From: Gari tellinella
Lineage: Eukaryota; Mollusca; Bivalvia; Cardiida; Psammobiidae
DNA: 64,000 nucleotides
Assembly (NCBI GenBank): GCA_922989275.2
Contig: OV277858.1
Coordinates: 105,200,794-105,264,793 of the forward strand
Reading direction: 5' to 3'
Under the pieces are notes generated by a model that was not told where the DNA came from, did not search any database, and saw only the letters and a list, made by a program, of their open reading frames with translations. Of this stretch, positions 1 through 64,000 are shown piece by piece. A program made the position numbers and the translations under genes. Positions within the stretch are counted from its first letter, which is position 1; each line of letters begins with the position of its first letter.

Positions 1-300
1 TATTTTCAAAAAGTTTATTCAGTAGAGGACTGAACTAATACCTAAAATTGCGTATTTATGGAGTAATGTGTTAATTGGGAAATAATAACGTTCTCGTGTA
101 CTTGTACATTAATAATATTACATTCTCCGATGGGAGTAGCGATCAACTCCATGAACCCATGCGCAATCTGATTTCTTCATGCATTATTAAGCTGCATGAG
201 GTAGAGGTTGATATATTGGGTCCCGGCGTGTGTGAGTGTTATGCCCGTCACGTGTTTTATCTCACAGTTAACATGCTAATTGGGTGTTGCATAGACGTCA

Positions 301-615
301 TAAATCTTATTATCATATGTTTTATTCATTGCGCAGTTATACAATACGTTATTCTTTCCCGCTTGAACGCAAACGAAACGCAAAGGCAATTCAATAAAAC
401 GTAGAAAAAGTTGTTTTTTACAGTTATAACTACTTATTTTAATCTGAGCGCCAAACAGTTTAGAGCCTGATCAGACGCCGGGTAACCCGGCGTCTGATCA
501 GGCTCTAAACTGTTTGCTCTGGAAAAAATAGTTTTAGCGTAAACGCGTTAATTGGGAAAGAATAACGATTTCTCCACAGTAAATCTTATTTGCATATATT
601 TTATTCATCACACAG
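301..615. repeat. Near-identical direct repeats around a family A MITE
   Basis: A roughly 35-bp stretch beginning TAAATCTTATTATCATATG at 301 recurs in altered form at 580, on either side of the first family A copy. This is much longer than the usual TA duplication. It may be a local duplication unrelated to the insertion. Confidence 0.5.
341..581 (+). mobile_element. Family A MITE, left end degraded
   Basis: The interior matches family A: TTATTCTTTCCC near the left end, the type 1 hairpin at about 455-517 and GGGAAAGAATAACG before a decayed right end (TTTCTCCACAG). The left CAGTGGAG terminus is unrecognisable. Confidence 0.75.
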
Positions 616-990
616 CAGTAGTAAATTGGTCTAGGTGCCCAAGTTTCCAGGTTTGATGTTGTGTGTTAATTAATGCTACTGGCTATGTTTAAAATAGATA
701 CTAGTTTATTTTCTAATCAACACATGTATAGCGAAGCTCGCTTCTGACGAATTTGGATACAGCGAACTATAGGATATAACAAGGCAAATTTTTAATTTCC
801 TATTTCTAACAAACGTGAAGTAAAATGGACCTGATATACATTTAGTCAAAGAGACTACATGTAGTAGACCTAGAAGCGTAAACAAAACTGTCATTTGCTT
901 AGTTAGGTTCTTGCAAATGTATTAGTTATGTTCCTAATACAAGGAATTTTCTGCATTTCTGCTACCACCTGTCTCACGTTTACGGCATAC
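615..990. other. No gene or repeat recognised
   Basis: AT-rich sequence between two MITEs. I see no convincing reading frame, splice pattern or repeat match in it. Confidence 0.5.
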
Positions 991-992
991 AT

Positions 993-1221
993 GAACAGAA
1001 ATACGTCATTCTTTCAAAATAAACACATTTTTCATTTCAAACAGTTTGGAGCCAGATCAGACGCCGGGTAAACCGGCGTCTGATCAGGCTCCAAACTGTT
1101 TGCCATTCAGATTTAAATAAACATGCAGAATTGTCAAAATGCTTTCATTTCCTACATTATACAGTAATGCGTTTGCGTTTCGTTTGCGTTTGAACGGGAA
1201 AGAACACCGTCTTCTTCACTG
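993..1221 (-). mobile_element. Family A MITE, old copy
   Basis: Central type 1 hairpin at about 1040-1102; the right side reads GCGTTTGCGTTTGAACGGG and ends CTTCTTCACTG before TA. The left end is eroded. Confidence 0.75.
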
Positions 1222-1230
1222 TACAATGTA

Positions 1231-1477
1231 CAGTGGAGAAAACGTTATTCTTTCCCAATAAACGCGTTTACGCTAAAACTATCTTCCCCATTGTAAACAG
1301 TTTGGAGCCTGATCAGACGCCGGGTAACCCGGCGTCTGATCAGGCTCCAAACTGTTTACAACTCAGATTAAAATAAAGTGTTAGAAATTTCTAAAAACTG
1401 ACATTTTCTAAATTTTAGTGTTTTGCGTTTGCGTTTCGTTTGCGTTTAAACGGGAAAGAATAACAGATTCTCCATTG
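1231..1477 (-). mobile_element. Family A MITE, full length
   Basis: Both ends are present (CAGTGGAGAAAACGTTATTC and the inverse ending TCTCCATTG), flanked by TA on each side. The type 1 hairpin is at about 1297-1360. It lies 9 bp from the preceding copy. Confidence 0.92.
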
Positions 1478-1619
1478 TAAGAGACAAGTCTCATGTTGAT
1501 TTACTGATATTATTTCACCTGTGACGACTATATTAAGAGAGATAAATGTCTATTCCCCCGCTATCACAACTCTCCTCTCCACATATATGTATACATTTTC
1601 ATTAAGCTGATTGCCTTAA

Positions 1620-1854
1620 ACAGATTTCTCTAGTTAAACGCTATACGAAACGCAAACGCAATGCACGTGAATGTAGAAAATGACAACTTTTTAAAATATC
1701 TCACAAATAAGTTTAATTTGGGTTGCTGACATATTGGAGCCTGATAAGACGACGGGTTACCCGGCGTCTGATATGGCTCCAACTGTTTCCAACATATATA
1801 ACAGTTTAAGTGTAAACGCGTTTAATGGGGGAAAATAAAGACGTCTACACTGTA
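1620..1854 (+). mobile_element. Family A MITE, old copy
   Basis: Degraded copy: hairpin arms at 1733-1790 have lost symmetry, TTTAAGTGTAAACGCGTTTAATGGG marks the right side and TCTACACTG the right end. Confidence 0.65.
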
Positions 1855-1861
1855 TGTATAA

Positions 1862-2443
1862 ACAACGTTCCCTCCCTACAACGACCCTCCAACAACGACT
1901 CCCTCCCAACAACGACCCTTGCCACAATTCCCTAAACAAGACAATTATGTCTAACGCTATTACTGCTGTTATATCTTCTGTTTAAATTTGTCGTCTGCTG
2001 TTTTTCTCAAATTTACGTATTGAACATTTTGACAAAAATAAAACTTAATGACGAGTGACAAAAAGCTTGAATCCAGATCAGACGCCGCGTTACAAATGTG
2101 AACCAATGTCCCTCCATATACATGTAACCACATCCTTCGAACAACGAACACATATTTTGTCTCCCATTGGATGTGGTTGTACAGTGGAGAATCTGTTATT
2201 CTTTCCCGTTTAAACGCAAACGTACACAAACGCAAAGCAATAAAACGTAGAAAAGAACAACTTTTAGACAATTCTGATAATTCATGTTTATCTTGGTGGC
2301 AAACAGTTTGGAGCCTGCTCAGACGCCGGGTTACCCGGCGTCTGATCTGGCTACAAACTGTTTGTATTGTAAATAATAGTTTAAGCGTAAACGCGTTTAT
2401 TGGGAAAGAATAACAGATTCTCCACTGTAGAGAGGGAACTCTG
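1862..2443 (+). mobile_element. Family B MITE interrupted by a family A copy
   Basis: Starts near GTTCCCTCCCTACAACGACC, runs through the family-specific TCGTCTGCTG and CAAAGT-like blocks and ends GAGAGGGAACTCTG. The host motif GTTGTAGAGAGGG is split at its TA by a complete family A copy (2182-2427), leaving TA on both sides. Half of the hairpin is lost near 2085-2100. Confidence 0.85.
2182..2427 (+). mobile_element. Family A MITE, young subfamily, nested in family B
   Basis: Perfect-looking ends CAGTGGAGAATCTGTTATTC and inverse, TA on both sides. The interior carries the AAAGAACAAC marker of what looks like the youngest subgroup. Both strands are open across the element by chance of composition. 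Confidence 0.95.
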
Positions 2444-2675
2444 TATTTTCATTAAGGTGATTGCCCAAATAGATTATCTTGTTGATGCATTGAGCTACAT
2501 CGGTGAATTCTTTTCTGATAAACGTGTTGGTACATGAACTAAACAATTATGTTTATTGAAAACGACTTATCACACAGTCAGATCAGAACCAACGTCACTT
2601 TACATTCCTTTGCCCTGCATTTGTGTTTTAATGAGACAGAATAATGTTTAATTCAAGTAACAATCCAGTTTACTA
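2444..2675. other. No feature recognised
   Basis: Mixed sequence between a family B and a family C copy, without a reading frame or repeat that I can identify. Confidence 0.4.
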
Positions 2676-2940
2676 AACCTTTAACCCCTCCTCCCTCCAG
2701 AAAAAAGAAGGCATTACTCCCTTTGATTTGTTCCTCCTCTGAAGTAAATAGTTCTTCTTTATACGGTCAAGAATATATACCATAAGAAATGACTGTTTAA
2801 TTATCCTAGCTGATGGTACCTTAAAACAGACTGAAAGTTAAAATGTACCTTCAGGCGCATTCTGCTTTACTTCCCACCTGCTTTATACATGTAGGTAACA
2901 TGTCCTCAAAACTAGAGACAGGCTCTGTGTGATGATTTAA
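2676..2940 (-). mobile_element. Family C MITE, degraded
   Basis: Reverse family C order is visible: TTCCTCCTCTGAAG, then TTATACGGTCAAG, a decayed type 2 hairpin at about 2820-2890, then CATGTCCTCAAAACTAGAGACAGGCTCTG. The terminal CCCTTT motifs are eroded. Confidence 0.7.
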
Positions 2941-3208
2941 AGTTGTCCTGCCAAAAGCCTAAGATACGCCACTAACCGAACCTTGTAGAAAAGCTGTATT
3001 AAAACCCTTTTAAAATTATATCATCCTTCTATATGGTAGTTAACCCCTTAACCCTTTCAAACCTAAATTTATCTTGTGGGTATTTATAATTTGTTTTGAC
3101 TCTCCTAGTTCAAGTATTGTGAACCAGTCTACTGTTACATTTTTGGTATGACAACAAAATCCGATGAAACAATTAAATAAAATGCAGACCATGATCAGAG
3201 GGCTCCTA

Positions 3209-3454
3209 CAGTGGAGAAAACGTTATTCTTTCCCAATAAACGCGTTTACGCTAAAACTATTATTTCTATTGCAAACAGTTTGGTGCCAGATCAGACGCCG
3301 GGTAACCCGGCGTCTAATCAGGCTCCGAACTGTTTGCCACCAAAATAAACATGAATTATCAGAATTGTCCAAAAGTTGCACTTTTCTACGTTTTAATGTT
3401 TTGCGTTTGCGTTTCGTTTCGTTTAAACGGGAAAGAATAACGTTTTCACCACTG
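3209..3454 (-). mobile_element. Family A MITE, full length
   Basis: Ends CAGTGGAGAAAACGTTATTC and inverse ending TTCACCACTG, TA flanks. The hairpin at about 3276-3340 is slightly asymmetric (GTCTAATCAGG in the right arm). Belongs to the AAAAGTTGCAC subgroup. Confidence 0.93.
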
Positions 3455-3499
3455 TATAGGGCTGAAGGGATGAAATGGTCAACTACCTTAGCCCGGGTG

Positions 3500-3665
3500 C
3501 AATGGTTATTTGCAAACAGTTTGGATGGTGATCAGAGGCCGCGTAACACGGCGTCTGATCAGGATCCAAACTGTTTGACAAGCATTGATTCAAAATAGTT
3601 AAAGTTTTAATTTGAGAAATGAAAGCAGAAGACACTTGGTGACGTCATGGCAGTGAAGGGAGTTA
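3500..3665. mobile_element. Solo type 1 hairpin in an unassigned TTAA-type repeat
   Basis: A 70-bp hairpin at 3508-3577 (GATCAGAGGCCGCG against CGGCGTCTGATC) is followed by sequence ending GTGAAGGGAGTTAA, like the right end of a family D element. Left end not found. Confidence 0.5.
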
Positions 3666-3860
3666 ATGGAGTATTAAGTGTGCAGTCGTAGGAATCGAGT
3701 CGAATACATAACGTTTTTTCCTGCCTATGATGGTCACAGATCAATATTATCTGCGCAATTACTACTAGCAAATATATGTCTATTAATGGCATGAAGCATT
3801 TGAACTACTGACTGAGCTGCGATTAGCTGATCCAGTCACGTCAAACTATTGGCTCAATGA

Positions 3861-4181
3861 TGGTTCTCTACAACGGCCCTTCCAACAACGACCCCTCCTT
3901 ACAACGACCCTTGTTGCCGCAGTTCCCTAAACAAGACAATTTTATGTCGAATACTTTCACTACTGCAATATCGTCAGTTTAAAACTGTCGTCTGCTGTTT
4001 TCCCAAAGTCACATATTTGGCATTTTGACAGAAAAAACATAATGACAAGTGACAAACAGATTTGATCTTGATTTAAGCTGTTTGCAAATGTAAGCCAGTT
4101 TCCCTCCCTATCACGACACCCTCCGAACAACGCACACACGTTTTGTCTCCCATTGGGTGTCGTTGTAGAGAGGGGGCGCTG
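3861..4181 (+). mobile_element. Family B MITE, hairpin centre lost
   Basis: Left end TCTCTACAACGGCCC, interior ATCGTCAG..TCGTCTGCTG, right end GTTGTAGAGAGGGGGCGCTG before TA. The core between CAAACAGATTTGATCTTG and CAAATGTAAGCC has collapsed, so no hairpin remains. Confidence 0.8.
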
Positions 4182-4499
4182 TACATGTAAATACATGTGG
4201 CAGCTTAAAGCAGGATAAAAGTAAACGGAAATTTCTGCTCGACTTTTGTCATTCTTTTAAACGACAATATAAGTGTATTTACACTCTAATTTTATCAAAA
4301 TCTAAACGATTAAAGTGTGTCAAATACAGTGTATACATATAATATGAGTCGTGCCATGACATAATATGCCTTATTGCATTGCAACATTATACAGACCGAG
4401 AACCATTATCATCACAGGCTCTGTATTTGAGTTTGTTCTACACTGCCAAATACCATATATAATACAGCAACATAAAATGCTTAGATGCATGTTGGTTTC

Positions 4500-4580
4500 A
4501 AACAGTGTAGATCAACGTCAGTCGCCGCGTCTTTGATGCGGCGGCTGCCCTTGATCTACAATGTATACTGTTTACAATGC
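4500..4580. repeat. Solo hairpin related to type 1, diverged
   Basis: TTTCAAACAGTGTAGATCAACG and its near-inverse flank a GTCGCCGCGTC/GATGCGGCGGC stem. The outer CAAACAGT is that of type 1 but the stem bases differ in both arms. Host element not identified. Confidence 0.55.
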
Positions 4581-4680
4581 ATTGAAACATGTTTTGACAT
4601 GGCATGGCTCATATGTAATTTTAGGCAGGAATAAGGTAAAGCAACATTCCATGGTACATGTACTTTCATTCTGTTTTTAA

Positions 4681-4886
4681 CCCTTTCATGAACGAATAAT
4701 TCGGGAGAGTTTTACCCTTTCCCCGTTTTATTGTCGTCTGTTTCAGCATTGTTGTCTGCGAGACACGTTTCAAAGTTAGATATAAGGTTGTATGACTTAG
4801 TAGATATCGATGAGGGTGTCAAACAGTTTAGGTCCTGATCAAACTGTTTGCAAACGCGTTGTATGGCGTCATTGAGAGTGAAAGGG
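4681..4886 (+). mobile_element. Family D MITE with shortened hairpin
   Basis: Begins CCCTTTCATGAACG directly after TTAA (4677-4680) and ends GAGTGAAAGGG directly before TTAA (4887-4890). Interior TTGTCGTCTG and GACACGTTTCAAAG is diagnostic. The core is collapsed to CAAACAGTTTAGGTCCTGATCAAACTGTTTG. Confidence 0.9.
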
Positions 4887-5044
4887 TTAAGCAGAATAAA
4901 TATTTAAACTAAACAAACATGTTTTCAACATTATGTAAATGATAACTGAAAGAATTTGCTACAAGTAAACGCAGAACAGAACTAAATGAGAAATACTACG
5001 GCAAATTATTACTTTATACTTTATACCGGTAGAGGATCTTACAT

Positions 5045-5650
5045 GAGTGAAAAGAATTGACTAAAATAATATGACACGAGCCGTGACGAGCGTCATATTA
5101 ATTTTAGTCAACGAGTTTATTAAAAATTTATTTAGTAATGAACACGAATTTGGGATTCTGTTTATCACAAAACAATTTTAAACACCTATTAAATCAATCA
5201 AAGCGTTTGTAGTCTTTCTGCTAAATAGATTTTCCGCCAAAACCTGACGTTGTTTACGGTACAGTGGAGAATCTGTTATTCTTTCCCGTTTAAACGCAAA
5301 CGTACACAAACGCAAAGCAATAAAACGTAGAAAAGAACAACTTTTAGACAATTCTGATAATTCATGTTTTTCTTGGTTGCAAACAGTTTGGAGCCTGATC
5401 AGACGCCGGGTTACCCGGCGTCTGATCTGGCTACAAACTGTTTGTATTGTAAATAATAGTTTTAGCGTAAACGCGTTTATTGGGAAAGAATAACAGATTC
5501 TCCACTGTAATGTCATCGCAAATGACGCCATGTGGTGAACCGAAAAGGTTTGACCGGGACCTAAAAAACGATATTCCACTAGTGGATTACAATATTTATG
5601 TAATGGATTTATTCCACTCCCAGACTGCAAACTATATGATAATCATTTTT
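5045..5650 (+). repeat. Dispersed repeat G, copy 1, with a family A insertion
   Basis: This stretch matches 41645-41990 (shared GATTTTCCGCCAAAACCTG, ACGTTGTTTACGG, TCATCGCAAATG, TAGTGGATTAC and TAATGGATTTATT), apart from the family A copy at 5262-5507. The other copy lacks the MITE and so serves as an empty site. No end motif or protein identified. Confidence 0.75.
5262..5507 (+). mobile_element. Family A MITE, young subfamily
   Basis: Ends CAGTGGAGAATCTGTTATTC and inverse, TA on both sides, hairpin at about 5381-5442. Nearly identical to the copy at 2182. Interrupts dispersed repeat G. Confidence 0.96.
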
Positions 5651-5814
5651 CTTCAAGATGGTTGCTTGACGTACACATGTATGTAACTATTGCATGCTGA
5701 CTTCCTTACCATATCTACTGTATGAATGTTTGGAATGTAGATTACATTCCAGTGAAAATTATAGCACGATCTGGTTCTGCACTGTGTGTCCATATTACTT
5801 TAATGCATTGAACC

Positions 5815-6003
5815 AAATGGTCTCTAGGAGGAAATCTTAAGCATGTGATAAGCTTAAAGCACACGGTTTATTCGGCTTTGAAGGAAATGAACAACCCAGC
5901 AGCTTCCGGTGAAATGGAAATTGTCTTGTTCAATGTGAAGTCCATGAAGTTACGATTGCGTGCCAAGCATAAAAGCAAACTCTACAAGTTGGTTTTAATC
6001 TAA
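5815..6003 (+). other. Coding-like stretch, unrecognised
   Basis: About 62 codons stay open between stops at 5812 and 6001. The later part has protein-like composition (for example GEMEIVLFNVKSMKLRLRAK) that none of the surrounding repeats has. A possible 3' splice site follows at 6022. I do not recognise a family, and a clean donor is not visible, so this may be an exon, a fossil or chance. Confidence 0.3.
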
Positions 6004-6024
6004 GTTATAGAGCTTTGTGCAGTG

Positions 6025-6144
6025 TTTAAGAGAAAACAAGAGCGGATCAAGAGTCTCAGAGAATCAGAGAAGGAGGCGATCGGAAAGGAGTGTGAAGTGG
6101 AGATATTTGTTAGTGTGACAAAAGTAGTGACGTCATGCAATTAA
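6025..6144 (+). other. Possible exon, charged helix, unrecognised
   Basis: After TTTGTGCAG at 6014-6022 a frame opens as FKRKQERIKSLRESEKEAIG and continues to a stop inside the TTAA at 6141-6144. It is strongly charged, as in a coiled coil. The stop comes from the MITE boundary, so if this was an exon its end has been replaced. Function unknown. Confidence 0.3.
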
Positions 6145-6352
6145 CACTTTCACTCTCGATGACGTCATAAAGCGCATTTGCAAACAGTTTATGATCCTCG
6201 TTACGCTGATCAGGATCAAAACTGTTTTCCACTCAGATTAATTTAAATGGTCAAAATTATAAACGAGTTGTCATTTCCTACGTTTTAGTGCAATGCGTTT
6301 GTGTGTTCGGACGCTCCTAACGGGAAACAATACCGTCTTATCCAATATATTG
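6141..6352. mobile_element. Chimeric MITE: family D left half, family A right half
   Basis: Opens as an inverted family D end (TTAACACTTTCACTCTCGATGACG, GCGCATTTGCAAACAGTTT). It passes through the hairpin at about 6183-6230, then continues with the family A half (CACTCAGATTAA, TTTTAGTGCAATGCG, ACGGGAAACAATA). The switch lies in the shared core. Confidence 0.75.
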
Positions 6353-6524
6353 ACAGTACACGTGTACTTTGCTCAAAAATAATTTCAGCGAAATGTCGTT
6401 AAGGTGGAATAGTTCGCTAATGGTGTTCCGTGCAAATTAGATGTATATCATTTGTAATGCATTACATTGATCTATGTACTTAACGACTGGCGAAATATCA
6501 AAGTTAGTGTCAAACAGTTTGCAG

Positions 6525-6713
6525 CGTTCCAGATAAGAGGGAGTATTTCAAAAATTAAAATCGTTATTTCTGCTTTAAACCCTATGGTGTCACTACTCAT
6601 TTGAATCGTCTCAAAGAGACGATTATAATGAGTAGTAACACCATACGATTTGGTGCTGAAATAAGTAAGAACATGTTGGATTTGTTCAGTTTAATCCCCC
6701 TTATCTGGAACCT
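6525..6713. mobile_element. Short palindromic MITE inserted in a type 1 core
   Basis: Ends GTTCCAGATAAGAGGG and CCCCTTATCTGGAAC are inverted copies. The centre is its own hairpin (GGTGTCACTACTCAT, AATCGTCTC against GAGACGATT, ATGAGTAGTAACACC). It splits a CAAACAGTTTG..CAAACTGTTTAC core whose remainder lies at 6505-6525 and 6714-6785. Confidence 0.75.
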
Positions 6714-7037
6714 TGAGTTTGTATCCTGATCAGAAGCTGACTTACAATATGCTCGACGTCTGCTAAGATTCCAAACTGTTTACAATGTGAATACAAAGCA
6801 TAACATAACGTGAAATGCAAACTCGTATAATATGTATTGATTTCAGATAAATGTGCAGATTTGGCGCTGTTAAATGTTACATATGGGTGTTATGATCTGT
6901 TACCGTATATAATGAATATTACAGGAAACGAATTGTCATCAATTTTCGCCATGTTCTGTTTACGTCAAAACATGGCGTGTTAATGGATTGCTATGAACAT
7001 ACCAAACAAATTACCTGTATAAACATGTTGAATTGAC

Positions 7038-7289
7038 CCTTTATCCCATAACGCGTTAGTAATTTTGAAGACAGTTTACAACTTAAAGCCTGTTGAAAGT
7101 AAAGCAGAATGCGCCTTAAGGCGCATTCTGCTTTACTTTCAGCCTGCTTTAAGCTACTATCTTGTAGAATAAAGAAACTATTGCTATGGTACATTTGCAT
7201 GACTGTTTAAAGTGGAACTATGTTGTTATATGGAGGAATACATTAAATGGAAGAATAAGGCGTTAAAAAGCATTTTTATTGGGTAATGA
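7038..7289 (+). mobile_element. Family C MITE
   Basis: Left end CCCTTTATCCCATAACG, perfect type 2 hairpin at about 7076-7153 (GAATGCGCCTTAAGGCGCATTC centre), then TGCATGACTGTTTAAAG, ATGGAGGAATA and a decayed right end before TTAA. Confidence 0.88.
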
Positions 7290-7293
7290 ATTA

Positions 7294-7610
7294 AATGTAA
7301 AAGGGCTCAATTTGAAAATGTTATCATTTAAATATGGCATGCTTACAAATTGTATCCGGCTTTCTTTAAAAATACAAATTTGAATCCGTGAAGAGTTCTC
7401 TTGCCCAATTTTAAAGGGTTCTTATAGAAATCCTCTTGTTAGAGTTGTCATTATTTATCATTTTGAAATCATGCCTGTATTGTGATAAGCAACCCAAAAT
7501 AGTCAACAATAGATTAAACCTATTTCGAAACTGGATTCGTCCATTTAATGTATTAGGGGTTATTTAATGAAGGCGCTGTTGGTATAGTTTCTAAATGCTT
7601 TCCCGTATTT
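7294..7610. other. No feature recognised
   Basis: AT-rich spacer between MITEs. Neither strand shows a convincing frame or known repeat. Confidence 0.45.
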
Positions 7611-7615
7611 TAATA

Positions 7616-8172
7616 CAGTGCTTCCTCCGAAAAACGATTCCCTCCTACAGTGGAGAATGTGTTATTCTGTCCCAATAAACGCGTTTACGCTAAAACTATT
7701 ATTTCCAGTGCAAACAGTTTGGAGCCAGATCAGACGCCGGGTTACCCGGCGTCTGATCAGGCTCCAAACTGTTTGCCACCAAGATAAAGATGAATTATCA
7801 GAATTGTCAAAACGTTGTACTTTTCTGCGTTTTAGTGTTTTGCGTTTGCGTACGTTTGCGTTTAAACGGGAAAGAATAACAGATTCTCCACTGTACAACA
7901 ATACTTGCTGCTGTTTCCCAAGCAAGACAATTTTGTCCGACCATTTCACTGCCGCAATATCGTCTGCTTAATATTCACGTCTGCTGTTTTTCTAAATGTC
8001 ACATATTGGACATTTGACAGAAAAATATAATAAAGAGGTGTAAACAGCTTGAAGCCAGATCAGACGCCGTGTACTCTAAGGGTATTATTCTTCCGTCCCT
8101 ATAACAACTCCCTCCGAACAACATTAATAATATTGATCGCCCATTGGGTGTTGTTGTAGAGAGGGGGTACTG
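7616..8172 (+). mobile_element. Family B MITE interrupted by a family A copy
   Basis: CAGTGCTTCCTCCGAAAAACG at the left and GTTGTAGAGAGGGGGTACTG at the right, TA outside. The family A copy 7648-7893 sits at a TA inside CCCTCCTACAAC. The hairpin is reduced to its left arm (8043-8070). Confidence 0.87.
7648..7893 (-). mobile_element. Family A MITE, full length, nested in family B
   Basis: Ends CAGTGGAGAATGTGTTATTC and inverse with TA flanks. Hairpin at about 7712-7775 is intact. Confidence 0.95.
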
Positions 8173-8262
8173 TAATAGTTCATACATGTCGCAATCCTTG
8201 GTATTAGATTTGACGCTGAGTGACATGGGTAGGCCTATTTTACTGCATTTTGGAGGCACCTA

Positions 8263-8500
8263 CAGTGGAGAATCTGTTATTATTTCCCGTTTAAACGAAA
8301 CGAAACGCAAACGCAAAACACTAAAACGTAGAAAAGTGCAACTTTTGGACAATTCTGATAATTCATGTTTATCTTGGTGGCAAACAGTTTGGAGCCTGAT
8401 CAGACGCCGGGTTACCCGGCGTCTGATCTGGCTCCAAACTGTTTGCAATAGAAAAATTAGTTTTAGCGTAAACGCGTTTATTGGGAAAGAATAACAGTTT
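8263..8500 (+). mobile_element. Family A MITE, right terminus missing
   Basis: Complete from CAGTGGAGAATC to GGGAAAGAATAACAG, of the AAAGTGCAAC subgroup. The last 15 bp are replaced by the start of the next copy at about 8501. Confidence 0.9.
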
Positions 8501-8742
8501 AAAACGATATTCGTTACCGTTCAAACGCTGACGAAACGTAAACGCAATGCACTAAAATGTAGAAAATTACAACTTTAAGAAATTACCGACGAAATCTTGT
8601 TTTAATTTTAGTGTCAAACAGTTAAGAGGCTGATCAGACGCCGGGTTTCCCGGCGTCTGATCTGGCTCCAAACTGTTTTCAATGGAAATAACAGTTTTAT
8701 CGTAAACGCGTATAATGGGAAATACTAACGTTTTTTCCACTG
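8501..8742 (+). mobile_element. Family A MITE, left terminus missing, fused to previous copy
   Basis: Begins within the left end (CGATATTCGTTACCGTTCAAACG), carries the hairpin at about 8611-8676 and ends TTTTTTCCACTG before TACATGTACATG. Head-to-tail fusion with the copy before it. Confidence 0.85.
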
Positions 8743-8760
8743 TACATGTACATGTACATA
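8743..8760. repeat. TACATGTACATGTACATA tract
   Basis: Simple palindromic tract abutting a MITE end. Similar tracts occur near 12953, 13338, 18140, 21597, 22643, 35456, 41306 and 43735. Confidence 0.9.
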
Positions 8761-9047
8761 AAATCAAGAACATTCTTTCCTATAAATGGTATTGGATTTT
8801 CGCACAAGAATCATTATACTGTAAATAATGCAAAGTCCACACGTATAAATAATGCGTGGTGTAATGGGAATGTCTAAATAAATAAATAATGAAACACTGC
8901 ACGTGAAATATCACAATGAGCCTGGGTTAATATTACTTAAGCGACCGTTTCCATGTGAAAAGCCCACTTATCACAACACTCTCTACGTGTAAGAGTGTCT
9001 ATTTCCATTAAAGCCTTTCGTTCTCACTGTTGTGCAGATAACACATA

Positions 9048-9413
9048 ACATTCTATATTGTCCTTTCCAATAACAAACCACGTTTACGCTAAAACTATTA
9101 TTCCTAGATCTATTGCAAACAGTTCGGAGCAAGACCAGACGCCGGGTTAACTGGCGTCTGATAGCTCCAAACGGTTTGCAATCTACATTAAAATGAAAAT
9201 GGCACTTTTTGACAATTGGGAATGTTTAATTTGATGTCAATGTCAAAGAGTTTATAGCCAGATCAGACGCTGGTTAACCCGGCGTCTGATAAGGCTCCAA
9301 ACTGTATGCCTTTCAGGTAAAAACGAAAATTCAAAATTATAAAAAAAGATATCATTCTCTACATTTAATTTCTACGCGTTTGCTTTAAACGAGAAAAATA
9401 ACGTCTTACAGTA
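9048..9413 (-). mobile_element. Family A derivative with two hairpin cores
   Basis: Between one left-type end (TCCTTTCCAATAACAAACC) and one right-type end (GAGAAAAATAACGTCTTACAG) there are two separate cores, at about 9115-9180 and 9247-9308. Looks like a recombined or slipped dimer. Old and degraded. Confidence 0.7.
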
Positions 9414-9900
9414 AGCACCAAGCAGACATTATTATTTCCCGTTTAAATAATACATATTTGTCCTTTGCTTTCATATTGGCGTCTGCATTTAAATAACTGG
9501 TATTTTGACAGAAGAAATATCGAAATAAGGGTGAACCAGATTGCTGCCATACATGTATAAGACACGCGGCGTCTTACCTTGGTCTAAACTGTTTGCTGTT
9601 AAAGACGACCGCGCATATGGTACATGTAAATTCTCAGGACAAATTGGAAACACAAATTATGCCAGGATATTTGACAATGTGTTTTATTGTCTTCAAGATA
9701 TTGACAGATATTTTTATTGGCACTGACTGCATATTTTTTTCTCTCAGAAAGAAACGGCTAATAACTATTGACTGCGATGTTTATCCCAATTTTTTCCATA
9801 AATATGTTTTTTATTTATTCCCCCAACTAAAGAAAAATGTTCCACTTCCTTCAGTCACGAATGTGCCTCATAATAAATGTTTTTTGTATCCTATCATATG
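9414..9900. other. Mostly unrecognised, one family B-like trace
   Basis: Around 9470-9600 there are weak traces of family B (GTCTGCATTT.., TATTTTGACAGAAGAAATATCG, GACACGCGGCGTCTTAC). The rest is AT-rich with overlapping short frames that I do not regard as genes. Confidence 0.4.
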
Positions 9901-9902
9901 GT

Positions 9903-9975
9903 AGCCAAAAGCAGGCATGACAGTAAAGCAGAATGCGCCGTAAGGCGCATTCTGCTTTACTGTCAGGCCTGCTTT
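9903..9975. repeat. Solo type 2 hairpin
   Basis: AAAGCAGGCATGACAGTAAAG, GAATGCGCC and the near-exact inverse form a stem of about 33 bp. The family C flanks are barely recognisable (TCACCAATCTGCAAAACTAGAAG). Confidence 0.8.
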
Positions 9976-9979
9976 CAAT

Positions 9980-10300
9980 AGTCACCAATCTGCAAAACTA
10001 GAAGCATACTACATGTATGTAACAGTTGAGAAGGATATACATGTAAAATACTTCAAATAAATGTTTGCATGGAATAAATGCTGTCTTTATTTCGAAATAC
10101 CGGCATAAATAGTTACTGAAAAAGATTTATAATTCTCTAGCGAATTCTAATTGTTTCAGCATTTAGAGATCCTGTCACGCGGATGGCTGACTGGCAAAAA
10201 AGGCGAAACTTTCCAGGTTACAGGATTGCATTTGCCCTTCACAAATAATTTTTTGTACCAAAGAATATTCGCCGACTTGTGATTTTTTTTCCATTTCATA
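9980..10300. other. No feature recognised
   Basis: AT-rich spacer with no frame, hairpin or repeat I can name. Confidence 0.4.
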
Positions 10301-10307
10301 TTATATG

Positions 10308-10540
10308 TACTGGAGAAGGCGCTATACTTTCTCAACTAACGCGTTTATGCTAGATATATTATTTCCATTCGCATATAGTTGGGAGTCAGATCAGACGCCT
10401 GGTAATCCGGTGTCTAATCAGAACACAAACTGTTTGCCATTCAAATTAAAATGAACATTGGGAATTGTCAAAAAGATGTCATTTTCTACATTATAGTACA
10501 ATGCGTTTGCGGTTTGCTTACGTTAACGTATTCTCAACTG
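10308..10540 (-). mobile_element. Family A MITE, old copy
   Basis: ACTGGAGAAGGCGCTATACTTTC and the inverse ending TATTCTCAACTG bound a decayed hairpin at about 10372-10437. Confidence 0.75.
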
Positions 10541-10740
10541 TATTTGTTTACGATATTCTTAACCTTAAGCTAAATATATGAACTGTTTGGAGCCAGATCA
10601 GACGCCTGATAATCTGGCTTCAAAATGCCTGAAACTCAGATTATATATATATTATCCACATTTTCAAACATTTCAACATTTCACTACATTGCTTTTGCGT
10701 TTCGTTTAACCAGAAAAGTCGAACAGTTTCTCTTAAAGTA
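10541..10740 (-). mobile_element. Family A MITE remnant
   Basis: Directly follows the previous copy. A shortened core (GAACTGTTTGGAGCCAGATCAGACGCC) and GCTTTTGCGTTTCGTTTAACC are recognisable; both ends are eroded. Confidence 0.6.
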
Positions 10741-10949
10741 AGTAATTTAGGAGTCTCTTTAAATGCAAACAAAGATGACGTCATTGACGGCCACCTTGGC
10801 CTACTTTCGGGCATGCTTTTACTATACATTTTGTATTTAACAACAAAGGAGGAGCTTCTACACAACATATCCGAAATGAGGTCAGGAAGGTCGCCTATAA
10901 CATCATTTTGGCATTTAAAGAGATCCCTATACTACTTAAGAATACTATA

Positions 10950-11114
10950 CAGTTGAGAAAACACGCGTTTATGCTAAAACCCATAATAGTATGATCCCTG
11001 AACACGTTTTGCCCGAAGAATATTCAAAAGGCTAGTTATTTTGCTACATTTTGTTGAAATGCATTTGTGTTTCTTTGGCGTTTAAACAGGAAAAGAATAA
11101 CAGTCACCTCCACT
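10950..11114 (-). mobile_element. Family A MITE, core deleted
   Basis: CAGTTGAGAAAACACGCGTTTATGC at the left and GGCGTTTAAACAGGAAAAGAATAACAG at the right. The hairpin is missing, leaving about 165 bp. Confidence 0.7.
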
Positions 11115-11239
11115 ACATCTATATATACACCAGACAGTTTTTTTAGCTGTAGGTGTATAATATGACAATTTAGATTCCAGTCAACAATCATCACGCGTGG
11201 CATTGGGAGAGAACATAAATCACTGAAGAATCGACTTAA

Positions 11240-11447
11240 CCCCTTAGCCTACAGGATATAGTCTGTTTTATAACACGTCGACTACTTATATTTACCAAAC
11301 ATAGACTTTAAGTAATTTTGACGTAAGATATATCCTCATAAATGTCAAACAGTTTGGACCCTGATCAGACGCCGCGTTACGCGGCGTCTGATCTGGGTCC
11401 AATCTGTTTGCACATTCCATAATACCCTGAACGAGACGAGGAAGGGG
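11240..11447. mobile_element. TTAA-type MITE with CCCCTT ends (family H) and perfect type 1 core
   Basis: CCCCTTAGCC follows TTAA at 11236-11239 and GGAAGGGGCTAA closes the element. The centre at about 11346-11410 is a type 1 stem, GACGCCGCG/CGCGGCGTC. Ends and interior differ from families C and D. Confidence 0.7.
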
Positions 11448-11451
11448 CTAA

Positions 11452-12060
11452 AACACAACAATCAGTTCAAATCCTCGTCGGCATGTAATCAATAATATCA
11501 GTGCCATAACATGCAAGCATTTCTGTTAGATGGTTTAAAGCCAATCCTGTTTTAAGCGATTATTTTCAATACGTTACATAGATGTAGCATTTATAGAGAC
11601 ATAAGACAGCTTAATTCAAATCGAAAGTAATGCAAAAAAGCATCTGTATGGAACCATAGGTATTAATTCTGTTGGGCATTAAGCCGGTTAATATCGGTTG
11701 GGATTTTCCAGCTTCTTTATTAAATGGCCGCAATACACAGGTTTAGTTAAGTACTATGTGTATGATCGAACTTAAGCCGCTTAGTGCATGAACAATTTGA
11801 ATCTAAAACTGGGGCTTAAAAACTAGGCTGGGGTTTTTAATATACTTGATAAGGACATTATTGGATACCAGGACAACATAATAAAGATACCTTTTAAAGG
11901 CGGCTTTTGCATGCTAACTTTAGATGATAAACATTGGTTTGCTTCTTATATGTACTACCGGTAGGTTTAGCATACATGTACTTGCAAAAAGATTTTTCTA
12001 CAGCATTTTGAGCATGAGACTAAACAGTAGACAGAGACTGTTCATAGACGTTTCAACGAA
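11452..12060. other. No feature recognised
   Basis: About 600 bp of AT-rich sequence. Short frames are present on both strands but none has codon structure or neighbours suggesting a gene. Confidence 0.4.
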
Positions 12061-12065
12061 TTTTA

Positions 12066-12283
12066 CAGTGGAAAAACGTTATTCTTTCCCGTTTAATCGC
12101 AAACAAAACGCAAACGCACATCACTAAAATGTAGAAAATGTCTAAAAATATATTTTAATCTGAGCTGGAAACTGTTTGGAGCCTGATCAGACGCCGGGTT
12201 ATCTGGCTCCAAACTGTTCGCATAGGAAATTATAATTTTATCGTAAACGCGTTTATTGGGAAAGAATAGCGTTTTCTCCACTG
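12066..12283 (+). mobile_element. Family A MITE, half of hairpin lost
   Basis: CAGTGGAAAAACGTTATTC to TTTTCTCCACTG with TA flanks. The core reads GATCAGACGCCGGGTTATCTGGCTCC, so the right arm's inner part is deleted. Confidence 0.88.
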
Positions 12284-12349
12284 TAACCTAAACGCCATTT
12301 AATACATGTAATATTTACAAAATGACGGATCTTCTTGAACCATAGTCTT

Positions 12350-12397
12350 TTTAACACAAACGCATTTATTGGGAAAGATTAACATCTTCCTCACTGT
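12350..12397 (+). mobile_element. Family A right-end fragment
   Basis: AACGCATTTATTGGGAAAGATTAACATC and TCCTCACTG are the last 45 bp of a family A copy with nothing of the rest. Confidence 0.65.
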
Positions 12398-12624
12398 AGC
12401 CATAGTGTAAAACACCATAAAACAAAACAAAAACAATAATGCTCGATTTGGAAACGAGATGGAAGTTGGCATCAGAAATTAATTATTTGCGTTGCACGGC
12501 AATAAAGTGCAGCAAAACCGAAACTCTAGCAGCATAGCCAATAATGCTGTGCAGTAAAATGTATGGGGGTTTCTCAAATTGTCTGACAACAAAACACAAC
12601 AACACAAACTGGACAAGTATTTAA

Positions 12625-12710
12625 CGCTATTCTTTTAAAACATGCACATGTTCCCCAAATATTATATCCATTGCAAACAGGTTAGAACCAGACCAGAGGC
12701 TACTAAAGGT
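12625..12710 (-). mobile_element. Family A left-half fragment
   Basis: TATTATATCCATTGCAAACAGG and GAACCAGACCAGAGGC resemble a family A left half that stops at the next insertion. Confidence 0.5.
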
Positions 12711-12711
12711 A

Positions 12712-12893
12712 CAGTGGAGAAGACGTTATTCTTTCCCGTTTAAACGCAAACGAAACGTAAATGCATTGCACTAAAACATTTTTTCAGTCTGAGTGGCAAA
12801 CAGTTTGGCTCAAAACTGTTTGTAACGGACATACGTGTAACAGTTTAAGTGAAAATGCGTCAATTGGGAAATAATAATGTCGTCTCTAATGTG
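12712..12893 (+). mobile_element. Family A MITE with collapsed core
   Basis: CAGTGGAGAAGACGTTATTC is intact at the left. The core is only CAAACAGTTTGGCTCAAAACTGTTTG and the right end (GTCGTCTCTAATG) is decayed. Confidence 0.8.
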
Positions 12894-13084
12894 TAGTTGT
12901 AACTGTTTGAAAGTAGTATCACTATTTTGCCAGAACGCCTTCTTTAGATCTTACATGTACATGTACTTTGAAGCAGACTATAAGGCTTAGCCATACGTGT
13001 TTGTTCTATACTGGATCTAGTGGCAATCAGCCCGGATATCTGGCGGAAAAAGTGTTGCCACTCGGCGTTCAATCTTAACCCGAA

Positions 13085-13271
13085 CTGTTTTCACATAATT
13101 TCTACAAGGATTATAAAGGGCAAGCATCTTCTCGGCAACCATAACATTGTTTTGTAGAAAATGGCATATTTTCTTTGCAGAGATTTTCTGCATGGCAATA
13201 ATAAATGTCAATTAGATATTCACGACTACTGCATATGTCTCAATACAGACATCACAACGTCGAAACACTGC
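13085..13271. repeat. Local direct duplication, copy 1
   Basis: Matches 13735-13922. From about 13196 to 13271 the two copies are almost base for base identical (ATTAGATATTCACGACTACT, CAATACAGACATCACAACG). No protein or transposon identified. Confidence 0.85.
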
Positions 13272-13404
13272 CAAGTCACTTTACAGTCATGCGAATAGAT
13301 CATTTGTCACGTTTCACACGTAAGAGCTTACATATATATGTACATGTACATGTAACAAACTATAGGTCTATGTTCTGACACCTAATATCACGTAGGTTGT
13401 TTGA

Positions 13405-13700
13405 AATTTTTAACATGAGTGACGACTTAAAGGAGGTTGAAAGTAAAGCAGAATGCGCCTTAAAGCGCATTCTACTTTACTTTCAGCACCCTTTAAGCTA
13501 TTATCGGATATAATTTATACAAGTATACTACCGTATAGCTGGTATTTTCTGCCTGTTTTAAATTACTGTCAGTCTGCTGTACCATCCGGATCGCAGCACA
13601 AAAATTGGCAAACTAAAACTACCATACTTATTTATCTTTTTTCTTCAATGGAAGAATAAATCAAAGCGGTAAAATGCGTATCTATGGAGCACTGAGTGAA
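13405..13700 (+). mobile_element. Family C MITE, ends degraded
   Basis: Type 2 hairpin at about 13428-13496 (GAATGCGCC/GCGCATTC), then TATTATCGGAT, TTTCTTCAATGGAAGAATAAA and AAATGCGTATCTATGGAG in family C order. It lies between the two copies of a local duplication. Confidence 0.75.
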
Positions 13701-13734
13701 GACTTTTATTGTTTCCATCTAGACACATATTCTT

Positions 13735-13922
13735 GCCCGATGTCTATAAAGATTCTAAAAGGTCAAGCTTCTCTCCGGCAATCATAAAATTATTTTGTAG
13801 AAACTGACATTTTCTTTACCGCGAATTTCTACAGGGGAATAATAAATGTCAATTAGATATTCACGACTACTGCATATGTCTCAATACAGACATCACAACG
13901 TCGAAACACTGCTAGGTCGCTT
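13735..13922. repeat. Local direct duplication, copy 2
   Basis: Second copy of 13085-13271, displaced by about 650 bp, with lower identity in its first half. Confidence 0.85.
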
Positions 13923-14006
13923 TACAGGCAAACAAATGTACACAAAATATAACTTGATATCTGACAAGTTCTATGCACGGACGAAATACAAATTTCACAC
14001 GGTCGG

Positions 14007-14098
14007 TAGAGTGGAGAAGATTTTTTGCCAGTTTAAACGCAAGCAAAACGCAATGCATTGCAATGAAATTTAGAAAATGATGTTTTTGCTCCTATAAT
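14007..14098 (+). mobile_element. Family A left-half fragment
   Basis: GAGTGGAGAAGATTTTTTGCC, GTTTAAACGCAAGC and AATTTAGAAAATGATG are the left half; the copy stops where the next complete family A element begins. Confidence 0.65.
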
Positions 14099-14100
14099 AC

Positions 14101-14561
14101 AGTGGAGAAAAGGTTATTATTTCCCGTTTAACCCTTTACCTGATAGCATTGTTTCTAGTATTGAAGATATGTGACTATTTAAAGCAGGTTGAAAGTAAAG
14201 CAGAATGCGCCCTAAGGCGCATTCTGCTTTACTTTCAGCCTGCTTTAAGCTATTAACTGCTCGAATAAGGAAAGTATTAAATATGACACATATTCATTAC
14301 AGTATAATTTGGAACTATTTTCTTCAGCGGATGAATAAAATGAATGTGCTAAAAGTCGCTTCTATAAGGGCAAGGGTTAAACGCAAACGAAACGCATACG
14401 CATTGCATTATAATGGGTAAAATGACAACTTTTTGACAAATTTGACGACTCATTTTAATTCTAGTGGCACCGGCGTCTGATCTGGCTCCAAACTGTTGCA
14501 ATGGAAATAATAGATTTAGCGTTAACGCGTTTATTGGGAAAGAATAACGTTTTCTCCACTG
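14101..14561 (+). mobile_element. Family A MITE interrupted by a family C copy
   Basis: CAGTGGAGAAAAGGTTATT to TTTTCTCCACTG. The usual CCCGTTTAAACGC block is split at TTAA by a complete family C element, giving TTAA at 14129-14132 and 14377-14380. The left hairpin arm is lost (only GGCGTCTGATCTGGCTCCAAAC remains). Confidence 0.92.
14133..14376 (+). mobile_element. Family C MITE, full length, reference copy
   Basis: Begins CCCTTTACCTGATAGC and ends ATAAGGGCAAGGG between two TTAA copies created in a known target. The type 2 hairpin spans about 14178-14253. TTAA duplication and CCC ends are those of piggyBac-type elements, so mobilisation by a piggyBac-like transposase is inferred. Confidence 0.95.
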
Positions 14562-14867
14562 TACTGAATCTTATTAAATTAACAATTTTTGCGATTCGCT
14601 TGCAATTCGATGGCAATTCGATGGCGATTCGCTTGCGATTTCAAAATACTAATTTACCCTCGGATAAGTTTTCTTGAGTGGTGTATCTCACAAATGTTCG
14701 CAAATATGCTTTCGTTAATTTTTTCGATTCCATTTTTGTCACAACCGCTTCTGAAAATTCGCGTTAAAGTATTCAAACGTAGGATTTGTTTTTTGAAGCG
14801 CCCGATTCGATGGCAATTCGATGGCAATTCGCTTGCGATTATCAATTTAATTTAATAAGGTTCAGTA
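14562..14867 (+). mobile_element. Family F MITE, full length
   Basis: CTGAATCTTATTAAATTAAC and the inverse ending AATTTAATTTAATAAGGTTCAG, with TA outside. Just inside both ends are short tandem GATGGCAATTC/GATTCGCTTGC motifs, which are inverted copies of each other. Starts at the TA that ends the preceding family A copy. A second copy lies at 17178. Confidence 0.88.
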
Positions 14868-14902
14868 TATGTAGATTATTGTGAATGTCCAAGTACATGT
14901 AC

Positions 14903-15087
14903 ATTGGAGAAGACAGTGTTTTACCCGTGTAAAAATAACGATCGCAACAAAATATAAAAAATGACAACATTTTGACAACGCCATCTTCATCGGAGAGGCA
15001 AACAGTTTGACGTGATCAGACATTACTCGGCGTCTGATCTTGATCCAAACTGTTTACAATGGGAATAATAGTTTTAGCGTAAACTGT
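14903..15087 (+). mobile_element. Family A MITE, old and shortened
   Basis: CATTGGAGAAGACAGTG at the left, asymmetric core at about 14998-15058, GTTTTAGCGTAAAC then loss of the right end at ACTGTACATG. Confidence 0.7.
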
Positions 15088-15208
15088 ACACTGTACATGT
15101 ATACACACGTTTTTGTAATAAACAGTTGGGAAGACGTGATTCGTTCGATATAAACACACCCAAATGCGCTTGTATTGCAATTTTTGTACAATCACCTCTA
15201 TATATGTA

Positions 15209-15383
15209 CAGCGGAGAAAATGTTATTCTCTCCCGTTTAAACGAAACGCAAACGCATTTTAATTAGAATGACAAACAGTTTGGTTACCCGGCGTCTGATC
15301 TGGCTCCAAACTGTTTCCTAGATGAAAATAGTAGTTTTAGCGTAAACGCGTTTATTGGGGTAATAATAACGTTTTCACTACTG
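15209..15383 (+). mobile_element. Family A MITE, internal deletion
   Basis: CAGCGGAGAAAATGTTATTC to TTTTCACTACTG. The left hairpin arm after CAAACAGTTTGG is missing, shortening the element to 175 bp. Confidence 0.82.
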
Positions 15384-15402
15384 TATACTTTAATGTATAT
15401 AC

Positions 15403-15470
15403 ATGTATATATATAGAGAGAGAGGGGGGTGATTGTTTTAAAAGAAAAGAAGAAGAAGAAAAAGAAACAA
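15403..15470. repeat. Simple-sequence tract (AT, GA, GAA)
   Basis: ATATATATAGAGAGAGAGGGGGG followed by AAGAAGAAGAAAAAG. It separates two family A fragments. Confidence 0.9.
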
Positions 15471-15620
15471 ACCCGGCGTCTAATCGGGCTCGAAACTGTT
15501 TTCAAACAGCTAAAATAAATAACTCGTTAGTCATTTATAAAACGTGACATTTTCTAAAATCTATTGCAAAGCGTTCGCGTTTGGGTTTAAACGGGAAAGA
15601 ATAACGTCTTTTCTCGTTGT
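15470..15620 (-). mobile_element. Family A right-half fragment
   Basis: CCCGGCGTCTAATCGGGCTCG, then TGACATTTTCTAAAATC and GGTTTAAACGGGAAAGAATAACG to TCTCGTTG. The left half is replaced by the simple tract. Confidence 0.7.
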
Positions 15621-15919
15621 ATCAATTATTCGTTAGCGGAGGACCACAGTCCGACAAATGACAGTCTGAGAATCAGAAATGCTGGAAGGATTGACAATAA
15701 ATTTCCCAGTGCGAGCTAGATGGGTTTCTTGGGTGTGATTAACATGACGGAAACTGCACTGCAAGTTGATTGAAAACCTTAGTCTTAATTGAAAATGTTT
15801 CTTTGAAATCCATCAACTTTTAGTTGGTAATTATCGTGTGATATCACACAGTTTAGCTAATAAATAAACCCAGTACTTCATGTATTACATAATAAATAAA
15901 TACAACACAACGGTTTAAA

Positions 15920-15985
15920 CAAGGCAAGTTTTTAGAACGATTTCAGACTCAACTCAAAAAGCTTTATAACCTTCCGGCCAGGCTT
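15920..15985. mobile_element. Fragment of palindromic family L
   Basis: GATTTCAGACTCAACTCAAAAAGC and TTTATAACCTTCCG match the right arm of the elements at 34623 and 40705. Confidence 0.55.
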
Positions 15986-15999
15986 CAAACAGTTTGCCA

Positions 16000-16890
16000 A
16001 TGGCATGAAATCGAATACATGTACTATACTCCTCTCTATAACAACGGGAGACAAACCCCTGTATTTTAAAATACCGATTTCAATTTTGATTTTTGTAGTT
16101 ACGTATTCAAATCAACCATCTAGGAAATGTATTTTGGATAGAATATGATCTTATCTATGGACTGCAAAATATTTGGTTTCGATTGAATGCGTTTTAGATA
16201 GTAATTCGTGTGGTTGAAGTGACACGGTGTAGAATCGGTTACATACATGTACCATGGTCTTATAATACATGTAATAGATAGCAGACCGGTAGATGCCTAT
16301 AGTCAACCCATATATAATTATTTTGTTTCATTTTTTTAAATTTTACTCCAATAACATAGACATTGCTAATCGGTTGGGAAAAAATCTTTTAGATATAGAT
16401 CTAGAACCTAGACCTAATTGATATTATACTTATTGATACATGTAGCAGACCGGTATATTTTTTTTTAAATTGTAATTCCATTCCAATACATTAGACATTG
16501 TCACTGGCACTAGAGTCATGTACTTATAATATATATCGGTAGAGGTATATATAAAGTAAACACATACACATAAAAATTCCATGACTCTGGTGCCAGTGAG
16601 CATCAAGTACTGTTGTAAGGAGGGAATCGTTGTTCGGATGGCCGTCGTAGAGATGATGCACTTTAATACATTTTTTCTCTCTGCAAATTGTTAAGAGTCT
16701 ATTACGACGATGGTTAAGCAGGAGTCTGATCAGGTTCCAAACTGTTTGCAACTTTGATCGTCATTTGTCAATTGTCATTTTCTACATTTTATTGTATTGC
16801 ACTTGTTATGTGTTGAAAATTACAACATCTATAGAAAAAACTTTTGTAACGACTTCTAAATTAAGTTAATTATTTCATTTTATGGCAGGT
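16000..16890. other. AT-rich stretch with local repeats, no gene seen
   Basis: A direct repeat of about 70-100 bp (AGCAGACCGGTA, then TTTTTTAAATT, CCAATA, AGACATTG) occurs near 16275-16370 and 16445-16502. An inverted repeat (CACTGGCACTAGAGTCATG against its near-inverse) lies at 16502-16597. A weak family A trace (CAGGTTCCAAACTGTTTGCAAC) is near 16730. Confidence 0.5.
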
Positions 16891-16900
16891 GGCTGCTTAA

Positions 16901-17140
16901 CCCTTTCATGATCAAATTCATCGGGAGAAGTTTACCCCTTCACCGCTTTATTGTCGTCTGATTTAGTATTGTTGTCTGCAAGACACGTTTCAAAGTTAGA
17001 CTTAAGGTTGTATGACTTATTAAATATCGATAAGGGTGTCAAATAGTGTGGGTCCTGATCAGACGCCGAGTTACGCGGCGTCTGATCAGGACCCAAACTG
17101 TTTTCAAACGTCCTTTATGGCGTCATTGAAAGTGAAAGGG
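16901..17140 (+). mobile_element. Family D MITE, full length, reference copy
   Basis: TTAA at 16897-16900 and 17141-17144. Begins CCCTTTCATGATC and ends GAAAGTGAAAGGG. The core at about 17040-17106 is type 1 with the stem GACGCCGAG/GCGGCGTC and flanking GGTCCTGATC/GATCAGGACC. TTAA and CCC ends are piggyBac-like. Confidence 0.93.
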
Positions 17141-17177
17141 TTAAACATGGTGAACACAAAAGGCAGGTACAGTACTG

Positions 17178-17458
17178 TACCTTATTAAATTAAATTGATA
17201 ATCGCAAGCGAAATGCAATCGAATTGCCATCGAATCGCCATCGAATCAGGCGCTTCAAAAAACAAATCCTAAGTTTGAATATTTTTATGCGAATTTTCTG
17301 AAGCGGTTTTGACACAAATGGAATCGAAAAAATTAACGAAGGCATATTTGCGAACATTTGTGAGATACACCATTCAAGAAAACTTACACGAGGGTAAATT
17401 TAGATTTTTGAATCGCAAGCGAATTGCCATCGAATTGCAAGCGACTTGCCATCGAATG
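17178..17458 (-). mobile_element. Family F MITE, second copy, outer end truncated
   Basis: Inverse of 14562-14867: CCTTATTAAATTAAATTGAT, AATCGCAAGCG, ATTGCCATCGAAT, then the shared AATTAACGAAGGCATATTTG interior. The far end stops in the GCCATCGAAT motifs at a TACATGTA tract. Confidence 0.85.
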
Positions 17459-17526
17459 TACATGTAGCTGCATAAATCAGCGTGAGCATCAAACACAATG
17501 CTTCATGTGCTTTCTGTTTTATGTTC

Positions 17527-17606
17527 ATATTTCTTTAAGCTGTCACCTGTATTTTATGAAATCAATTAGCCCTGTTTTAATGGTCGTAATAGAGAGGTTT
17601 CACTGT
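17527..17606 (+). mobile_element. Family E right-end fragment
   Basis: CTTTAAGCTGTCACCTGTATTTTATG, TCAATTAGCCCTG and GGTCGTAATAGAGAGGTTTCACTG match the right third of the reference at 23412. Confidence 0.75.
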
Positions 17607-17860
17607 GTTTCATCTTTTATAGATTGGCCTACATGTAACAGACCGTACGTTTCTAAACCTTACGAAGATTGTATCTCTTTTATTGTGACAATCCTTCACA
17701 CACAGATAGGGAGAGTGTGGTTTTCTTCATTTGTGGAGGACAATTTATAAACAAAATCATCCATTAATTCTATTGATTGTGGAAAAGCGGCAATTAATTG
17801 TTTCGGATAGGCGGACGGTTGTTGGTTTCGCTTTAACAACTTCAGTGGACTGGATGGATA

Positions 17861-18079
17861 CAGTGGAGAAAACGTTATCCTTTCCCAATAAAAACGTTTA
17901 CGCTAAAATTATTATTTCCCATGCTAACAGTTTGGAGCCAGATCAGACGCCGGGTAACCCGGCGTCTGATCAGGCTCCAAACTGTTTGCAACTCAGATTT
18001 AAATATATAGTCAGAATTGTCGAAACGTTGTCACTTTCAACATGCTATTGAAATGCGTTTGCGTTCGCTTACGTTTAAA
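17861..18079 (-). mobile_element. Family A MITE, right end lost
   Basis: CAGTGGAGAAAACGTTATCC at the left, intact hairpin at about 17926-17990, then GCGTTTGCGTTCGCTTACG before the match stops. Confidence 0.85.
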
Positions 18080-18289
18080 ATGCAATTCTAACACACTTCG
18101 CGCACGCCCTTATACATGTATAAACAAAGAAGGGACGTACATTGTACATGTACATGTACTCAATAAAACACTCACGCTCTGTAACGTTCTAACGTGACGT
18201 TATATGGCTTTGAAAATGCTTACATGTAGGCTACGCCAAGAAATGTAGCGCTGTTGCTTCGGTGCAAAGGTTAAATTATGTGTTAGAAT

Positions 18290-18470
18290 CGAAATAATAA
18301 ATTAATACCAGTGTTTTATCTTGCAATCGAACACGGGTAGTCTTTGAGATGAATGTAATTAAACCACTCGGCCTAAAGGCCTCGTGATTAAATTACTACG
18401 CATCTCAACTCCTACATTGTACCAGTGTTCGATTGTACGATAAAACACTGGTATGAATTTATTATTTCTT
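18290..18470. mobile_element. Foldback MITE with about 45-bp ends
   Basis: GAAATAATAAATTAATACCAG, GTGTTTTATCTTGCAATCGAAC at the left and the near-exact inverse at the right. The centre has GAGATG..CGGCCTAAAGGCCTCG..CATCTC symmetry. No other copy in the window. Confidence 0.8.
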
Positions 18471-18767
18471 AAATAAGATTATTGTATGACGTCATGAGTG
18501 ACGACAACATAACGTTTCTCTACCTTATATCGGTATACAGAATACCGGCGATTGCTGAACATTCCAAATTCTTTTAAATATTGATATTTCTTTTTTTATT
18601 CTGCCTGGAGTCCGATCTGGCCACAAAATGTTTGCAATGTAAACGCGTTGTTAGATCACTGTAGATCACGATTGCAATTTGCCCTAATTTATAGCATAGA
18701 AACGGATGTTAACAAAACAAACCGAACCATTCTCTGATTGGTAACAACGATGGAGAAGAAAGAAGTA

Positions 18768-18935
18768 CAGTGGAGAAGACGTTATTTTCCCAACGTTTAC
18801 GCGAAAATTATCATTTCAATTGTAAACAGTTTGAACCACATTAATCGTCAGATAATCCGGCGTCTGAACATGCTCCAGAATGTTTGCCATTCAGATTATA
18901 ATTGGAAATAGGAAAGAAGAATTTATTCTCAACTG
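18768..18935 (-). mobile_element. Family A MITE, shortened
   Basis: CAGTGGAGAAGACGTTATTTTCCC at the left and TTTATTCTCAACTG at the right. The hairpin is eroded and the segment after it deleted. Confidence 0.78.
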
Positions 18936-18937
18936 TA

Positions 18938-19212
18938 CAGTGCTCACGCCCTACAACACCACAAAAATTGGGGGACACAGATTTGCAGTGTTGTTTGAAA
19001 AATAGGAAAGGAATGAGCATGACTTGGCTTAGATTTGCAAACAGTTTGAGCCTAGATTAGACGCCGCATAACGAGGCGTCTGATCTGACTTCAAACTGTT
19101 TGTCTCTTGTCTATATGTTTCACTGTCAAAATGTGCAATGTGTACCGTTGAGAAAAAACATACAGAGGATAATTTTAAGCAGACGATATTGCAAATATTT
19201 GTCTTGTTTTGG
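18938..19212 (-). mobile_element. Family B MITE, inverted, truncated
   Basis: CAGTGCTCACGCCCTACAAC, ATTGGGGGACACAG, core at about 19035-19100, GTCAAAATGTGCAATGTG, AAGCAGACGATATTGC, stopping at TTGTCTTGTTTTGG. Shares TA with the preceding family A end. Confidence 0.82.
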
Positions 19213-19214
19213 GT

Positions 19215-19430
19215 ACAGTGGCACAGTGACTATTTTGAATATTCATTTAAATCTAAATAGCAAACCGTTTGGAGCCTGATAAGACGTCGGGTTACCCGGC
19301 GTCTGATCTTGCTCTAAAATGTTTGCTGTGGAAATATGAGTTTGCTAAATAGTCAACATATCAGAAACGTTGCCATTTTCTACATTTATTGCTACATGTA
19401 TGAATGTTTGGTAAATTTCGTTTAAACACG
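19215..19430. mobile_element. Family A derivative, rearranged
   Basis: Core at about 19260-19325 followed by GCCATTTTCTACATTTATTGC and TTTCGTTTAAACACG. Left and right sides both look like right-half sequence, suggesting rearrangement. Its right part is duplicated at 19977. Confidence 0.55.
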
Positions 19431-19485
19431 TACAACCAAACCGCCTCATCCACTCCCCATCAGTCTATAGTTCATCTATGTACAT
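19355..19485. repeat. Direct duplication, copy 1
   Basis: CATTTTCTACATTTATTGC, TTTCGTTTAAACACGTA and CATCCACTCCCCATC recur in the same order at 19977-20105, about 620 bp away. Confidence 0.8.
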
Positions 19486-19488
19486 GTA

Positions 19489-19545
19489 CAGTGGTGAAAA
19501 CGTTATTCTTTCCCGTTTAAACGCAAACGAAACGCGAACGCATTG
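19489..19545 (+). mobile_element. Family A left-end fragment
   Basis: CAGTGGTGAAAACGTTATTC, CCCGTTTAAACGCAAACG then an abrupt junction with the next copy. The fragment begins inside a TACATGTACA tract. Confidence 0.8.
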
Positions 19546-19550
19546 ACATA

Positions 19551-19796
19551 CAATGGGGAATCTGTTATTCTTTCCCGTTTAAACGAAACGAAACGCAAAC
19601 GCAAAACACTAAAACGTAGAAAAGTGCAACTTTTGGACAATTCTGATAATTCATCTTTATCTTGGTGGCAAACAGTTTGGAGCCTGATCAGACGCCGGGT
19701 TACCCGGCGTCTGATCTGGCTCCAAACTGTTTGGAAAAGAAATAATAGTTTTAGCGTAAACGCGTTTATTTGGAAATAATAACGTTTTCTCCACTG
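19551..19796 (+). mobile_element. Family A MITE, full length
   Basis: CAATGGGGAATCTGTTATTC to TTTTCTCCACTG, AAAGTGCAAC subgroup, intact core at about 19667-19731. Confidence 0.93.
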
Positions 19797-20045
19797 TAAA
19801 ATGGAGAAATGGACAACTGTTCAGTTCTGACAATTCTGGCACATAGTTTTAATCTGAGTGGCAAACAATTTGGAGCATGATCAGACGCCGGGTTACCCGG
19901 CGTCTGATCTTGCTCCAAACTGTTTGCGATGAAAATAATAGTTTAAGCGTAAACGCGTTTATTGGGAACGAATAACGTTTTCTAACATTTCCGAAACGTT
20001 GTCATTTTCTACATTTATTGCTATGCGTTTGTGGTAAATTTCGTT
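19797..20045 (+). mobile_element. Family A MITE, fused to duplicated flank
   Basis: Core at 19861-19925, then GTTTAAGCGTAAACGCG, GGGAACGAATAACGTTTTCT, where it runs into the CATTTTCTACATTTATTGC duplication rather than a clean end. Confidence 0.75.
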
Positions 20046-20105
20046 TAAACACGTAAAACCAAACGTTCTCATCCACTCCCCATCTGTCTATTGTTCATCC
20101 ATGTA
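19977..20105. repeat. Direct duplication, copy 2
   Basis: Second copy of 19355-19485. The pair brackets two family A elements, which implies a local tandem duplication of an old MITE plus flank. Confidence 0.8.
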
Positions 20106-20109
20106 GATT

Positions 20110-20395
20110 TGTTAAAACAGCCCTACAATTTCCTTCTCGTCTCCTCCGTGATAGAGTCTGTTTAAATTCCGACATATTTTAATTCAATTGTTTTTGTTTC
20201 TCTCTTTTTATTCGACGGCTAGTCCTTTTCAAGATGTTACCCAGAAAATCTAATTGTCTTGAAAGCACAGAGAAATACGTCCATTCTATGCTATTATATT
20301 CGTTCTTTATCCATTTCAATTCCAGGATATATTCTGCTTCAAATCGCTGCCTGCTTCTATTTCATGAATATAGATTCCAAGCTATTTGAATTAAG
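20110..20395. other. No feature recognised
   Basis: AT-rich, pyrimidine-rich in part. No repeat match or credible exon. Confidence 0.4.
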
Positions 20396-20399
20396 AAAC

Positions 20400-20515
20400 A
20401 TCACTATTGGCGTCAAACAGTTTGGATCCTGATCAGACGCCGCGTTACGCGGCGTCTGATCAGGATACAAACTGTTTGTAAATATTACCGCAAGCAGGGT
20501 AAGGCAGTGGAGGGG
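20400..20515. mobile_element. TTAA-type repeat with type 1 hairpin, left end not found
   Basis: Stem GGATCCTGATCAGACGCCGCG and inverse at about 20415-20480; right end GGCAGTGGAGGGG before TTAA (20516-20519). Resembles the CCCCTT family at 11240. Confidence 0.65.
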
Positions 20516-20595
20516 TTAAAAATTCAATTTGTCTGAGTATATCGATCACTGTTAGATCGATGAGTTCCTAGCAGCTGAATTAAAAGCAAACTATA

Positions 20596-20832
20596 CAGTG
20601 GAGAAAACCTTATATTCTTCCCCGTTTAAACGCAAACGAATCGCAAACGCAAAACACTAAAATGTAGAAAATGCCCACTTTTTGTCAATTCTGACTATTA
20701 ATTTTAATCTGAGCGGCAAAATGTTTGGAGCAAGGTCAGTCGCCGGGTTACCAGGCGTCTGATCTGGCTCCAAACTGTTTGCAATAGAAGTAAAAGTTTA
20801 GTGTTAACGCGGTTATATGGAAATATTAATGT
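20596..20832 (+). mobile_element. Family A MITE, right end decayed
   Basis: CAGTGGAGAAAACCTTATATTC, core at about 20713-20780 with an asymmetric loop side, GTGTTAACGCGGTTATATGG then decay. Confidence 0.85.
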
Positions 20833-20967
20833 AAGAATTATGTCGTTGTTTTCTAGTAGTAGCAGATGTTCTCAGCAAGGGGATTGTTGACGGCAGACAA
20901 GTCACTGAATGAGTCAAACTTAATCTCTAATGGACCATTTTATGGGCCATTAACCTATATAGTCCTA

Positions 20968-21212
20968 CAGTGGAGAAAACGTTATATTTTCCCGTTTAAA
21001 CGCAAACGAAACGCAAGCGCATTGCAATAAAATGTAGAAAAAACAGTTATGTGACATTTTGAACGATTAAGCTTTATAAATACATATATGAGTAGCAAAC
21101 AGTTTGGTGCATACTCAAACGGCGGATTACCTGGTGCCTGATCTGGATCCAAACCGTTTGTAATAAAAATTATTGTTTTATCGTAAATGCGTTTCTTGGG
21201 AAAGATTGGAGT
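20968..21212 (+). mobile_element. Family A MITE, core heavily mutated
   Basis: CAGTGGAGAAAACGTTATATTTTCCC at the left, degenerate core at about 21097-21162, AAATGCGTTTCTTGGGAAAGATTG at the right. Confidence 0.82.
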
Positions 21213-21214
21213 CT

Positions 21215-21860
21215 TGGTTAATATGTTAATCCCTATTTTAATGCTGAATTTTTCATAATGACTTATTACATACTCATACGAAACATGGCCAGTTCATGCT
21301 GATATTTATAGGGGTGTTTTTGTTAAATACATGTAGTTCATTAATGTTTTGGCGATGCGATGATTTAGCAAACATCCGTTACGACTCCAGTTTATTTTGG
21401 TGTAGACCATTTGACCGATTTCTTAGCACCAGTTTCGGGAAAGTCAGAAGGAATAGAATTGTTTCATGCTACATCTACTCTGCTAAATGAACCATACACA
21501 AAAAATCAGACAATCTGCCAGGCCTCGTGGCAGCTTAAATCAGGCAGAAAGTAAACCTGAAATCGCTCCACTGAAGACTGTTCGCCTTACATGAGGTACA
21601 TGTACATGTACAGTGGAGAATCATGGGATCTGTCATGAGTCGATATTTAAGAAAGGCTGATCTCAACCTAGTCTATAATTGAAATGTTATTTATTAAGCA
21701 TTGGTGAGCTTAATACATGTATTGTATTATTGTAGAAGAGGTTGAGTTCAGCTTGTCTAAAATATCGACGAGTGACAGATTATTTTTCTCACTTAACCAA
21801 CGATTTCAAGTTTTATTTTTAAAAACAACAGTTACATTTTGTACACTGTGAACCCAAGTG
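21215..21860. other. No gene recognised; one solo family A end
   Basis: The only repeat sign is CAGTGGAGAATC at 21610 after TACATGTACATG. A short CAGCTTAAATCAGGCAGAAAGTAAACC (21531) recalls the type 2 arm. The 64-codon frame at 21296-21490 has no recognisable family. Confidence 0.45.
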
Positions 21861-23240
21861 CTCTAACATACATGTAGAAGAGTTATTGAATGCGTATATG
21901 CAAGAAATATTGCACGCGTCTTTGTGTTCAAATGTTTAACCAAAGCGTTCAGCAAGTGTATGAGTTTTAATGGTAGTGTTTGATTTTGAACACTTAGTAA
22001 TCCTAAACTGAACATATAATGACCATAACAAGTGCCTGACACGCTCAAAAGCAATGCAATTGATATTACACGCCTAAAACATGTTCAACGAGAAAGTGTT
22101 AAAGACAGAATACACCCCAAACACTATATTTTCATATTTAAAATGTCTACTTTACCTTTTGTGTTCAACTATGAATGCCTACGTATAACACTAGGTGTTC
22201 AGTGTTAGTATCATGTAGAACATAAGATGTTCAGGTTTTTTCGAGGAGGTAGGCCTATCACACATGAACAGTTTTCTAAAACAAAGTTGTTGCAGAGCTA
22301 GCCTAAGAACATAGCTAAACACATAGAGTAATGTCACATCTGTAACATCACCTGATGGCTTAACACTATGCAACAGCCTGCATATTCTGTTCGGGTTTTA
22401 GTCCATATATTGAGACGTCGCTAAAATTCACTCGTCATTTTCTACGAAAAGTGTGACAATGTAATATACTAAATAGAGAAGTACATATCTAGAATTACTT
22501 ACCAAATTCCTGGAGTTAGAGAGCCCCCCCCCCCCCAACCCAACACACAACTTTGTGCATTACGCCCGCTTTCTTCCTTGCTTTGCGGTTGCAGCTGTGT
22601 AGATAAAACATTTCCCATTTCCACGGTCAAAGATGAAAGCTATTACATGTACATGTATATAACAAGCATCTTAGACCAGAAAATGTATTAAATCTCCATT
22701 TTTCTCTCCTGCGAACTCCCTGGGAGTAAATGCTTTCCGCATTAAGCAAATTTCTCAGAATCGTTTCCGACGCTTCAACGAAACATGGTTTCTTGTTTTT
22801 TAAATCATACTGATAACATCATAGTGATGTCATTTAATAGCGATGAGCGATGACGTCATCAACTAATGAGTTATTCTTTTCCTATTTAAAACAGCTGTTG
22901 ATCGCAAAACGTTGATGAGGTGTTCCAGTCTTACAAAGGAAGTGCTACATGTATGTGAAGTGAATGTGCTCATCCAATCGCGTCGGAAATTCACGTACAA
23001 CTAATATTTTATCATATAAATTCAGAAAAACTGAGAAAATCTACTTTAAAGAAATTAAGGTACAGCCCCTGAACTCTAGGATCCAAACCCATAAACGCTG
23101 GTGTTCAACTTTTGAACACTGTAGCTTTCAAATACAAACACTTGGCACGCATTCTTGTAAATTCAGCAAATTTAGGGTTAGGGATGAACACATGAATGTA
23201 TTTTGTTCGGCTTTTGAATGCGTTCAGGGTCCAACTGGTC
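21860..23240. repeat. Region rich in GTGTTCA/TGAACAC words
   Basis: GTGTTCAA, GAACACTT, TGTTCAACGAG, GTGTTCAACTATG, GGTGTTCAGTG and related words recur from about 21925 to 23225 on both strands, as in an old degenerate tandem array. Includes a C13 run (22527-22539) and a TGACGTCATC at 22850. No gene identified. Confidence 0.4.
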
Positions 23241-23254
23241 TACAGTGTACACGG

Positions 23255-23376
23255 GGTCTTATCTTGATTCAAGCTGTTTGCAAATGTAAGGCAATTTCCC
23301 TCCCTATAACAACTCCCTCCGAACAACACACACACTATTTGTCTCCAATTGGGTGTTGTTGTAGAGAGGGAGCACT
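23255..23376 (+). mobile_element. Family B right-half fragment
   Basis: CTTGATTCAAGCTGTTTGCAAATG, CCCTCCCTATAACAACTCCC, GGGTGTTGTTGTAGAGAGGGAGCACTG. The left half and left hairpin arm are absent. Confidence 0.85.
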
Positions 23377-23411
23377 GCATTCTCACTGTATTATCACTCT
23401 CAATATATATA

Positions 23412-23618
23412 CAGTAAAACCTCTCTATTACGACCACTAAATTATGGTAATTAGTAGGGTGTTTACGATAGGTGACCGCTTAAAGCAAGGTGACAGTGAA
23501 ACAGAAAGCTCCTTTAGGAGCTTTCTGTTTCACTGTTACCTTGCTTTAAGCTGTTACCTGTCTATTGTACAATCAATTAGCCTTCATTTTAGTGGTCGTA
23601 ATAGCGAGGTTTTACTGT
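23412..23618 (+). mobile_element. Family E MITE, full length, reference copy
   Basis: Ends CAGTAAAACCTCTCTATTAC and the inverse GTAATAGCGAGGTTTTACTG, TA on both sides. A type 2 hairpin at about 23477-23552 has the centre AGAAAGCTCC/GGAGCTTTCT. TA target and CAGT ends suggest mobilisation by a Tc1/mariner-like transposase (inference). Confidence 0.93.
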
Positions 23619-23831
23619 ATTTAGCTTAAAAATCATCTAAAATCAACTATCGACATGTTACTGAGGTGACTATGCTTGATTGAATTCTTCTAAGGATAGT
23701 GAGCAATGTGTCGACAGTCGATTTGTTACGTCTAGTGCGTGATCACTAAAATAGAATGTAGTCTTATTTAATTTGTACGCCGGTATGAAATTCTGCTTGG
23801 AAACGATGCATCGATATACAGTCAATCTTGT

Positions 23832-24006
23832 AAAGTAAAACCTCTCTATGACAGCCACAGAATTGCTCAAATAATTAGGTGTTTACAACAGGTGACTGCT
23901 TTAAGCTTTTCTGTTTTATTATCACATTGCTTTAACTTGTCACCTACATTTTATATAATCATTAAGATTTCTGTTTAGTACATGTAGTAGTAGAGTGGAG
24001 ATACTG
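23832..24006 (+). mobile_element. Family E MITE, hairpin mostly lost
   Basis: AAAGTAAAACCTCTCTATG, AGGTGTTTACAACAGGTGACTG, CTTTAACTTGTCACC, TTAGTACATG and the end GAGTGGAGATACTG. Only short remains of the stem. Confidence 0.78.
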
Positions 24007-24008
24007 TA

Positions 24009-24235
24009 CAGTTGAGAAGACATAATAGCAAATTAAATCGAAACGAAACGCAATGCAATTCAATTAAGAAAATGACGACGTTTTGACAACTCTGACTATT
24101 TATTCTAATCTGAGTTGCAAATAATTTGAAGCTTGTTCAGACGCCGGGTTACCCGGTGTCCGATCTGGCTCCAAACTGATTGCAATGAAAATAGCCATTT
24201 AAGCATATACGCGTTTTTGGGGGAAATAATAACGT
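24009..24235 (+). mobile_element. Family A MITE, old copy
   Basis: CAGTTGAGAAGACATAATAG at the left; core at about 24118-24182 with several unpaired changes; right end lost after GGGGGAAATAATAACG. Shares TA with the preceding family E copy. Confidence 0.78.
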
Positions 24236-24391
24236 TTGAATACAAACCAAGACTCAACTTGCATTTATGTTGATTAAGAATGAAGTACATTGTAATTACC
24301 TAGGGTTTTAACTAGACTGCAATATGCACATCAATTTATCTTGCTTTGCATATCTGCCCTGTTTTTTCGGAACAAGTTAAGTACATGTATA

Positions 24392-24643
24392 CAGTGGAGA
24401 AAACGTTATCCATTCCCAAACACACCCGTTTAAGCTCAAGCTAAGTTTGATTTACATTGCAAACTGTTTGGAGCAAGATCAGACGCCGGGTACCCGGCGT
24501 CTGATCATGCTCCAAACTGTTTGCCACTCAGATTAAAATAAACAGTCAGATTTGTGAAAAACTTGTAATTTTCTATATTTAATTGCAACGAGTTTGCGTT
24601 TTGGTTACGTTTAAACTAGGAAATAATAGCGTATTCTTCACTG
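24392..24643 (-). mobile_element. Family A MITE, full length, divergent
   Basis: CAGTGGAGAAAACGTTATCC to CGTATTCTTCACTG with TA flanks. Core at 24463-24525 reads GGAGCAAGATCAGACGCCGGG and the inverse. Confidence 0.9.
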
Positions 24644-24649
24644 TAAATG

Positions 24650-25065
24650 TCCTTGTACAGTTTTCTTTTGCCATGGCTTCTAGATATACCGTGTGCTTGT
24701 ATTAAAATCCAAACATTAAACGATGATGACCATTGATCCTAAAACGAGCCGACGTTATGAACATAAAAACAATTGATTCGGGGGGAAAGAACAATGGTTA
24801 ATTACTGAGTCTCTCCGATAATTAGATGACAAGACCGGCCTCGGAGGAAATCATGGGAGTTTTGCCATAACTTTGTATACAAACATCACACAGTACATTG
24901 ATCGTCGAGTAACGATTTTTCTTGAGAACAAAATCTAAAGAAATCGCTGTGATAGCTGTTGGACATAGAAGGGGAAGACTTATAGTATTGTTTATAAGCC
25001 TGTGGGAAAGTCCCAATTCATGAACTGTTGAACGCACCAGTCGGGTGATTAAAAGGGGAACTCTG
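24650..25065. other. No feature recognised
   Basis: A minus-strand frame of 98 codons (24822-25118) runs partly into the next MITE, so I do not regard it as a gene. No repeat match otherwise. Confidence 0.4.
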
Positions 25066-25067
25066 TA

Positions 25068-25309
25068 TAGAGAGGAGAAAATGTTATTCTTACCCGGTTG
25101 AACGCAAACGCAATGCAATAAAACGTAGAAAATAAAAACATTACAATTTTAAATATAACTATTGATTTCAGTCTGTGTGGCAAACAGTTTGGAGTCTGAT
25201 CAAACGCCGGGTATCCCGGCGTCTGTAAGTCTCCAAACTGTTTGCGCTATAAATGAGAGTTTTAGTGTAAACGAAACGTAAGCGAAGACTAAAGTTTTCT
25301 CCGCTTTAC
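25068..25309 (+). mobile_element. Family A MITE, old copy
   Basis: GAGAGGAGAAAATGTTATTC, core at about 25179-25243, GTTTTAGTGTAAACG, TTTTCTCCGCTTTAC. Confidence 0.8.
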
Positions 25310-25489
25310 CAGTGGATTGTGCCATTGATCTTTTAATTTTGATCTAACAAACTAACTATAACAATTTTATAATCTTGGTAATAATATTGAAAGAATGCCC
25401 ATGCTTCCGTGTACATGTAACTCCATAATGTATCATCTTTTTTGTGAATGTAGTTACATGTATTTGTCTTTTCTCGCTTTGTAGGTACA

Positions 25490-25570
25490 TTTATGTAATT
25501 TCATGTGAAGCGCTTTTAAACGCACAACTCTTGTGTGAAAAGAGCGCTATATAAATCGGGTATAATAATA
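25490..25570 (+). repeat. Retroposon-like 3' tail
   Basis: GTGAAGCGCTTTTAAACGC, then AAAAGAGCGCTATATAAATC and an ATAATAATA run. Tails of the form GCGCTATATAAAT plus short A/T repeats are common at SINE/LINE 3' ends in many animals. Body not identified. Confidence 0.55.
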
Positions 25571-25806
25571 CAGTAGATAATCTGTTATTCTTCCCCGTTT
25601 AAACGCAAACGAAACGCAATCGCAAATCACTAAAATGTAGAAAATGTCAGTTTTTAGAAATTTCTAACACTTTATTTTAATCTGAGTTGTAAACAGTTTG
25701 GAGCCTGATCAGACGCGGCGTCTGATCTGGCTCCAAACTGTTTACAATGGAAAAAATAGTTTTAGCGTAAACGCGTTTACTGGGAAATAAAACGTCTTCT
25801 CCACTG
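25571..25806 (+). mobile_element. Family A MITE, hairpin tip deleted
   Basis: CAGTAGATAATCTGTTATTC to ACGTCTTCTCCACTG, TA flanks. The core loses its loop: GATCAGACGCGGCGTCTGATC. Inserted in the ATAATAATA end of a retroposon-like tail. Confidence 0.92.
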
Positions 25807-25814
25807 TATGTTGT

Positions 25815-26055
25815 TTTCCATTTCCAAACATGTCCATGCAATATATTGTGTATGACTCATTACTCATCGCAGACATCGGTGTATCTGTGCACATTGCGCA
25901 ATCGATAAAAGTCTACTGATATTTGGCAGATGCCCCATGGACACAGGCACGGCAAATATAAATCAACTGATGACTGTAAACCATCGTCATACTGATATCA
26001 TAGACCTGCACGAGATGATGAAATACATGCGACATAGACCATATAATTTTTTATA
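25815..26055. other. No feature recognised
   Basis: Unique-looking sequence without a frame or repeat match. Confidence 0.35.
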
Positions 26056-26092
26056 ACCCCCCCCCCACACACACACACACACACACACAAGT
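26056..26092. repeat. C-run and CA microsatellite
   Basis: CCCCCCCCC followed by (CA) repeated about twelve times. Confidence 0.95.
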
Positions 26093-26099
26093 ATAATAC

Positions 26100-26326
26100 A
26101 TGTTTAAACACAAACGAAAATAAAACGCATTGCAATCAAATGAAGACAAAAACAACTTTTTGAAAATTCTTGCATTTTGTTTTTAATATGAGTAGCAAAT
26201 AGTTTGGAACCTGATCAGAATCCGGGTTACCCGGCGTCCGATCTGGATCCCGACTGTTTGTAACGGACATAACATTTTTTTAGTGTTAATGCGTTTATTG
26301 GGTACGAATAACGTCTTCTATATGTA
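26100..26326 (+). mobile_element. Family A MITE, both ends lost
   Basis: GTTTAAACACAAACG, core at about 26194-26260 with asymmetric changes, GTGTTAATGCGTTTATTGGG, AATAACGTCTTCTATATG. Confidence 0.78.
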
Positions 26327-26514
26327 TGGCCTTAAAAAATATTGAATGTACATCATAATATATCGTCATATGGTTCCGAGTGTAGGGAAATTATGCTTTT
26401 TAGTCTCCATATTGCCTTTAGACGCCATCATCATTATGTTTCGACATCAAATTAATGTTTGTTTGAGTTTCCCTAATAAAATTGTGGTTTTTGTTTGTCA
26501 TAGATTGGACTTTA

Positions 26515-26757
26515 CAGTGGAGAAGACGTTATTCTTTCCCAAAAAACGTGCTTACACTAAAACCCTTGTGTTCAATACACACAGTTTGGAACCAAATCAG
26601 ACGCCGGGTAACCCGGCGTCTGATTATGTGCCAAACTGTTTTTCCACTCAGGTTAAGATGGAACGGCATAATTGTCAAACTGTTGTCACATTCTATATAT
26701 AATTGCAAATGTGTTTGCGGTTCAGAAATAATTAGGAAATAATTCCGTATTTTCCAA
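26515..26757 (-). mobile_element. Family A MITE, right end decayed
   Basis: CAGTGGAGAAGACGTTATTC, core at about 26580-26640 (stem keeps GACGCCGGG/CCCGGCGTC), then TTTGCGGTTCAG, GTATTTTCCAACTTG. Confidence 0.87.
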
Positions 26758-26844
26758 CTTGCAAATCGATGACTTATAAGGCTTCTCATCTGTATCGAAA
26801 CTAGCTGACACTCTGGTAATGTGTTCTAAAAGAGCGTATATATA

Positions 26845-27091
26845 CAGTGGAGAAAACGTTATTCTTTCCCGTTTAAACGCAAACGAAACGCAAACGCATT
26901 GTACTAAAGTGGAGAAAATGACAACATATTGACCATTCTAAGTATTCAATTTAATATGAGTGGCAAACAGTTTGGAGCCTGATCAAACGCTGGGTTACCC
27001 GGCGTCTGATCTGGCTCCAAACTGTTTGCATTGGAAATAATAGGTTTAGCGTAAACGCGTTTACTGGGAAAGAATAACGTTTGCTCCACTG
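26845..27091 (+). mobile_element. Family A MITE, full length
   Basis: CAGTGGAGAAAACGTTATTC to GTTTGCTCCACTG with TA flanks, core at about 26963-27028. Confidence 0.94.
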
Positions 27092-27094
27092 TAG

Positions 27095-27465
27095 TCTCAT
27101 CGCGTACCGCCATCTAGAAGCGCCATGCATGAAATGTGTCCTATGAAAAACGTCTGGCGTGAGAGTAGTTTAAAATGGTAATTCATTGGAAAGCAATGTT
27201 AAAATGATTGCTAGTTCATGTTGTGATCGGAATAATGAATTCCCAACTGCCTGAGTTTACAACCTTCATAAAAGCTGTGTTCAACCATCCAGCTTCAATT
27301 ACAAATCATGGCCATCACTCACGAAGGAGCGATCTGCATTACTTTTGTTCTGCATTTACATTTAGTTGCAACCTTTATTATAGATATCGATTCAACTTAC
27401 TTTAAGAATCCTCTAAATCAAGTATTGATTGATTTGATTTTGCATAATAACCAAATGGTAAAATA
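27095..27465. other. No feature recognised
   Basis: Two overlapping short plus-strand frames are present, without recognisable domains or splice sites. No repeat match. Confidence 0.35.
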
Positions 27466-27470
27466 TATTA

Positions 27471-27700
27471 CAGTGGAGAATGTGTTATTCTTTCCCAGTA
27501 AACGCGTTTACGCTAAAACTATTATTTACAATACAAACAGTTTGGAGCCAAATCCGGCGTCTGATCAGGCTCCAAACTGTTTGCCACCAAGATAAGATGA
27601 ATTATCAGAATTATCAAAAAGTTGTACTTTTCTATGTTTTAGTGTTTTGCGTTGGCGTACGTTTGCGTTTAAACGGGAAAGAATAACAGATTCTCCACTG
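27471..27700 (-). mobile_element. Family A MITE with partly deleted core
   Basis: CAGTGGAGAATGTGTTATTC to AGATTCTCCACTG. The left stem is shortened (GGAGCCAAATCCGGCGTCTG). Otherwise a young-subgroup copy. Confidence 0.93.
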
Positions 27701-27716
27701 TACATCAAAATTGATA

Positions 27717-27994
27717 CAGTGCTCCCTCCCTACAACGGCCATCCGAACACATATATTATGTATGTGTATCATTTTGACGTCTGCAATATCGCCTGCTTCA
27801 AGTTATCGTCTGCTGTTTTTCCCAAAGTCACATATTGGACATTCTAACAGAAAGACCATAATGAGTGACGTCTGATCTGGGTTCAAGCTGTTTTAAATGA
27901 AAGCTAATTTCCCTCCCTATAATATCTCCCTCTGAACAACACACACACTCTTTTTCTTCAATTTGATGTCGTTGTAGCTCTAGAGGGAGCATTG
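27717..27994 (+). mobile_element. Family B MITE, shortened
   Basis: CAGTGCTCCCTCCCTACAAC to GTAGCTCTAGAGGGAGCATTG. About 40 bp are missing after the left end and the hairpin is reduced to its right arm. Confidence 0.88.
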
Positions 27995-27996
27995 TA

Positions 27997-28220
27997 CAGT
28001 AGAGAATACGGCATTTTTGTCTGATAAAATAAAAATAAACTCAAATAAAAAGCAATAAAAAGTAGAAAAATTAAATGTTTTGAAATGCATAACCATTTAT
28101 ATTTATCTGAGTGGATCGCTGCATGGTTAGATGTCGGTTACCCGGCGTCTGATTTGGTACAAAACTGTTTTCGATGGCAAAAATTGTGTTAAACGAGAAA
28201 GAAAAACGTCTTCTCCCCTG
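27997..28220 (+). mobile_element. Family A MITE, old copy
   Basis: CAGTAGAGAATACGGCATTT to ACGTCTTCTCCCCTG. Core truncated to TCGGTTACCCGGCGTCTGATTTGG. Shares TA with the preceding family B copy. Confidence 0.78.
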
Positions 28221-28224
28221 TATT

Positions 28225-28845
28225 ACTTCTAAGGTTGTTATTTTCTTCATTTTCTTGCAATCTGTCATCGGTTTTTTGGTTTTGAACGAGAAAAAATCCG
28301 CTGTAACTCGGCGTCTATTCAGGATGAAAACTGTTCACACAAAACTTGTAACCACCTTTGGCGGTGAACAGTTAATCACAGAAAACAATCAGTTTTGAGT
28401 GACAGTAATTGCCCTGTACTAAAATGATATTGGTCTGGTTTCCATGGCAACACTGAATTTGAAAATGACAGCATTTTCGACAAGAATGTTACGATGATAT
28501 TTCGTCCAGAATAATAAATTCTATATTGCACTGTTTCATAAATTCGTTTTTGCATAATATCAATATGGGCTAAATAGCGTATAAATATTAATGGGTTTAG
28601 ATATAACTGTTTGCCACTCTGCATGTGTGTTGTTTTTTTTTTAAAATACAGAGGAATATCTCTATAGCTACCAATTATTTATGATGAATGCAGAATTGAA
28701 AATGCCAGTTTCTGCTTAATAAAGACAACGGTAATGCAGAAAGCTCCTTTATATTTGTTGTGCATTAACGCTTTCGACCATAATTTTTACGCATTCAATT
28801 TATTTAACCACGTTTGCATATACACCGTAGGAAATATTTTAATAT
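28225..28845. other. Mostly unrecognised, faint MITE trace
   Basis: GTTTTGAACGAGAAAAAATCCG and CTCGGCGTCTATTCAGG at 28278-28326 recall family A. The rest has no recognisable feature. Confidence 0.4.
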
Positions 28846-28849
28846 CCTA

Positions 28850-29095
28850 CAGTAGAGAATCTGTTATTCTTTCCCGTTTAAACGCAAACGTACGCAAACG
28901 CAAAGCACTAAAACGTAGAAAAGAACAACTTTTGGACAATTCTGATATGTCATGTTTATCTTGGTGGCAAACAGTTTGGAGCCTGATCAGACGCCGGGTT
29001 ACCCGGCGTCTGATCTGGCTCCAAACTGTTTGCTATGCAAATAATAGTTTTAGCGTAAACGCGTTTATTGGGAAAGAATAACACATTCTCCACTG
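28850..29095 (+). mobile_element. Family A MITE, young subfamily
   Basis: CAGTAGAGAATCTGTTATTC to CACATTCTCCACTG, TA flanks, intact core at about 28968-29032, AAAGAACAAC marker. Confidence 0.95.
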
Positions 29096-29097
29096 TA

Positions 29098-29228
29098 ATA
29101 GACGGTAGCTTAAAGCATATTGAGAGTTAAACAGAATGAGCCTTAAAGCGCATTCTGTTTTATTTTCAACTTGCTTTAAATGTTCACATGTCTTCAAAAC
29201 TAGAAACAGGCTATGAGGTAAAGTGTTC
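29098..29228 (-). mobile_element. Family C MITE fragment
   Basis: GGTAGCTTAAAGCATATTGAG, mutated type 2 stem, then CATGTCTTCAAAACTAGAAACAGGC and GGTAAAGTGTT. The other half is missing. Confidence 0.8.
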
Positions 29229-29267
29229 AGACTAATAATGAGGGACATTCAGTGCCGTTTAAGAGGC

Positions 29268-29624
29268 GTTCGACTGTACAACGGCCCTCCGAACAACGAG
29301 TCTTCCTTACAACAACACTTGTTACTGTTCCCGAAACAAGACATATAATGTCCAACTTTTTCACGGCTTCAATATCGTCTGCCTAAAATATTGTGGTCTG
29401 CTGTTTTTCTCAAAGTCACATATTCGTCATTAAAACAGGAAAAACATAATGACGAGTGACAAACAGATTGAATCCAGATATGACGCCTCGTGACGCGGCG
29501 TCTGACTTGGATTCAAGTTGTTTGCAAATTTAAGCCAATTTCCCTCCCTATAACAACTCCATCCGTGGAACAGGAACACACTCTTTGTCTCCCATTGGGT
29601 GTTGTTGTATAGAGGGATTGCTGT
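29268..29624 (+). mobile_element. Family B MITE, full length
   Basis: ACTGTACAACGGCCCTCC at the left, CAATATCGTCTGCC and TCGTCATTAAAACAGG inside, core at about 29459-29524 (GACGCCTCG/CGCGGCGTC), right end GTTGTATAGAGGGATTGCTG. Confidence 0.88.
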
Positions 29625-29702
29625 AGTTATAAATATTTATTTTAAGAGATGTTTTCTGTCTGACAATTTTGTGGGGGAATGGTGCTTCGAATGCTAAAGA
29701 TA

Positions 29703-29948
29703 CAGTGGAGAATGGGTTATTCTTTCCCAATAAACGCGTTTACTCTAAAACTATTATTTGCAGTGCAAACAGTTTGGAGCCAGATCAGACGCCGGGTAAC
29801 CCGGCGTCTGACCAGGCTCCAAACGGTTTGCCACCAAGATAAACATGAAATATCAGAATTGACCAAAAGTTGTTCTTTTCTACGTTTTAGTGTTTTGCGT
29901 TTGCGTACGTTTGCGTTTAAACGGGAAAGAATAACACATTCTCCACTG
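29703..29948 (-). mobile_element. Family A MITE, full length
   Basis: CAGTGGAGAATGGGTTATTC to CACATTCTCCACTG, TA flanks, core at about 29766-29830. Confidence 0.95.
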
Positions 29949-30113
29949 TAATGTATAATTCAAGATTATACAGTATGCAGGCTTGGTCGATAAACCAGTC
30001 GAATTCTTATCCGGAGAGAATTGCGTATGCTGCAGGTCGAAGGGTTGCCTTTGTTTGGTTGTAGTTTCGTTAAATATCAAATGTGTTTGTTTTATTATAC
30101 TGATGAACCTTAA

Positions 30114-30356
30114 CCCTTTGAACCCTAGTCCCGCATATAGGCGTCATTTTCAAACAGTGTACATGTGAATAGTACACTTGTCCTGTGCAAACATTGAATA
30201 CCCAGATCAGAGGGCTCCGAAAGGAGCCCTCTGATCAGGGTCTTCACTGTTTGTCATAATGCCAAACATTGACAAAAACAACCCTTAAAAGTCAGAAATG
30301 GACTAGACTAAAATGGTAACTAGAATTGTCCATTTAAAGTTTCAGGGAGGAAAGAG
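30114..30356. mobile_element. TTAA-type MITE (family J) with a rebuilt type 1 core
   Basis: CCCTTTGAACCCTAGTCCC after TTAA (30110-30113) and GGGAGGAAAGAG before TTAA (30357-30360). The core (30200-30240) keeps CAGATCAGAGGGC in one arm and its exact inverse in the other, so the inner stem differs from the GACGCCG form but is still paired. Confidence 0.82.
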
Positions 30357-30374
30357 TTAATTAAACGAGGTTTA

Positions 30375-30567
30375 CAGTTGAAAACACGTTATTCTTTCCC
30401 GTTTAAACGCAAACGAAGAAAATGACAATCTGTTGATAATTCTTACCGATTATTAGGTCTGAGTGGCAAACAGTTTAGAGTCTGATCCGGCTCCAAACTG
30501 TTTGAAATGCAAATACAAGATTTAGCATAAACGTGTTGATTTGGAAAGAATAACGTCTTCTCCACTG
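30375..30567 (+). mobile_element. Family A MITE, internal deletions
   Basis: CAGTTGAAAACACGTTATTC to ACGTCTTCTCCACTG. The core is only CAAACAGTTTAGAGTCTGATCCGGCTCCAAACTG, and about 30 bp after GCAAACG are missing. Confidence 0.87.
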
Positions 30568-30632
30568 TAAAATCTTTGGATAATGACCTGTCCCAGAGTT
30601 TCCTAAATCGATTGTTGCTGGATACATTTTGT

Positions 30633-30675
30633 AACTCTTTCAGCGTCAATCATAATCGTCTGTTTAACCCTTTCA
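30633..30675. repeat. Target duplication of the LINE insertion, left copy
   Basis: Forty-three bases (starting AACTCTTTCAGCGTC, ending ACCCTTTCA) that recur at 31315-31357 with one base difference. The last part is TTAA plus the first bases of the family D element at 31350, so the LINE entered an existing family D copy. Confidence 0.92.
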
Positions 30676-31158
30676 ATGAATAATGTTTATATAGACAACA
30701 GAATAAAAGAGCTTAAATTTAAACTTATCCATAAAATAGTTGCAACTAATGAAAACCTTTTTACTTGGAAACTAATCCAAACGCCATTCTGCAAGCATTG
30801 TAATGAAATTGAAACACTCGAACATTTTTTCATCTCTTGTCCTTATTTAAATATATTTTGGATCAAGATACATAATCTACTTTCAAAAATAGGCATAAAT
30901 AAAAAGATTAGCATGTATGAACTCATAGTCGGATACAAAATACATTATAAAGCCTACCAAGAAGTAAATATCATCATAGGAAACATTATGTACTCCATCT
31001 ACAAAAGTTACATGAAAAGTGAAAGAAGAACAAATAAAGTGAATACGATAAACATTCTTTACTTTGATTTATTAACATTAGAAAAATATTACTTTAAGAA
31101 GAAATTGAAATACCCAATAATACAAAAGTTTAACAAAGCATTGAAAAATCAGATTTAA
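30676..31158 (+). pseudogene. C-terminal part of LINE ORF2 (reverse transcriptase polyprotein)
   Basis: An open frame of 160 codons. The apparent start codon is simply where the truncated insertion begins. Near residue 35-55 it shows FTWKLIQTPFCKHC followed by NEIETLEHFFISC, a C-x2-C-x7-H-x4-C cluster typical of the tail of L1/Tx1-type ORF2 proteins, downstream of the reverse transcriptase domain. Residues after it are rich in lysine, isoleucine and tyrosine. Endonuclease and reverse transcriptase domains are absent, so it cannot move itself. The frame is undamaged, so the insertion is probably recent. Family-level assignment within the L1/Tx1 group is tentative. Confidence 0.85.
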
Positions 31159-31314
31159 TCTCTTGCAGTATATACGTATGCATGTTGATTTTGTATAAAC
31201 ATACATGCTTAGTATATGTTTCCTTTGCATATGTTATGTTTTTATGATTGTTATATAATGTAAATAAACGGACTATCTGTAGATAGTTCCAAAAAGAAAA
31301 AAAAACAAAAAAAA
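30676..31314 (+). mobile_element. 5'-truncated LINE insertion
   Basis: Bounded by a 43-bp direct duplication and ending in an A-rich run (31291-31314). The only content is the 3' end of a second open reading frame and a short 3' untranslated region. This is the usual product of target-primed reverse transcription. The strand is set by the coding sequence and the tail. Confidence 0.92.
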
Positions 31315-31357
31315 AACTCTTTCAGCGTCAATCATAATCGTCTGTTTTACCCTTTCA
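31315..31357. repeat. Target duplication of the LINE insertion, right copy
   Basis: Right-hand copy of the 43-bp duplication. The TTAA of the family D target reads TTTA here, while the left copy keeps TTAA. Confidence 0.92.
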
Positions 31358-31949
31358 TGATCGAATTACAGCGCTCCCTCCCACCAACGGCCCTCCCAAC
31401 AACGACTCCCTCCTTACAACAACCCTTCCCGCTGTTCACTAAACATGATAATTATGTCTAACGCCTAACTTCTGCACTATCGTCTGCTTAAAATTGTCTT
31501 CTGCTAATTTTCGCAATATAACATAATCGACTATATGACAGAAAAAAATCTTATGAGGAGTAACAAACCGCTTGAATCCAGATCAGACGCCGCGTTACGC
31601 GGCGTCTGATCTAGATTCAAACTGTTTGCAAATGTAAGTCAATTTCCCTATCTATAACGACTCCCTCCCAACAACGAACATATTTGTTGTCTCCCATTGG
31701 GTGTCGTTGTAGAGAGGGAGCGCTGTATACGGGAGATTTGTACCCCTTCACCGCTTTATTGTCGTCTGCTTCAGTATTATTGTCTGCTAGACACGTTTCA
31801 ATGATAGATTTAAGGTTGTATGACCAAAACAAATATCGATACGAGTGTCAAATAGTTTGAGTCATGATCAAACGCCGTGTTACGCGGGGTCTGACCAGGG
31901 TCCAAACTGTTTGCAAACGCGTTTTCAAACGTCATTGAGACTGAAAGGG
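31350..31949 (+). mobile_element. Family D MITE interrupted by a family B copy
   Basis: CCCTTTCATGATCGAAT at the left, then the family B insertion (31369-31725), then GGGAGATTTGTACCCC, TTATTGTCGTCTGC, GACACGTTTCAATG, core at about 31847-31912 and GACTGAAAGGG before TTAA (31950-31953). Confidence 0.9.
31369..31725 (+). mobile_element. Family B MITE, full length, reference copy
   Basis: CAGCGCTCCCTCCCACCAACG to GTTGTAGAGAGGGAGCGCTG with TA on both sides (31367-31368 and 31726-31727). Intact core at about 31564-31629 with outer arms CTTGAATCCAGATC/GATCTAGATTCAA. CAGT-like ends and TA target point to Tc1/mariner-type mobilisation. Confidence 0.94.
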
Positions 31950-32172
31950 TTAACGCTTTTACATGTACCGTCATTAGATCGATTTTTTACCAGTTGTCTG
32001 AATTATTTCAAAACACGGTTTTACCCATCATCCTTTATAAAAAGTCTTTTTACGCCTTTAATTTATTCCGCCACTGAAGAAGTTTATACAAAACTAGAAA
32101 TATGAAGGAAAAACGTCTTCTTTCGTGTAAATTCTCGTTCTATCCATTATAAAACTTAGTCAATGAATATGT

Positions 32173-32734
32173 AAAGTGCTCCCTCCCTACAACGGCTTTA
32201 CATGTACAATGTACGAGCAACGATTCCTTCCTTACAACAATTTTTCTGCTGTTTCTCAAACAATAAATTTACAGTGGAGAAAACGTTATTCTTTCCCAAT
32301 AAACGCGTTTACGTTAAAACTATTATTTGCAGTACAAACAGTTTGGAGCCAGATCAGGCTCCAAACTGTTTGCCATAAAAACAAACATGAATTGACAGAA
32401 TTGTCCAAAAGTTGTACTTTTCTACGTTTTAATGCTTTGCGTTTGCGTTTCGTTTGCGTTTAAACGGGAAAGAATAACGTTTTCTCCACTGTATGCTTCT
32501 AATTGTCTTCTGCTGTTTTTTCTTAAAGTTCCGTACATGTATTGGATATTTTGACAGAAGAAAAACATAACGACGAGTGACAAACAGGTTTATCCAAGAT
32601 GAGACGCCGCGTGACGCGGCGTCTCATCTAGGTTCAAACTGTTTGCAAATGTGTTCAAAGGATATTAACTTATCCCCGAAAAACACACACAATCGCTGTC
32701 TCCTATTGGATATTGTTGTAGAGAGGGAGCACTG
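32173..32734 (+). mobile_element. Family B MITE interrupted by a family A copy
   Basis: AAGTGCTCCCTCCCTACAACG to GTTGTAGAGAGGGAGCACTG. Split at a TA in AACAATAAATTTA by family A 32272-32491. The core at about 32581-32645 has the stem GATGAGACGCCGCG and its inverse. Confidence 0.9.
32272..32491 (-). mobile_element. Family A MITE with collapsed core, nested in family B
   Basis: CAGTGGAGAAAACGTTATTC and inverse, TA flanks. The core has lost the GACGCC stem: CAAACAGTTTGGAGCCAGATCAGGCTCCAAACTG. Confidence 0.94.
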
Positions 32735-32844
32735 TATACAAAGAGTGGTCATGTTTTCTGCACCATTTCAAGTTTCTTAAGTATTTATTTATTCATTTAA
32801 ATGGACCTCTATAATGTTAATGTGCAGTCTTCTTTAATTTCAGA

Positions 32845-32985
32845 TAGCTTTAAGCTACCCCCTGCTAGGATTTAGAAACTGTTTGTTACAGCACATATAT
32901 GAATTATGACTGTATACACTGAAACTATTTTTCTCAGTGGAGGAATAATTTTTAGGCGTAAACATGTGTATTTATTGAGTTAAGG
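32845..32985 (+). mobile_element. Family C right-half fragment
   Basis: AGCTTTAAGCTACCCCCTGCTAGG, ATGAATTATGACTGTATAC, TTTCTCAGTGGAGGAATAAT in family C order. The CCCTTT ends are missing. Confidence 0.7.
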
Positions 32986-32990
32986 ATTAA

Positions 32991-33455
32991 CCCTTTACTC
33001 AATGGCCTGTTTCCAGTTTTGAAGAAAATTGACCACTTACATGTAAAGCAGGTTCAAAGATGCGCCTTTCAGCCTGCTTTGAGCTATTACAGTGGAGAAT
33101 ATGTTATTCTTTCCCGTTTAAACGCAAACGTACGCAAACGCAAAGCAATAAAACGTAGAAAAGAACAACTTTTAGACAATTCTGATAATTCATGTTTATC
33201 TTGGTGGCAAACAGTTTGGAGCCTGATCAGACGCCGGGTTACCCGGCGTCTGATCTGGCTCCAAACTGTTTGTATTGTAAATAATAGTTTTAGCGTAAAC
33301 GCGTTTATTGGGAAAGAATAACAGATTCTCCACTGTATCTGCTGGGATTCTATATTTATTATGTTACATTTTCATGACTGTGAACATTGGAAGTACTTTT
33401 TTCAGTGGAGGAATATATTAAATGCGTTAAAAGGCGCTTCTATGGTGAAAAGGGG
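32991..33455 (+). mobile_element. Family C MITE interrupted by a family A copy
   Basis: CCCTTTACTCAATGGCC after TTAA (32987-32990) to TCTATGGTGAAAAGGGG before TTAA (33456-33459). The family A copy 33090-33335 sits at a TA just after the hairpin. The hairpin itself is reduced (AAAGCAGGTTCAAAG, TTTCAGCCTGCTTTGAG). Confidence 0.9.
33090..33335 (+). mobile_element. Family A MITE, young subfamily, nested in family C
   Basis: CAGTGGAGAATATGTTATTC to AGATTCTCCACTG, TA flanks, intact core at about 33207-33271. Confidence 0.96.
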
Positions 33456-33673
33456 TTAATGTATCATACCCTTAATCATTGTCGTAATAATCGTCATTTC
33501 TGGGAATGTCTGGCCCTGCTTGTCTCTGTCATTGATCTGTGTCTCTTAGAGACTTTCAAGCCATTAACCTAAAGCACGCTGGTACCCTTTTCCTCTGCTA
33601 AAATGTGCCATTCGCAACTGCTCACAAAATTGAATCATTAATCAATTCATTCTTATTCATATCGCTATTATGT

Positions 33674-33739
33674 CAAACAGTTTGGATCCAGATGAGATGC
33701 CGAGTTACTCGGCATCTCATCTTGTTCCAAACTGTTTGC
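33674..33739. repeat. Type 1 hairpin with matched changes in both arms
   Basis: The inner stem is GATGAGATGCCGAG and the inverse CTCGGCATCTCATC, against GATCAGACGCCG elsewhere; both arms carry the same substitutions. Host element unassigned; a GTGTTAA about 40 bp downstream may be a TTAA-type end. Confidence 0.8.
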
Positions 33740-33835
33740 AAGTTTTATACCAATGCCGTCAGTAACGTGTTTAAGTGTTAATTGGTCTTTTATCATGGCT
33801 AACTGTCCCCACGAGTTTCCTGAAAGCCTGGGCTA

Positions 33836-34080
33836 CAATGGAGAAGGCGTTATTCATTCCCGTTTCAACGCAATTGAAACAAACACACATTACAATAAAA
33901 TGTAGATCATGACAACTTTTGGAGAATTTGATTGTTTATTTTAATATCAGTGTCAAACAGTTTGGAGCCTGATCAGACGCCGGGTTACCCGGCGTCTGAT
34001 CTGGCTCCAAACTGTTTGCAATGGAATTAATGGTTTTAGCGTAAACGCGCTTTTTGGTAAAGAATAACGTTTTCTCCCTG
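33836..34080 (+). mobile_element. Family A MITE, full length
   Basis: CAATGGAGAAGGCGTTATTC to GTTTTCTCCCTG, TA flanks, intact core at about 33955-34019. Confidence 0.92.
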
Positions 34081-34084
34081 GTAT

Positions 34085-34620
34085 TAGATTTAACAGACTT
34101 TGATCTATGTCTATGTCTAAGTCCACACTTCCCTCATTTTCTTAGACCGCTAACACGCAAAGGACGCATTTGCGACATTTCTTAAAAAAGTTTGAGTTTG
34201 CTTAAGACGCCTAGTAGGTCGGCGTCTCATCCAGATCAATTCATTTGACATTTAAGTTATATTATTAAAAAAGGCATAGTATACAATGTATGCGTTGAAT
34301 AGAATAGACGGTGTAGACCACACATATTGCAGGAAAAAACGGCCCAGCATGATAGAGGTTAAATTGTCATACCGGCATAATAAAGCACTCCCTGATTAGC
34401 AGATACGGGAAAGAAAATGACTCTTAATCGTACTGATGGATAGTAAAGAGACGTAATGGGCATTCTTCATCCAAACAGGTCATTCCTGGAGTTATATTAC
34501 ACCTAGGTGTTATGTAATTATCCCCACAGTGCCGTCTAAAATGTCATTCCAAACATCAACTGTATAATGACCTTAAGTATCGGGACAGACAGGCCAGAGC
34601 AAACATTGTAGACACTGATC
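34085..34620. other. No gene recognised; one decayed core
   Basis: AAGACGCCTAGTAGGTCGGCGTCTC at 34205-34229 is a remnant stem of type 1. Nothing else recognised. Confidence 0.45.
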
Positions 34621-34622
34621 AG

Positions 34623-34770
34623 GGTCCAAGGTTATAAAGCTTTTGAGTTGAGTCTGAAGTCGTTCTCAAGCATTTGATTGGTAAGATTTGGGCCAAGGCT
34701 TAAATCTGATCAATCAAATTGCTTGAAAACAAATCCTGACTCAACACAAACGCTTTATAACTTTGGACTC
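34623..34770. mobile_element. Palindromic MITE, family L, copy 1
   Basis: GGTCCAAGGTTATAAAGC and the inverse GCTTTATAACTTTGGAC bound arms that pair along much of their length (GAGTTGAGTC, TTTGATTGG..TCAATCAAA). A second copy is at 40705. The hairpin is unrelated to types 1 and 2. Confidence 0.82.
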
Positions 34771-34878
34771 AGACTGCTCCCTCGGAATCAGTTTGATCAC
34801 CATCTACACTGTTTGCAATTCACTTTGTACCTTTTGACTTCAGTTTCGGTACAATAACAGCAATGTTTGTTATAGCTA

Positions 34879-35126
34879 CAGTGGAGAACACGTTATTCTT
34901 TCCCGTTTGAACGCAAACGAAACGCAAACGCAAAACACAAAAATGAAGAAAATAACATTTTTTTTTACATTTCTCAGGATTTATTTAAAGCTGAGTGGCA
35001 AACAGTTGTGAGCCTGATCAGACGCCGGGTTACCCGGCGTCTGATCTGGCTCCAAACTGTTTGCAATGAAAATAATAGTTTTAGCGTAAACGCGTTTATT
35101 GGGAAAGAATAACCTTTTCTCCACTG
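34879..35126 (+). mobile_element. Family A MITE, full length
   Basis: CAGTGGAGAACACGTTATTC to CCTTTTCTCCACTG, TA flanks, core at about 34999-35062 with one arm change (GTTGTGAGCC). Confidence 0.94.
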
Positions 35127-35189
35127 TACAGCAGTTACAAATGTATACATGTACGGGCTGTCTCAAAGTTTAGGATTTGACGGCAATTA

Positions 35190-35470
35190 TGTCTCCCCCC
35201 TATATAGGGGGAGTTATATTGGTTTCGTGGTTTCTGTCTGTCCGCCTGTCTGTCCGTCCTTCCATGCGGCTGTACGTCTGTCTGTCCTTATGTTAAAATC
35301 TTGTGCAGCTAACTTCTCCTACACTGCTGGAAGGATTTGCTTTAGACTTTAACAGATTAACTATATACTTATCTGGGAACATGTTCGTGTGGCTTGGAAT
35401 TTGAGCTGCGACCTTTGTGACAAAGTTATGGCCCTTTGAACTTATCCCTACCTAGTATACATGTACATGT
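35190..35470. repeat. Dispersed repeat with TCTG-rich block
   Basis: GTCTCCCCCCTATATAGGGGGAG, then repeated TCTGTCTG/GTCCG units, then CTCCTACACTGCTGGAAGG. The last phrase recurs in part at 35503 (CTCCTACACTATTGGATG). Resembles a dispersed mollusc repeat; no coding content. Confidence 0.6.
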
Positions 35471-35525
35471 ATATAGGGAAACACCTTGTGCAGCTAATTC
35501 CTCCTACACTATTGGATGATGTATA

Positions 35526-35781
35526 CAGTGGAGAATCTGTTATTCTTTCCCAATAAACGCGTTTACGCTAACACTGTTATTTACAGTACAAACAGTTTGG
35601 AGCCAGATCAGACGCCGGGTAACCCGGCGTCTGATCAGGCTCTAAACTGTTTGCCACCAAGATAAACATGAATTATCATAATTGTCTAAAAGTAGTTCTT
35701 TTCTACGTTTTATTACTTTGCGTTTGCGTACGTTTGCGAACGTTTGCGTTTAAACGGGAAAGAATAACAGATTCTCCACTG
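35526..35781 (-). mobile_element. Family A MITE, slightly long
   Basis: CAGTGGAGAATCTGTTATTC and inverse with TA flanks. Core at about 35590-35653. Has an extra GTTTGCGAAC repeat unit near 35730. Confidence 0.95.
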
Positions 35782-35784
35782 TAA

Positions 35785-36160
35785 TTATGATAGTGTTCAT
35801 GAGGTTTTTCATTTTTGATGCAACTATTTTGACAGAAAATGTTTCACTTTTAATTTGTTTCGTTTTTTTTAAATACATAGAATATGTAGGGAAATATGTG
35901 TGTAGTTTGCTCAAAACTTTTACAGATTAGCAACTTGTATGTGAAATTGTTCATGTTGTGTGCAAGTTTAGCTGGACCATCTAAACTTTTTTTTTGGGAT
36001 AGGGGCATAGGGGGCATACGTTTGTTTTTCAAATAAAAATTCTAGACACATAGTGTAGACCCTGATGGGACTCCTTGTTACGCGACGTCTCGTTATATAG
36101 GATAGGCACTATTTTCTATTGTATTTCAAATACTTTGCTGAACATGTACCAACAAAACAA
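35785..36160. other. No feature recognised
   Basis: AT-rich, with several T runs. ACTCCTTGTTACGCGACGTCTCG at 36070 hints at a decayed type 1 core. Confidence 0.4.
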
Positions 36161-36163
36161 ACT

Positions 36164-36630
36164 ACAATGTCCCTCTCTACAACAACACCAAATGGGAGAC
36201 AAAAATTTGGAGTGTTGTTCAGAGGGAGTTGTTATAGGGAGGGAAATGTTTTAACATTCTGCAAACAGCTTAAATCCAGATCAAACGCATAACGGGACGT
36301 CTGATCTGGATTCAAGCTGTTGGTCACTCGTTATTATGTTTTCTACGTCAAAATTGCCAAAAGTTGACTTTAAAAAAAGCGTTATACTTTCCCGTTTAAA
36401 CGCGAACGAAACGCAAACACTATGCACTAAATGTTGAAATCAACAACTTGTTTTTGAATTTTACCAAACTAATTTTGCTTGAGTGACAAGCAGTCTATAG
36501 CCTGACCAGACGCCGGATAACCCGAAGCCTTACCTAGCTCCAAACAGTTTGCAATTGAAATAATAAATTGAGCATAAACGCGTTTATTAGGAAATAATAA
36601 CGTGTTCTTCACTGTAGGGAGGGGGCATTG
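36164..36630 (-). mobile_element. Family B MITE, inverted, with a family A insertion and deletion
   Basis: CAATGTCCCTCTCTACAAC, ACACCAAATGGGAGAC, core at about 36268-36333, CGTCAAAATTGCC, then family A 36374-36614, then GGGAGGGGGCATTG. About 90 bp of family B next to the insertion are missing. Confidence 0.82.
36374..36614 (+). mobile_element. Family A MITE, left end lost, nested in family B
   Basis: GCGTTATACTTTCCCGTTTAAACG, asymmetric core at about 36489-36550, GTGTTCTTCACTG at the right. Confidence 0.83.
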
Positions 36631-36764
36631 AAATCCGTGTCCTCAAATCACGATTGCTTATATGTATTATATAATGAAACCTTTCAGCAACCTCGTGTGG
36701 AGGGTTCCTTGCATTATCCAGTGAACTCTCCCTGCATTCTTGCTAGAATATTCCATTAGGGATA

Positions 36765-37010
36765 CAGTGGAGAATATGTTATTCTTTCCCAATAAACGCG
36801 TTTACGCTATTACTATTATCTACAATACAAACAGTTTGGAGCCAGATTAGACGCCGAGTAACCCGGCGTCTGATCAGGCTCCAAACTGTTTGCCACCAAG
36901 ATAAACATGAATTATCAGAATTGTCTAAAAGTTGTTCTTTTCTACGTTTTATTGCTTTGCGTTTGCGTACGTTTGCGTTTAAACGGGAAAGAATAACAGA
37001 TTATCCACTG
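36765..37010 (-). mobile_element. Family A MITE, full length
   Basis: CAGTGGAGAATATGTTATTC to AGATTATCCACTG, TA flanks, core at about 36829-36892 with GATTAGACGCCGAG in one arm only. Confidence 0.94.
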
Positions 37011-37029
37011 TATGACCTCACCAATGACG

Positions 37030-37052
37030 TCAGAATAACAGATTCTCCACTG
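37030..37052. mobile_element. Solo family A right end
   Basis: AGAATAACAGATTCTCCACTG stands alone 20 bp after a full copy. Confidence 0.75.
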
Positions 37053-37176
37053 TATGCAAAGGTGATCTAAAAACACTGCAGTGTTTGTCCCTACAGCACA
37101 ACTTGCCATATGAAAAAGCAAACAGTGCAGACAGTATTGAGACGCCGCATAACGCTGCACTTTTTGCTAATGATTA

Positions 37177-37422
37177 CAGTGGAGAATCTGTTATTCTTTC
37201 CCGTTTAAACGAAACGAAACGCAAACGCAAAACACTAAAACGTAGAAAAGTGCAAGTTTTGGACAATTCTGATAATTCATGTTTATCTTGGTGGCAAACA
37301 GTTTGGAGCCTGATCAGACGCCGGGTTACCCGGCGTCTGATCTGGCTTCAAACTGTTTGCAATAGAAAAATTAGTTTTAGCGTAAACGCGTTTATTGGGA
37401 AAGAATAATAGTTTCTCCACTG
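37177..37422 (+). mobile_element. Family A MITE, full length
   Basis: CAGTGGAGAATCTGTTATTC to AGTTTCTCCACTG, TA flanks, AAAGTGCAAG subgroup, core at about 37295-37359. Upstream (37118-37165) lies a decayed hairpin (CAAACAGTGCAGACAG, GACGCCGCATAACG). Confidence 0.95.
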
Positions 37423-37437
37423 TACATGCACTAACTA

Positions 37438-37969
37438 GATCCTTTCCTTTTAGTGCTTTTAATTTATTTCTCCACTGAAGAAAACTGTTCCAATTTATAC
37501 GGTCACAAACATGTATCAAAGGAAATATTTTCTAAATCCTATAGCAGATGGTAGCTTACAGTGGAGAAAACGTTATTCTTTCCCGTTTAAACGCAAACTA
37601 AACGTAAACGCAAATCGCTAAAATGTAAAAAATGTCAATTTTTAGATATGTTTTACGATTCATTTTTATCTGAGTGGCAAACAGTTTGGAGCCTGATCAG
37701 ACGCCGGGTTACCCGGCGTCTGATCTGGCTCCAAACTGTTTGCAGTGGAATTAATAGTTTTAGAGTAAACGCGTTTATTGGGAAAGAATAACACATTCTC
37801 CACTGTAAAGCAGGTTGAAAGTAAGGCAGAATGCACATTAAAGCTTAAAGCAGTTTTGCAAGTAAGGCAGAATGCGCCTTAAAACTTAAAGCAGGCTATT
37901 AGTACTTTCAACCTATTTTAAGTGCGCATTAGTCTTCAAAACTAGAAACAGGCTATGGAATAAAGGGTT
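37438..37969 (-). mobile_element. Family C MITE, inverted, with a family A insertion
   Basis: TCCTTTCCTTTTAGTGC, TTTATTTCTCCACTGAAG, AGCAGATGGTAGCT, then family A 37559-37805, then AAGCAGGTTGAAAG and CATTAGTCTTCAAAACTAGAAAC, AATAAAGGG before TTAA. The AAGTAAGGCAGAATGC unit is duplicated near 37815-37880. Confidence 0.85.
37559..37805 (+). mobile_element. Family A MITE, nested in family C
   Basis: CAGTGGAGAAAACGTTATTC to CACATTCTCCACTG, TA flanks, intact core at about 37678-37742. Confidence 0.95.
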
Positions 37970-38041
37970 AAAGTTTCAGGGGTGATTTAGTTACAGATCC
38001 TTTTTAGTTTTACTGTATGGATATTTCTTTTATTGTTTCAG

Positions 38042-38123
38042 GGTAGACAATTGGTCGGAAAAGTTTAGTTACACCATCACGAGTCTAGCACGCAACCTGA
38101 CAGCATTGGATCATCTTCATCAG
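38042..38123 (+). CDS. Internal exon of an unrecognised host gene
   Basis: An 82-bp open segment preceded by TTTCTTTTATTGTTTCAG and followed by GTCAGTG, so both splice sites are good. Read with one leading base it encodes VDNWSEKFSYTITSLARNLT and ALDHLHQ without a stop and ends on a codon boundary. The other two frames do not stay usable. It matches none of the surrounding repeats. The peptide looks like an amphipathic helical segment but I do not recognise the family. The next exon candidate begins at 38455 in the matching phase. Confidence 0.55.
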
Positions 38124-38454
38124 GTCAGTGTCTTTGTCATTATAACCTTACGCTATGGGCTTTTGACCCTATTACATTGTATTACATGTACTATACTAAA
38201 TTATATGACTTCTTATAATATCGAGAAATTCCGCGTGTTTCTTCACAGTAAAATACAAGAGTCTGTATCAGCCACCTTGTATCAGCAGCCTTATATTTTA
38301 CCCCAACCTTTTTTCGATTTAAAGGAACGTCATTTACGTACATGTACAAGTTCCGCGTTTTTCTTTGTGGCGTACAAGAATTCTTGTTCTGCTTCAAGTA
38401 ACTAATATAAAATGGTTTAAACAACTATCTATTTGTTTTTGGTGTGTATTCAAG

Positions 38455-38583
38455 GCATATAATAAACACATCACCAGTTGGCAGTGCGCTACAGAGTGTT
38501 GTATTCAGCTCTCGACGTTTTTGCCGGTAACAACCGATCAGACTCGCGCCAAGTCGCTCGTCAGATCGGCCATTTCCGCCTAA
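38455..38583 (+). CDS. Terminal coding exon of the same unrecognised gene
   Basis: Follows ATTTGTTTTTGGTGTGTATTCAAG, a plausible 3' splice site, and continues in phase 0 from the preceding exon. It encodes 42 residues (beginning AYNKHITSWQCATECCIQLS and ending AKSLVRSAISA) and a TAA at 38581-38583. Three cysteines and a basic C-terminus are visible, with no known motif. With the exon at 38042 it would form the C-terminal 69 residues of a plus-strand gene whose upstream exons must lie further left, beyond MITE-filled introns. I could not find them with confidence. Alternative: an old processed or transposon-borne fragment. Confidence 0.5.
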   Translation, partial: AYNKHITSWQCATECCIQLSTFLPVTTDQTRAKSLVRSAISA

Positions 38584-38760
38584 AAATTCTCGAGCTGAAT
38601 ATATCACCCTGTATCGCTAACATTGCGTATAATTATATCCTCTATTAGAACTACTTACATACAAACCCGTATTAAACGATCGCAAAATAAGGTAGTGAAA
38701 GGGTTAAAACAACTGACGTTTTATACAAGTTTACAAAGTGTTTGGTTTTCAGTTCAATTA

Positions 38761-39006
38761 CAGTGGAGAATCTGTTATTCGTTCCCGTTTAAACGCAAAC
38801 GTACGCAAACGCAAAGCACTAAAACGTAGAAAAGAACAATTTTTGGACAATTCTGATAATTCTTGTTTATCTTGGTGGCAAACAGTTTGGAGCCTGATCA
38901 GACGCCGGGTTACCCGGCGTCTTTTCTGGCTCCAAACTGTTTGTATTGTAAATAATAGTTTTAGCGTAAACGCGTTTATTGGGAAAGAATAACAGATTCT
39001 CCACTG
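38761..39006 (+). mobile_element. Family A MITE, young subfamily
   Basis: CAGTGGAGAATCTGTTATTC and inverse, TA flanks, core at about 38879-38943 with GTCTTTTCTGG in the right arm. Lies about 180 bp after the last host coding exon. Confidence 0.95.
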
Positions 39007-39229
39007 TACAAGGAATACTTTTACGCCACTGGATGATCAATCACTGTTTTCTAATGTTCTTGATACAGGGGACAAAACGTTCCATCTTCTCATTAAATAT
39101 GTGTTGATGCTATTTGAACAAGATTGTCCTACAAATGCAAACAGTTTGAAGCTAGACCAAACTCCTCGTAACCCCAAACAGTTCCTCATAATAATAATAT
39201 CAAAATAGATCGCCGACATTTCCCTAATA

Positions 39230-39772
39230 TACAATGCGTGTATTCTCTCGGAGGGTTTTGTTATAGGGGGGAGTTTAAACCCTTAAAGTACATTTGCAAA
39301 CGGTTTGAATGCAGATCAGACGCTACGTATTGCGGCGTCTGATTTGGGTTTTAAACTGTTTGTCACTCGTCCAAGTGTTTATTCTGTCAAAATGTCCAAT
39401 ACGTAACTTTGAGATAAAAGGCAAACGACAATTTTAAGCGGACAATATTGCAGCACTGAAAGCGTTTGACATAATCATCTTGTTAACCCTTTAACCCATA
39501 GCCTGTTTCTAGTAGTTAATATATGTGACCTATTAAAACAGGCTGAAAGTAAAGCAGAATGTGCCCTAGGGCACATTCTGCTTTACTTTCAGCCTACTTT
39601 AAGTTACTATCTGCTAGTATATAGAAACTATTTCTTATAGTACATATTCATGACAGTATAAAATGGAACAATTTTCTTTGGCGGAGGAATAAAATGAATG
39701 CGCTAAAAGTCGCTTCTATAAGGGAAAGGGTTAAGGGAATTGTTAGGAGGGCCGTTGTAGGGAGGGACACTG
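39230..39772 (-). mobile_element. Family B MITE, inverted, with a family C insertion
   Basis: CTCTCGGAGGGTTTTGTTAT, core at about 39296-39362, GTCAAAATGTCCAATACG, GCGGACAATATTGCAGC, then family C between two TTAA copies, then GTTAGGAGGGCCGTTGTAGG and GGAGGGACACTG. Confidence 0.9.
39487..39730 (+). mobile_element. Family C MITE, full length, nested in family B
   Basis: CCCTTTAACCCATAGCC to CTTCTATAAGGGAAAGGG, TTAA on both sides (39483-39486 and 39731-39734). Type 2 hairpin at about 39536-39602 with the centre GAATGTGCCCTAGGGCACATTC, changed in both arms relative to GCGCC. Confidence 0.95.
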
Positions 39773-39830
39773 TAACTGACATGTTCTCCATTTCATTACA
39801 TTTAATTTCATTTTGTTCCTTTTTACACCT

Positions 39831-39859
39831 GAAAGAAAAAATAAACATCTTCTCTACTG
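39831..39859 (+). mobile_element. Family A right-end fragment
   Basis: AAAGAAAAAATAAACATCTTC then TCTACTG; the last 28 bp of a copy, just before a full one. Confidence 0.55.
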
Positions 39860-39871
39860 TACATACATGTA

Positions 39872-40110
39872 CAGTGGAGAAGATGTTATTCTTTCCCGTG
39901 TAAACGCAAACGAAACGCAAACGCAAAACACTAAAACGTAGAAAATGTCAGTTTTTAGACATTTCAAACACTTTATTTGTATCTGAGTTGTAAACAGTTA
40001 TGAGCCTGATCAGACGCCGGGTTACCCGGCGTCTGATCTGGCTCAAAACTGTTTACAATGGGAATAATAGTAAACGCGTTTATTGGGAAATAATAACGTT
40101 TTCACCACTG
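39872..40110 (+). mobile_element. Family A MITE, full length
   Basis: CAGTGGAGAAGATGTTATTC to GTTTTCACCACTG, core at about 39992-40055. Inserted at the TA of a TACATGTA tract. Confidence 0.93.
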
Positions 40111-40111
40111 T

Positions 40112-40418
40112 ACTTACGCTACAAATAGTATTTTCAGTGCTTACAGTTTGGAGACAGATCCGACGCCGAGTAACCCGGTGTCTGATCAGGGTCCAAATTG
40201 TTGCAACTCAGATGTAAATAACATTGCTTAGCATTTACGTTTTGTTTGCGTTTACACATATAGGAACACATTTAGAGCCAGATCAGATGCTTGGAAACCT
40301 TTTGCCACTCAGATAAATATAATATTTCAGAAGTGTCATTTACATGCTATTTTCTCTATTCTATTAAATGGCGTTTTCGTTTCGTTTGCATTTAAACGGG
40401 ATAGAAACTTCTCCATTG
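40112..40418 (-). mobile_element. Family A derivative with two cores
   Basis: First core at about 40143-40200 (GACGCCGAGTAACCCGGTGTC), then a right-half segment, then a second decayed core (AGAGCCAGATCAGATGC) and a normal right half ending ACTTCTCCATTG. Confidence 0.68.
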
Positions 40419-40704
40419 TACATCAAATATAAATAAAATGTTTGCATTTTGATTCTCGATCAACGATCAATAGATGTCATTCGACAAATAGTTCAGTTAT
40501 CAGACTGATAATGTGAATTAATTTCCACAAATTGTTTTCGAATAATCAGTAATATAGTACATAACACTCTACTTCCAATAAACCCAGATCTGCCTCATAA
40601 AGTTATCTGATAAACAGATGTCTTTGAAGTTTCTAAAACAAAGGCAAGTGATGAGATTTACGAAGTAGAAAAGCAAACAGTTGTAACTGAATGATTAAAG
40701 TCTA

Positions 40705-40854
40705 GGTCCAAGGTTATAAAGAGTTTTACTTGAGTCTGAGATTGTTTTCACTCATTTGATTGATCAGATATGTACAGAAGCTCAAACTCTGATCAATCAA
40801 ACGATTTGGAATGATCTCAGACTCAACTCAAACCTTTGTATAACATTTGGGACT
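40705..40854. mobile_element. Palindromic MITE, family L, copy 2
   Basis: GGTCCAAGGTTATAAAGAG and the near-inverse at 40830-40854; inner arms TTTGATTGATCAGA and TCTGATCAATCAAA pair exactly. Confidence 0.82.
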
Positions 40855-40880
40855 TGTGTGTACTTACTTGATGAATCCTA

Positions 40881-40978
40881 CAGTGGAGAAAACATTATTC
40901 TTTCCCAATATACGCGTTTACGCTAAAAACTATTATTTCCATCGCAAACAATTTAGCGCCAGATCAGACGCCGGGTTA
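40881..40978 (-). mobile_element. Family A MITE, right two-thirds missing
   Basis: CAGTGGAGAAAACATTATTC, CCCAATATACGCG, left arm GCCAGATCAGACGCCGGG, then an abrupt break. Confidence 0.85.
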
Positions 40979-41331
40979 AGAAAGATAGTCTATGGATATA
41001 GACATGTAGATGTTATGCCAAATAAACAGATTGCATTAAACTGAGTTGATTCAACTAGTGTATATGACATGTTATTGCCCGATACTCAGTATGAAGAAAT
41101 ATTTGATTTTATCCAGTCGCCGCCCACACCAATATTAATGGAGCCTCTTGTTTTATCTTCCCTTTGGGGGAACTATTGAAATACATAATGTGCCTGGCAT
41201 TTCTGGGAAATAAAGTGAAGTTATTATATGGTGAAGCCTCTAAAAATCATACTTCTGAATTCCAAACTGTTCCATATTTTGGACAAATGCCTTTGTCTCC
41301 AAGCATGTACATGTACATGTACCGATGTTCT

Positions 41332-41450
41332 ACAGTGGAAAATATGTTGTTTGTTGTTTTTCTTATTCAAAATTAACGCGTTTACGCTTAAACTATAGTT
41401 TCCACTGGAAACAGTTTGGAGGCAGATCAGATGTCGGATAGCCATCTAAA
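41332..41450 (-). mobile_element. Family A MITE left-half fragment
   Basis: CAGTGGAAAATATGTTG, ATTAACGCGTTTACGC, GGAGGCAGATCAGATG, then the match stops. Confidence 0.7.
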
Positions 41451-41644
41451 GTACTTAAACTAAGAAAGTGCAAAATTTATATGCCGACTGCTTAACCGAA
41501 AATAATATCGATTCATGATGGTACATTCCCCTATTCACTGCCTTACCGCGAATTAATATGTTTTATGTTGTATACACTTTTGACCGAATTATCATTTTTG
41601 ATAAACTAGTTAACTTAAATACATTTGTACAATTACAATGTAAT

Positions 41645-41990
41645 ATGACGCGAGCCTTGGTCAATTTTAGTAAACGAGTTTATTAAAAATGATAAGTAAT
41701 GAGCACGGATGTGAGATTCTATTTATCACCTAAATATTTTGAACACCTATTACATCAATCGAAGCCGTCGTTTGTAGTATTTCTGCTATATAGATTTTCC
41801 GCCAAAACCTGACGTTGTTTACGGTCACGTCATCGCAAATGGCGTCATTTTGGTGTCCCGCTACATGCAGTGCTTGTGGACGAAAATGTTGGGCCTGAGC
41901 CGAAAACAACGATACTTAGAAGTGGATTACGATATTATATAATGGATTTATTACCGTGACTCCCAGACCGCAAGTTATGTGATAAACACG
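41645..41990 (+). repeat. Dispersed repeat G, copy 2 (no MITE)
   Basis: Matches 5070-5640 without its family A insertion. The junction here reads GTTTACGGTCACGTCATCGC, against GTTTACGG, MITE, AATGTCATCGC in copy 1. Confidence 0.78.
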
Positions 41991-42058
41991 ATTTTTGGAT
42001 AGAGAAGCATCTTCTCCACTCTAATTGCTGTCACCTCTATATGGATGGGTGGCTGTTA

Positions 42059-42308
42059 CAGTGGAGAAAACGTTATTCTTACCCAATAAACGCGTTTACG
42101 CTAAAACTATTATTCCCATTGTAAACAATTTGGAGCCAGATCAGACGCCGGGTAACCCGGGGTTTCAGGCTCTAAACTGTTTACATGTACAAATCAGATT
42201 TAAAAAAAGTGTAAGAAATTTCTAAAAACTGACATTTTCTACATTTTAGTGATGTGCGTTTGCGTTTCGTTTGCGTTTAAACGGGAATGAATAACGTTTT
42301 CTCCACTG
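42059..42308 (-). mobile_element. Family A MITE, full length
   Basis: CAGTGGAGAAAACGTTATTC to GTTTTCTCCACTG, TA flanks. The right stem arm is damaged (CCCGGGGTTTCAGGCTC). Confidence 0.93.
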
Positions 42309-42310
42309 TA

Positions 42311-42601
42311 ATGGAAAAACACATGTGGTTATTATTTTCCAGTAAACGCGTTTATGCCGAAAACCTTATATTATTTTGAAAGTAGTTTGGAGCCAGATCA
42401 ACCGTCGGATGACCCTGCGTCCATCTGCGCTATATGGTATATTTTGTGTCTCAGTGCCGTAAAACCTAACTCATCCACCCATCCAATCAAACTCCCAATT
42501 GTTTGCCATTCATATTAATATAATACATTCTCCATTTTATTAAATTGCCTTTACGTTTCGTCTGAATTTAAACATGAAAAAATAAGGACCTTTCCAATAT
42601 T
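42311..42601 (-). mobile_element. Family A MITE, very old
   Basis: GGTTATTATTTTCCAGTAAACGCG, AGTTTGGAGCCAGATCAACCG, a foreign stretch, then CATTCTCCATTTTATTAAATTGCC and CGTTTCGTCTGAATTTAAAC. Confidence 0.6.
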
Positions 42602-42639
42602 GTTAACTCTTTTAATGACATTGTCGCCAAAAACAAGTA

Positions 42640-42690
42640 CATGTACATTTGTAACGCGGCGTCTGATCAGGATCCAAACTGTTTGACACT
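42640..42690. repeat. Right half of a type 1 hairpin
   Basis: GTAACGCGGCGTCTGATCAGG, ATCCAAACTGTTTGACAC without its left arm. Confidence 0.7.
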
Positions 42691-42698
42691 ATTATCTA

Positions 42699-42951
42699 CA
42701 ATGGAGAAAACGTTATGCTTTCCCAATAAACGCGTTACATGTAACGCTAAAACTATTTTTTCCATTGCAAACAGTTTGGAGCCAGATCAGACGCCGGGTA
42801 ACCCGGCATCTGATCAAGCTCCAAACTATTTGCCACTCGTATAAAAATGAATAGTCAGAATTATCAAAATTTTGTTATTTTGTACATTTTAGTGCATTGC
42901 GTTTGCATTTCGTTTGCGTTAAAACGGGAAAGAATAACGTTTTCTCCACTG
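42699..42951 (-). mobile_element. Family A MITE, full length
   Basis: CAATGGAGAAAACGTTATGC to GTTTTCTCCACTG. An ACATGTAA insertion interrupts ACGCGTTTACGC. Core at about 42769-42833. Confidence 0.92.
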
Positions 42952-43035
42952 TACATATCTTCTATCCAAAAACTCCTTAAGCTGACTTAAAATATTCCAG
43001 ACGACACTACCAATGCAGACGAATTTTTGGTGGTA

Positions 43036-43287
43036 CTGTGGAGAATCTGTTATTCTTTCCCGTTTAAACGAAACGAAACGCAAACGCAAAACACTACATG
43101 TAAAACGTAGAAAAGTGCAACGTTTGGAGAATTCTGATAATTCATGTTTATCTTGGTGTCAAACAGTTTGGAGCCTGATCAGACGCCGGGTTACCCGGCG
43201 TCTGATCTGGCTTCAAACTGTTTGCACTGCAAATAATAGTTTTAGCGTAAACGCGTTTATCGGGAAAGAATAACAGTTTCTCCATTG
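43036..43287 (+). mobile_element. Family A MITE, full length
   Basis: CTGTGGAGAATCTGTTATTC to AGTTTCTCCATTG. AAAGTGCAAC subgroup with an ACATGTA insertion in CACTAAAACG. Core at about 43159-43223. Confidence 0.93.
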
Positions 43288-43565
43288 TAAGAGGGTAAAA
43301 AGCAGACGATAAAACTTGGCTGAGAAAGGGTTAAACAGAAATGTCCTAGGCTGTGTAGCAATTTTGTCTTTCGCAGCTACCTGGATTTACGGTTCCCAAT
43401 TTGTCTGTATCTAATCGACACTGAGCAACGATCTATTTGAATCAATTCCATTCCGGATCATAAATTGTGTTCACGTCATGAAATTCTATTAGTTTGTGGT
43501 TATTTTCTACCACAGTGTCAGGGTTCGTCCCTTTTCGAAATAGAGTATTGTTAGCCGTAATATTA

Positions 43566-43612
43566 CAGTGGAGAAAACTATTGTTTCCCAATAAACGCAT
43601 ATACGCTAAAAC
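43566..43612 (-). mobile_element. Family A left-end fragment
   Basis: CAGTGGAGAAAACTATTG, CCCAATAAACGCATATACGC, then replaced by a G-rich run. Confidence 0.8.
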
Positions 43613-43614
43613 TC

Positions 43615-43644
43615 GCAGGGGGAGGGGGGAGGGGGGGGGGGGGC
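43615..43644 (+). repeat. G-rich run
   Basis: CAGGGGGAGGGGGGAGGGGG and further G's, then GCAG. Four or more G-runs are close enough to form a quadruplex on the plus strand. Confidence 0.9.
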
Positions 43645-43746
43645 AGAACGTAGCGGGTGTTTGTGGCCTAAAATGACCCAAAAATATAAAATCCCAGTAT
43701 ATGAGTATGGGGCCAGAACGTGCTAAAACTATAACATGTACATGTA

Positions 43747-43980
43747 CAGTGGAGAATATGTTATTCTTTCCCAATAAACGCGTTTCCGCTAAACTATTAT
43801 TCCCATTGCAAACAGTTTGGAGCCAGATCAGACGTCTGATCAGGCTTCAAACTGTTTGCCACCAAGATAAACAAGAATTATCAGAATTGTCCAAAAGACG
43901 TTCTTTTCTATAGACGTTTTAGTGCTTTGCGTTTGCGTACGTTTGCGTTTAAACGCTAAAGAATAACATATTCTCCACTG
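43747..43980 (-). mobile_element. Family A MITE with short core
   Basis: CAGTGGAGAATATGTTATTC to ATATTCTCCACTG, placed at TACATGTACATGTA. The core is reduced to GATCAGACGTCTGATC. Confidence 0.93.
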
Positions 43981-43981
43981 T

Positions 43982-44267
43982 ACAAGGGCCCCGAACCACG
44001 ATTCCCTCCTCACACCAATAACTGCTGCTGTTTCCCAAACAATATCATTATGCCTAACAATTTCAATGCTGCAATATCGTCTGCTTAAAATTGTCGGCTG
44101 CTGTTTTTCTCAAAGTCACATATTGGACGTTTTGACACAATGTAGAGTGACAACCAGCTTGAATCCCGATCAGACACGGCGTCTGGTCTGAATTCAATCT
44201 GTTTGAAAATGTAAGCCAACGTCCCTCCCTATAACAACTCCCTCCGAACAACACACACAATATATTA
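43982..44267 (+). mobile_element. Family B MITE, ends lost
   Basis: GGGCCCCGAACCACGATTCC, GCTGCAATATCGTCTGC, GACGTTTTGACAC, shortened core (GATCAGACACGGCGTCTGGTC), CCCTATAACAACTCCCTCCG. The right end is replaced by the next family A copy. Confidence 0.82.
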
Positions 44268-44508
44268 CAGTGGAGAAAACGTTATTCTTTCCCGTTTAAA
44301 CGCAAACGAAACGCAAACGCACATCACTAACATGCAGAAAATGTTATTTTTTTAGAAATTTCTAACACTTCATTTTAATCTGAGTTGTAAAAAGTTTGGA
44401 CCTGATCAGACGCCGCGTTACCCGGCGTCTGATCTGGCTCCAAACTGTGTGGAAAAAACGTTTCAACGTAAACGCGTTTATTGAGAAAGAATAACACATT
44501 TTCCACTG
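44268..44508 (+). mobile_element. Family A MITE, nested at the end of family B
   Basis: CAGTGGAGAAAACGTTATTC to CACATTTTCCACTG, TA flanks, core at about 44393-44450. Confidence 0.93.
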
Positions 44509-44615
44509 TATCTGTCAAAATGGACATATTGCTAGCTTGACCATCCATCTTAGGAAACTTGATAGGGCCGTCCATCTGAAACCAGGCTGAAATTTATTCA
44601 TGATTCCACGACATA

Positions 44616-44861
44616 CAGTGGAGAATCTGTTATTCTTTCCCGTTTAAACGCAAACGTACGCAAACGCAAAACACTAAAATGTAGAAAATAACAACTTCTT
44701 GACAATTTTGACTATTGATATTTAGCTGAGTGGCAAACAGTTTGAAGCCTGATCAGACGCCGGGTTACCCGGCGTCTGATCTGGCTCCAAACTGTTTGTA
44801 TTGGAAATAATAGTTTGAGCGTAAACGCGTTTATTGGGAAAGAATAACGTTTTCTCCACTG
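44616..44861 (+). mobile_element. Family A MITE, full length
   Basis: CAGTGGAGAATCTGTTATTC to GTTTTCTCCACTG, TA flanks, core at about 44736-44800. Confidence 0.95.
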
Positions 44862-45120
44862 TATTATTACTGTAGTTATTTCCCTGGATTTATTTCTTTG
44901 GTCTTCTAGTGAGTAAACTTGTCACACATATTCAAATTTTTGACCAAGTAGATTCTCAATATGACAGCTTTGCAGTAAAGATAGCAACGATTAGATTTCT
45001 ATGCATACAAAATTCCACCATTTATATTTTTGATAAATGGACTTATTCTGTAGCGTGATCAGTTGCCACTGTTTGCGGTTTAGGTTAGCAGTTTTTGCCC
45101 CGTGTGAAGCGTACAGAGTA

Positions 45121-45332
45121 CAGTAGAGAAAACGTTTCTTTCCCAATAAACTGGTTTACGCTAAACTCATTACCTCAATTGCAAACCCGGCGTCTGATCA
45201 GGCTCCAAAATGTTTGGACTCATATTGAATGGTAGTCCGAATTGTCGAAAAACATTTTATTTTTCTATATTTCATTGCAATGCGTTTGTGTTTCCTTTGC
45301 ATTTATACGGAAGAATAACGTGTTCTTCACTG
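45121..45332 (-). mobile_element. Family A MITE, left stem lost
   Basis: CAGTAGAGAAAACGTTTC to GTGTTCTTCACTG. Only CCCGGCGTCTGATCAGGCTCC of the core remains. Last family A copy before the Harbinger element. Confidence 0.88.
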
Positions 45333-45345
45333 TATGTAAGACCAG

Positions 45346-45490
45346 GCCCCGTGCTTATAAACATTTCCTGAGTACGATCTCATGCTCAGCTTGAAATCGT
45401 ACTCAACTGCTTGAGTTGTGCTCCCCTGAGATTCAAACTCAAACGCCGCTTATAAACCTCCGCTGAGCACGAACTCGGGGGAGCATACTT
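45346..45490 (+). repeat. Left terminal inverted repeat and subterminal repeats of the Harbinger element
   Basis: After the 43-bp end come further inverted and direct words (GAAATCGTACTCAAC, GCTTATAAACCTCCGCTGAGC, GAGCACGAACTCGG) that echo the terminal repeat. The right end (60000-60187) has the same organisation. Such subterminal repeats are usual binding sites for the Myb-like partner protein. Confidence 0.75.
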
Positions 45491-45499
45491 ATTTTATTA

Positions 45500-46250
45500 A
45501 ATTCCTAGATGTGAGCGGCCGATATATCTAAAAATAGTAACGCGTTGTTTACAAAAATGGAGGCGTATCCATCAGCCGACACACATGTACAAAGAATCTA
45601 GCGAAGAGCTGCCATAAAAAGCCAGGAAAAAGCCATGGATCGCCATCGAAGAGTTGCTCCACATCCAAGAAGTACTTGCGAATGAGGAATTACGATTCGG
45701 AGATTGGAAAGGCCACGCAAGTGGGGAAACGAGCGGTGAGCATGGCCGAAACTTGTGTCATTGACCTCGTAAGTATAACAGCGTTTGTTATTTTTACAGT
45801 TAGTAATTCAACAAAACCTGTTCAAGCGTTAGTGATTATTCAAAAGTTATTACAGTGGTTTCTAACGCTTTATTTTCTTAGCATCCTCAACCGGAAAGAC
45901 ACTGTACATGTATGTAAATCTACGGTATCGCTACGTTGCAAATGCGAGGGGCCTCGCGAAGGGGTTTTGAATTTAACGAACCATTAGGCCTATACTGAGT
46001 GACACATTTAATATGATTTATAGATCTATAGGCTTTTAGATTCACTTTACTGTATATTCTGTCCCATTTCTTATGTACCTGTTAATATAGATTCTTGTTA
46101 AATATTGAATGGATTAGATTTTCAACATGAATTTTTTATAAGTAGATCTACAATCCTATCATAGATTTATCAAACTTTATAGTGTAGATCTAGATCAACC
46201 ATTTAGTAAAGGTGAAATATGTAGGCCTACTGACGATTTGCTTATATATG
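45500..46250. other. Interior of the Harbinger element, coding content unclear
   Basis: Around 45640-45760 one plus frame reads AIEELLHIQEVLANEELRFG before a stop, in the place expected for the first exon of the Myb-like gene, but the match is too weak to call. The rest is AT-rich with TAGATCTA words. Confidence 0.35.
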
Positions 46251-46254
46251 TAGC

Positions 46255-46524
46255 CCAGGGCTGCCATTTCTCCGGATTTTTCCTAAATCTTCGGATTTTT
46301 TCCCAGTACATATAGTAGCTTAAAGCAGGCTGAAAGTAATGCAGAATGCGCCTTAGGGCTCATTCTGCTTTACTTACAGCATGCTTTAAGTAGTCGCATG
46401 TCAACCAAACTAGAAACAGGCTACGGGGTAAAGGTACGATTTGTACAATCACACTTGAAAAATGCGAATTTGGAAATCTTAGGATTTTTCATGTCAACTT
46501 ATCATCTTATGGCAGCCCTGGTCA
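46255..46524. mobile_element. MITE with CAGGGCTGCCAT ends carrying a family C fragment
   Basis: CAGGGCTGCCATTTCTCCGG at the left and the inverse end ATGGCAGCCCTG at the right, with further weak symmetry (GGATTTTTCCTAAATC, TCTTAGGATTTTTCATG). A family C fragment lies inside at 46318-46434. No clear target duplication. Confidence 0.65.
46318..46434 (-). mobile_element. Family C MITE fragment
   Basis: TAGTAGCTTAAAGCAGGCTG, type 2 stem with mismatches, AAACTAGAAACAGGCTACGGGG. Left portion absent. Confidence 0.78.
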
Positions 46525-46529
46525 CAGAA

Positions 46530-47340
46530 TTATACACTGACGGAATCGAAACCTCGCGCTTTATTGTAAATCTCGTGCGGCGCATACGAGACTCGCGAGA
46601 CTTTAAAATGATAAGAGATAAGATATCGGTAGTCAATATGATACATGTGCGTTTTTGAAGCATTATTCACGGGTTTATATTCCTGTGAATTGATAGGAAT
46701 GTCCACCAAGTCATTTAAATCCTATAAAATGTCAATAAAAACACTCGAGTCGGTAAATTTCACGCCAGAAATGGCGGACAACGAGGCAAAAAGTGAGGAT
46801 GTTGTCACGTGACACATAATCTCGCAAAATTCAACCGCTGCGAGAGCTGACAGATGCTCGCCTATTCAACTTCGCTTAGTTGCTATTCCATTTTGTATAA
46901 TTCCGTGCCCTGGTAGCCTCTTATGTCTTGAGTGCTTAAAGAAAGCAGTACCCATAGAAAGACATTAAATATGCTGGACTGTTATAGTTTAGACTTCAGG
47001 TGCTGTCATCACCCTGTTGAGATGGCACCTGTCACAAATTTAGCATGCCATCACAGGGGTTCATTGATGAAACTAGTTAAACAATTAAAGCAGGCCCGGG
47101 ATGTAAAGCAGAAAGCTAAATATGAGCTTATTTATACGGTACTGTAAATTCAATGATATCACTAATGAAATTTATAAGTGATGATATTAATGCGTAAGAT
47201 TTGTTGGAACTTGGATATGAGTGATTTACACAAGGAGGAGGAATGGGGTATTACACGTGTGTATCAGTAAAAATCATATACATTTTGTAATATATTAATA
47301 TCCAATCTCTCCTCCATATTAATTATGAACAGTTAGTTTT
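46530..47340. other. Interior of the Harbinger element, no clear feature
   Basis: Short frames only. At 47088-47125 AAGCAGGCCCGGGATGTAAAGCAG recalls the type 2 arm. Probably intron of the Myb-like gene. Confidence 0.35.
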
Positions 47341-47364
47341 TAGCATGTCTTATTTATCTATGCA

Positions 47365-47533
47365 GCTATGGAGAAGATTGACAGCCAGAACAAAATGAGG
47401 CTAAAGACTGGTGGAGGTCCGGCTCCAGTACACATATGTAACCCTCTCCTACAGAAGAGGCATCAGTGACATTCCTTGTGTGACAGGCCTAAATGCTTAA
47501 AAGGAATCTCATGTGGAGTGGATACAGATGAGA
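47365..47533 (+). pseudogene. Exon of a Harbinger Myb/SANT-like gene, frame-shifted
   Basis: After TTATCTATGCAG (a 3' splice site) the frame reads EKIDSQNKMRLKTGGGPAP. The TGGGPAP sequence is characteristic of the Myb/SANT-like DNA-binding proteins encoded by Harbinger elements and of their domesticated relatives. After a frameshift and stops it resumes as GISCGVDTDEM, which again fits the family (G-I-x-G-G-I-D-T), directly before GTGAGT, a 5' splice site. In such elements the protein binds the terminal region and assists the transposase. Position inside the left end of 45346-60187 agrees with this role. Broken, so not functional. Confidence 0.6.
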
Positions 47534-47539
47534 TGGTGA

Positions 47540-48135
47540 GTTGGCCTTAATATTTGATTAGAATTTAGATTTTGATTTTTACTTATTTCAGTCATATCTG
47601 TATGCATTTAATTGAATGATCAATACTTTTGAAAGATGTGAATTCTATTAGTATTGTCATGGGGTTGCTGGATTGATTCCCTGCTGTACCACTAAATTTA
47701 CTATCAGACCTTAACCTGAGTCCCCATGTGTATGGTGCTATACACTGGTGATATAAAAGAACCAGTGTTTTTTTTCCAGCAGTGTGATTTCATCTGTGAC
47801 TGTACCTGGTGAATAAATGTCTGCAAGATCAAAGTCATATAACACAAGTTTGCATAATCTAGGCTGTAAGGGCATGGCTTTCATGCAAGTCATAGGGCTG
47901 ACAAGTGTTGATGCACAGTATTGTGTGTGATAACCTCCCCTGTACATTCCCAACCCAGGGCACACATTATGTTTGCATATTTTTACCTTAAAACCTGTTA
48001 TAAATATGCAGAATTTGTATTTTTCACTGCATGTAATCCATGTTATTCATGGCTGTCAGCTTTTGTTTAGATACTTTAGCTGAAAACAGAGCTATTCATA
48101 ACTTGAAACCCTACAAATTGCATAATTAAATATTT
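47540..48135. other. Probable intron of the Myb-like gene
   Basis: AT-rich spacer between the exon at 47365 and the coding-like remains at 48443. No other feature seen. Confidence 0.4.
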
Positions 48136-48416
48136 GGTGTATAAGACAGGTGGCTGCTTAAAGCAAGATGAAAGCAAAACAAGAGAGTTCCTTTATGGTG
48201 CATATTCATGACTGTTTAAAATGGAACTATTTTCTAAATTGGAGAAGGAAATTAATTGCTTTGAAATGAATTATCAATATCTATTGAGTAAAGGGTTATT
48301 ACTTCTGAAGCCATGTTGATCTGCGAATTACCACATTTATTAGTGATGTGTGGTTTATTCTGAGGTACTTTATATTTAGCCTTCATTTAAGTGGTCATAA
48401 TAGAAGAGCTTTACTG
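48136..48416. mobile_element. Chimeric MITE: family E outer parts, family C inside
   Basis: Left AGGTGGCTGCTTAAAGCAAG is family E. From about 48199 it is family C (GTGCATATTCATGACTG, GGAACTATTTTCTAAATTGG, GAGTAAAGGGTTA). The right end is family E again (TTTAAGTGGTCATAATAG, AGCTTTACTG). The switch lies in the type 2 hairpin both families share. Confidence 0.7.
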
Positions 48417-48442
48417 TATCTCTTTCTGTCTTTATTCAGATA

Positions 48443-48860
48443 GCAGTGGCCGGCAATTGAGAAAGGCACAGGAGCAGGAAATGGAAACCTACTAGCTTAC
48501 AAAACTGGAAAGTGAGAGCAAAGACAATAGAGGGTTTCAAGGCAGCCCTTCCTGTTAAATATTTTGATTATTATTCCTTAAGTAGCACACCACCACCCGG
48601 TGTATACGCAGTAACTGGTCCCACACCGTATAGAAGCAGAAGCAGAAGATAAGTGAAAGAATAATTTTAGAAAGAGAGAAAACTAACTTAGAAGTTAGAA
48701 ATGGAAAAACTGAAAAGTGAGATAAAGTGTGAGAATACATTTAAATAATATATGACAGAAACTGTAAATGTGTATTAACCAGCAACAAATGGGATTTAAT
48801 ACTTTTGAGAGACAGATTGGAAAGGGAGCAGAAAGAGAAGCATGGTACTTTTATGGATTG
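48443..48860 (+). pseudogene. Remains of the Myb-like gene's C-terminal coiled coil
   Basis: After CTTTATTCAG come RQLRKAQEQEMETY (48455), then near 48640-48730 EREKTNLEV in one frame and EMEKLKSEIKCENTFK in another, and near 48795-48840 LRDRLEREQKEKHG. Glutamate- and lysine-rich helices of this kind end Harbinger Myb-like proteins. Several stops and frame changes; exon limits are uncertain. Confidence 0.4.
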
Positions 48861-48861
48861 T

Positions 48862-48930
48862 CAAACAGTTCAGATCTTGATCAATCACTGTGATATACAG
48901 TGTCTGATTAGATCTGAACTGATTGCAAAT
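48862..48930. repeat. Diverged type 1 hairpin
   Basis: GTCAAACAGTTCAGATCTTGATC and TAGATCTGAACTGATTGC form outer arms; the inner stem is now ATCACTGTGATATACAGTGTC. A GGGTTAA at 48960-48966 suggests a TTAA-type host element. Confidence 0.6.
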
Positions 48931-48989
48931 AACCAAATGTACTCTTGTTGAAGCATTGAAGGGTTAAATGCCACCTGACTTAAAAGCTG

Positions 48990-49140
48990 CATATACAGTC
49001 AATCTTGTGTTGATCAACCAATCAAAAGAAGAGTTTTATACAGTTAATTCTTAAATTCAAGTGATTGCTTAATGCAGGATGAAAAGAAATGCCAAAGGCT
49101 CCTAAATGGGCTTTCTGTAATACAAAAATATAGAAGACTT
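48990..49140. mobile_element. Family E-like remnant
   Basis: AAGTGATTGCTTAATGCAGGATG and AAAGGCTCCTAAATGGGCTTTCTG recall the family E stem. Ends not found. Confidence 0.4.
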
Positions 49141-49267
49141 TCTGTAATATTTCAGTCAGCAGTCAGTAAATACAAGTTTGACTGTTTATTGTCTACTTTG
49201 AAGTAGCCATCTGCATAATTTGTCAAATTTAGTTATTTTATATATTTTTCAAGTAAAAAAACTTAAG

Positions 49268-49340
49268 TGTCAAACAGTTTGGATCCAAATCACATGCCGT
49301 GTTATGCTGCATCTGCTCTGGATCCAAACATTATGCAAAA
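49268..49340. repeat. Type 1 hairpin, mutated
   Basis: GTCAAACAGTTTGGATCC, CACATGCCGTG and GCTGCATCTGCTCTGGATCC. The downstream GGCAAAGGGTTTAAG resembles a family D/H end. Confidence 0.65.
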
Positions 49341-49590
49341 TGCAATGAGGAAGCAATCATCTGGCAAAGGGTTTAAGTGGTCATGGTGACCGGGCTGACC
49401 TAAAATATGGAAAAAGGCTATGGTGCATTTGCAAAAAAAACACACAAAAAATCAAATATGTATAAACAAAAGGGTAGCATTATCGTGTATCCATACTTTG
49501 ATACACCAGAGCCAGAGATGGATGATCCAGCATGTATCCATGAAATACAAGCACAATAAGAAAGCTATGTTTCCATTGTGTGACTCTTAA

Positions 49591-49833
49591 CCCATCACCC
49601 CATAGCCTGTTTTAACATTTTAGATGTATGACCACTTAAAGCAGGTTGAAAGTAAAGCAGAATGTGTCTTGAGGCACATTCTACTTTACTTTCAACCTGC
49701 TTTAAGCTACCATCTGCTAGCATATAGAAAATATTTCTTATAATAAAAGATCATAACTGTATAAATTGTAACTATTGTCTTTATTGGAGGAATAAATTGA
49801 AGATGTAAAAAGGCGCTTCTATGGGGGAAAGTG
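49591..49833 (+). mobile_element. Family C MITE, full length
   Basis: CCCATCACCCCATAGCC after TTAA (49587-49590) to TCTATGGGGGAAAGTG before TTAA (49834-49837). Hairpin at about 49635-49706 with the centre GTGTCTTGAGGCAC. Confidence 0.92.
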
Positions 49834-49889
49834 TTAAAGTTTAAACTTTAATTTATTTATCACCAAATATAAAAACAAGTCCTAGCAAC

Positions 49890-49985
49890 TTAATCCTTTA
49901 CTCCATAGATATGCATTTTAACACATTTATTTTATTCCTCCTCTGCAGAAAATGGTACCAGTTTATACAGTCAAAACTATGCGTG
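49890..49985 (-). mobile_element. Family C fragment
   Basis: AATCCTTTACTCCATAG, TTTTATTCCTCCTCTGCAG, CCAGTTTATACAGTC: the inverted right half of family C without hairpin. Confidence 0.72.
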
Positions 49986-50258
49986 TATCTGGCATTGGAA
50001 AAATATGACCAGTCTAAAAACACCCTCTAGATATGTCTTCAAATCTTAGTTTTTTAGATATTTTCCATAGCGTCGATAGACCCTATAGAAATTGATCACG
50101 GGCTAAGACATAAACCCGAGCCGAATTATGTACTTGTATGTACTCTCCATCACTTCACACTGAAATACGTTAAATCGATCCCAGATATATGAATAGTTCC
50201 GTGGCCCAGTGGGTCATGTGGTTTCCTCATTTTGACTTATGTCCGCCCATGCCAGGTC

Positions 50259-50262
50259 CCGG
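50259..50262. repeat. CCGG target duplication, left
   Basis: CCGG directly before TGTAACAG. Its partner is at 52625-52628. It could instead be the outermost part of the inverted ends, since CCGG is its own inverse. Confidence 0.6.
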
Positions 50263-50559
50263 TGTAACAGCCAATTCTTTCCCCCCTGCTAAAAGTTTCC
50301 CCGGGGAAAGAATTGGCTAGCCAAAACCTTCCCCGGGGAAAGAATTGGCTAGCCAATTCTTTCCCCCCCTAGTCAAAAGTTTCCCCGGGGAAAGAATTGG
50401 CTAGCCAATTCTTTCCCCCCTAAAAACTCATAATTGAGAATACTTTTAGCTAGCCAATTCTTTCCCCCCTAATTGAAACTGACCCCCCTTTCTCGGAGGG
50501 GGGAAAGTTTTGGCTAGCCAATTCTTTCCCCCCCTCGCTATATTTTCGCAATTCAGTGG

Positions 50560-51290
50560 GGGGGAAAGTTTTGGCTAGCCAATTCTTTCCCCCCTATCTG
50601 ACAGTGTGCAGATTGTATGCTTTGACTATCTTGGAGGGGGGAAAGTTTTGGCTAGCCAATTCTTTCCCCCCTGTCTGACCGTGTGCAGATTGTATGCTTT
50701 GACTATCTCGGAGGGGGGAAAGTTTTGGCTAGCCAATTCTTTCCCCCTTATCTGACAGTGTGCAGATTGTATGCTTTGAATATCTCGGAGGGGGGAAAGT
50801 TTTGGCTAGCCAATTCTTTCCCCCCTATCTGTCAGTCTGCGGAATTGCATCCTTTCATTATCTTGGAGGGGGGAAAGTTTTGGCTAGCCAATTCTTCCCC
50901 CCCTCCCATATCTTACAGTCTGTAGAATTGTATTCCCCCCTATCTTACAGTGTGCAGATTGTATGCTTTGACTATCTCGGAGGGGGGAAAGTTTTGGCTA
51001 GCCAATTCTTTCCCCCCTATCTGACAGTGTGCAGATTGTATGCTTTGACTATCTCGGAGCCAATTCTTTCCCCCCTATCTGTCAGTCTGTGGAATTGTAT
51101 ACTTTGACTATCTCGGTGGGGGGAAAGTTTTGGCTAACCAATTCTTTCCCCCCTCTCTTTCAGTCTGTGGAATTGTATACTTTGACTATCTTGGAGGGGG
51201 GAAAGTTTTGGCTAGCCAATTCTTTCCCCCCTATCTGACAGTGTGCAGATTGTATGCTTTGACTATCTTGGAGGGGGGAAAGTTTTGGAT
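50560..51290 (+). repeat. 76-78-bp tandem array, left arm
   Basis: About nine units with spacers of the types GTGTGCAGATTGTATGCTTTG and GTCTGCGGAATTGCATCC. One unit is shortened (51056-51060, TCGGAGCCAATTC). Many are 77 bp, so reading frames shift between units. Confidence 0.9.
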
Positions 51291-52345
51291 AGTCAAATGA
51301 TGCAATTCCACAGACTGTCAGATAGGGGGGAAAGAATTGGCTAGCCAAAACTTTCCCCCCTCCAAGATAGTCAAATGTTGCAATTCTGCAGACTGGCAGA
51401 TAGGTGGGAAAGAATTGGCTAGCCAAAACTTTCCCCCCTCCGAGATATTCAAAGCATACAATTTCGCACACTGTCAGATAGGGGGGAAAGAATTGGCTAG
51501 CCAAAACTTTCCCCCCTCCAAGATAGTCAAAGTATACAATTCCACAGACTGAAAGAGAGGGGGGAAAGAATTGGTTAGCCAAAACTTTCCCCCCTCCAAG
51601 ATAGTCAAATGATGCAATTCCGCAGACTGACAGATAGGGGGGAAAGAATTGGCTAGCCAAAACTTTCCCCCCACCGAGATAGTCAAAGTATACAATTCCA
51701 CAGACTGACAGATAGGGGGGAAAGAATTGGCTAGCCAAAACTTTCCCCCCACCAACATAGTCAAAGTATACAATTCCACAGACTGTCAGATAGGGGGGAA
51801 AGAATTGGCTAGCCAAAACTTTACCCCCTCCAAGATAGTCAAAGTATACAATTCCACAGACTGAAAGAGAGGGGCGAAAGAATTGGCTAGCCAAAACTTT
51901 CCCCCCTCCAAGATAGTCAAATGATGCAATTCCGCAGACTGACAGATAGGGGGGAAAGAATTGGCTAGCCAAAACTTTCCCCCCACAGAGATAGTCAAAG
52001 TATACAATTCCACAGACTGTCAGATAGGGGGGAAAGAATTGGCTAGCCAAAACTTTCCCCCCTCCAAGATAGTCAAAGTATACAATTCCACAGACGGAAT
52101 GAGAGGGGGGAAAGAATTGGCTAGCCAAACATTTCCCCCCTCCAAGATAGTCAAATGATGCAATTCAGCAGACTGACAGATAGGGGGGGAAAGAATTGGC
52201 TAGCCAAAACTTTCCCCCCTCCGAGATAGTCAAAGCATATAATTTCGCACACTGTCAGAAAGGGGGGAAAGAATTGGCTAGCCAAAACTTTCCCCCCTCC
52301 AAGATAGTCAAACCATACAATTCCGCCAGATAGTGAGAAAGAAAT
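51291..52345 (-). repeat. 78-bp tandem array, right arm
   Basis: About thirteen units in inverted orientation. Most are exactly 78 bp (26 codons), so a minus-strand frame of 322 codons (51160-52128) stays open, repeating GGGKVLASQFFPP and VCGIVYFDYL. Other frames are open as well, so I do not call a gene. Confidence 0.9.
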
Positions 52346-52624
52346 CCTACAGTGCGAAATTATAGGGGGGGAAAGAATTGGCTAGCCAATTCTTTCCCCG
52401 GGGAAAGTTTCAACTAAGGGGGGGAAAGAATTGGCTAGCTAAAAGTATCCCACTTTTGAAATTATAGGGGGGGAAGTTTTTGACTAGGGGGGGAAAGAAT
52501 TGGCTAGCCAATTCTTTCCCCGGGGGAAGAAATTGGCTAGCCAATTCTTTCCCCGGGGAAGGTTTTGGCTAGCCAATTCTTTCCCCGGGGAAACTTTTGA
52601 GGGGGGAAAGAATTGACTGCTACA

Positions 52625-52628
52625 CCGG
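52625..52628. repeat. CCGG target duplication, right
   Basis: CCGG directly after the inverted end and directly before GTTTGATTCCC. See 50259-50262. Confidence 0.6.
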
Positions 52629-53111
52629 GTTTGATTCCCACCAAAGCTCAATATTTTTTTTATTGAATTGCATTTTTTTTAAACAGAATTTCTTATCCTA
52701 AACTAATTCTTACCCGTTTATATAAGCGTTTGTCACATATTTACAAATTTTTATTTGTAATGCTATATCTGGTTGCAAGAATTGGGGGGACAGAAAAAGC
52801 AAAATAAGTCACCCCCTTAGCCCACTCGACCACCGGCCTATTTATATCTCAGAGATCAATTTAACGTGTGAAGTGATGGATTACATAATTCAGCCCGGGT
52901 CTATGTCTTAGCCCATGATCAATTTCTGTTGCCTCTTTCGACGCAACGGATAAAGCAATGGAAAATATAAAAAAATGAAGATATGACGGCTTTTCCTAAG
53001 GATGTTTTTAGACTCGTCATATTTTTCTAATACCATGTGCACGATAATGCTATACATTTGGTCTTATTTGAGTATTTTCTTTTATTTTTGCAAATACACC
53101 ATCTGGTTGTG

Positions 53112-53245
53112 AGTCGCTTTAAAGCGGGTTGAAGGTAAAGTTGATTGAATTCTTATGTTAACGTGCATTCTGCTTTACTTTCATTCTGCTAAAGTGGTAA
53201 TCTGTCTTCAAAACTGGAAACAAGCTATGGGATAAATTGGTTAAT
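53112..53245 (-). mobile_element. Family C MITE fragment
   Basis: GCTTTAAAGCGGGTTGAAGG, GTGCATTCTGCTTTACTTTC, TGTCTTCAAAACTGGAAACAAGC. Stem partly unpaired. Confidence 0.72.
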
Positions 53246-53399
53246 AAAGATTTGACTGTAGATTTAAGAAATTATAATCTGTTTGTAACATTAAAAATAA
53301 CTGGAAAAGTGTCTTTTGTTAATGTCTAACCCTTTCCACCACACAAGTGCCTTTTATCACATTTACTTCTTCATCAAATAGATATCTTTACATTTCTTA

Positions 53400-53480
53400 C
53401 AGATGAACACTGAAATCAGTCTGAGAGTAAAGCAGAAATATCCTAAAGGAACTAAATCTGCTTTTCTTTCAGTCTGCTTT
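53400..53480. repeat. Type 2-like hairpin, decayed
   Basis: TCAGTCTGAGAGTAAAGCAG and CTGCTTTTCTTTCAGTCTGC pair around ATCCTAAAGGA. Host family unclear. Confidence 0.6.
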
Positions 53481-53754
53481 AAACAAACACCTGATGAAGG
53501 TTCCAGAAATGCAGCCCGGAACAATAGGAAATCTCTCAATTAAAATTAAATACACACATAACTAGAGAGAGCTGTAGAGATGGACAGAAAATCTAGCTAT
53601 TTAAGCCATGAAGTAACCTGTTTTATATAAATATCCTTTTTATACCTTTTAATTCATTCATCTACAAAATTAAATCTAGATCTAGTTTCACTTTACACAG
53701 ATACAAATAGATAATATATATTATCATGATAACAAATACTTTATCTTAAAGTAG

Positions 53755-53870
53755 CTAGGTTGAAAGTAAAGCAGAATGTGCCTTAAGGCACTTTCTGCAT
53801 TACTTTCGATTTACTTTAAGTAGTCACCTATTTTCAAGAAACATGCAGGTTACGGCATGGGGCAATGGTT
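53755..53870 (-). mobile_element. Family C MITE fragment
   Basis: GCTAGGTTGAAAGTAAAGCAG, GTGCCTTAAGGCAC at the centre, TAAGTAGTCACCTATTTTC, GGTTACGGCATGGGG. Confidence 0.78.
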
Positions 53871-53939
53871 TGAATAAATTTATACATTCAGATTGGGGAA
53901 AAAAGTTATAATTTTATATCTTTTATAATCAAGCCACAT

Positions 53940-54015
53940 TCTCATTTACTTTCAGTCTACTTTAAATGGTAAACTATCTTCAGTACTAGAAACTGGCTAT
54001 GGGGTAATGGGTTAA
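53940..54015 (-). mobile_element. Family C right-end fragment
   Basis: TTTCAGTCTACTTTAAATGG, ATCTTCAGTACTAGAAACTGGC, TATGGGGTAATGGGTTAA. Confidence 0.7.
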
Positions 54016-54490
54016 ATAGATATGTACCTTCAGATGGATAAAAAAAACACCAATTAGTTATTGACACATATCAAGTGCTATGGTGTAAAGGGTTAAATAA
54101 ATCTGTATCTTCAGATCGGATAAAAAACAGTTAGGCTATAGATCTAGATCAATATTAATTTTAAATTATATCTTGCATATTAGACCTAATTGGCACATCC
54201 CAGGTTTTATTTTTAGCCTGCTCCAACTTTAAATTAGTGGTCACCTAGCTAGTATCTTCAGCTAGTAGGACAACTTCACATATTCTTGACACATATTAAA
54301 AATATATATATAGGATTCTATTAGATCTAGATTCTACCGTATAAATAGATCTAGAGACTATATATATCTTCAATAGAGTAAAAAAAAAAAATTGTTTTTC
54401 AAAAAGTGTCAAGTACCTGTGCTATGGGGTAAAGAGTTAAATAAATATGTAGTCTACCTTCAGATCGGTAAAAACAGTTATAATTTTTAT
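54010..54490. repeat. Short local repeats derived from MITE ends
   Basis: The phrase GGTTAAATAGATATGTACC, TTCAGATGGATAAAAAA occurs in altered form near 54013, 54090 and 54435. It looks like amplification of a family C end with its flank. TAGATCTAG words are frequent. Confidence 0.55.
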
Positions 54491-55019
54491 ATTTTGTATT
54501 TATCATCTCAAAAAAAACCAAACCTGTCAATAGTCTGCCTACGGATCTAAAATAAGGCTCTGGAAAATGGGTCTCATGGCATGTCGTGTAGACGGGCAAC
54601 ATCCACTTGATTTATGTTCAGCATATGCATACGGACAATTCTAGGGGGGATGTAAAGTACTTAGGCGCGTATTAAGGTCAGAAATAGGTCAAAGGTCATT
54701 GGGTGCAGATTTTAGAGATATGATACTTTAATTTTTATGTTATTTGCAATCACTCATAGATAACCTAAAATTCTTTAATTTATTGAATGTATAATTGGTC
54801 GAACAATCTAGAAATAGAATCTTCGTGACAGAAAAAACAATTATTAGTCACAAACAAGGGCGATAACTCTTAAAATAAGCCAGTAAATCTCTTATTCTGT
54901 TCATTTCTGCTATAATACCTGGGCACATTAGTGAAAAAATCATACACTTGATTGTACAATCATCAAAGTAGGTTTACGTAATATACTGGTATGGCCCTTC
55001 TTTCAACAAAAAGCCCTTT

Positions 55020-55460
55020 TGCACCGTATAAATTCAAAATGGCCGCCATTTTCGGTTTTCATATACCATTTCTCTTCTAACATTTGTCATGTATGACCAA
55101 ATTTTATACTTTTTGTGTTGAAATAATTGTTTTTAAGCATTAGGAAGCTACTCCAGATAATCTTAAATTGATTTGAAGCTTACTTTTATGCAAAAATGAC
55201 CAATGTTTGACAAAGAAATGTGCTCGTTTTCAAAATGGCCGCTATTTTATATTGGATTAAGCTTATTCATTTCTTAAATTTGACATATATGATAAACTTT
55301 CGTGCATTTTGGTGTCAAAATAAGTGTTATAATGTACTAGAACGCTTATTCATTCAACTTCAGGCCGATTTGAAAGTTTTTTTATTGAATAATCACCAAC
55401 ACCGACATAATGTTACTGTGTTATTTGCTTTAAGATGACCGTTACTTTTTGCACTTATGA
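55020..55460 (+). repeat. Left subterminal tandem blocks (about 185-190 bp)
   Basis: CAAAATGGCCGCCATTTTCG, then TTCTAACATTTGTCATG and TTTTGTGTTGAAATAA, repeats as CAAAATGGCCGCTATTTTAT, TTCTTAAATTTGACATAT, TTGGTGTCAAAATAA, and a third time more weakly. Confidence 0.72.
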
Positions 55461-55589
55461 TTAATTTCGTTTCTTATATTTTCTCATACATGACAATAAG
55501 TCAAACTATCTGAGTCAAAGGTAGTGTTTAACATCACTAATTTTGTAATTGTATATGTAATAAAAACTTGTTTAATGACTTTTTTTGGC

Positions 55590-56400
55590 AAATATATATA
55601 TATATATATGGTTTATGAATAGTAAAGTAGTACATTCTAATGTATAGCAAATAGTATATGTGTTGTCTGTTGTTGTATTATTGCTAATGATGTGTGTATA
55701 TATGTTCATTGTCATATTCACAAATTCACTAATCTGAACCAAAACGGCAACATCGACAATACATGCATCTGTCACTGCAATCAATTTTCTTTAGCGCATA
55801 TGCTTAATCTTCGCAACTATATGTATATGTATATCCAATAAATAGCAGCCTAGTCTAATGTATCAGCGATGTTCCTTCATTCACACTCTACTGGACACTT
55901 CCATTATTTTGCGTAATGCCGCAAAACACAAGCTATTTGGTATGCAAATACTTTCATGTGTTTAAACAAAGCTGCTTGGCTTTTAGGAATTGCGCAGTAA
56001 GGGTTTTTTTGCCACCATCAGGCAAACACGCCCATTCCAACACAATAATTGGATTAAATACAACTTATCTCATGGCTTGTCATACATAGCAATCGCAATG
56101 TTTTGAAGACTTTACTGTTTCTACATTTTAACTAATAGTAAATATACAATGGATTTTGTAAATGTATCATATTTTCCATGAAATGCATTTGATGTGGTCC
56201 ATGCAGCCATTTCTCTTTCCATATGAAAACCATATACGAATTAACAGAACACGAAATAATATAATGCGTTGATTGTGTATGTTTAGATCTCACAAGGTCA
56301 ATTGACAAATATATTAACTTTATTGCGGGAAACCAGCTCATGTTTGATTGTTGTCCAAATGAAACCAACTATTTCTGTATACCAAGATCTATTAGCAAAG
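55590..56400. other. Interior of the 4.7-kb element, no feature recognised
   Basis: Starts with a TATATATATA run. Short minus-strand frames are present but I recognise nothing in them. Confidence 0.35.
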
Positions 56401-56828
56401 GTAGCTCTAAGCCCTTGCTGCTTTGGTCGGTTTGTTAGATGTATTTTGCATTTCGACAAGTGAAAAATCGAATAACGTATCCTATGTCCTGAGCTCCACT
56501 AGCATCGGTAAAATCAAATGAAGTAATGAACCAGATAGTTCAGTCCCGAATTCTGGATAGTCTGACAATAGATCAGTGAATTGAAATCGCACAACAGATA
56601 CCTGACTCTCAGAAATGTACATGTATTATAATACATGTATATGGCCATGCTCTTATTCAAGCTCGAGACAGAACTAAAGGATTTCAGACATTCGGAGAGT
56701 ATGCCTAAGAATTTGTTCAGTCGGTATATTCCCATTTCACAGGCACACCTACTCGCATTGATGTCACATTTTTTATACCTTGGAAACATGTCTATCAAAG
56801 CTGCCACTGGAAAAAAACACAGGTCCAA

Positions 56829-57232
56829 ATGACCCACTACCGCATGTCAGAGAGCCAAAACTTGTGCTCGACGAAAAGTAGAAATACATTGTCGAGTTTT
56901 TATCACCTGAGTGACACATTATTACCAGAAGGGTTGCTTGTCGTAGCATGGGAAACATTCGTAGGCGTTATAAATGCAAAGTCAAATAGCTGCCATGCTG
57001 ATAAGTTGCCGGCCGATCATGAATATGCTGACACTAGAATGATATTCCATGCTAAGGATGCTGTTGCAAGCGTGGTTGATCGTCTGATTGTAATGTGCAG
57101 TGTCACAGGGACTGGTGATGCTTGGTAGGAAATGACGTGGTAACATGGATGTTATCCGGTACAACAAAGCAAATGGGATGCTTTCTTGTTAACAAAATAT
57201 ATGAGGCACTCAAGGTCGACAAAACATCATAG
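56829..57232 (+). pseudogene. Broken gene of the EADTR/DTDV-type transposon-associated family
   Basis: The first frame reads HEYADTRMIFHAKDAVA, then VVDRLIVMCSVTGTG. After a stop and frameshift near 57126 it continues as VVTWMLSGTTKQMGCFLVNK and IYEALK. Uncharacterised proteins repeated in cnidarian, mollusc and fish genomes share the order E-x-A-D-T-R-x-x-x-H-A, a D-T-D-V strand and a G-T-x-K segment followed by V-x-x-I. The D-T-D-V site is not preserved here. Upstream, PLPHVREPKLVLDEK (56835-56880) in another frame may belong to it. Its role in the element, possibly a nuclease-like domain, is inference. Confidence 0.5.
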
Positions 57233-57234
57233 GT

Positions 57235-58230
57235 TTCCATACCTTAACTGATATATAGACACATGCCGGTATAGGCAACTCATGAAAGTCAAGACAGCAT
57301 TGGACCCCACTATAAATATGTATCACCCCCAATTTGCTAGAAACCCCTCTATCCCAATGGCATACATGCAACTTGCATCTTGCTATTGCAATACAAAGTG
57401 CAGCTCGGCAAGATGTGCTTGATATAAAAGCCAACAAGTAAGCATGTATGAATGTGGTTGTGAGGCAACAAACTGTGTAACTCAGATTGATTGGTAGCAT
57501 GCGTCTGTATTAGAATCCCCGCATACTCACTTTTGCTAGACGCGTCATTGTAAACTGAATGTATGTAGATTGGTGATCGGATTGTTTCATAACGAAGCAT
57601 TATGCATGTCTAAGTACATCGAATTGGCGATGAAAGTTCTGTAAAGTTCTTCGAAAGCTTTGTCAAAGGATACCACGAGTGAATGGTTTGTGATTGTTCT
57701 TCTTCGTTCAAATATCTCTTAAACGATATTGATATTTTAAATGTTCATTTGTAAAACTGTACGTTAAAGTATGTGAATAATTATACTGAATATTTACATC
57801 TACTTCATTTGGTATGTGTTAAAATAACACATATACAGACTATAAAGCACAACTTCCCGTCACAAAATTGTAAATACACCATGTTTTAGCCAGATACATA
57901 GTGATAAGCCTTGGATTTGTCACAAAACCAACGATGACCATTTTATAGCAATTCGAACCTAACATAGTCATCCATATTGTATGTTCATGTCAATCTAGTG
58001 TTTCTAAGAAAGTAATACTTGATACAATGATAATTTCCCCAAAGTGAATTTAAGAGAAACTCATTTGGCATCGCACACAATCCAATCTTTTGGCTGATTT
58101 TATATAACGGGGTAGTCCGTGTTTATACCCTAAAACGCATATTTCAGTGATGAACTTTCATAGTGAATTGCTGCTTCATTGCTGCTTCATGTCAATGGTG
58201 TAGATATGTATACATGTCCATAAAAGTAGT
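57235..58230. other. Interior of the 4.7-kb element, no feature recognised
   Basis: AT-rich sequence without a convincing frame or internal repeat. Confidence 0.35.
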
Positions 58231-58289
58231 TCGATTTAAAAAAACAAACAAAAACAGACAATAAATAACAAACAAACAAAAAACATAAA

Positions 58290-59065
58290 AAAGAAAGAGA
58301 AAAACCGGAGTTATTGCTACAAGAAATAACATTGACTGTAAGATAACGTTTGATTTGATTATAAAACTGCTGCTTTTATTAAAATTGTACTAAGTAAACC
58401 CCAAAAAATTCGATATTATAAGAAAACAGTCAAAAATAATGCGAACAATTATCATTAAATATAAAATAGGAATTGAAAAACCAGAGTTATTGCCCCTGGA
58501 AAAGAGCACTGACAGTAATATTAATTTTTTTTGCATATTGAACTGCTCCTTTATGTCAAAAGTGTAAACAAACATAAAAAACATTATGAGAAAACAGTAA
58601 AGAAATAACGAAAACAAATTCCCATTAAAAATTAAATCTGGACTAGAAAAAACAGAGTTATTGCCCCTGGAATAGAGCATTGACTGTTTTATTTACTTTT
58701 ATTTGCATATTGAATCGTTGATTTATGTCAAAGGTGTAAAGAAACATAAAAAAGTTTGATGTTATAAGAAAACAGCCCAAAAAATAACGAATACAAATTC
58801 CCATAAAAATAAAATGGAAAGAGAAAATCAGAGTTTTTGCCCGTGAAAAAGGGCATTGACTGTAATATTTGCTTTCATTTGCATACGGAATTGTTGCTTT
58901 ATGTCAAAGGTGTAAAGAAACATAAAAATAGTTTGATGTTATAAGAACACATATATAAATAACGAAATAATTACTATAAAAATATAAAAAAGAAAGAGGA
59001 AAATCAGAGTTATTGCCCCTATAAAAAGGACATTGATTGTAATATTTTACTTTTTTGATAATATT
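58290..59065 (-). repeat. Right subterminal tandem blocks (about 170-190 bp)
   Basis: Four to five blocks each hold AAACATAAAAAA, GAAAACAG, a run of AAATAACGAA, then CAGAGTTATTGCCCCTGG, AGAGCATTGACTGTAATATT and TTTGCATATTG. Small minus-strand frames repeat ITVNALFSRGNNS-like peptides as a by-product. Confidence 0.8.
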
Positions 59066-59617
59066 TAGCAATTCCAGACATTTGTGAAGTAATTGTAACC
59101 AATAATAGTTCATTTGATATATTTGAAATGTAAATAAAGTTAGGTATATATTATTGTATACAAAAATCTGCACTCGTTGACCTTTGACCTCATTTCTGAC
59201 CTTAATTTGAACTTTTCGAATTTACATCCCCCCTAGAATTTCTAAGATATGTTCACTGAACACAAATCAGGTGGATGTAACCCGTCTACACGACATGCCA
59301 TGAGGGGTCAAAAACGGTCAAAATGTTGGTAGACTACAATTCGATTTCTACTAGCAATTTATATATGAAGCAGGATCTGTAAAGTACCCCTCAAAGGACC
59401 CCAATCATTATCATGTGTATTTATGAGGTAATGTATCGATCGTTTACCTAGCAACCAATCAAAATCGTTTTTAAAATAAATGCCGTCTCCATTGGGTAAA
59501 GACCATGGAGTTTCCGAAATGCGACCTATATTTAGAAATTACTTATCGGCATTACGAAAATTTAAATCTTGATTCGCTTGGACAGCATCATCCGAGTCCT
59601 GACGGGATTTTTACGAA

Positions 59618-59971
59618 TCACCTGGCTGTCTTGCTTATTGCCGATATCATCGTTCGTATGTACTTTCCAGCTGTCGGCCTACTTAGGTTTTCAGAATCCA
59701 CCATCGGCATCTGAATTGCCACTGTCGCCAGATATCTCAGCCCAAACAAAAGTGTCAATACTGGTGGGAGTGGCATATTCCTTAGGGTCGCCAACTCTAG
59801 CTGGCCCAAAATGATGTACACGGTTGCCGGATGTAGCCTGAATCTTTAAAAAATATCAGCCTCATCCAGCTCTTCAAGTGGGTTGGTCCTGTCTTTGAAA
59901 AGCCACGGTATTCTCCGAATAATCGTCTCTCTTTCAGCCCTTCGCAAATTACAGGTGCGTGCAGCGGCCAT
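59618..59971 (-). pseudogene. N-terminal part of a PIF/Harbinger transposase, one in-frame stop
   Basis: Reading from the ATG at 59971 the frame gives 41 residues including IPWLFKDRTNPLEELDEAD, meets a TAA at 59846-59848 (one base from a lysine codon), and continues in the same frame as RFRLHPATVYIILGQLEL, LPPVLTLLFGLRYLATVAIQ and SRPTAGKYIRTMISAI to a TGA. The R-D-R-x-N-P-L motif, the R-[YF]-R-x-x-x-x-[TA]-V block, the A/G-L-R-[FY]-[LY]-A-T-G-like block and the S-x-x-T-x-x-x-x-x segment follow one another as in Harbinger (HARBI1-like) transposases. The DDE catalytic part that should follow is absent: the 4.7-kb element begins about 310 bp further on. Non-functional. Confidence 0.82.
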
Positions 59972-59999
59972 TTTATGGAGCGAAAGTTCATGCACTGAG

Positions 60000-60187
60000 C
60001 ATGGAACTCACACGTTGAGTCTGTCCAACACCATACTCAAGCGAGAATGAGTTTCGTTCTCACTTGAGCACAATCTCATACTCAGATTTCTTTATAAGCA
60101 CCGATTTCTGAGTCGTGCTCAGCGTTGAGCACAAAACTCACCCGTGAGCATGAGATCGTACTCAGGAAATGTTTATAAGCACGGGCC
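60000..60187 (-). repeat. Right terminal inverted repeat and subterminal repeats of the Harbinger element
   Basis: The terminal 43 bp are the inverse of 45346-45388. Inside are several TGAGTNNTGCTCA-like words (GAGCACAATCTCATACTC, GAGTCGTGCTCAGCG) and a second TTTATAAGCACCG. Confidence 0.8.
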
Positions 60188-60190
60188 CAG

Positions 60191-60288
60191 GTAGGCAACT
60201 CGCAATTGATGGCCAACGACGGCCGTCGATTTCTTTTCTAAACTCTTGACTGTTGCTGATTTGCTGTCATTGAATACATTGAGGAGGA
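60191..60288. other. Spacer between Harbinger element and MITE cluster
   Basis: About 100 bp of unassigned sequence. With 45333-45342 it should form the pre-insertion site. Confidence 0.4.
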
Positions 60289-60290
60289 TA

Positions 60291-60536
60291 CAGTGGAGAA
60301 TCTGTTATTCTTTCCCGTTTAAACGCAAACGTACGCAAACGCAAAGCAATAAAACGTAGAAAAGAACAACTTTTAGACAATTCTGATAATTCATGTTTAT
60401 CTTGGTGGCAAACAGTTTGGAGCCTGATCAGACGCCGGGTTACCCGGCGTCTGATCTGGCTCCAAACTGTTTGTACTGTAAATAATAGTTTTAGCGTAAA
60501 CGCGTTTATTGGGAAAGAATAACAGATTCTCCACTG
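60291..60536 (+). mobile_element. Family A MITE, young subfamily
   Basis: CAGTGGAGAATCTGTTATTC and inverse, TA flanks, intact core at about 60409-60472. Confidence 0.96.
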
Positions 60537-60540
60537 TAGG

Positions 60541-60640
60541 CTGAAATAATTGTTTCCATTGCAAAATGTTTTGAGCAAGATCAAACGCCGCTGTAACGGC
60601 GAAAAATGCCCCCCATTTCCATTGTTATCTGTTTGCTTTG
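60541..60640 (-). mobile_element. Family A fragment
   Basis: AATAATTGTTTCCATTGC, AAAATGTTTTGAGCAAGATC and GCCGCTGTAACGGCG: a left half with altered stem. Confidence 0.55.
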
Positions 60641-60642
60641 TA

Positions 60643-60821
60643 TCAGAAGAGAAAACTTTATTCTTTACCAATAATCACATTGAAGCTGAAAACCCGGCGT
60701 CTGATCAGACTCCAAACTGTTTGCCATGCAGATTAGAATATACAGTCAGAATTGTCAACATTTTTATTGCGTTTGCGTTGCTTCTGCGTTTAAACGGGAA
60801 AGAATAACGTCTTCTCCAATG
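60643..60821 (-). mobile_element. Family A MITE, left stem lost
   Basis: CAGAAGAGAAAACTTTATTC to ACGTCTTCTCCAATG. The core keeps only CCCGGCGTCTGATCAGACTCC. Confidence 0.82.
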
Positions 60822-60881
60822 TAATTTTACGCGGTTCACTTCGTGCAGTTACCATTCCTACGCCAAATTTGTCTCGTTTAA

Positions 60882-61079
60882 CCCTTTCCATGCTTTCGCA
60901 GTCAAAATATTCATCTGCAAATATTGTTTGTCTTCAAGTGTACGCATAATTCATTTCATAAACGTTCTTTTAATAACATGTACTACATGTATTGGTACAA
61001 GCGCCAAACAGTTTGGGCCCTGATCAGGTCCCAAACTGTTTGCTTAAGTGGCTTTTTGTTGTCTATGGCAGTAAAAGCG
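60882..61079. mobile_element. TTAA-type MITE (family I) with a short core
   Basis: CCCTTTCCATGCTTTCGC after TTAA (60878-60881) to GGCAGTAAAAGCG before TTAA (61080-61083). The core is GGGCCCTGATCAGGTCCC between CAAACAGTTT and AAACTGTTTG. Shares its right TTAA with the next element. Confidence 0.8.
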
Positions 61080-61083
61080 TTAA

Positions 61084-61325
61084 CCCTTTCACTCTCAATG
61101 ACGATTAAAAGCGCGTTTGCAAACAATTTGGATCCTGATCAGACGCCGCGTAACGCGGCGTCTGTTCAGGATCAAAATTGTTTGACACTAGTTGTATAAT
61201 TTCTTCAGTCATACTGGTTTATTTTGTTTAACTTCGAAACGACATTGTAGACAACAAAATTGAAGCAGACGACAATGAAACGGTGAAGGGGTAAACATCT
61301 CACGAAAACTTTTGCAGTGAAAGTG
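61084..61325 (-). mobile_element. Family D MITE, full length
   Basis: CCCTTTCACTCTCAATGACG to GCAGTGAAAGTG with TTAA outside (61080-61083 and 61326-61329). Core at about 61120-61185 (GACGCCGCG/CGCGGCGTC). Interior GTAGACAACAAAATTGAAGC is the inverse of the reference copy. Confidence 0.92.
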
Positions 61326-61378
61326 TTAAATAGCTGGATGAGACGACAAGCTTCCTGGTAAATCTAAATGCGGGTCTA

Positions 61379-61624
61379 CAGTGGAGAATCTGTTATTCTT
61401 TCCCGTTTAAACGCAAACGTACGCAAACGCAAAGCAATAAAACGTAGAAAAGAACAACTTTTAGACAATTCTGATAATTCATGTTTATCTTGGTGACAAA
61501 CAGTTTGGAGCCTGATCAGACGCCGGGTTACCCGGCGTCTGATCTGGCTCCAAAATGTTTGTATTGTAAATAATAGTTTTAGCGTAAACGCGTTTATTGG
61601 GAAAGAATAACAGATTCTCCACTG
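61379..61624 (+). mobile_element. Family A MITE, young subfamily
   Basis: CAGTGGAGAATCTGTTATTC and inverse, TA flanks, core at about 61497-61560. Confidence 0.96.
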
Positions 61625-61629
61625 TAACT

Positions 61630-62085
61630 CTCAGTACAGACATCAGTGTTTAGCGCTCATTAAGAGATGTGCGGGCATGTTTTAAAACTAACACCAGCTT
61701 CATATGCAGAACATATTTAATACTGATAGCTCATCCACGACCTTTCTATACATGTATCTATGTTGTCCTGTATTAAGCGACAATGTGTCTTTGGGTATAC
61801 ATGTATCTGTGTTGTTCTATTAAATGGTTGTTTACTGCGCGACTTTACGGATAATGCAGTCCTTGAAAGCTTGTGATAGAAATGGATCATTTTAAAGGAC
61901 AAACAAGACGATTTTAGATGAGACAATAAGCTCAATGAGACAGGTCGTATTAAGATAGATAGCAGCTAGAGGCACATAAGTGGTGTAAGATTTGTCACTA
62001 GAAGTGTTCCTACTATAATTGAATCACGGGCTGTGAATTTTAAACCATCGAAGAATTTACGGATATTTTATGACATACAATTGAA
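61630..62085. other. No feature recognised
   Basis: AT-rich spacer with ACATGTAT words and no credible frame. Confidence 0.4.
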
Positions 62086-62089
62086 TTAT

Positions 62090-62345
62090 CCGGAGCCCGT
62101 TTTACTAAACTACTTTCTCAAAAACTTTGCGTAAGTCAAAATCGTTAAATACTTTTATTTTTCGATCATAAACGTTGGCAAACAGCAAATAGCCAGATCA
62201 GAGGACGCGTTAAAAGCGCGTCCTCTGATCTGGCTATTTGCTGTTTGTACATGTAGCAAGTGATAATAAAAAACATAAATTAAAATTTAAAAATTTGACT
62301 TACGCAACATTTTTGCGTAAGTAGTTTAGTAAAACAGGCCCCTGG
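62090..62345. mobile_element. Harbinger-like MITE with an exact 31-bp hairpin
   Basis: CCGGAGCCCGTTTTACTAAAC and the inverse of AGTTTAGTAAAACAGGCCCC, then AAACTTTGCGTAAGTC against GACTTACGCAACATTT, give ends of about 48 bp. The centre (62179-62247) is an exact hairpin: CAAACAGCAAATAGCCAGAT, CAGAGGACGCG and its inverse around TTAAAAG. The outer CAAACAG and GCCAGATCAGA recall type 1. Target duplication not resolved. Confidence 0.82.
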
Positions 62346-62349
62346 TGAT

Positions 62350-62800
62350 TCTGACGTTATATATGCCAAATTACCGTGAAATAGAATCAATATTGTTATA
62401 CTCTCTAAGAAGCCGAATATTTAAGAATCTGTTTCCAAAACCCATTTACCTCTAGAATGTTTAATTGATTATTTTATAGTTTCAAGGTCTACACTGTTTG
62501 TCATTTTGTAATAAATGCCAGAAAACAACTCTAAATAGTCACAAATAAACTTAATTTGAAACAACAAAATAAAAAGAGCACGCAGTGTTATAAAATTTTG
62601 AAAATCACTGTGGTAGAATCCTAGGTACTCGGCCTTGATCTGGCTCAAAACTGTGTGCAGTACAAAACTACTTTAGATATTTTCCAATGTATTGTCTATT
62701 GAAAGCATTTTTGCCAATAGCATTGCGTTTTCTTTTAATTTTGTTTCGACGGAAAAAAACAACATCAACTTGGAGAAAAATATTGTTTGTGTTTTTCATT
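62350..62800. other. Mostly unrecognised, weak family A trace
   Basis: GTACTCGGCCTTGATCTGGC, TCAAAACTGTGTGCAG at 62622-62660 is a remnant core. No gene seen. Confidence 0.4.
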
Positions 62801-62804
62801 TGCA

Positions 62805-62878
62805 TTTGCAAACAGTTTGCATCCAGATCAGACGACAATTTAAGCAGTCGATATTGCAGCAGCGAAAACGGCTAGGCA
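62805..62878 (-). mobile_element. Family B fragment
   Basis: TTGCAAACAGTTTGCATCCAG, ATCAGACGACAATTTAAGCAG, CGATATTGCAGCAGCG follow the inverted family B order and stop at the next family A copy. Confidence 0.7.
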
Positions 62879-62880
62879 TA

Positions 62881-63126
62881 CAGTGGAGAATCTGTTATTC
62901 TTTCCCAATAAACGCCTTTACGCTAAAACTATTATTTACAATACAAACAGTTTGGAGCCAGATCAGACGCCGGGTAACCCGGCGTCTGATCAGGCTCCAA
63001 ACTGTTTGCCACCAAGATAAACATGAATTATCAGAGTTGTCTAAAAGTTGTTCTTTTCTACGTTTTATTGCTTTGCGTTTGCGTACGTTTGCGTTTAAAC
63101 GGGAAAGAATAACAGATTCTCCACTG
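62881..63126 (-). mobile_element. Family A MITE, young subfamily
   Basis: CAGTGGAGAATCTGTTATTC and inverse, TA flanks, intact core at about 62945-63008. Confidence 0.96.
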
Positions 63127-63257
63127 TATTTACACATTCTCGAAAATAAATGATAAACCGAGATACTTTGTATCTGAATTGAATCCAAAAAGTTTGTCAC
63201 ACAAGATTATTTTTCACACAAAACAAAACTGCGGACCAACATTTCAAACTAAAGAAA

Positions 63258-63372
63258 CTGTTTGCAAATGTACTCTAAGATTATTGGTTTTCCCTCCTTA
63301 TAACAACTCCCCCCAAACAACACACACAGTCTTTGTCTCCCACTGGGTTTTGTTGTAGAGAGGGAGCACTCT
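63258..63372 (+). mobile_element. Family B right-end fragment
   Basis: CTGTTTGCAAATGTACTC, CCCTCCTTATAACAACTCCC, GTTTTGTTGTAGAGAGGGAGCACT. Confidence 0.8.
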
Positions 63373-63416
63373 AACGGTTTAATTACTACAGAAAAGGAGT
63401 AAATAATTTAATATTA

Positions 63417-63686
63417 CTGTGGAGAAGACGTTATTCTTTCCCAAACAAGCATACTAAAATCGTACATTTTACCTGGAAAAATTTCATGTGTGCGTATCAA
63501 ATATTTTTTTGAAAAGTTGAAATACTTTTTCCATTGCAACTGTTTGGAGCCAAACTGTTTGCCAATCGGATTAACATGACTAGTACATGTATGAATTGTC
63601 GAAAAATTGTAACTTTCTGTATTTTATTGCACTTCGTTTTCGTTTCGTTTGCGTTTACACGGAAAAGAAAAACGTCTTTTTCACTG
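63417..63686 (-). mobile_element. Family A MITE, collapsed core
   Basis: CTGTGGAGAAGACGTTATTC to ACGTCTTTTTCACTG. The core is CAACTGTTTGGAGCCAAACTG, and about 30 bp of unrelated bases replace part of the left half. Confidence 0.82.
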
Positions 63687-63688
63687 TA

Positions 63689-63830
63689 AATTGAACCCTT
63701 GAAAACTTTTCGACAATTTTGACTAGTCATATTAATCTGGATGGAAAACAGTTTGGAGCCTGGCTCCAAACTGTATGCAATGACAATAATTGTTTTAGCG
63801 TAAACGTTAAAGAATAACGTCTTCTCCGAT
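63689..63830 (+). mobile_element. Family A MITE, left end lost, collapsed core
   Basis: CCTTGAAAACTTTTCGACAATT, core AAACAGTTTGGAGCCTGGCTCCAAACTG, AGAATAACGTCTTCTCCGATG. Confidence 0.78.
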
Positions 63831-63893
63831 GTGAGAATTGTCGAAAAGTTGTCTTATTCTACATTTTATTGCACTGCGTCTGCGTTCCGTTTA

Positions 63894-64000
63894 CAGTGGA
63901 GAATCTGTTATTCTTTCCCAATAAACTCGTTTACGCTAAAACTATTATTTACAATACAAACAGTTTGGAGCCAGATCAGACGCCGGGTAACCCGGCGTCT
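63894..64000 (-). mobile_element. Family A MITE, cut by the window end
   Basis: CAGTGGAGAATCTGTTATTC, CCCAATAAACTCGTTTACGC and the left stem with loop; the sequence ends within the right stem arm. Confidence 0.95.

Follow-up and report, generated by a model that had tools for sequence, protein, structure and literature searches.

A 65-bp palindromic hairpin core is shared by MITE families of the bivalve Gari tellinella that differ in their termini and target sites. In the 64,000-nucleotide stretch of DNA analyzed here (the window) and elsewhere in the genome, its carriers are elements with TA targets (families A and F2), elements with TTAA targets (families F1 and F3 to F6), and one Harbinger-like element. 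The cores of A and of F2 to F5 are homologous. The hairpin was probably captured on rare occasions, by nesting or recombination at the founding of a family, and inherited vertically thereafter; we give this account a probability of about 0.6.

The hairpin core

The core (type-1 hairpin) contains CAAACAG and GATCAGA, followed by their inverse. An initial annotation of the window proposed that one such hairpin recurs in TA, TTAA, and Harbinger-like MITEs, and the counts bear this out. Counting both strands of the palindrome, CAAACAGTTTG with at most one mismatch occurs 233 times in the window (2.9 expected) and GATCAGA occurs 117 times (5.5 expected); neither count was equaled in any of 100 shuffles. 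A profile of the 65-bp core gives 98 matches in the window (E ≤ 1e-3), 70 of them near full length. These 70 comprise 51 cores of A and seven of F2 (both TA), three of F3, two of F4 and one of F1 (all TTAA), and six outside any family, the Harbinger-like one included. Extrapolated to the 1.6-Gb genome, near-full copies number about half a million.

Folded as single-stranded DNA, each of five cores tried, from five families, forms one hairpin of 30 to 32 base pairs (−37 to −41 kcal/mol; z −14 to −17). Compensatory changes preserve the pairing of the stem: 71 cells contain double changes, compared with 22.7 ± 3.3 after shuffling, in a set of 35 cores hand-picked to span the families from the 77 of exactly 65 bp. 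This set omits the majority of the A copies, together with near-duplicates and a few odd cores (L022:2596 and those at 16684 and 19261 of the window); a pairing table of all 77 (40 A, 37 others) points in the same direction. Selection and arm-to-arm conversion are inseparable in a palindrome. An excess of G.T over A.C mismatches (79 versus 48 in the 77 cores), considered as a sign of selection at the RNA level, was set aside, the core orientation having been assigned by the profile.

The bases common to different copies extend beyond the hairpin edges, as GAGTG on the left and CA on the right, and no repeated target bases are seen at these edges. Scans for the core pattern found none in viral contigs or prokaryote genomes, and a protein search with a spurious open reading frame bearing the hairpin returned no match. 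A full-text literature search on the core sequence words yielded no paper.

MITE families that carry the core

Family A, with a consensus built from 56 copies, has a TA target and 26-bp CAGT inverted ends, as in MITEs of the Tc1/mariner/pogo type. It is 251 bp long, with arms of 121 and 65 bp. Representative features are:

33208..33272, forward strand: intact 65-bp type-1 hairpin core of family A (core profile match)
25569..25808, forward strand: complete family A element with TA target and CAGT ends; left arm 25569-25689, right arm 25745-25808, hairpin 25691-25743 with 12 bp gone at the tip
32270..32493, reverse strand: complete family A element (paired arms), its hairpin tip deleted and 38 bp remaining

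F2 is placed as a TA/CAGT MITE less firmly than A because a TA at both ends is found in only two of its 14 copies; the left end is present in seven and the right end in eight. Its TA target and CAGT end make it probably the family B of the initial annotation. Loci L007 and L008 overlap, so that the family sizes count one copy of F2 and one of F3 twice.

31367..31727, forward strand: F2 element with TA target, ends TACAGCGCTCCCTC..GAGGGAGCGCTGTA, a TTAA-type left arm, and the hairpin at 31564-31628 (ends and arm profile)

Among the TTAA families, the consensus sequences of F3 and F5 and the paired termini at 16897-17144 and 30110-30360 have TTAA at both ends and CCC-type inverted termini inside it, as in piggyBac-type MITEs. 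The arms of F5 measure about 109 and 40 bp.

16897..17144, forward strand: F3 element, TTAA-CCCTTTC..GAAAGGG-TTAA, hairpin 17040-17103 (paired TTAA termini)
61120..61184, reverse strand: hairpin of an F3 (TTAA) element (core match)
20414..20478, forward strand: hairpin of an F4 (TTAA) element (core match and folding)
30110..30360, reverse strand: F1 element (TTAA; paired termini) with a hairpin subtype that has an AGACCC arm, 30188-30253

Elements of the Harbinger type have GGGCCTGTTT..-type inverted ends and a short target-site duplication. The single copy in the window, presumably of this superfamily to judge from its end sequence, has 24-bp inverted ends flanked by tcc and tgg, with no clear 3-bp duplication.

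62092..62342, forward strand: Harbinger-like element with ends GGAGCCCGTTTTACTAAACTACTT / AAGTAGTTTAGTAAAACAGGCCCC and a 69-bp hairpin, 62179-62247 (inverted ends and folding)

A second hairpin type, about 72 bp long and different in sequence, lies inside other TTAA MITEs of the same genome. Its homology with the F1 hairpin is unsupported (mean score 7.7 against a null of 5.6 ± 0.77 with a maximum of 8.5).

Flanks and cores compared

The flanks of the carriers had been described as unrelated to one another. This description holds broadly for A, the Harbinger-like copy, and the F1 left arm, which has no profile match among TTAA arms. It fails for F3 to F6, whose flanks align with one another; for F2, in which about 100 bp to the left of the hairpin align with those families; and for the F1 right arm, which has a match, though displaced, in the TTAA right arms. 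A profile of the TTAA left arm, built from the 11 of 25 F3 to F6 members with a terminus found, matches 13 of 14 F2 left flanks at E < 0.001 (best 7e-11). F2 thus contains a TTAA-type arm, and the match begins at a terminus-like sequence (consensus TAACnnTTTcACtGC). Anchored left-flank z values, based on 60 shuffles like those below, are 9.7 to 17.9 for the pairs F2-F3, F2-F4, and F3-F4. Alignment of flanks between families, which the initial annotation had named as evidence against its own reading, is therefore present between F2 (TA) and F3/F4 (TTAA) on the left side. The same profile detects none of 62 A left flanks at E ≤ 1, and the A right flank has no profile match to the TTAA right arms. 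Left anchored z values of A against F2 to F6 are only 0.7 to 3.5; those at its right edge are 4.6 to 5.5 against F5, 3.4 to 4.1 against F6, and 2.4 to 3.9 against F2, from raw scores of only 3 to 6. A grouping of 120-bp flanks by single-linkage clustering was dropped; most ends fell together, presumably via nested neighbors.

The core tree contains 102 of the 154 near-full cores; 39 that occur in pairs or alone were left off, as were, of the remaining 115, the L002 and L008 rows and cores of lengths outside 58 to 67. The tree requires 10 changes of family label, compared with 43.6 after shuffling. Cores group by family, with one change each, in A, F1, F2, F5, and F6 (support 95, 99, 73, 95, and 67, respectively); the groupings are well supported for A, F1, and F5, and weakly for F2 and F6. 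F3 and F4 cores intermix. Both arms could be labeled for 130 cores, of which three are discordant: one has an F3 left and an F2 right arm, and two carry an A arm of one type on either side, with a weak match for the second. An A flank joined to a TTAA-type stem occurs once genome-wide; for an A flank with an A stem, the count is 13 in 264 kb.

Nested and chimeric elements

The window contains one clear chimera of A and F3, which lies outside the table of 130 cores:

6139..6347, reverse strand: A/F3 chimera joined at the hairpin; A left arm 6229-6347, hairpin 6181-6227, F3 right arm 6139-6180 (arm profiles)

Its A arm scores 65.4 bits (inner 74 bp, E 3.7e-17) and its F3 arm has E 9.9e-10. A possible second chimera, L024, is weakly typed. 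At L041, a hairpin MITE is nested between the inverted ends of a pogo-like transposon. Three copies of a unit bearing DDE_1 (L039, L040, and L046) contain one MITE at one site; the ends of this unit were looked for and not found. L039 and L040 may represent a longer duplication, and the nested MITE of L046 has an altered left TTAA terminus.

Origin of the shared core

Descent of whole elements is not a simple explanation, because the core is homologous, the end types differ, and the A arms have no match. The core consensuses of A and F3 are identical at 60 of 65 positions, loop included, and to this extent the view of the initial annotation, that such descent does not explain the core, is supported for A; F2, with its TTAA left arm, departs from that view. 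A could still descend from the TTAA clan, as an old member with ends switched to the TA type and an interior diverged past recognition. In A as in F3 to F6, a long arm is followed by GAGTG, the hairpin, CA, and a short arm; A is similar in length to F1 (about 251 bp), and its right edge shows some signal against F5. The unmatched arms and low left-flank scores make this unlikely, and a new target site requires new ends anyway. Convergence, in which similar hairpins were selected independently, is highly improbable for A and F3 in view of their near-identity; the second hairpin type suggests that a hairpin as such is perhaps favored, and convergence is conceivable for F1 and the Harbinger-like element, whose hairpins resemble the main type mainly in CAAACAG, GATCAGA, and their layout.

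Two further proposals of the initial annotation fare less well. Continual exchange of cores among families, whether through recombination, gene conversion, or template switching, would account for the A/F3 chimera and perhaps for L024, yet the family groupings of the core tree, the few discordant cores, and the single A flank with a TTAA-type stem make it improbable as a frequent process. The least credible reading is a mobile hairpin that inserts into elements on its own. The unit is sharp, nearly symmetric, and present in at least three end types, but the shared bases run past its edges, where target bases are not repeated, the cores group by family, and every one of 61 A elements with both arms retains some trace of the hairpin, the two scored as without it being degenerate.

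The account of rare capture treats the hairpin as one homologous module based mainly in a clan of piggyBac-type MITEs with TTAA targets. Beyond the hairpin, most members of this clan have in common a left arm that contains GTCGTCTGC repeats, the GAGTG that precedes the hairpin, and a short right arm. Entry into other MITE lineages would have been rare and confined to family founding. Nesting followed by loss of inner ends explains F2 directly: a TTAA MITE would have inserted into a TA-type element and lost its right end, and the composite would have been amplified by the transposase of the outer element. F2 is the one case that suggests a donor direction from TTAA to TA. For A, with no TTAA arm detected in its left or right flank, and likewise for the Harbinger-like element, we infer the direction and route of entry; a similar but older event, or recombination at the hairpin, may have left little beyond the hairpin. 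After founding, each family would transmit its own core, retained by selection for a paired stem during amplification, as a cis-acting DNA or RNA structure.

A bolder version, possible although rather doubtful, is that the hairpin serves as a portable, cis-acting amplification signal and improves the copying success of any host MITE. The boxes CAAACAG and GATCAGA within a 31-position stem would then form a sequence-plus-structure element, the hairpin, with carriers in at least three transposase classes, would be among the commonest of the genome, and the second hairpin type would be a diverged or parallel version.

Relation to known elements

PiggyBac MITEs and Tc1/mariner (Stowaway-like) MITEs have TTAA or TA targets, CCC.. 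or CAGT.. ends, and lengths of about 200 to 360 bp. The present MITEs resemble them in targets, ends, and size, with no coding capacity noticed, and differ in the homologous internal hairpin common to both groups. The fold-back model of MITE amplification assumes a strong hairpin to be important for copying; in that model the whole element folds by its ends, whereas the hairpin kept here is a separate, internal one. Lacking enzymes of their own, MITEs can attain huge copy numbers. A hairpin that crosses transposase classes, keeps its pairing, and is unseen in five end-paired piggyBac elements would make a role in transposition or copying testable, and composite MITEs are visible here in nested, internally truncated, and chimeric intermediate states.

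The closest precedents are the core domains of SINEs and MER6. The account of SINE highly conserved domains (HCDs: CORE, V, Deu, and others) in PMC6887750 describes a conserved center with differing heads and tails and lists module exchange among the explanations. The likeness lies in a conserved center whose surrounding parts are unrelated, as in A, with its unmatched arms, and is one of analogy only. As described there, HCD-SINEs are retroposons, whereas the present carriers look like cut-and-paste MITEs with a long-stem hairpin as core. In place of an RNA-derived pol III head and a LINE-related tail, they show DNA-transposon termini; scans of the window found no tRNA gene and, at gathering scores, no Rfam family. 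The same source describes MER6 of mammals as a Tc1/mariner MITE that acquired a conserved domain from an inserted mobile element and then spread that domain (PMC6887750), the route proposed for F2. MER6 as described there involves the entry of a SINE into a single MITE, whereas the hairpin of a TTAA MITE is present here in several families and at far higher copy number.

Autonomous elements

Ends of A or F2 surround the transposase at none of eight DDE_1 loci. A family A MITE adjoins the DDE_1 transposase in L039 and L040. Five piggyBac elements with paired ends (L031, L033, L034, L037, and L038) have no core between their ends. Core matches lie near piggyBac frames in L029/L030, L035, and L036, where the ends are unpaired and the core is thus possibly inside the element. 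The F3 terminus has only CCCTTTC in common with the piggyBac elements L031, L033, L034, and L037, and the F5 terminus CCCTTAGCCCGCCA is close to the ends of L038, CCCTTAGACCGCCACT / CCCATAGCCCGCCACC.

Abundance of the core

The type-1 hairpin core, a 65-bp palindrome with CAAACAG and GATCAGA boxes, lies inside several MITE families. CAAACAGTTTGGAGCCTGATCAGACGCCGGGTTACCCGGCGTCTGATCTGGCTCCAAACTGTTTG and its variants occur in the window far above chance. In the host genome assembly (80 contigs, 1.598 Gb), the exact word CAAACAGTTTG-N6-GATCAGA is found 170,514 times on the forward and 170,699 times on the reverse strand, a count in which a perfect palindrome scores on both strands; read backwards, this word has 0 occurrences genome-wide. 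A profile search at E<=1e-3, with the profile trained on the same data in which copies were counted, returned 98 cores (70 near full length) in the 64-kb window (contig C3, 105200794-105264793) and 94 (67 near full length) in a 200-kb sample made up of 20 segments, each 10 kb long and located at round positions on the eight largest contigs. Extrapolation from 67 per 200 kb gives about 535,000 near-full copies in the genome. Family hits are spread across contigs C1 to C19, which may point to a bivalve host, as venerid clams possess 19 chromosomes (PMC8905726). Family A is dense in the window, mainly at 1-45500 (51 near-full cores per 64 kb versus 10 in the 200-kb sample); this crowding suggests local insertion or nesting of A in A.

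Families and flank relatedness

The 154 near-full cores, sorted on 60 bp of flank at either side with thresholds of our own, fell into families A (62 members), F1 (14), F2 (14), F3 (13), F4 (5), F5 (4) and F6 (3), with one F2 and one F3 copy counted twice because two excised loci, L007 and L008, overlap; three pairs and 33 singletons remained. Family A has a 251-bp consensus, a TA target and CAGTGGAGAATATGTTATTCTTTCCC ends. F2, about 360 bp long, also has a TA target, and its CAGTGCTCCCTC.. ends were located on the left in 7 of 14 copies and on the right in 8, with TA at both ends in 2. F1 and F3-F6 (about 205-250 bp) have TTAA targets and CCCTTT, CTCTTT or CCCTTAG ends. There is one Harbinger-like element:

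62092-62342, single Harbinger-like element

The core had been presented as one module common to families with unrelated flanks. For most of the set the flanks proved related, since the left flanks of F2-F6 align; the claim broadly holds for A, for the left arm of F1 and for the Harbinger-like element. In an anchored comparison (z from 60 shuffles), left-flank z was 9.7 for F2-F3, 17.5 for F2-F4, 17.9 for F3-F4, 3.8-8.5 for F5 and F6 versus F2-F4, and 9.8 for F5-F6. It was only 0.7-3.5 for A versus F2-F6, at most 1.3 for F1, and at most 1.3 for the Harbinger-like element except 5.3 versus the two-member F9. Right-flank z reached 10.6 among TTAA families (F5-F6, 0.9) and was 2.0-5.5 for A versus F2-F6 with raw scores of only 3-6; this right-edge similarity of A may reflect a few further shared bases or chance.

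A left-arm profile built from 11 TTAA copies gave 0 matches at E<=1 among 62 A flanks in the profile's orientation, and no E below 0.048 for F1. The TTAA right-arm profile had no match at E<=1 in A or F2; it matched F1 at E 6e-5, shifted by about 38 bp. F1 (for example, 30110-30360) carries a second CTGTTTG in the right arm, about 30 bp past the hairpin, and the TTAA-type right arm follows this copy.

Composite elements

Because 13 of 14 F2 left flanks match the TTAA left-arm profile at E<0.001 (best 7e-11), F2, a TA element, contains the left portion of a TTAA-target MITE, whose right portion is lost. The match begins at consensus TAACnnTTTcACtGC, which resembles the TTAA terminus TTAACCCTTTCACTG and which we read, from the F2 copies, as a former terminus. 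In several F3 copies a second terminus-like sequence (TTTACCCCTTCACCGC or a similar one) lies about 35 bp inward of the left end, and outer ends were possibly added step by step. By eye, the right end of F3 copies (for example, 16897-17144) is matched better by the inner than by the outer left terminus.

A composite of the same kind is already known: MER6 is a mariner MITE that absorbed a SINE with the V domain (PMC6887750). Among titles and abstract openings of mostly open-access literature, neither this hairpin nor a core common to TA- and TTAA-target MITEs is described; a bivalve repeat study leaves MITEs 'not further classified' (PMC10294476).

Nested elements were also seen. In a survey of DDE_1 (pogo/Tigger) matches (8 loci cut out of 150 scored), L041 has inverted ends at 308 and 3102 (19/20 matching) enclosing a hairpin MITE with a GCAGACGAC box (left-arm profile E 2.8e-5). 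Loci L039, L040 and L046 have a TTAA-type MITE in common; its hairpin is degenerate, and it occupies an identical position within a repeated unit (99% identity). A search for paired ends of this unit found none. Similarity between L039 and L040 extends outside the unit, so the two may belong to a single longer duplication; the MITE in L046 has an altered TTAA terminus on its left. Five of 10 piggyBac loci (L031, L033, L034, L037, L038) yielded paired TTAA ends, with no core match between them. In L029/L030 a TTAA MITE whose hairpin is degenerate lies close to the transposase frame, and core matches also occur in L035 and L036; a search for paired ends found none at these four loci, where the hairpin may lie inside or outside the piggyBac element.

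Exchange of cores between families

Exchange of cores after the families were founded is rare, as three results indicate. The core tree (102 cores, 65 columns, few forks resolved) follows family: A, F1, F2, F5 and F6 need one change each (support 95, 99, 73, 95 and 67, strong for A, F1 and F5), F3 needs 7 and F4 5, with F3 and F4 cores intermixed, and the total is 10 family changes versus 43.6 in shuffles. Among the 130 cores for which both arms carry a family label, 3 have discordant arms. The exact combination of A flank and TTAA-type stem is seen once genome-wide; that of A flank and A stem was counted 10 times across the window and 3 times across the 200-kb sample. One chimera and one candidate were noted, the former with E 3.7e-17 for the inner part of the A arm and 9.9e-10 for the F3 arm:

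6139-6347, A left arm, hairpin and F3 right arm
L024 near 5050, candidate: A left arm and right half of an F1-like hairpin, right arm weakly typed

Pairing and decay of the hairpin

In a set of 35 cores picked to represent the families, changes on both sides were seen in 15 of 31 pairs, with 71 double-change cells versus 22.7+-3.3 in shuffles; 91.2% of cells were paired versus 84.7% shuffled and at most 38% when slid. Arm-to-arm correction in the palindrome could mimic part of this covariation. Among the 37 cores outside A, little variation is seen at positions 1-7 and 18-24 except 21 (C or G), and paired changes fall at 8, 12, 14, 17 and 30. Most of 40 A cores have a T-T mismatch at 17/49. 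Within A, 90 single-arm changes stand against 6 both-arm changes, as decaying copies would show, which places most paired changes in family-founding lineages. Among the 61 A elements that retain both arms, 11 have a shortened or disrupted hairpin, and in none has it vanished completely; we infer that the hairpin aids element multiplication. Stem mismatches in 77 cores of 65 bp comprise 79 G.T and 48 A.C, an excess that hints at pairing in RNA or else stems from the way the copies were oriented.

Tip-shortened hairpins, presumably products of slippage at the folded palindrome, lie at:

12169-12218
27534-27583
32335-32372, shortening between direct TGATC copies
43809-43858
63745-63777

Other features

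Other TTAA MITEs contain a second type of hairpin, about 72 bp long (CTTAAAGCAGGTTGAAAGTAAAGCAGAATGCGCC-TTAA-inverse, with CAGAAAGCTCC as a variant tip). Of 106 hairpins scoring >=20 in the 200-kb sample, 38 were type 1, 53 this second type and 15 other. Examples and further features are:

14128-14380, second hairpin type
39483-39734, second hairpin type
L021:1593-1842, second hairpin type
30607-31158, frame encoding a zf-RVT domain (E 1.1e-7), probably left by a non-LTR retrotransposon
50300-52600, array in which direct and inverted copies surround the palindromic unit GGGGAAAGAATTGGCTAGCCAATTCTTTCCCC

The array includes a 334-aa open frame made of repeated peptides.
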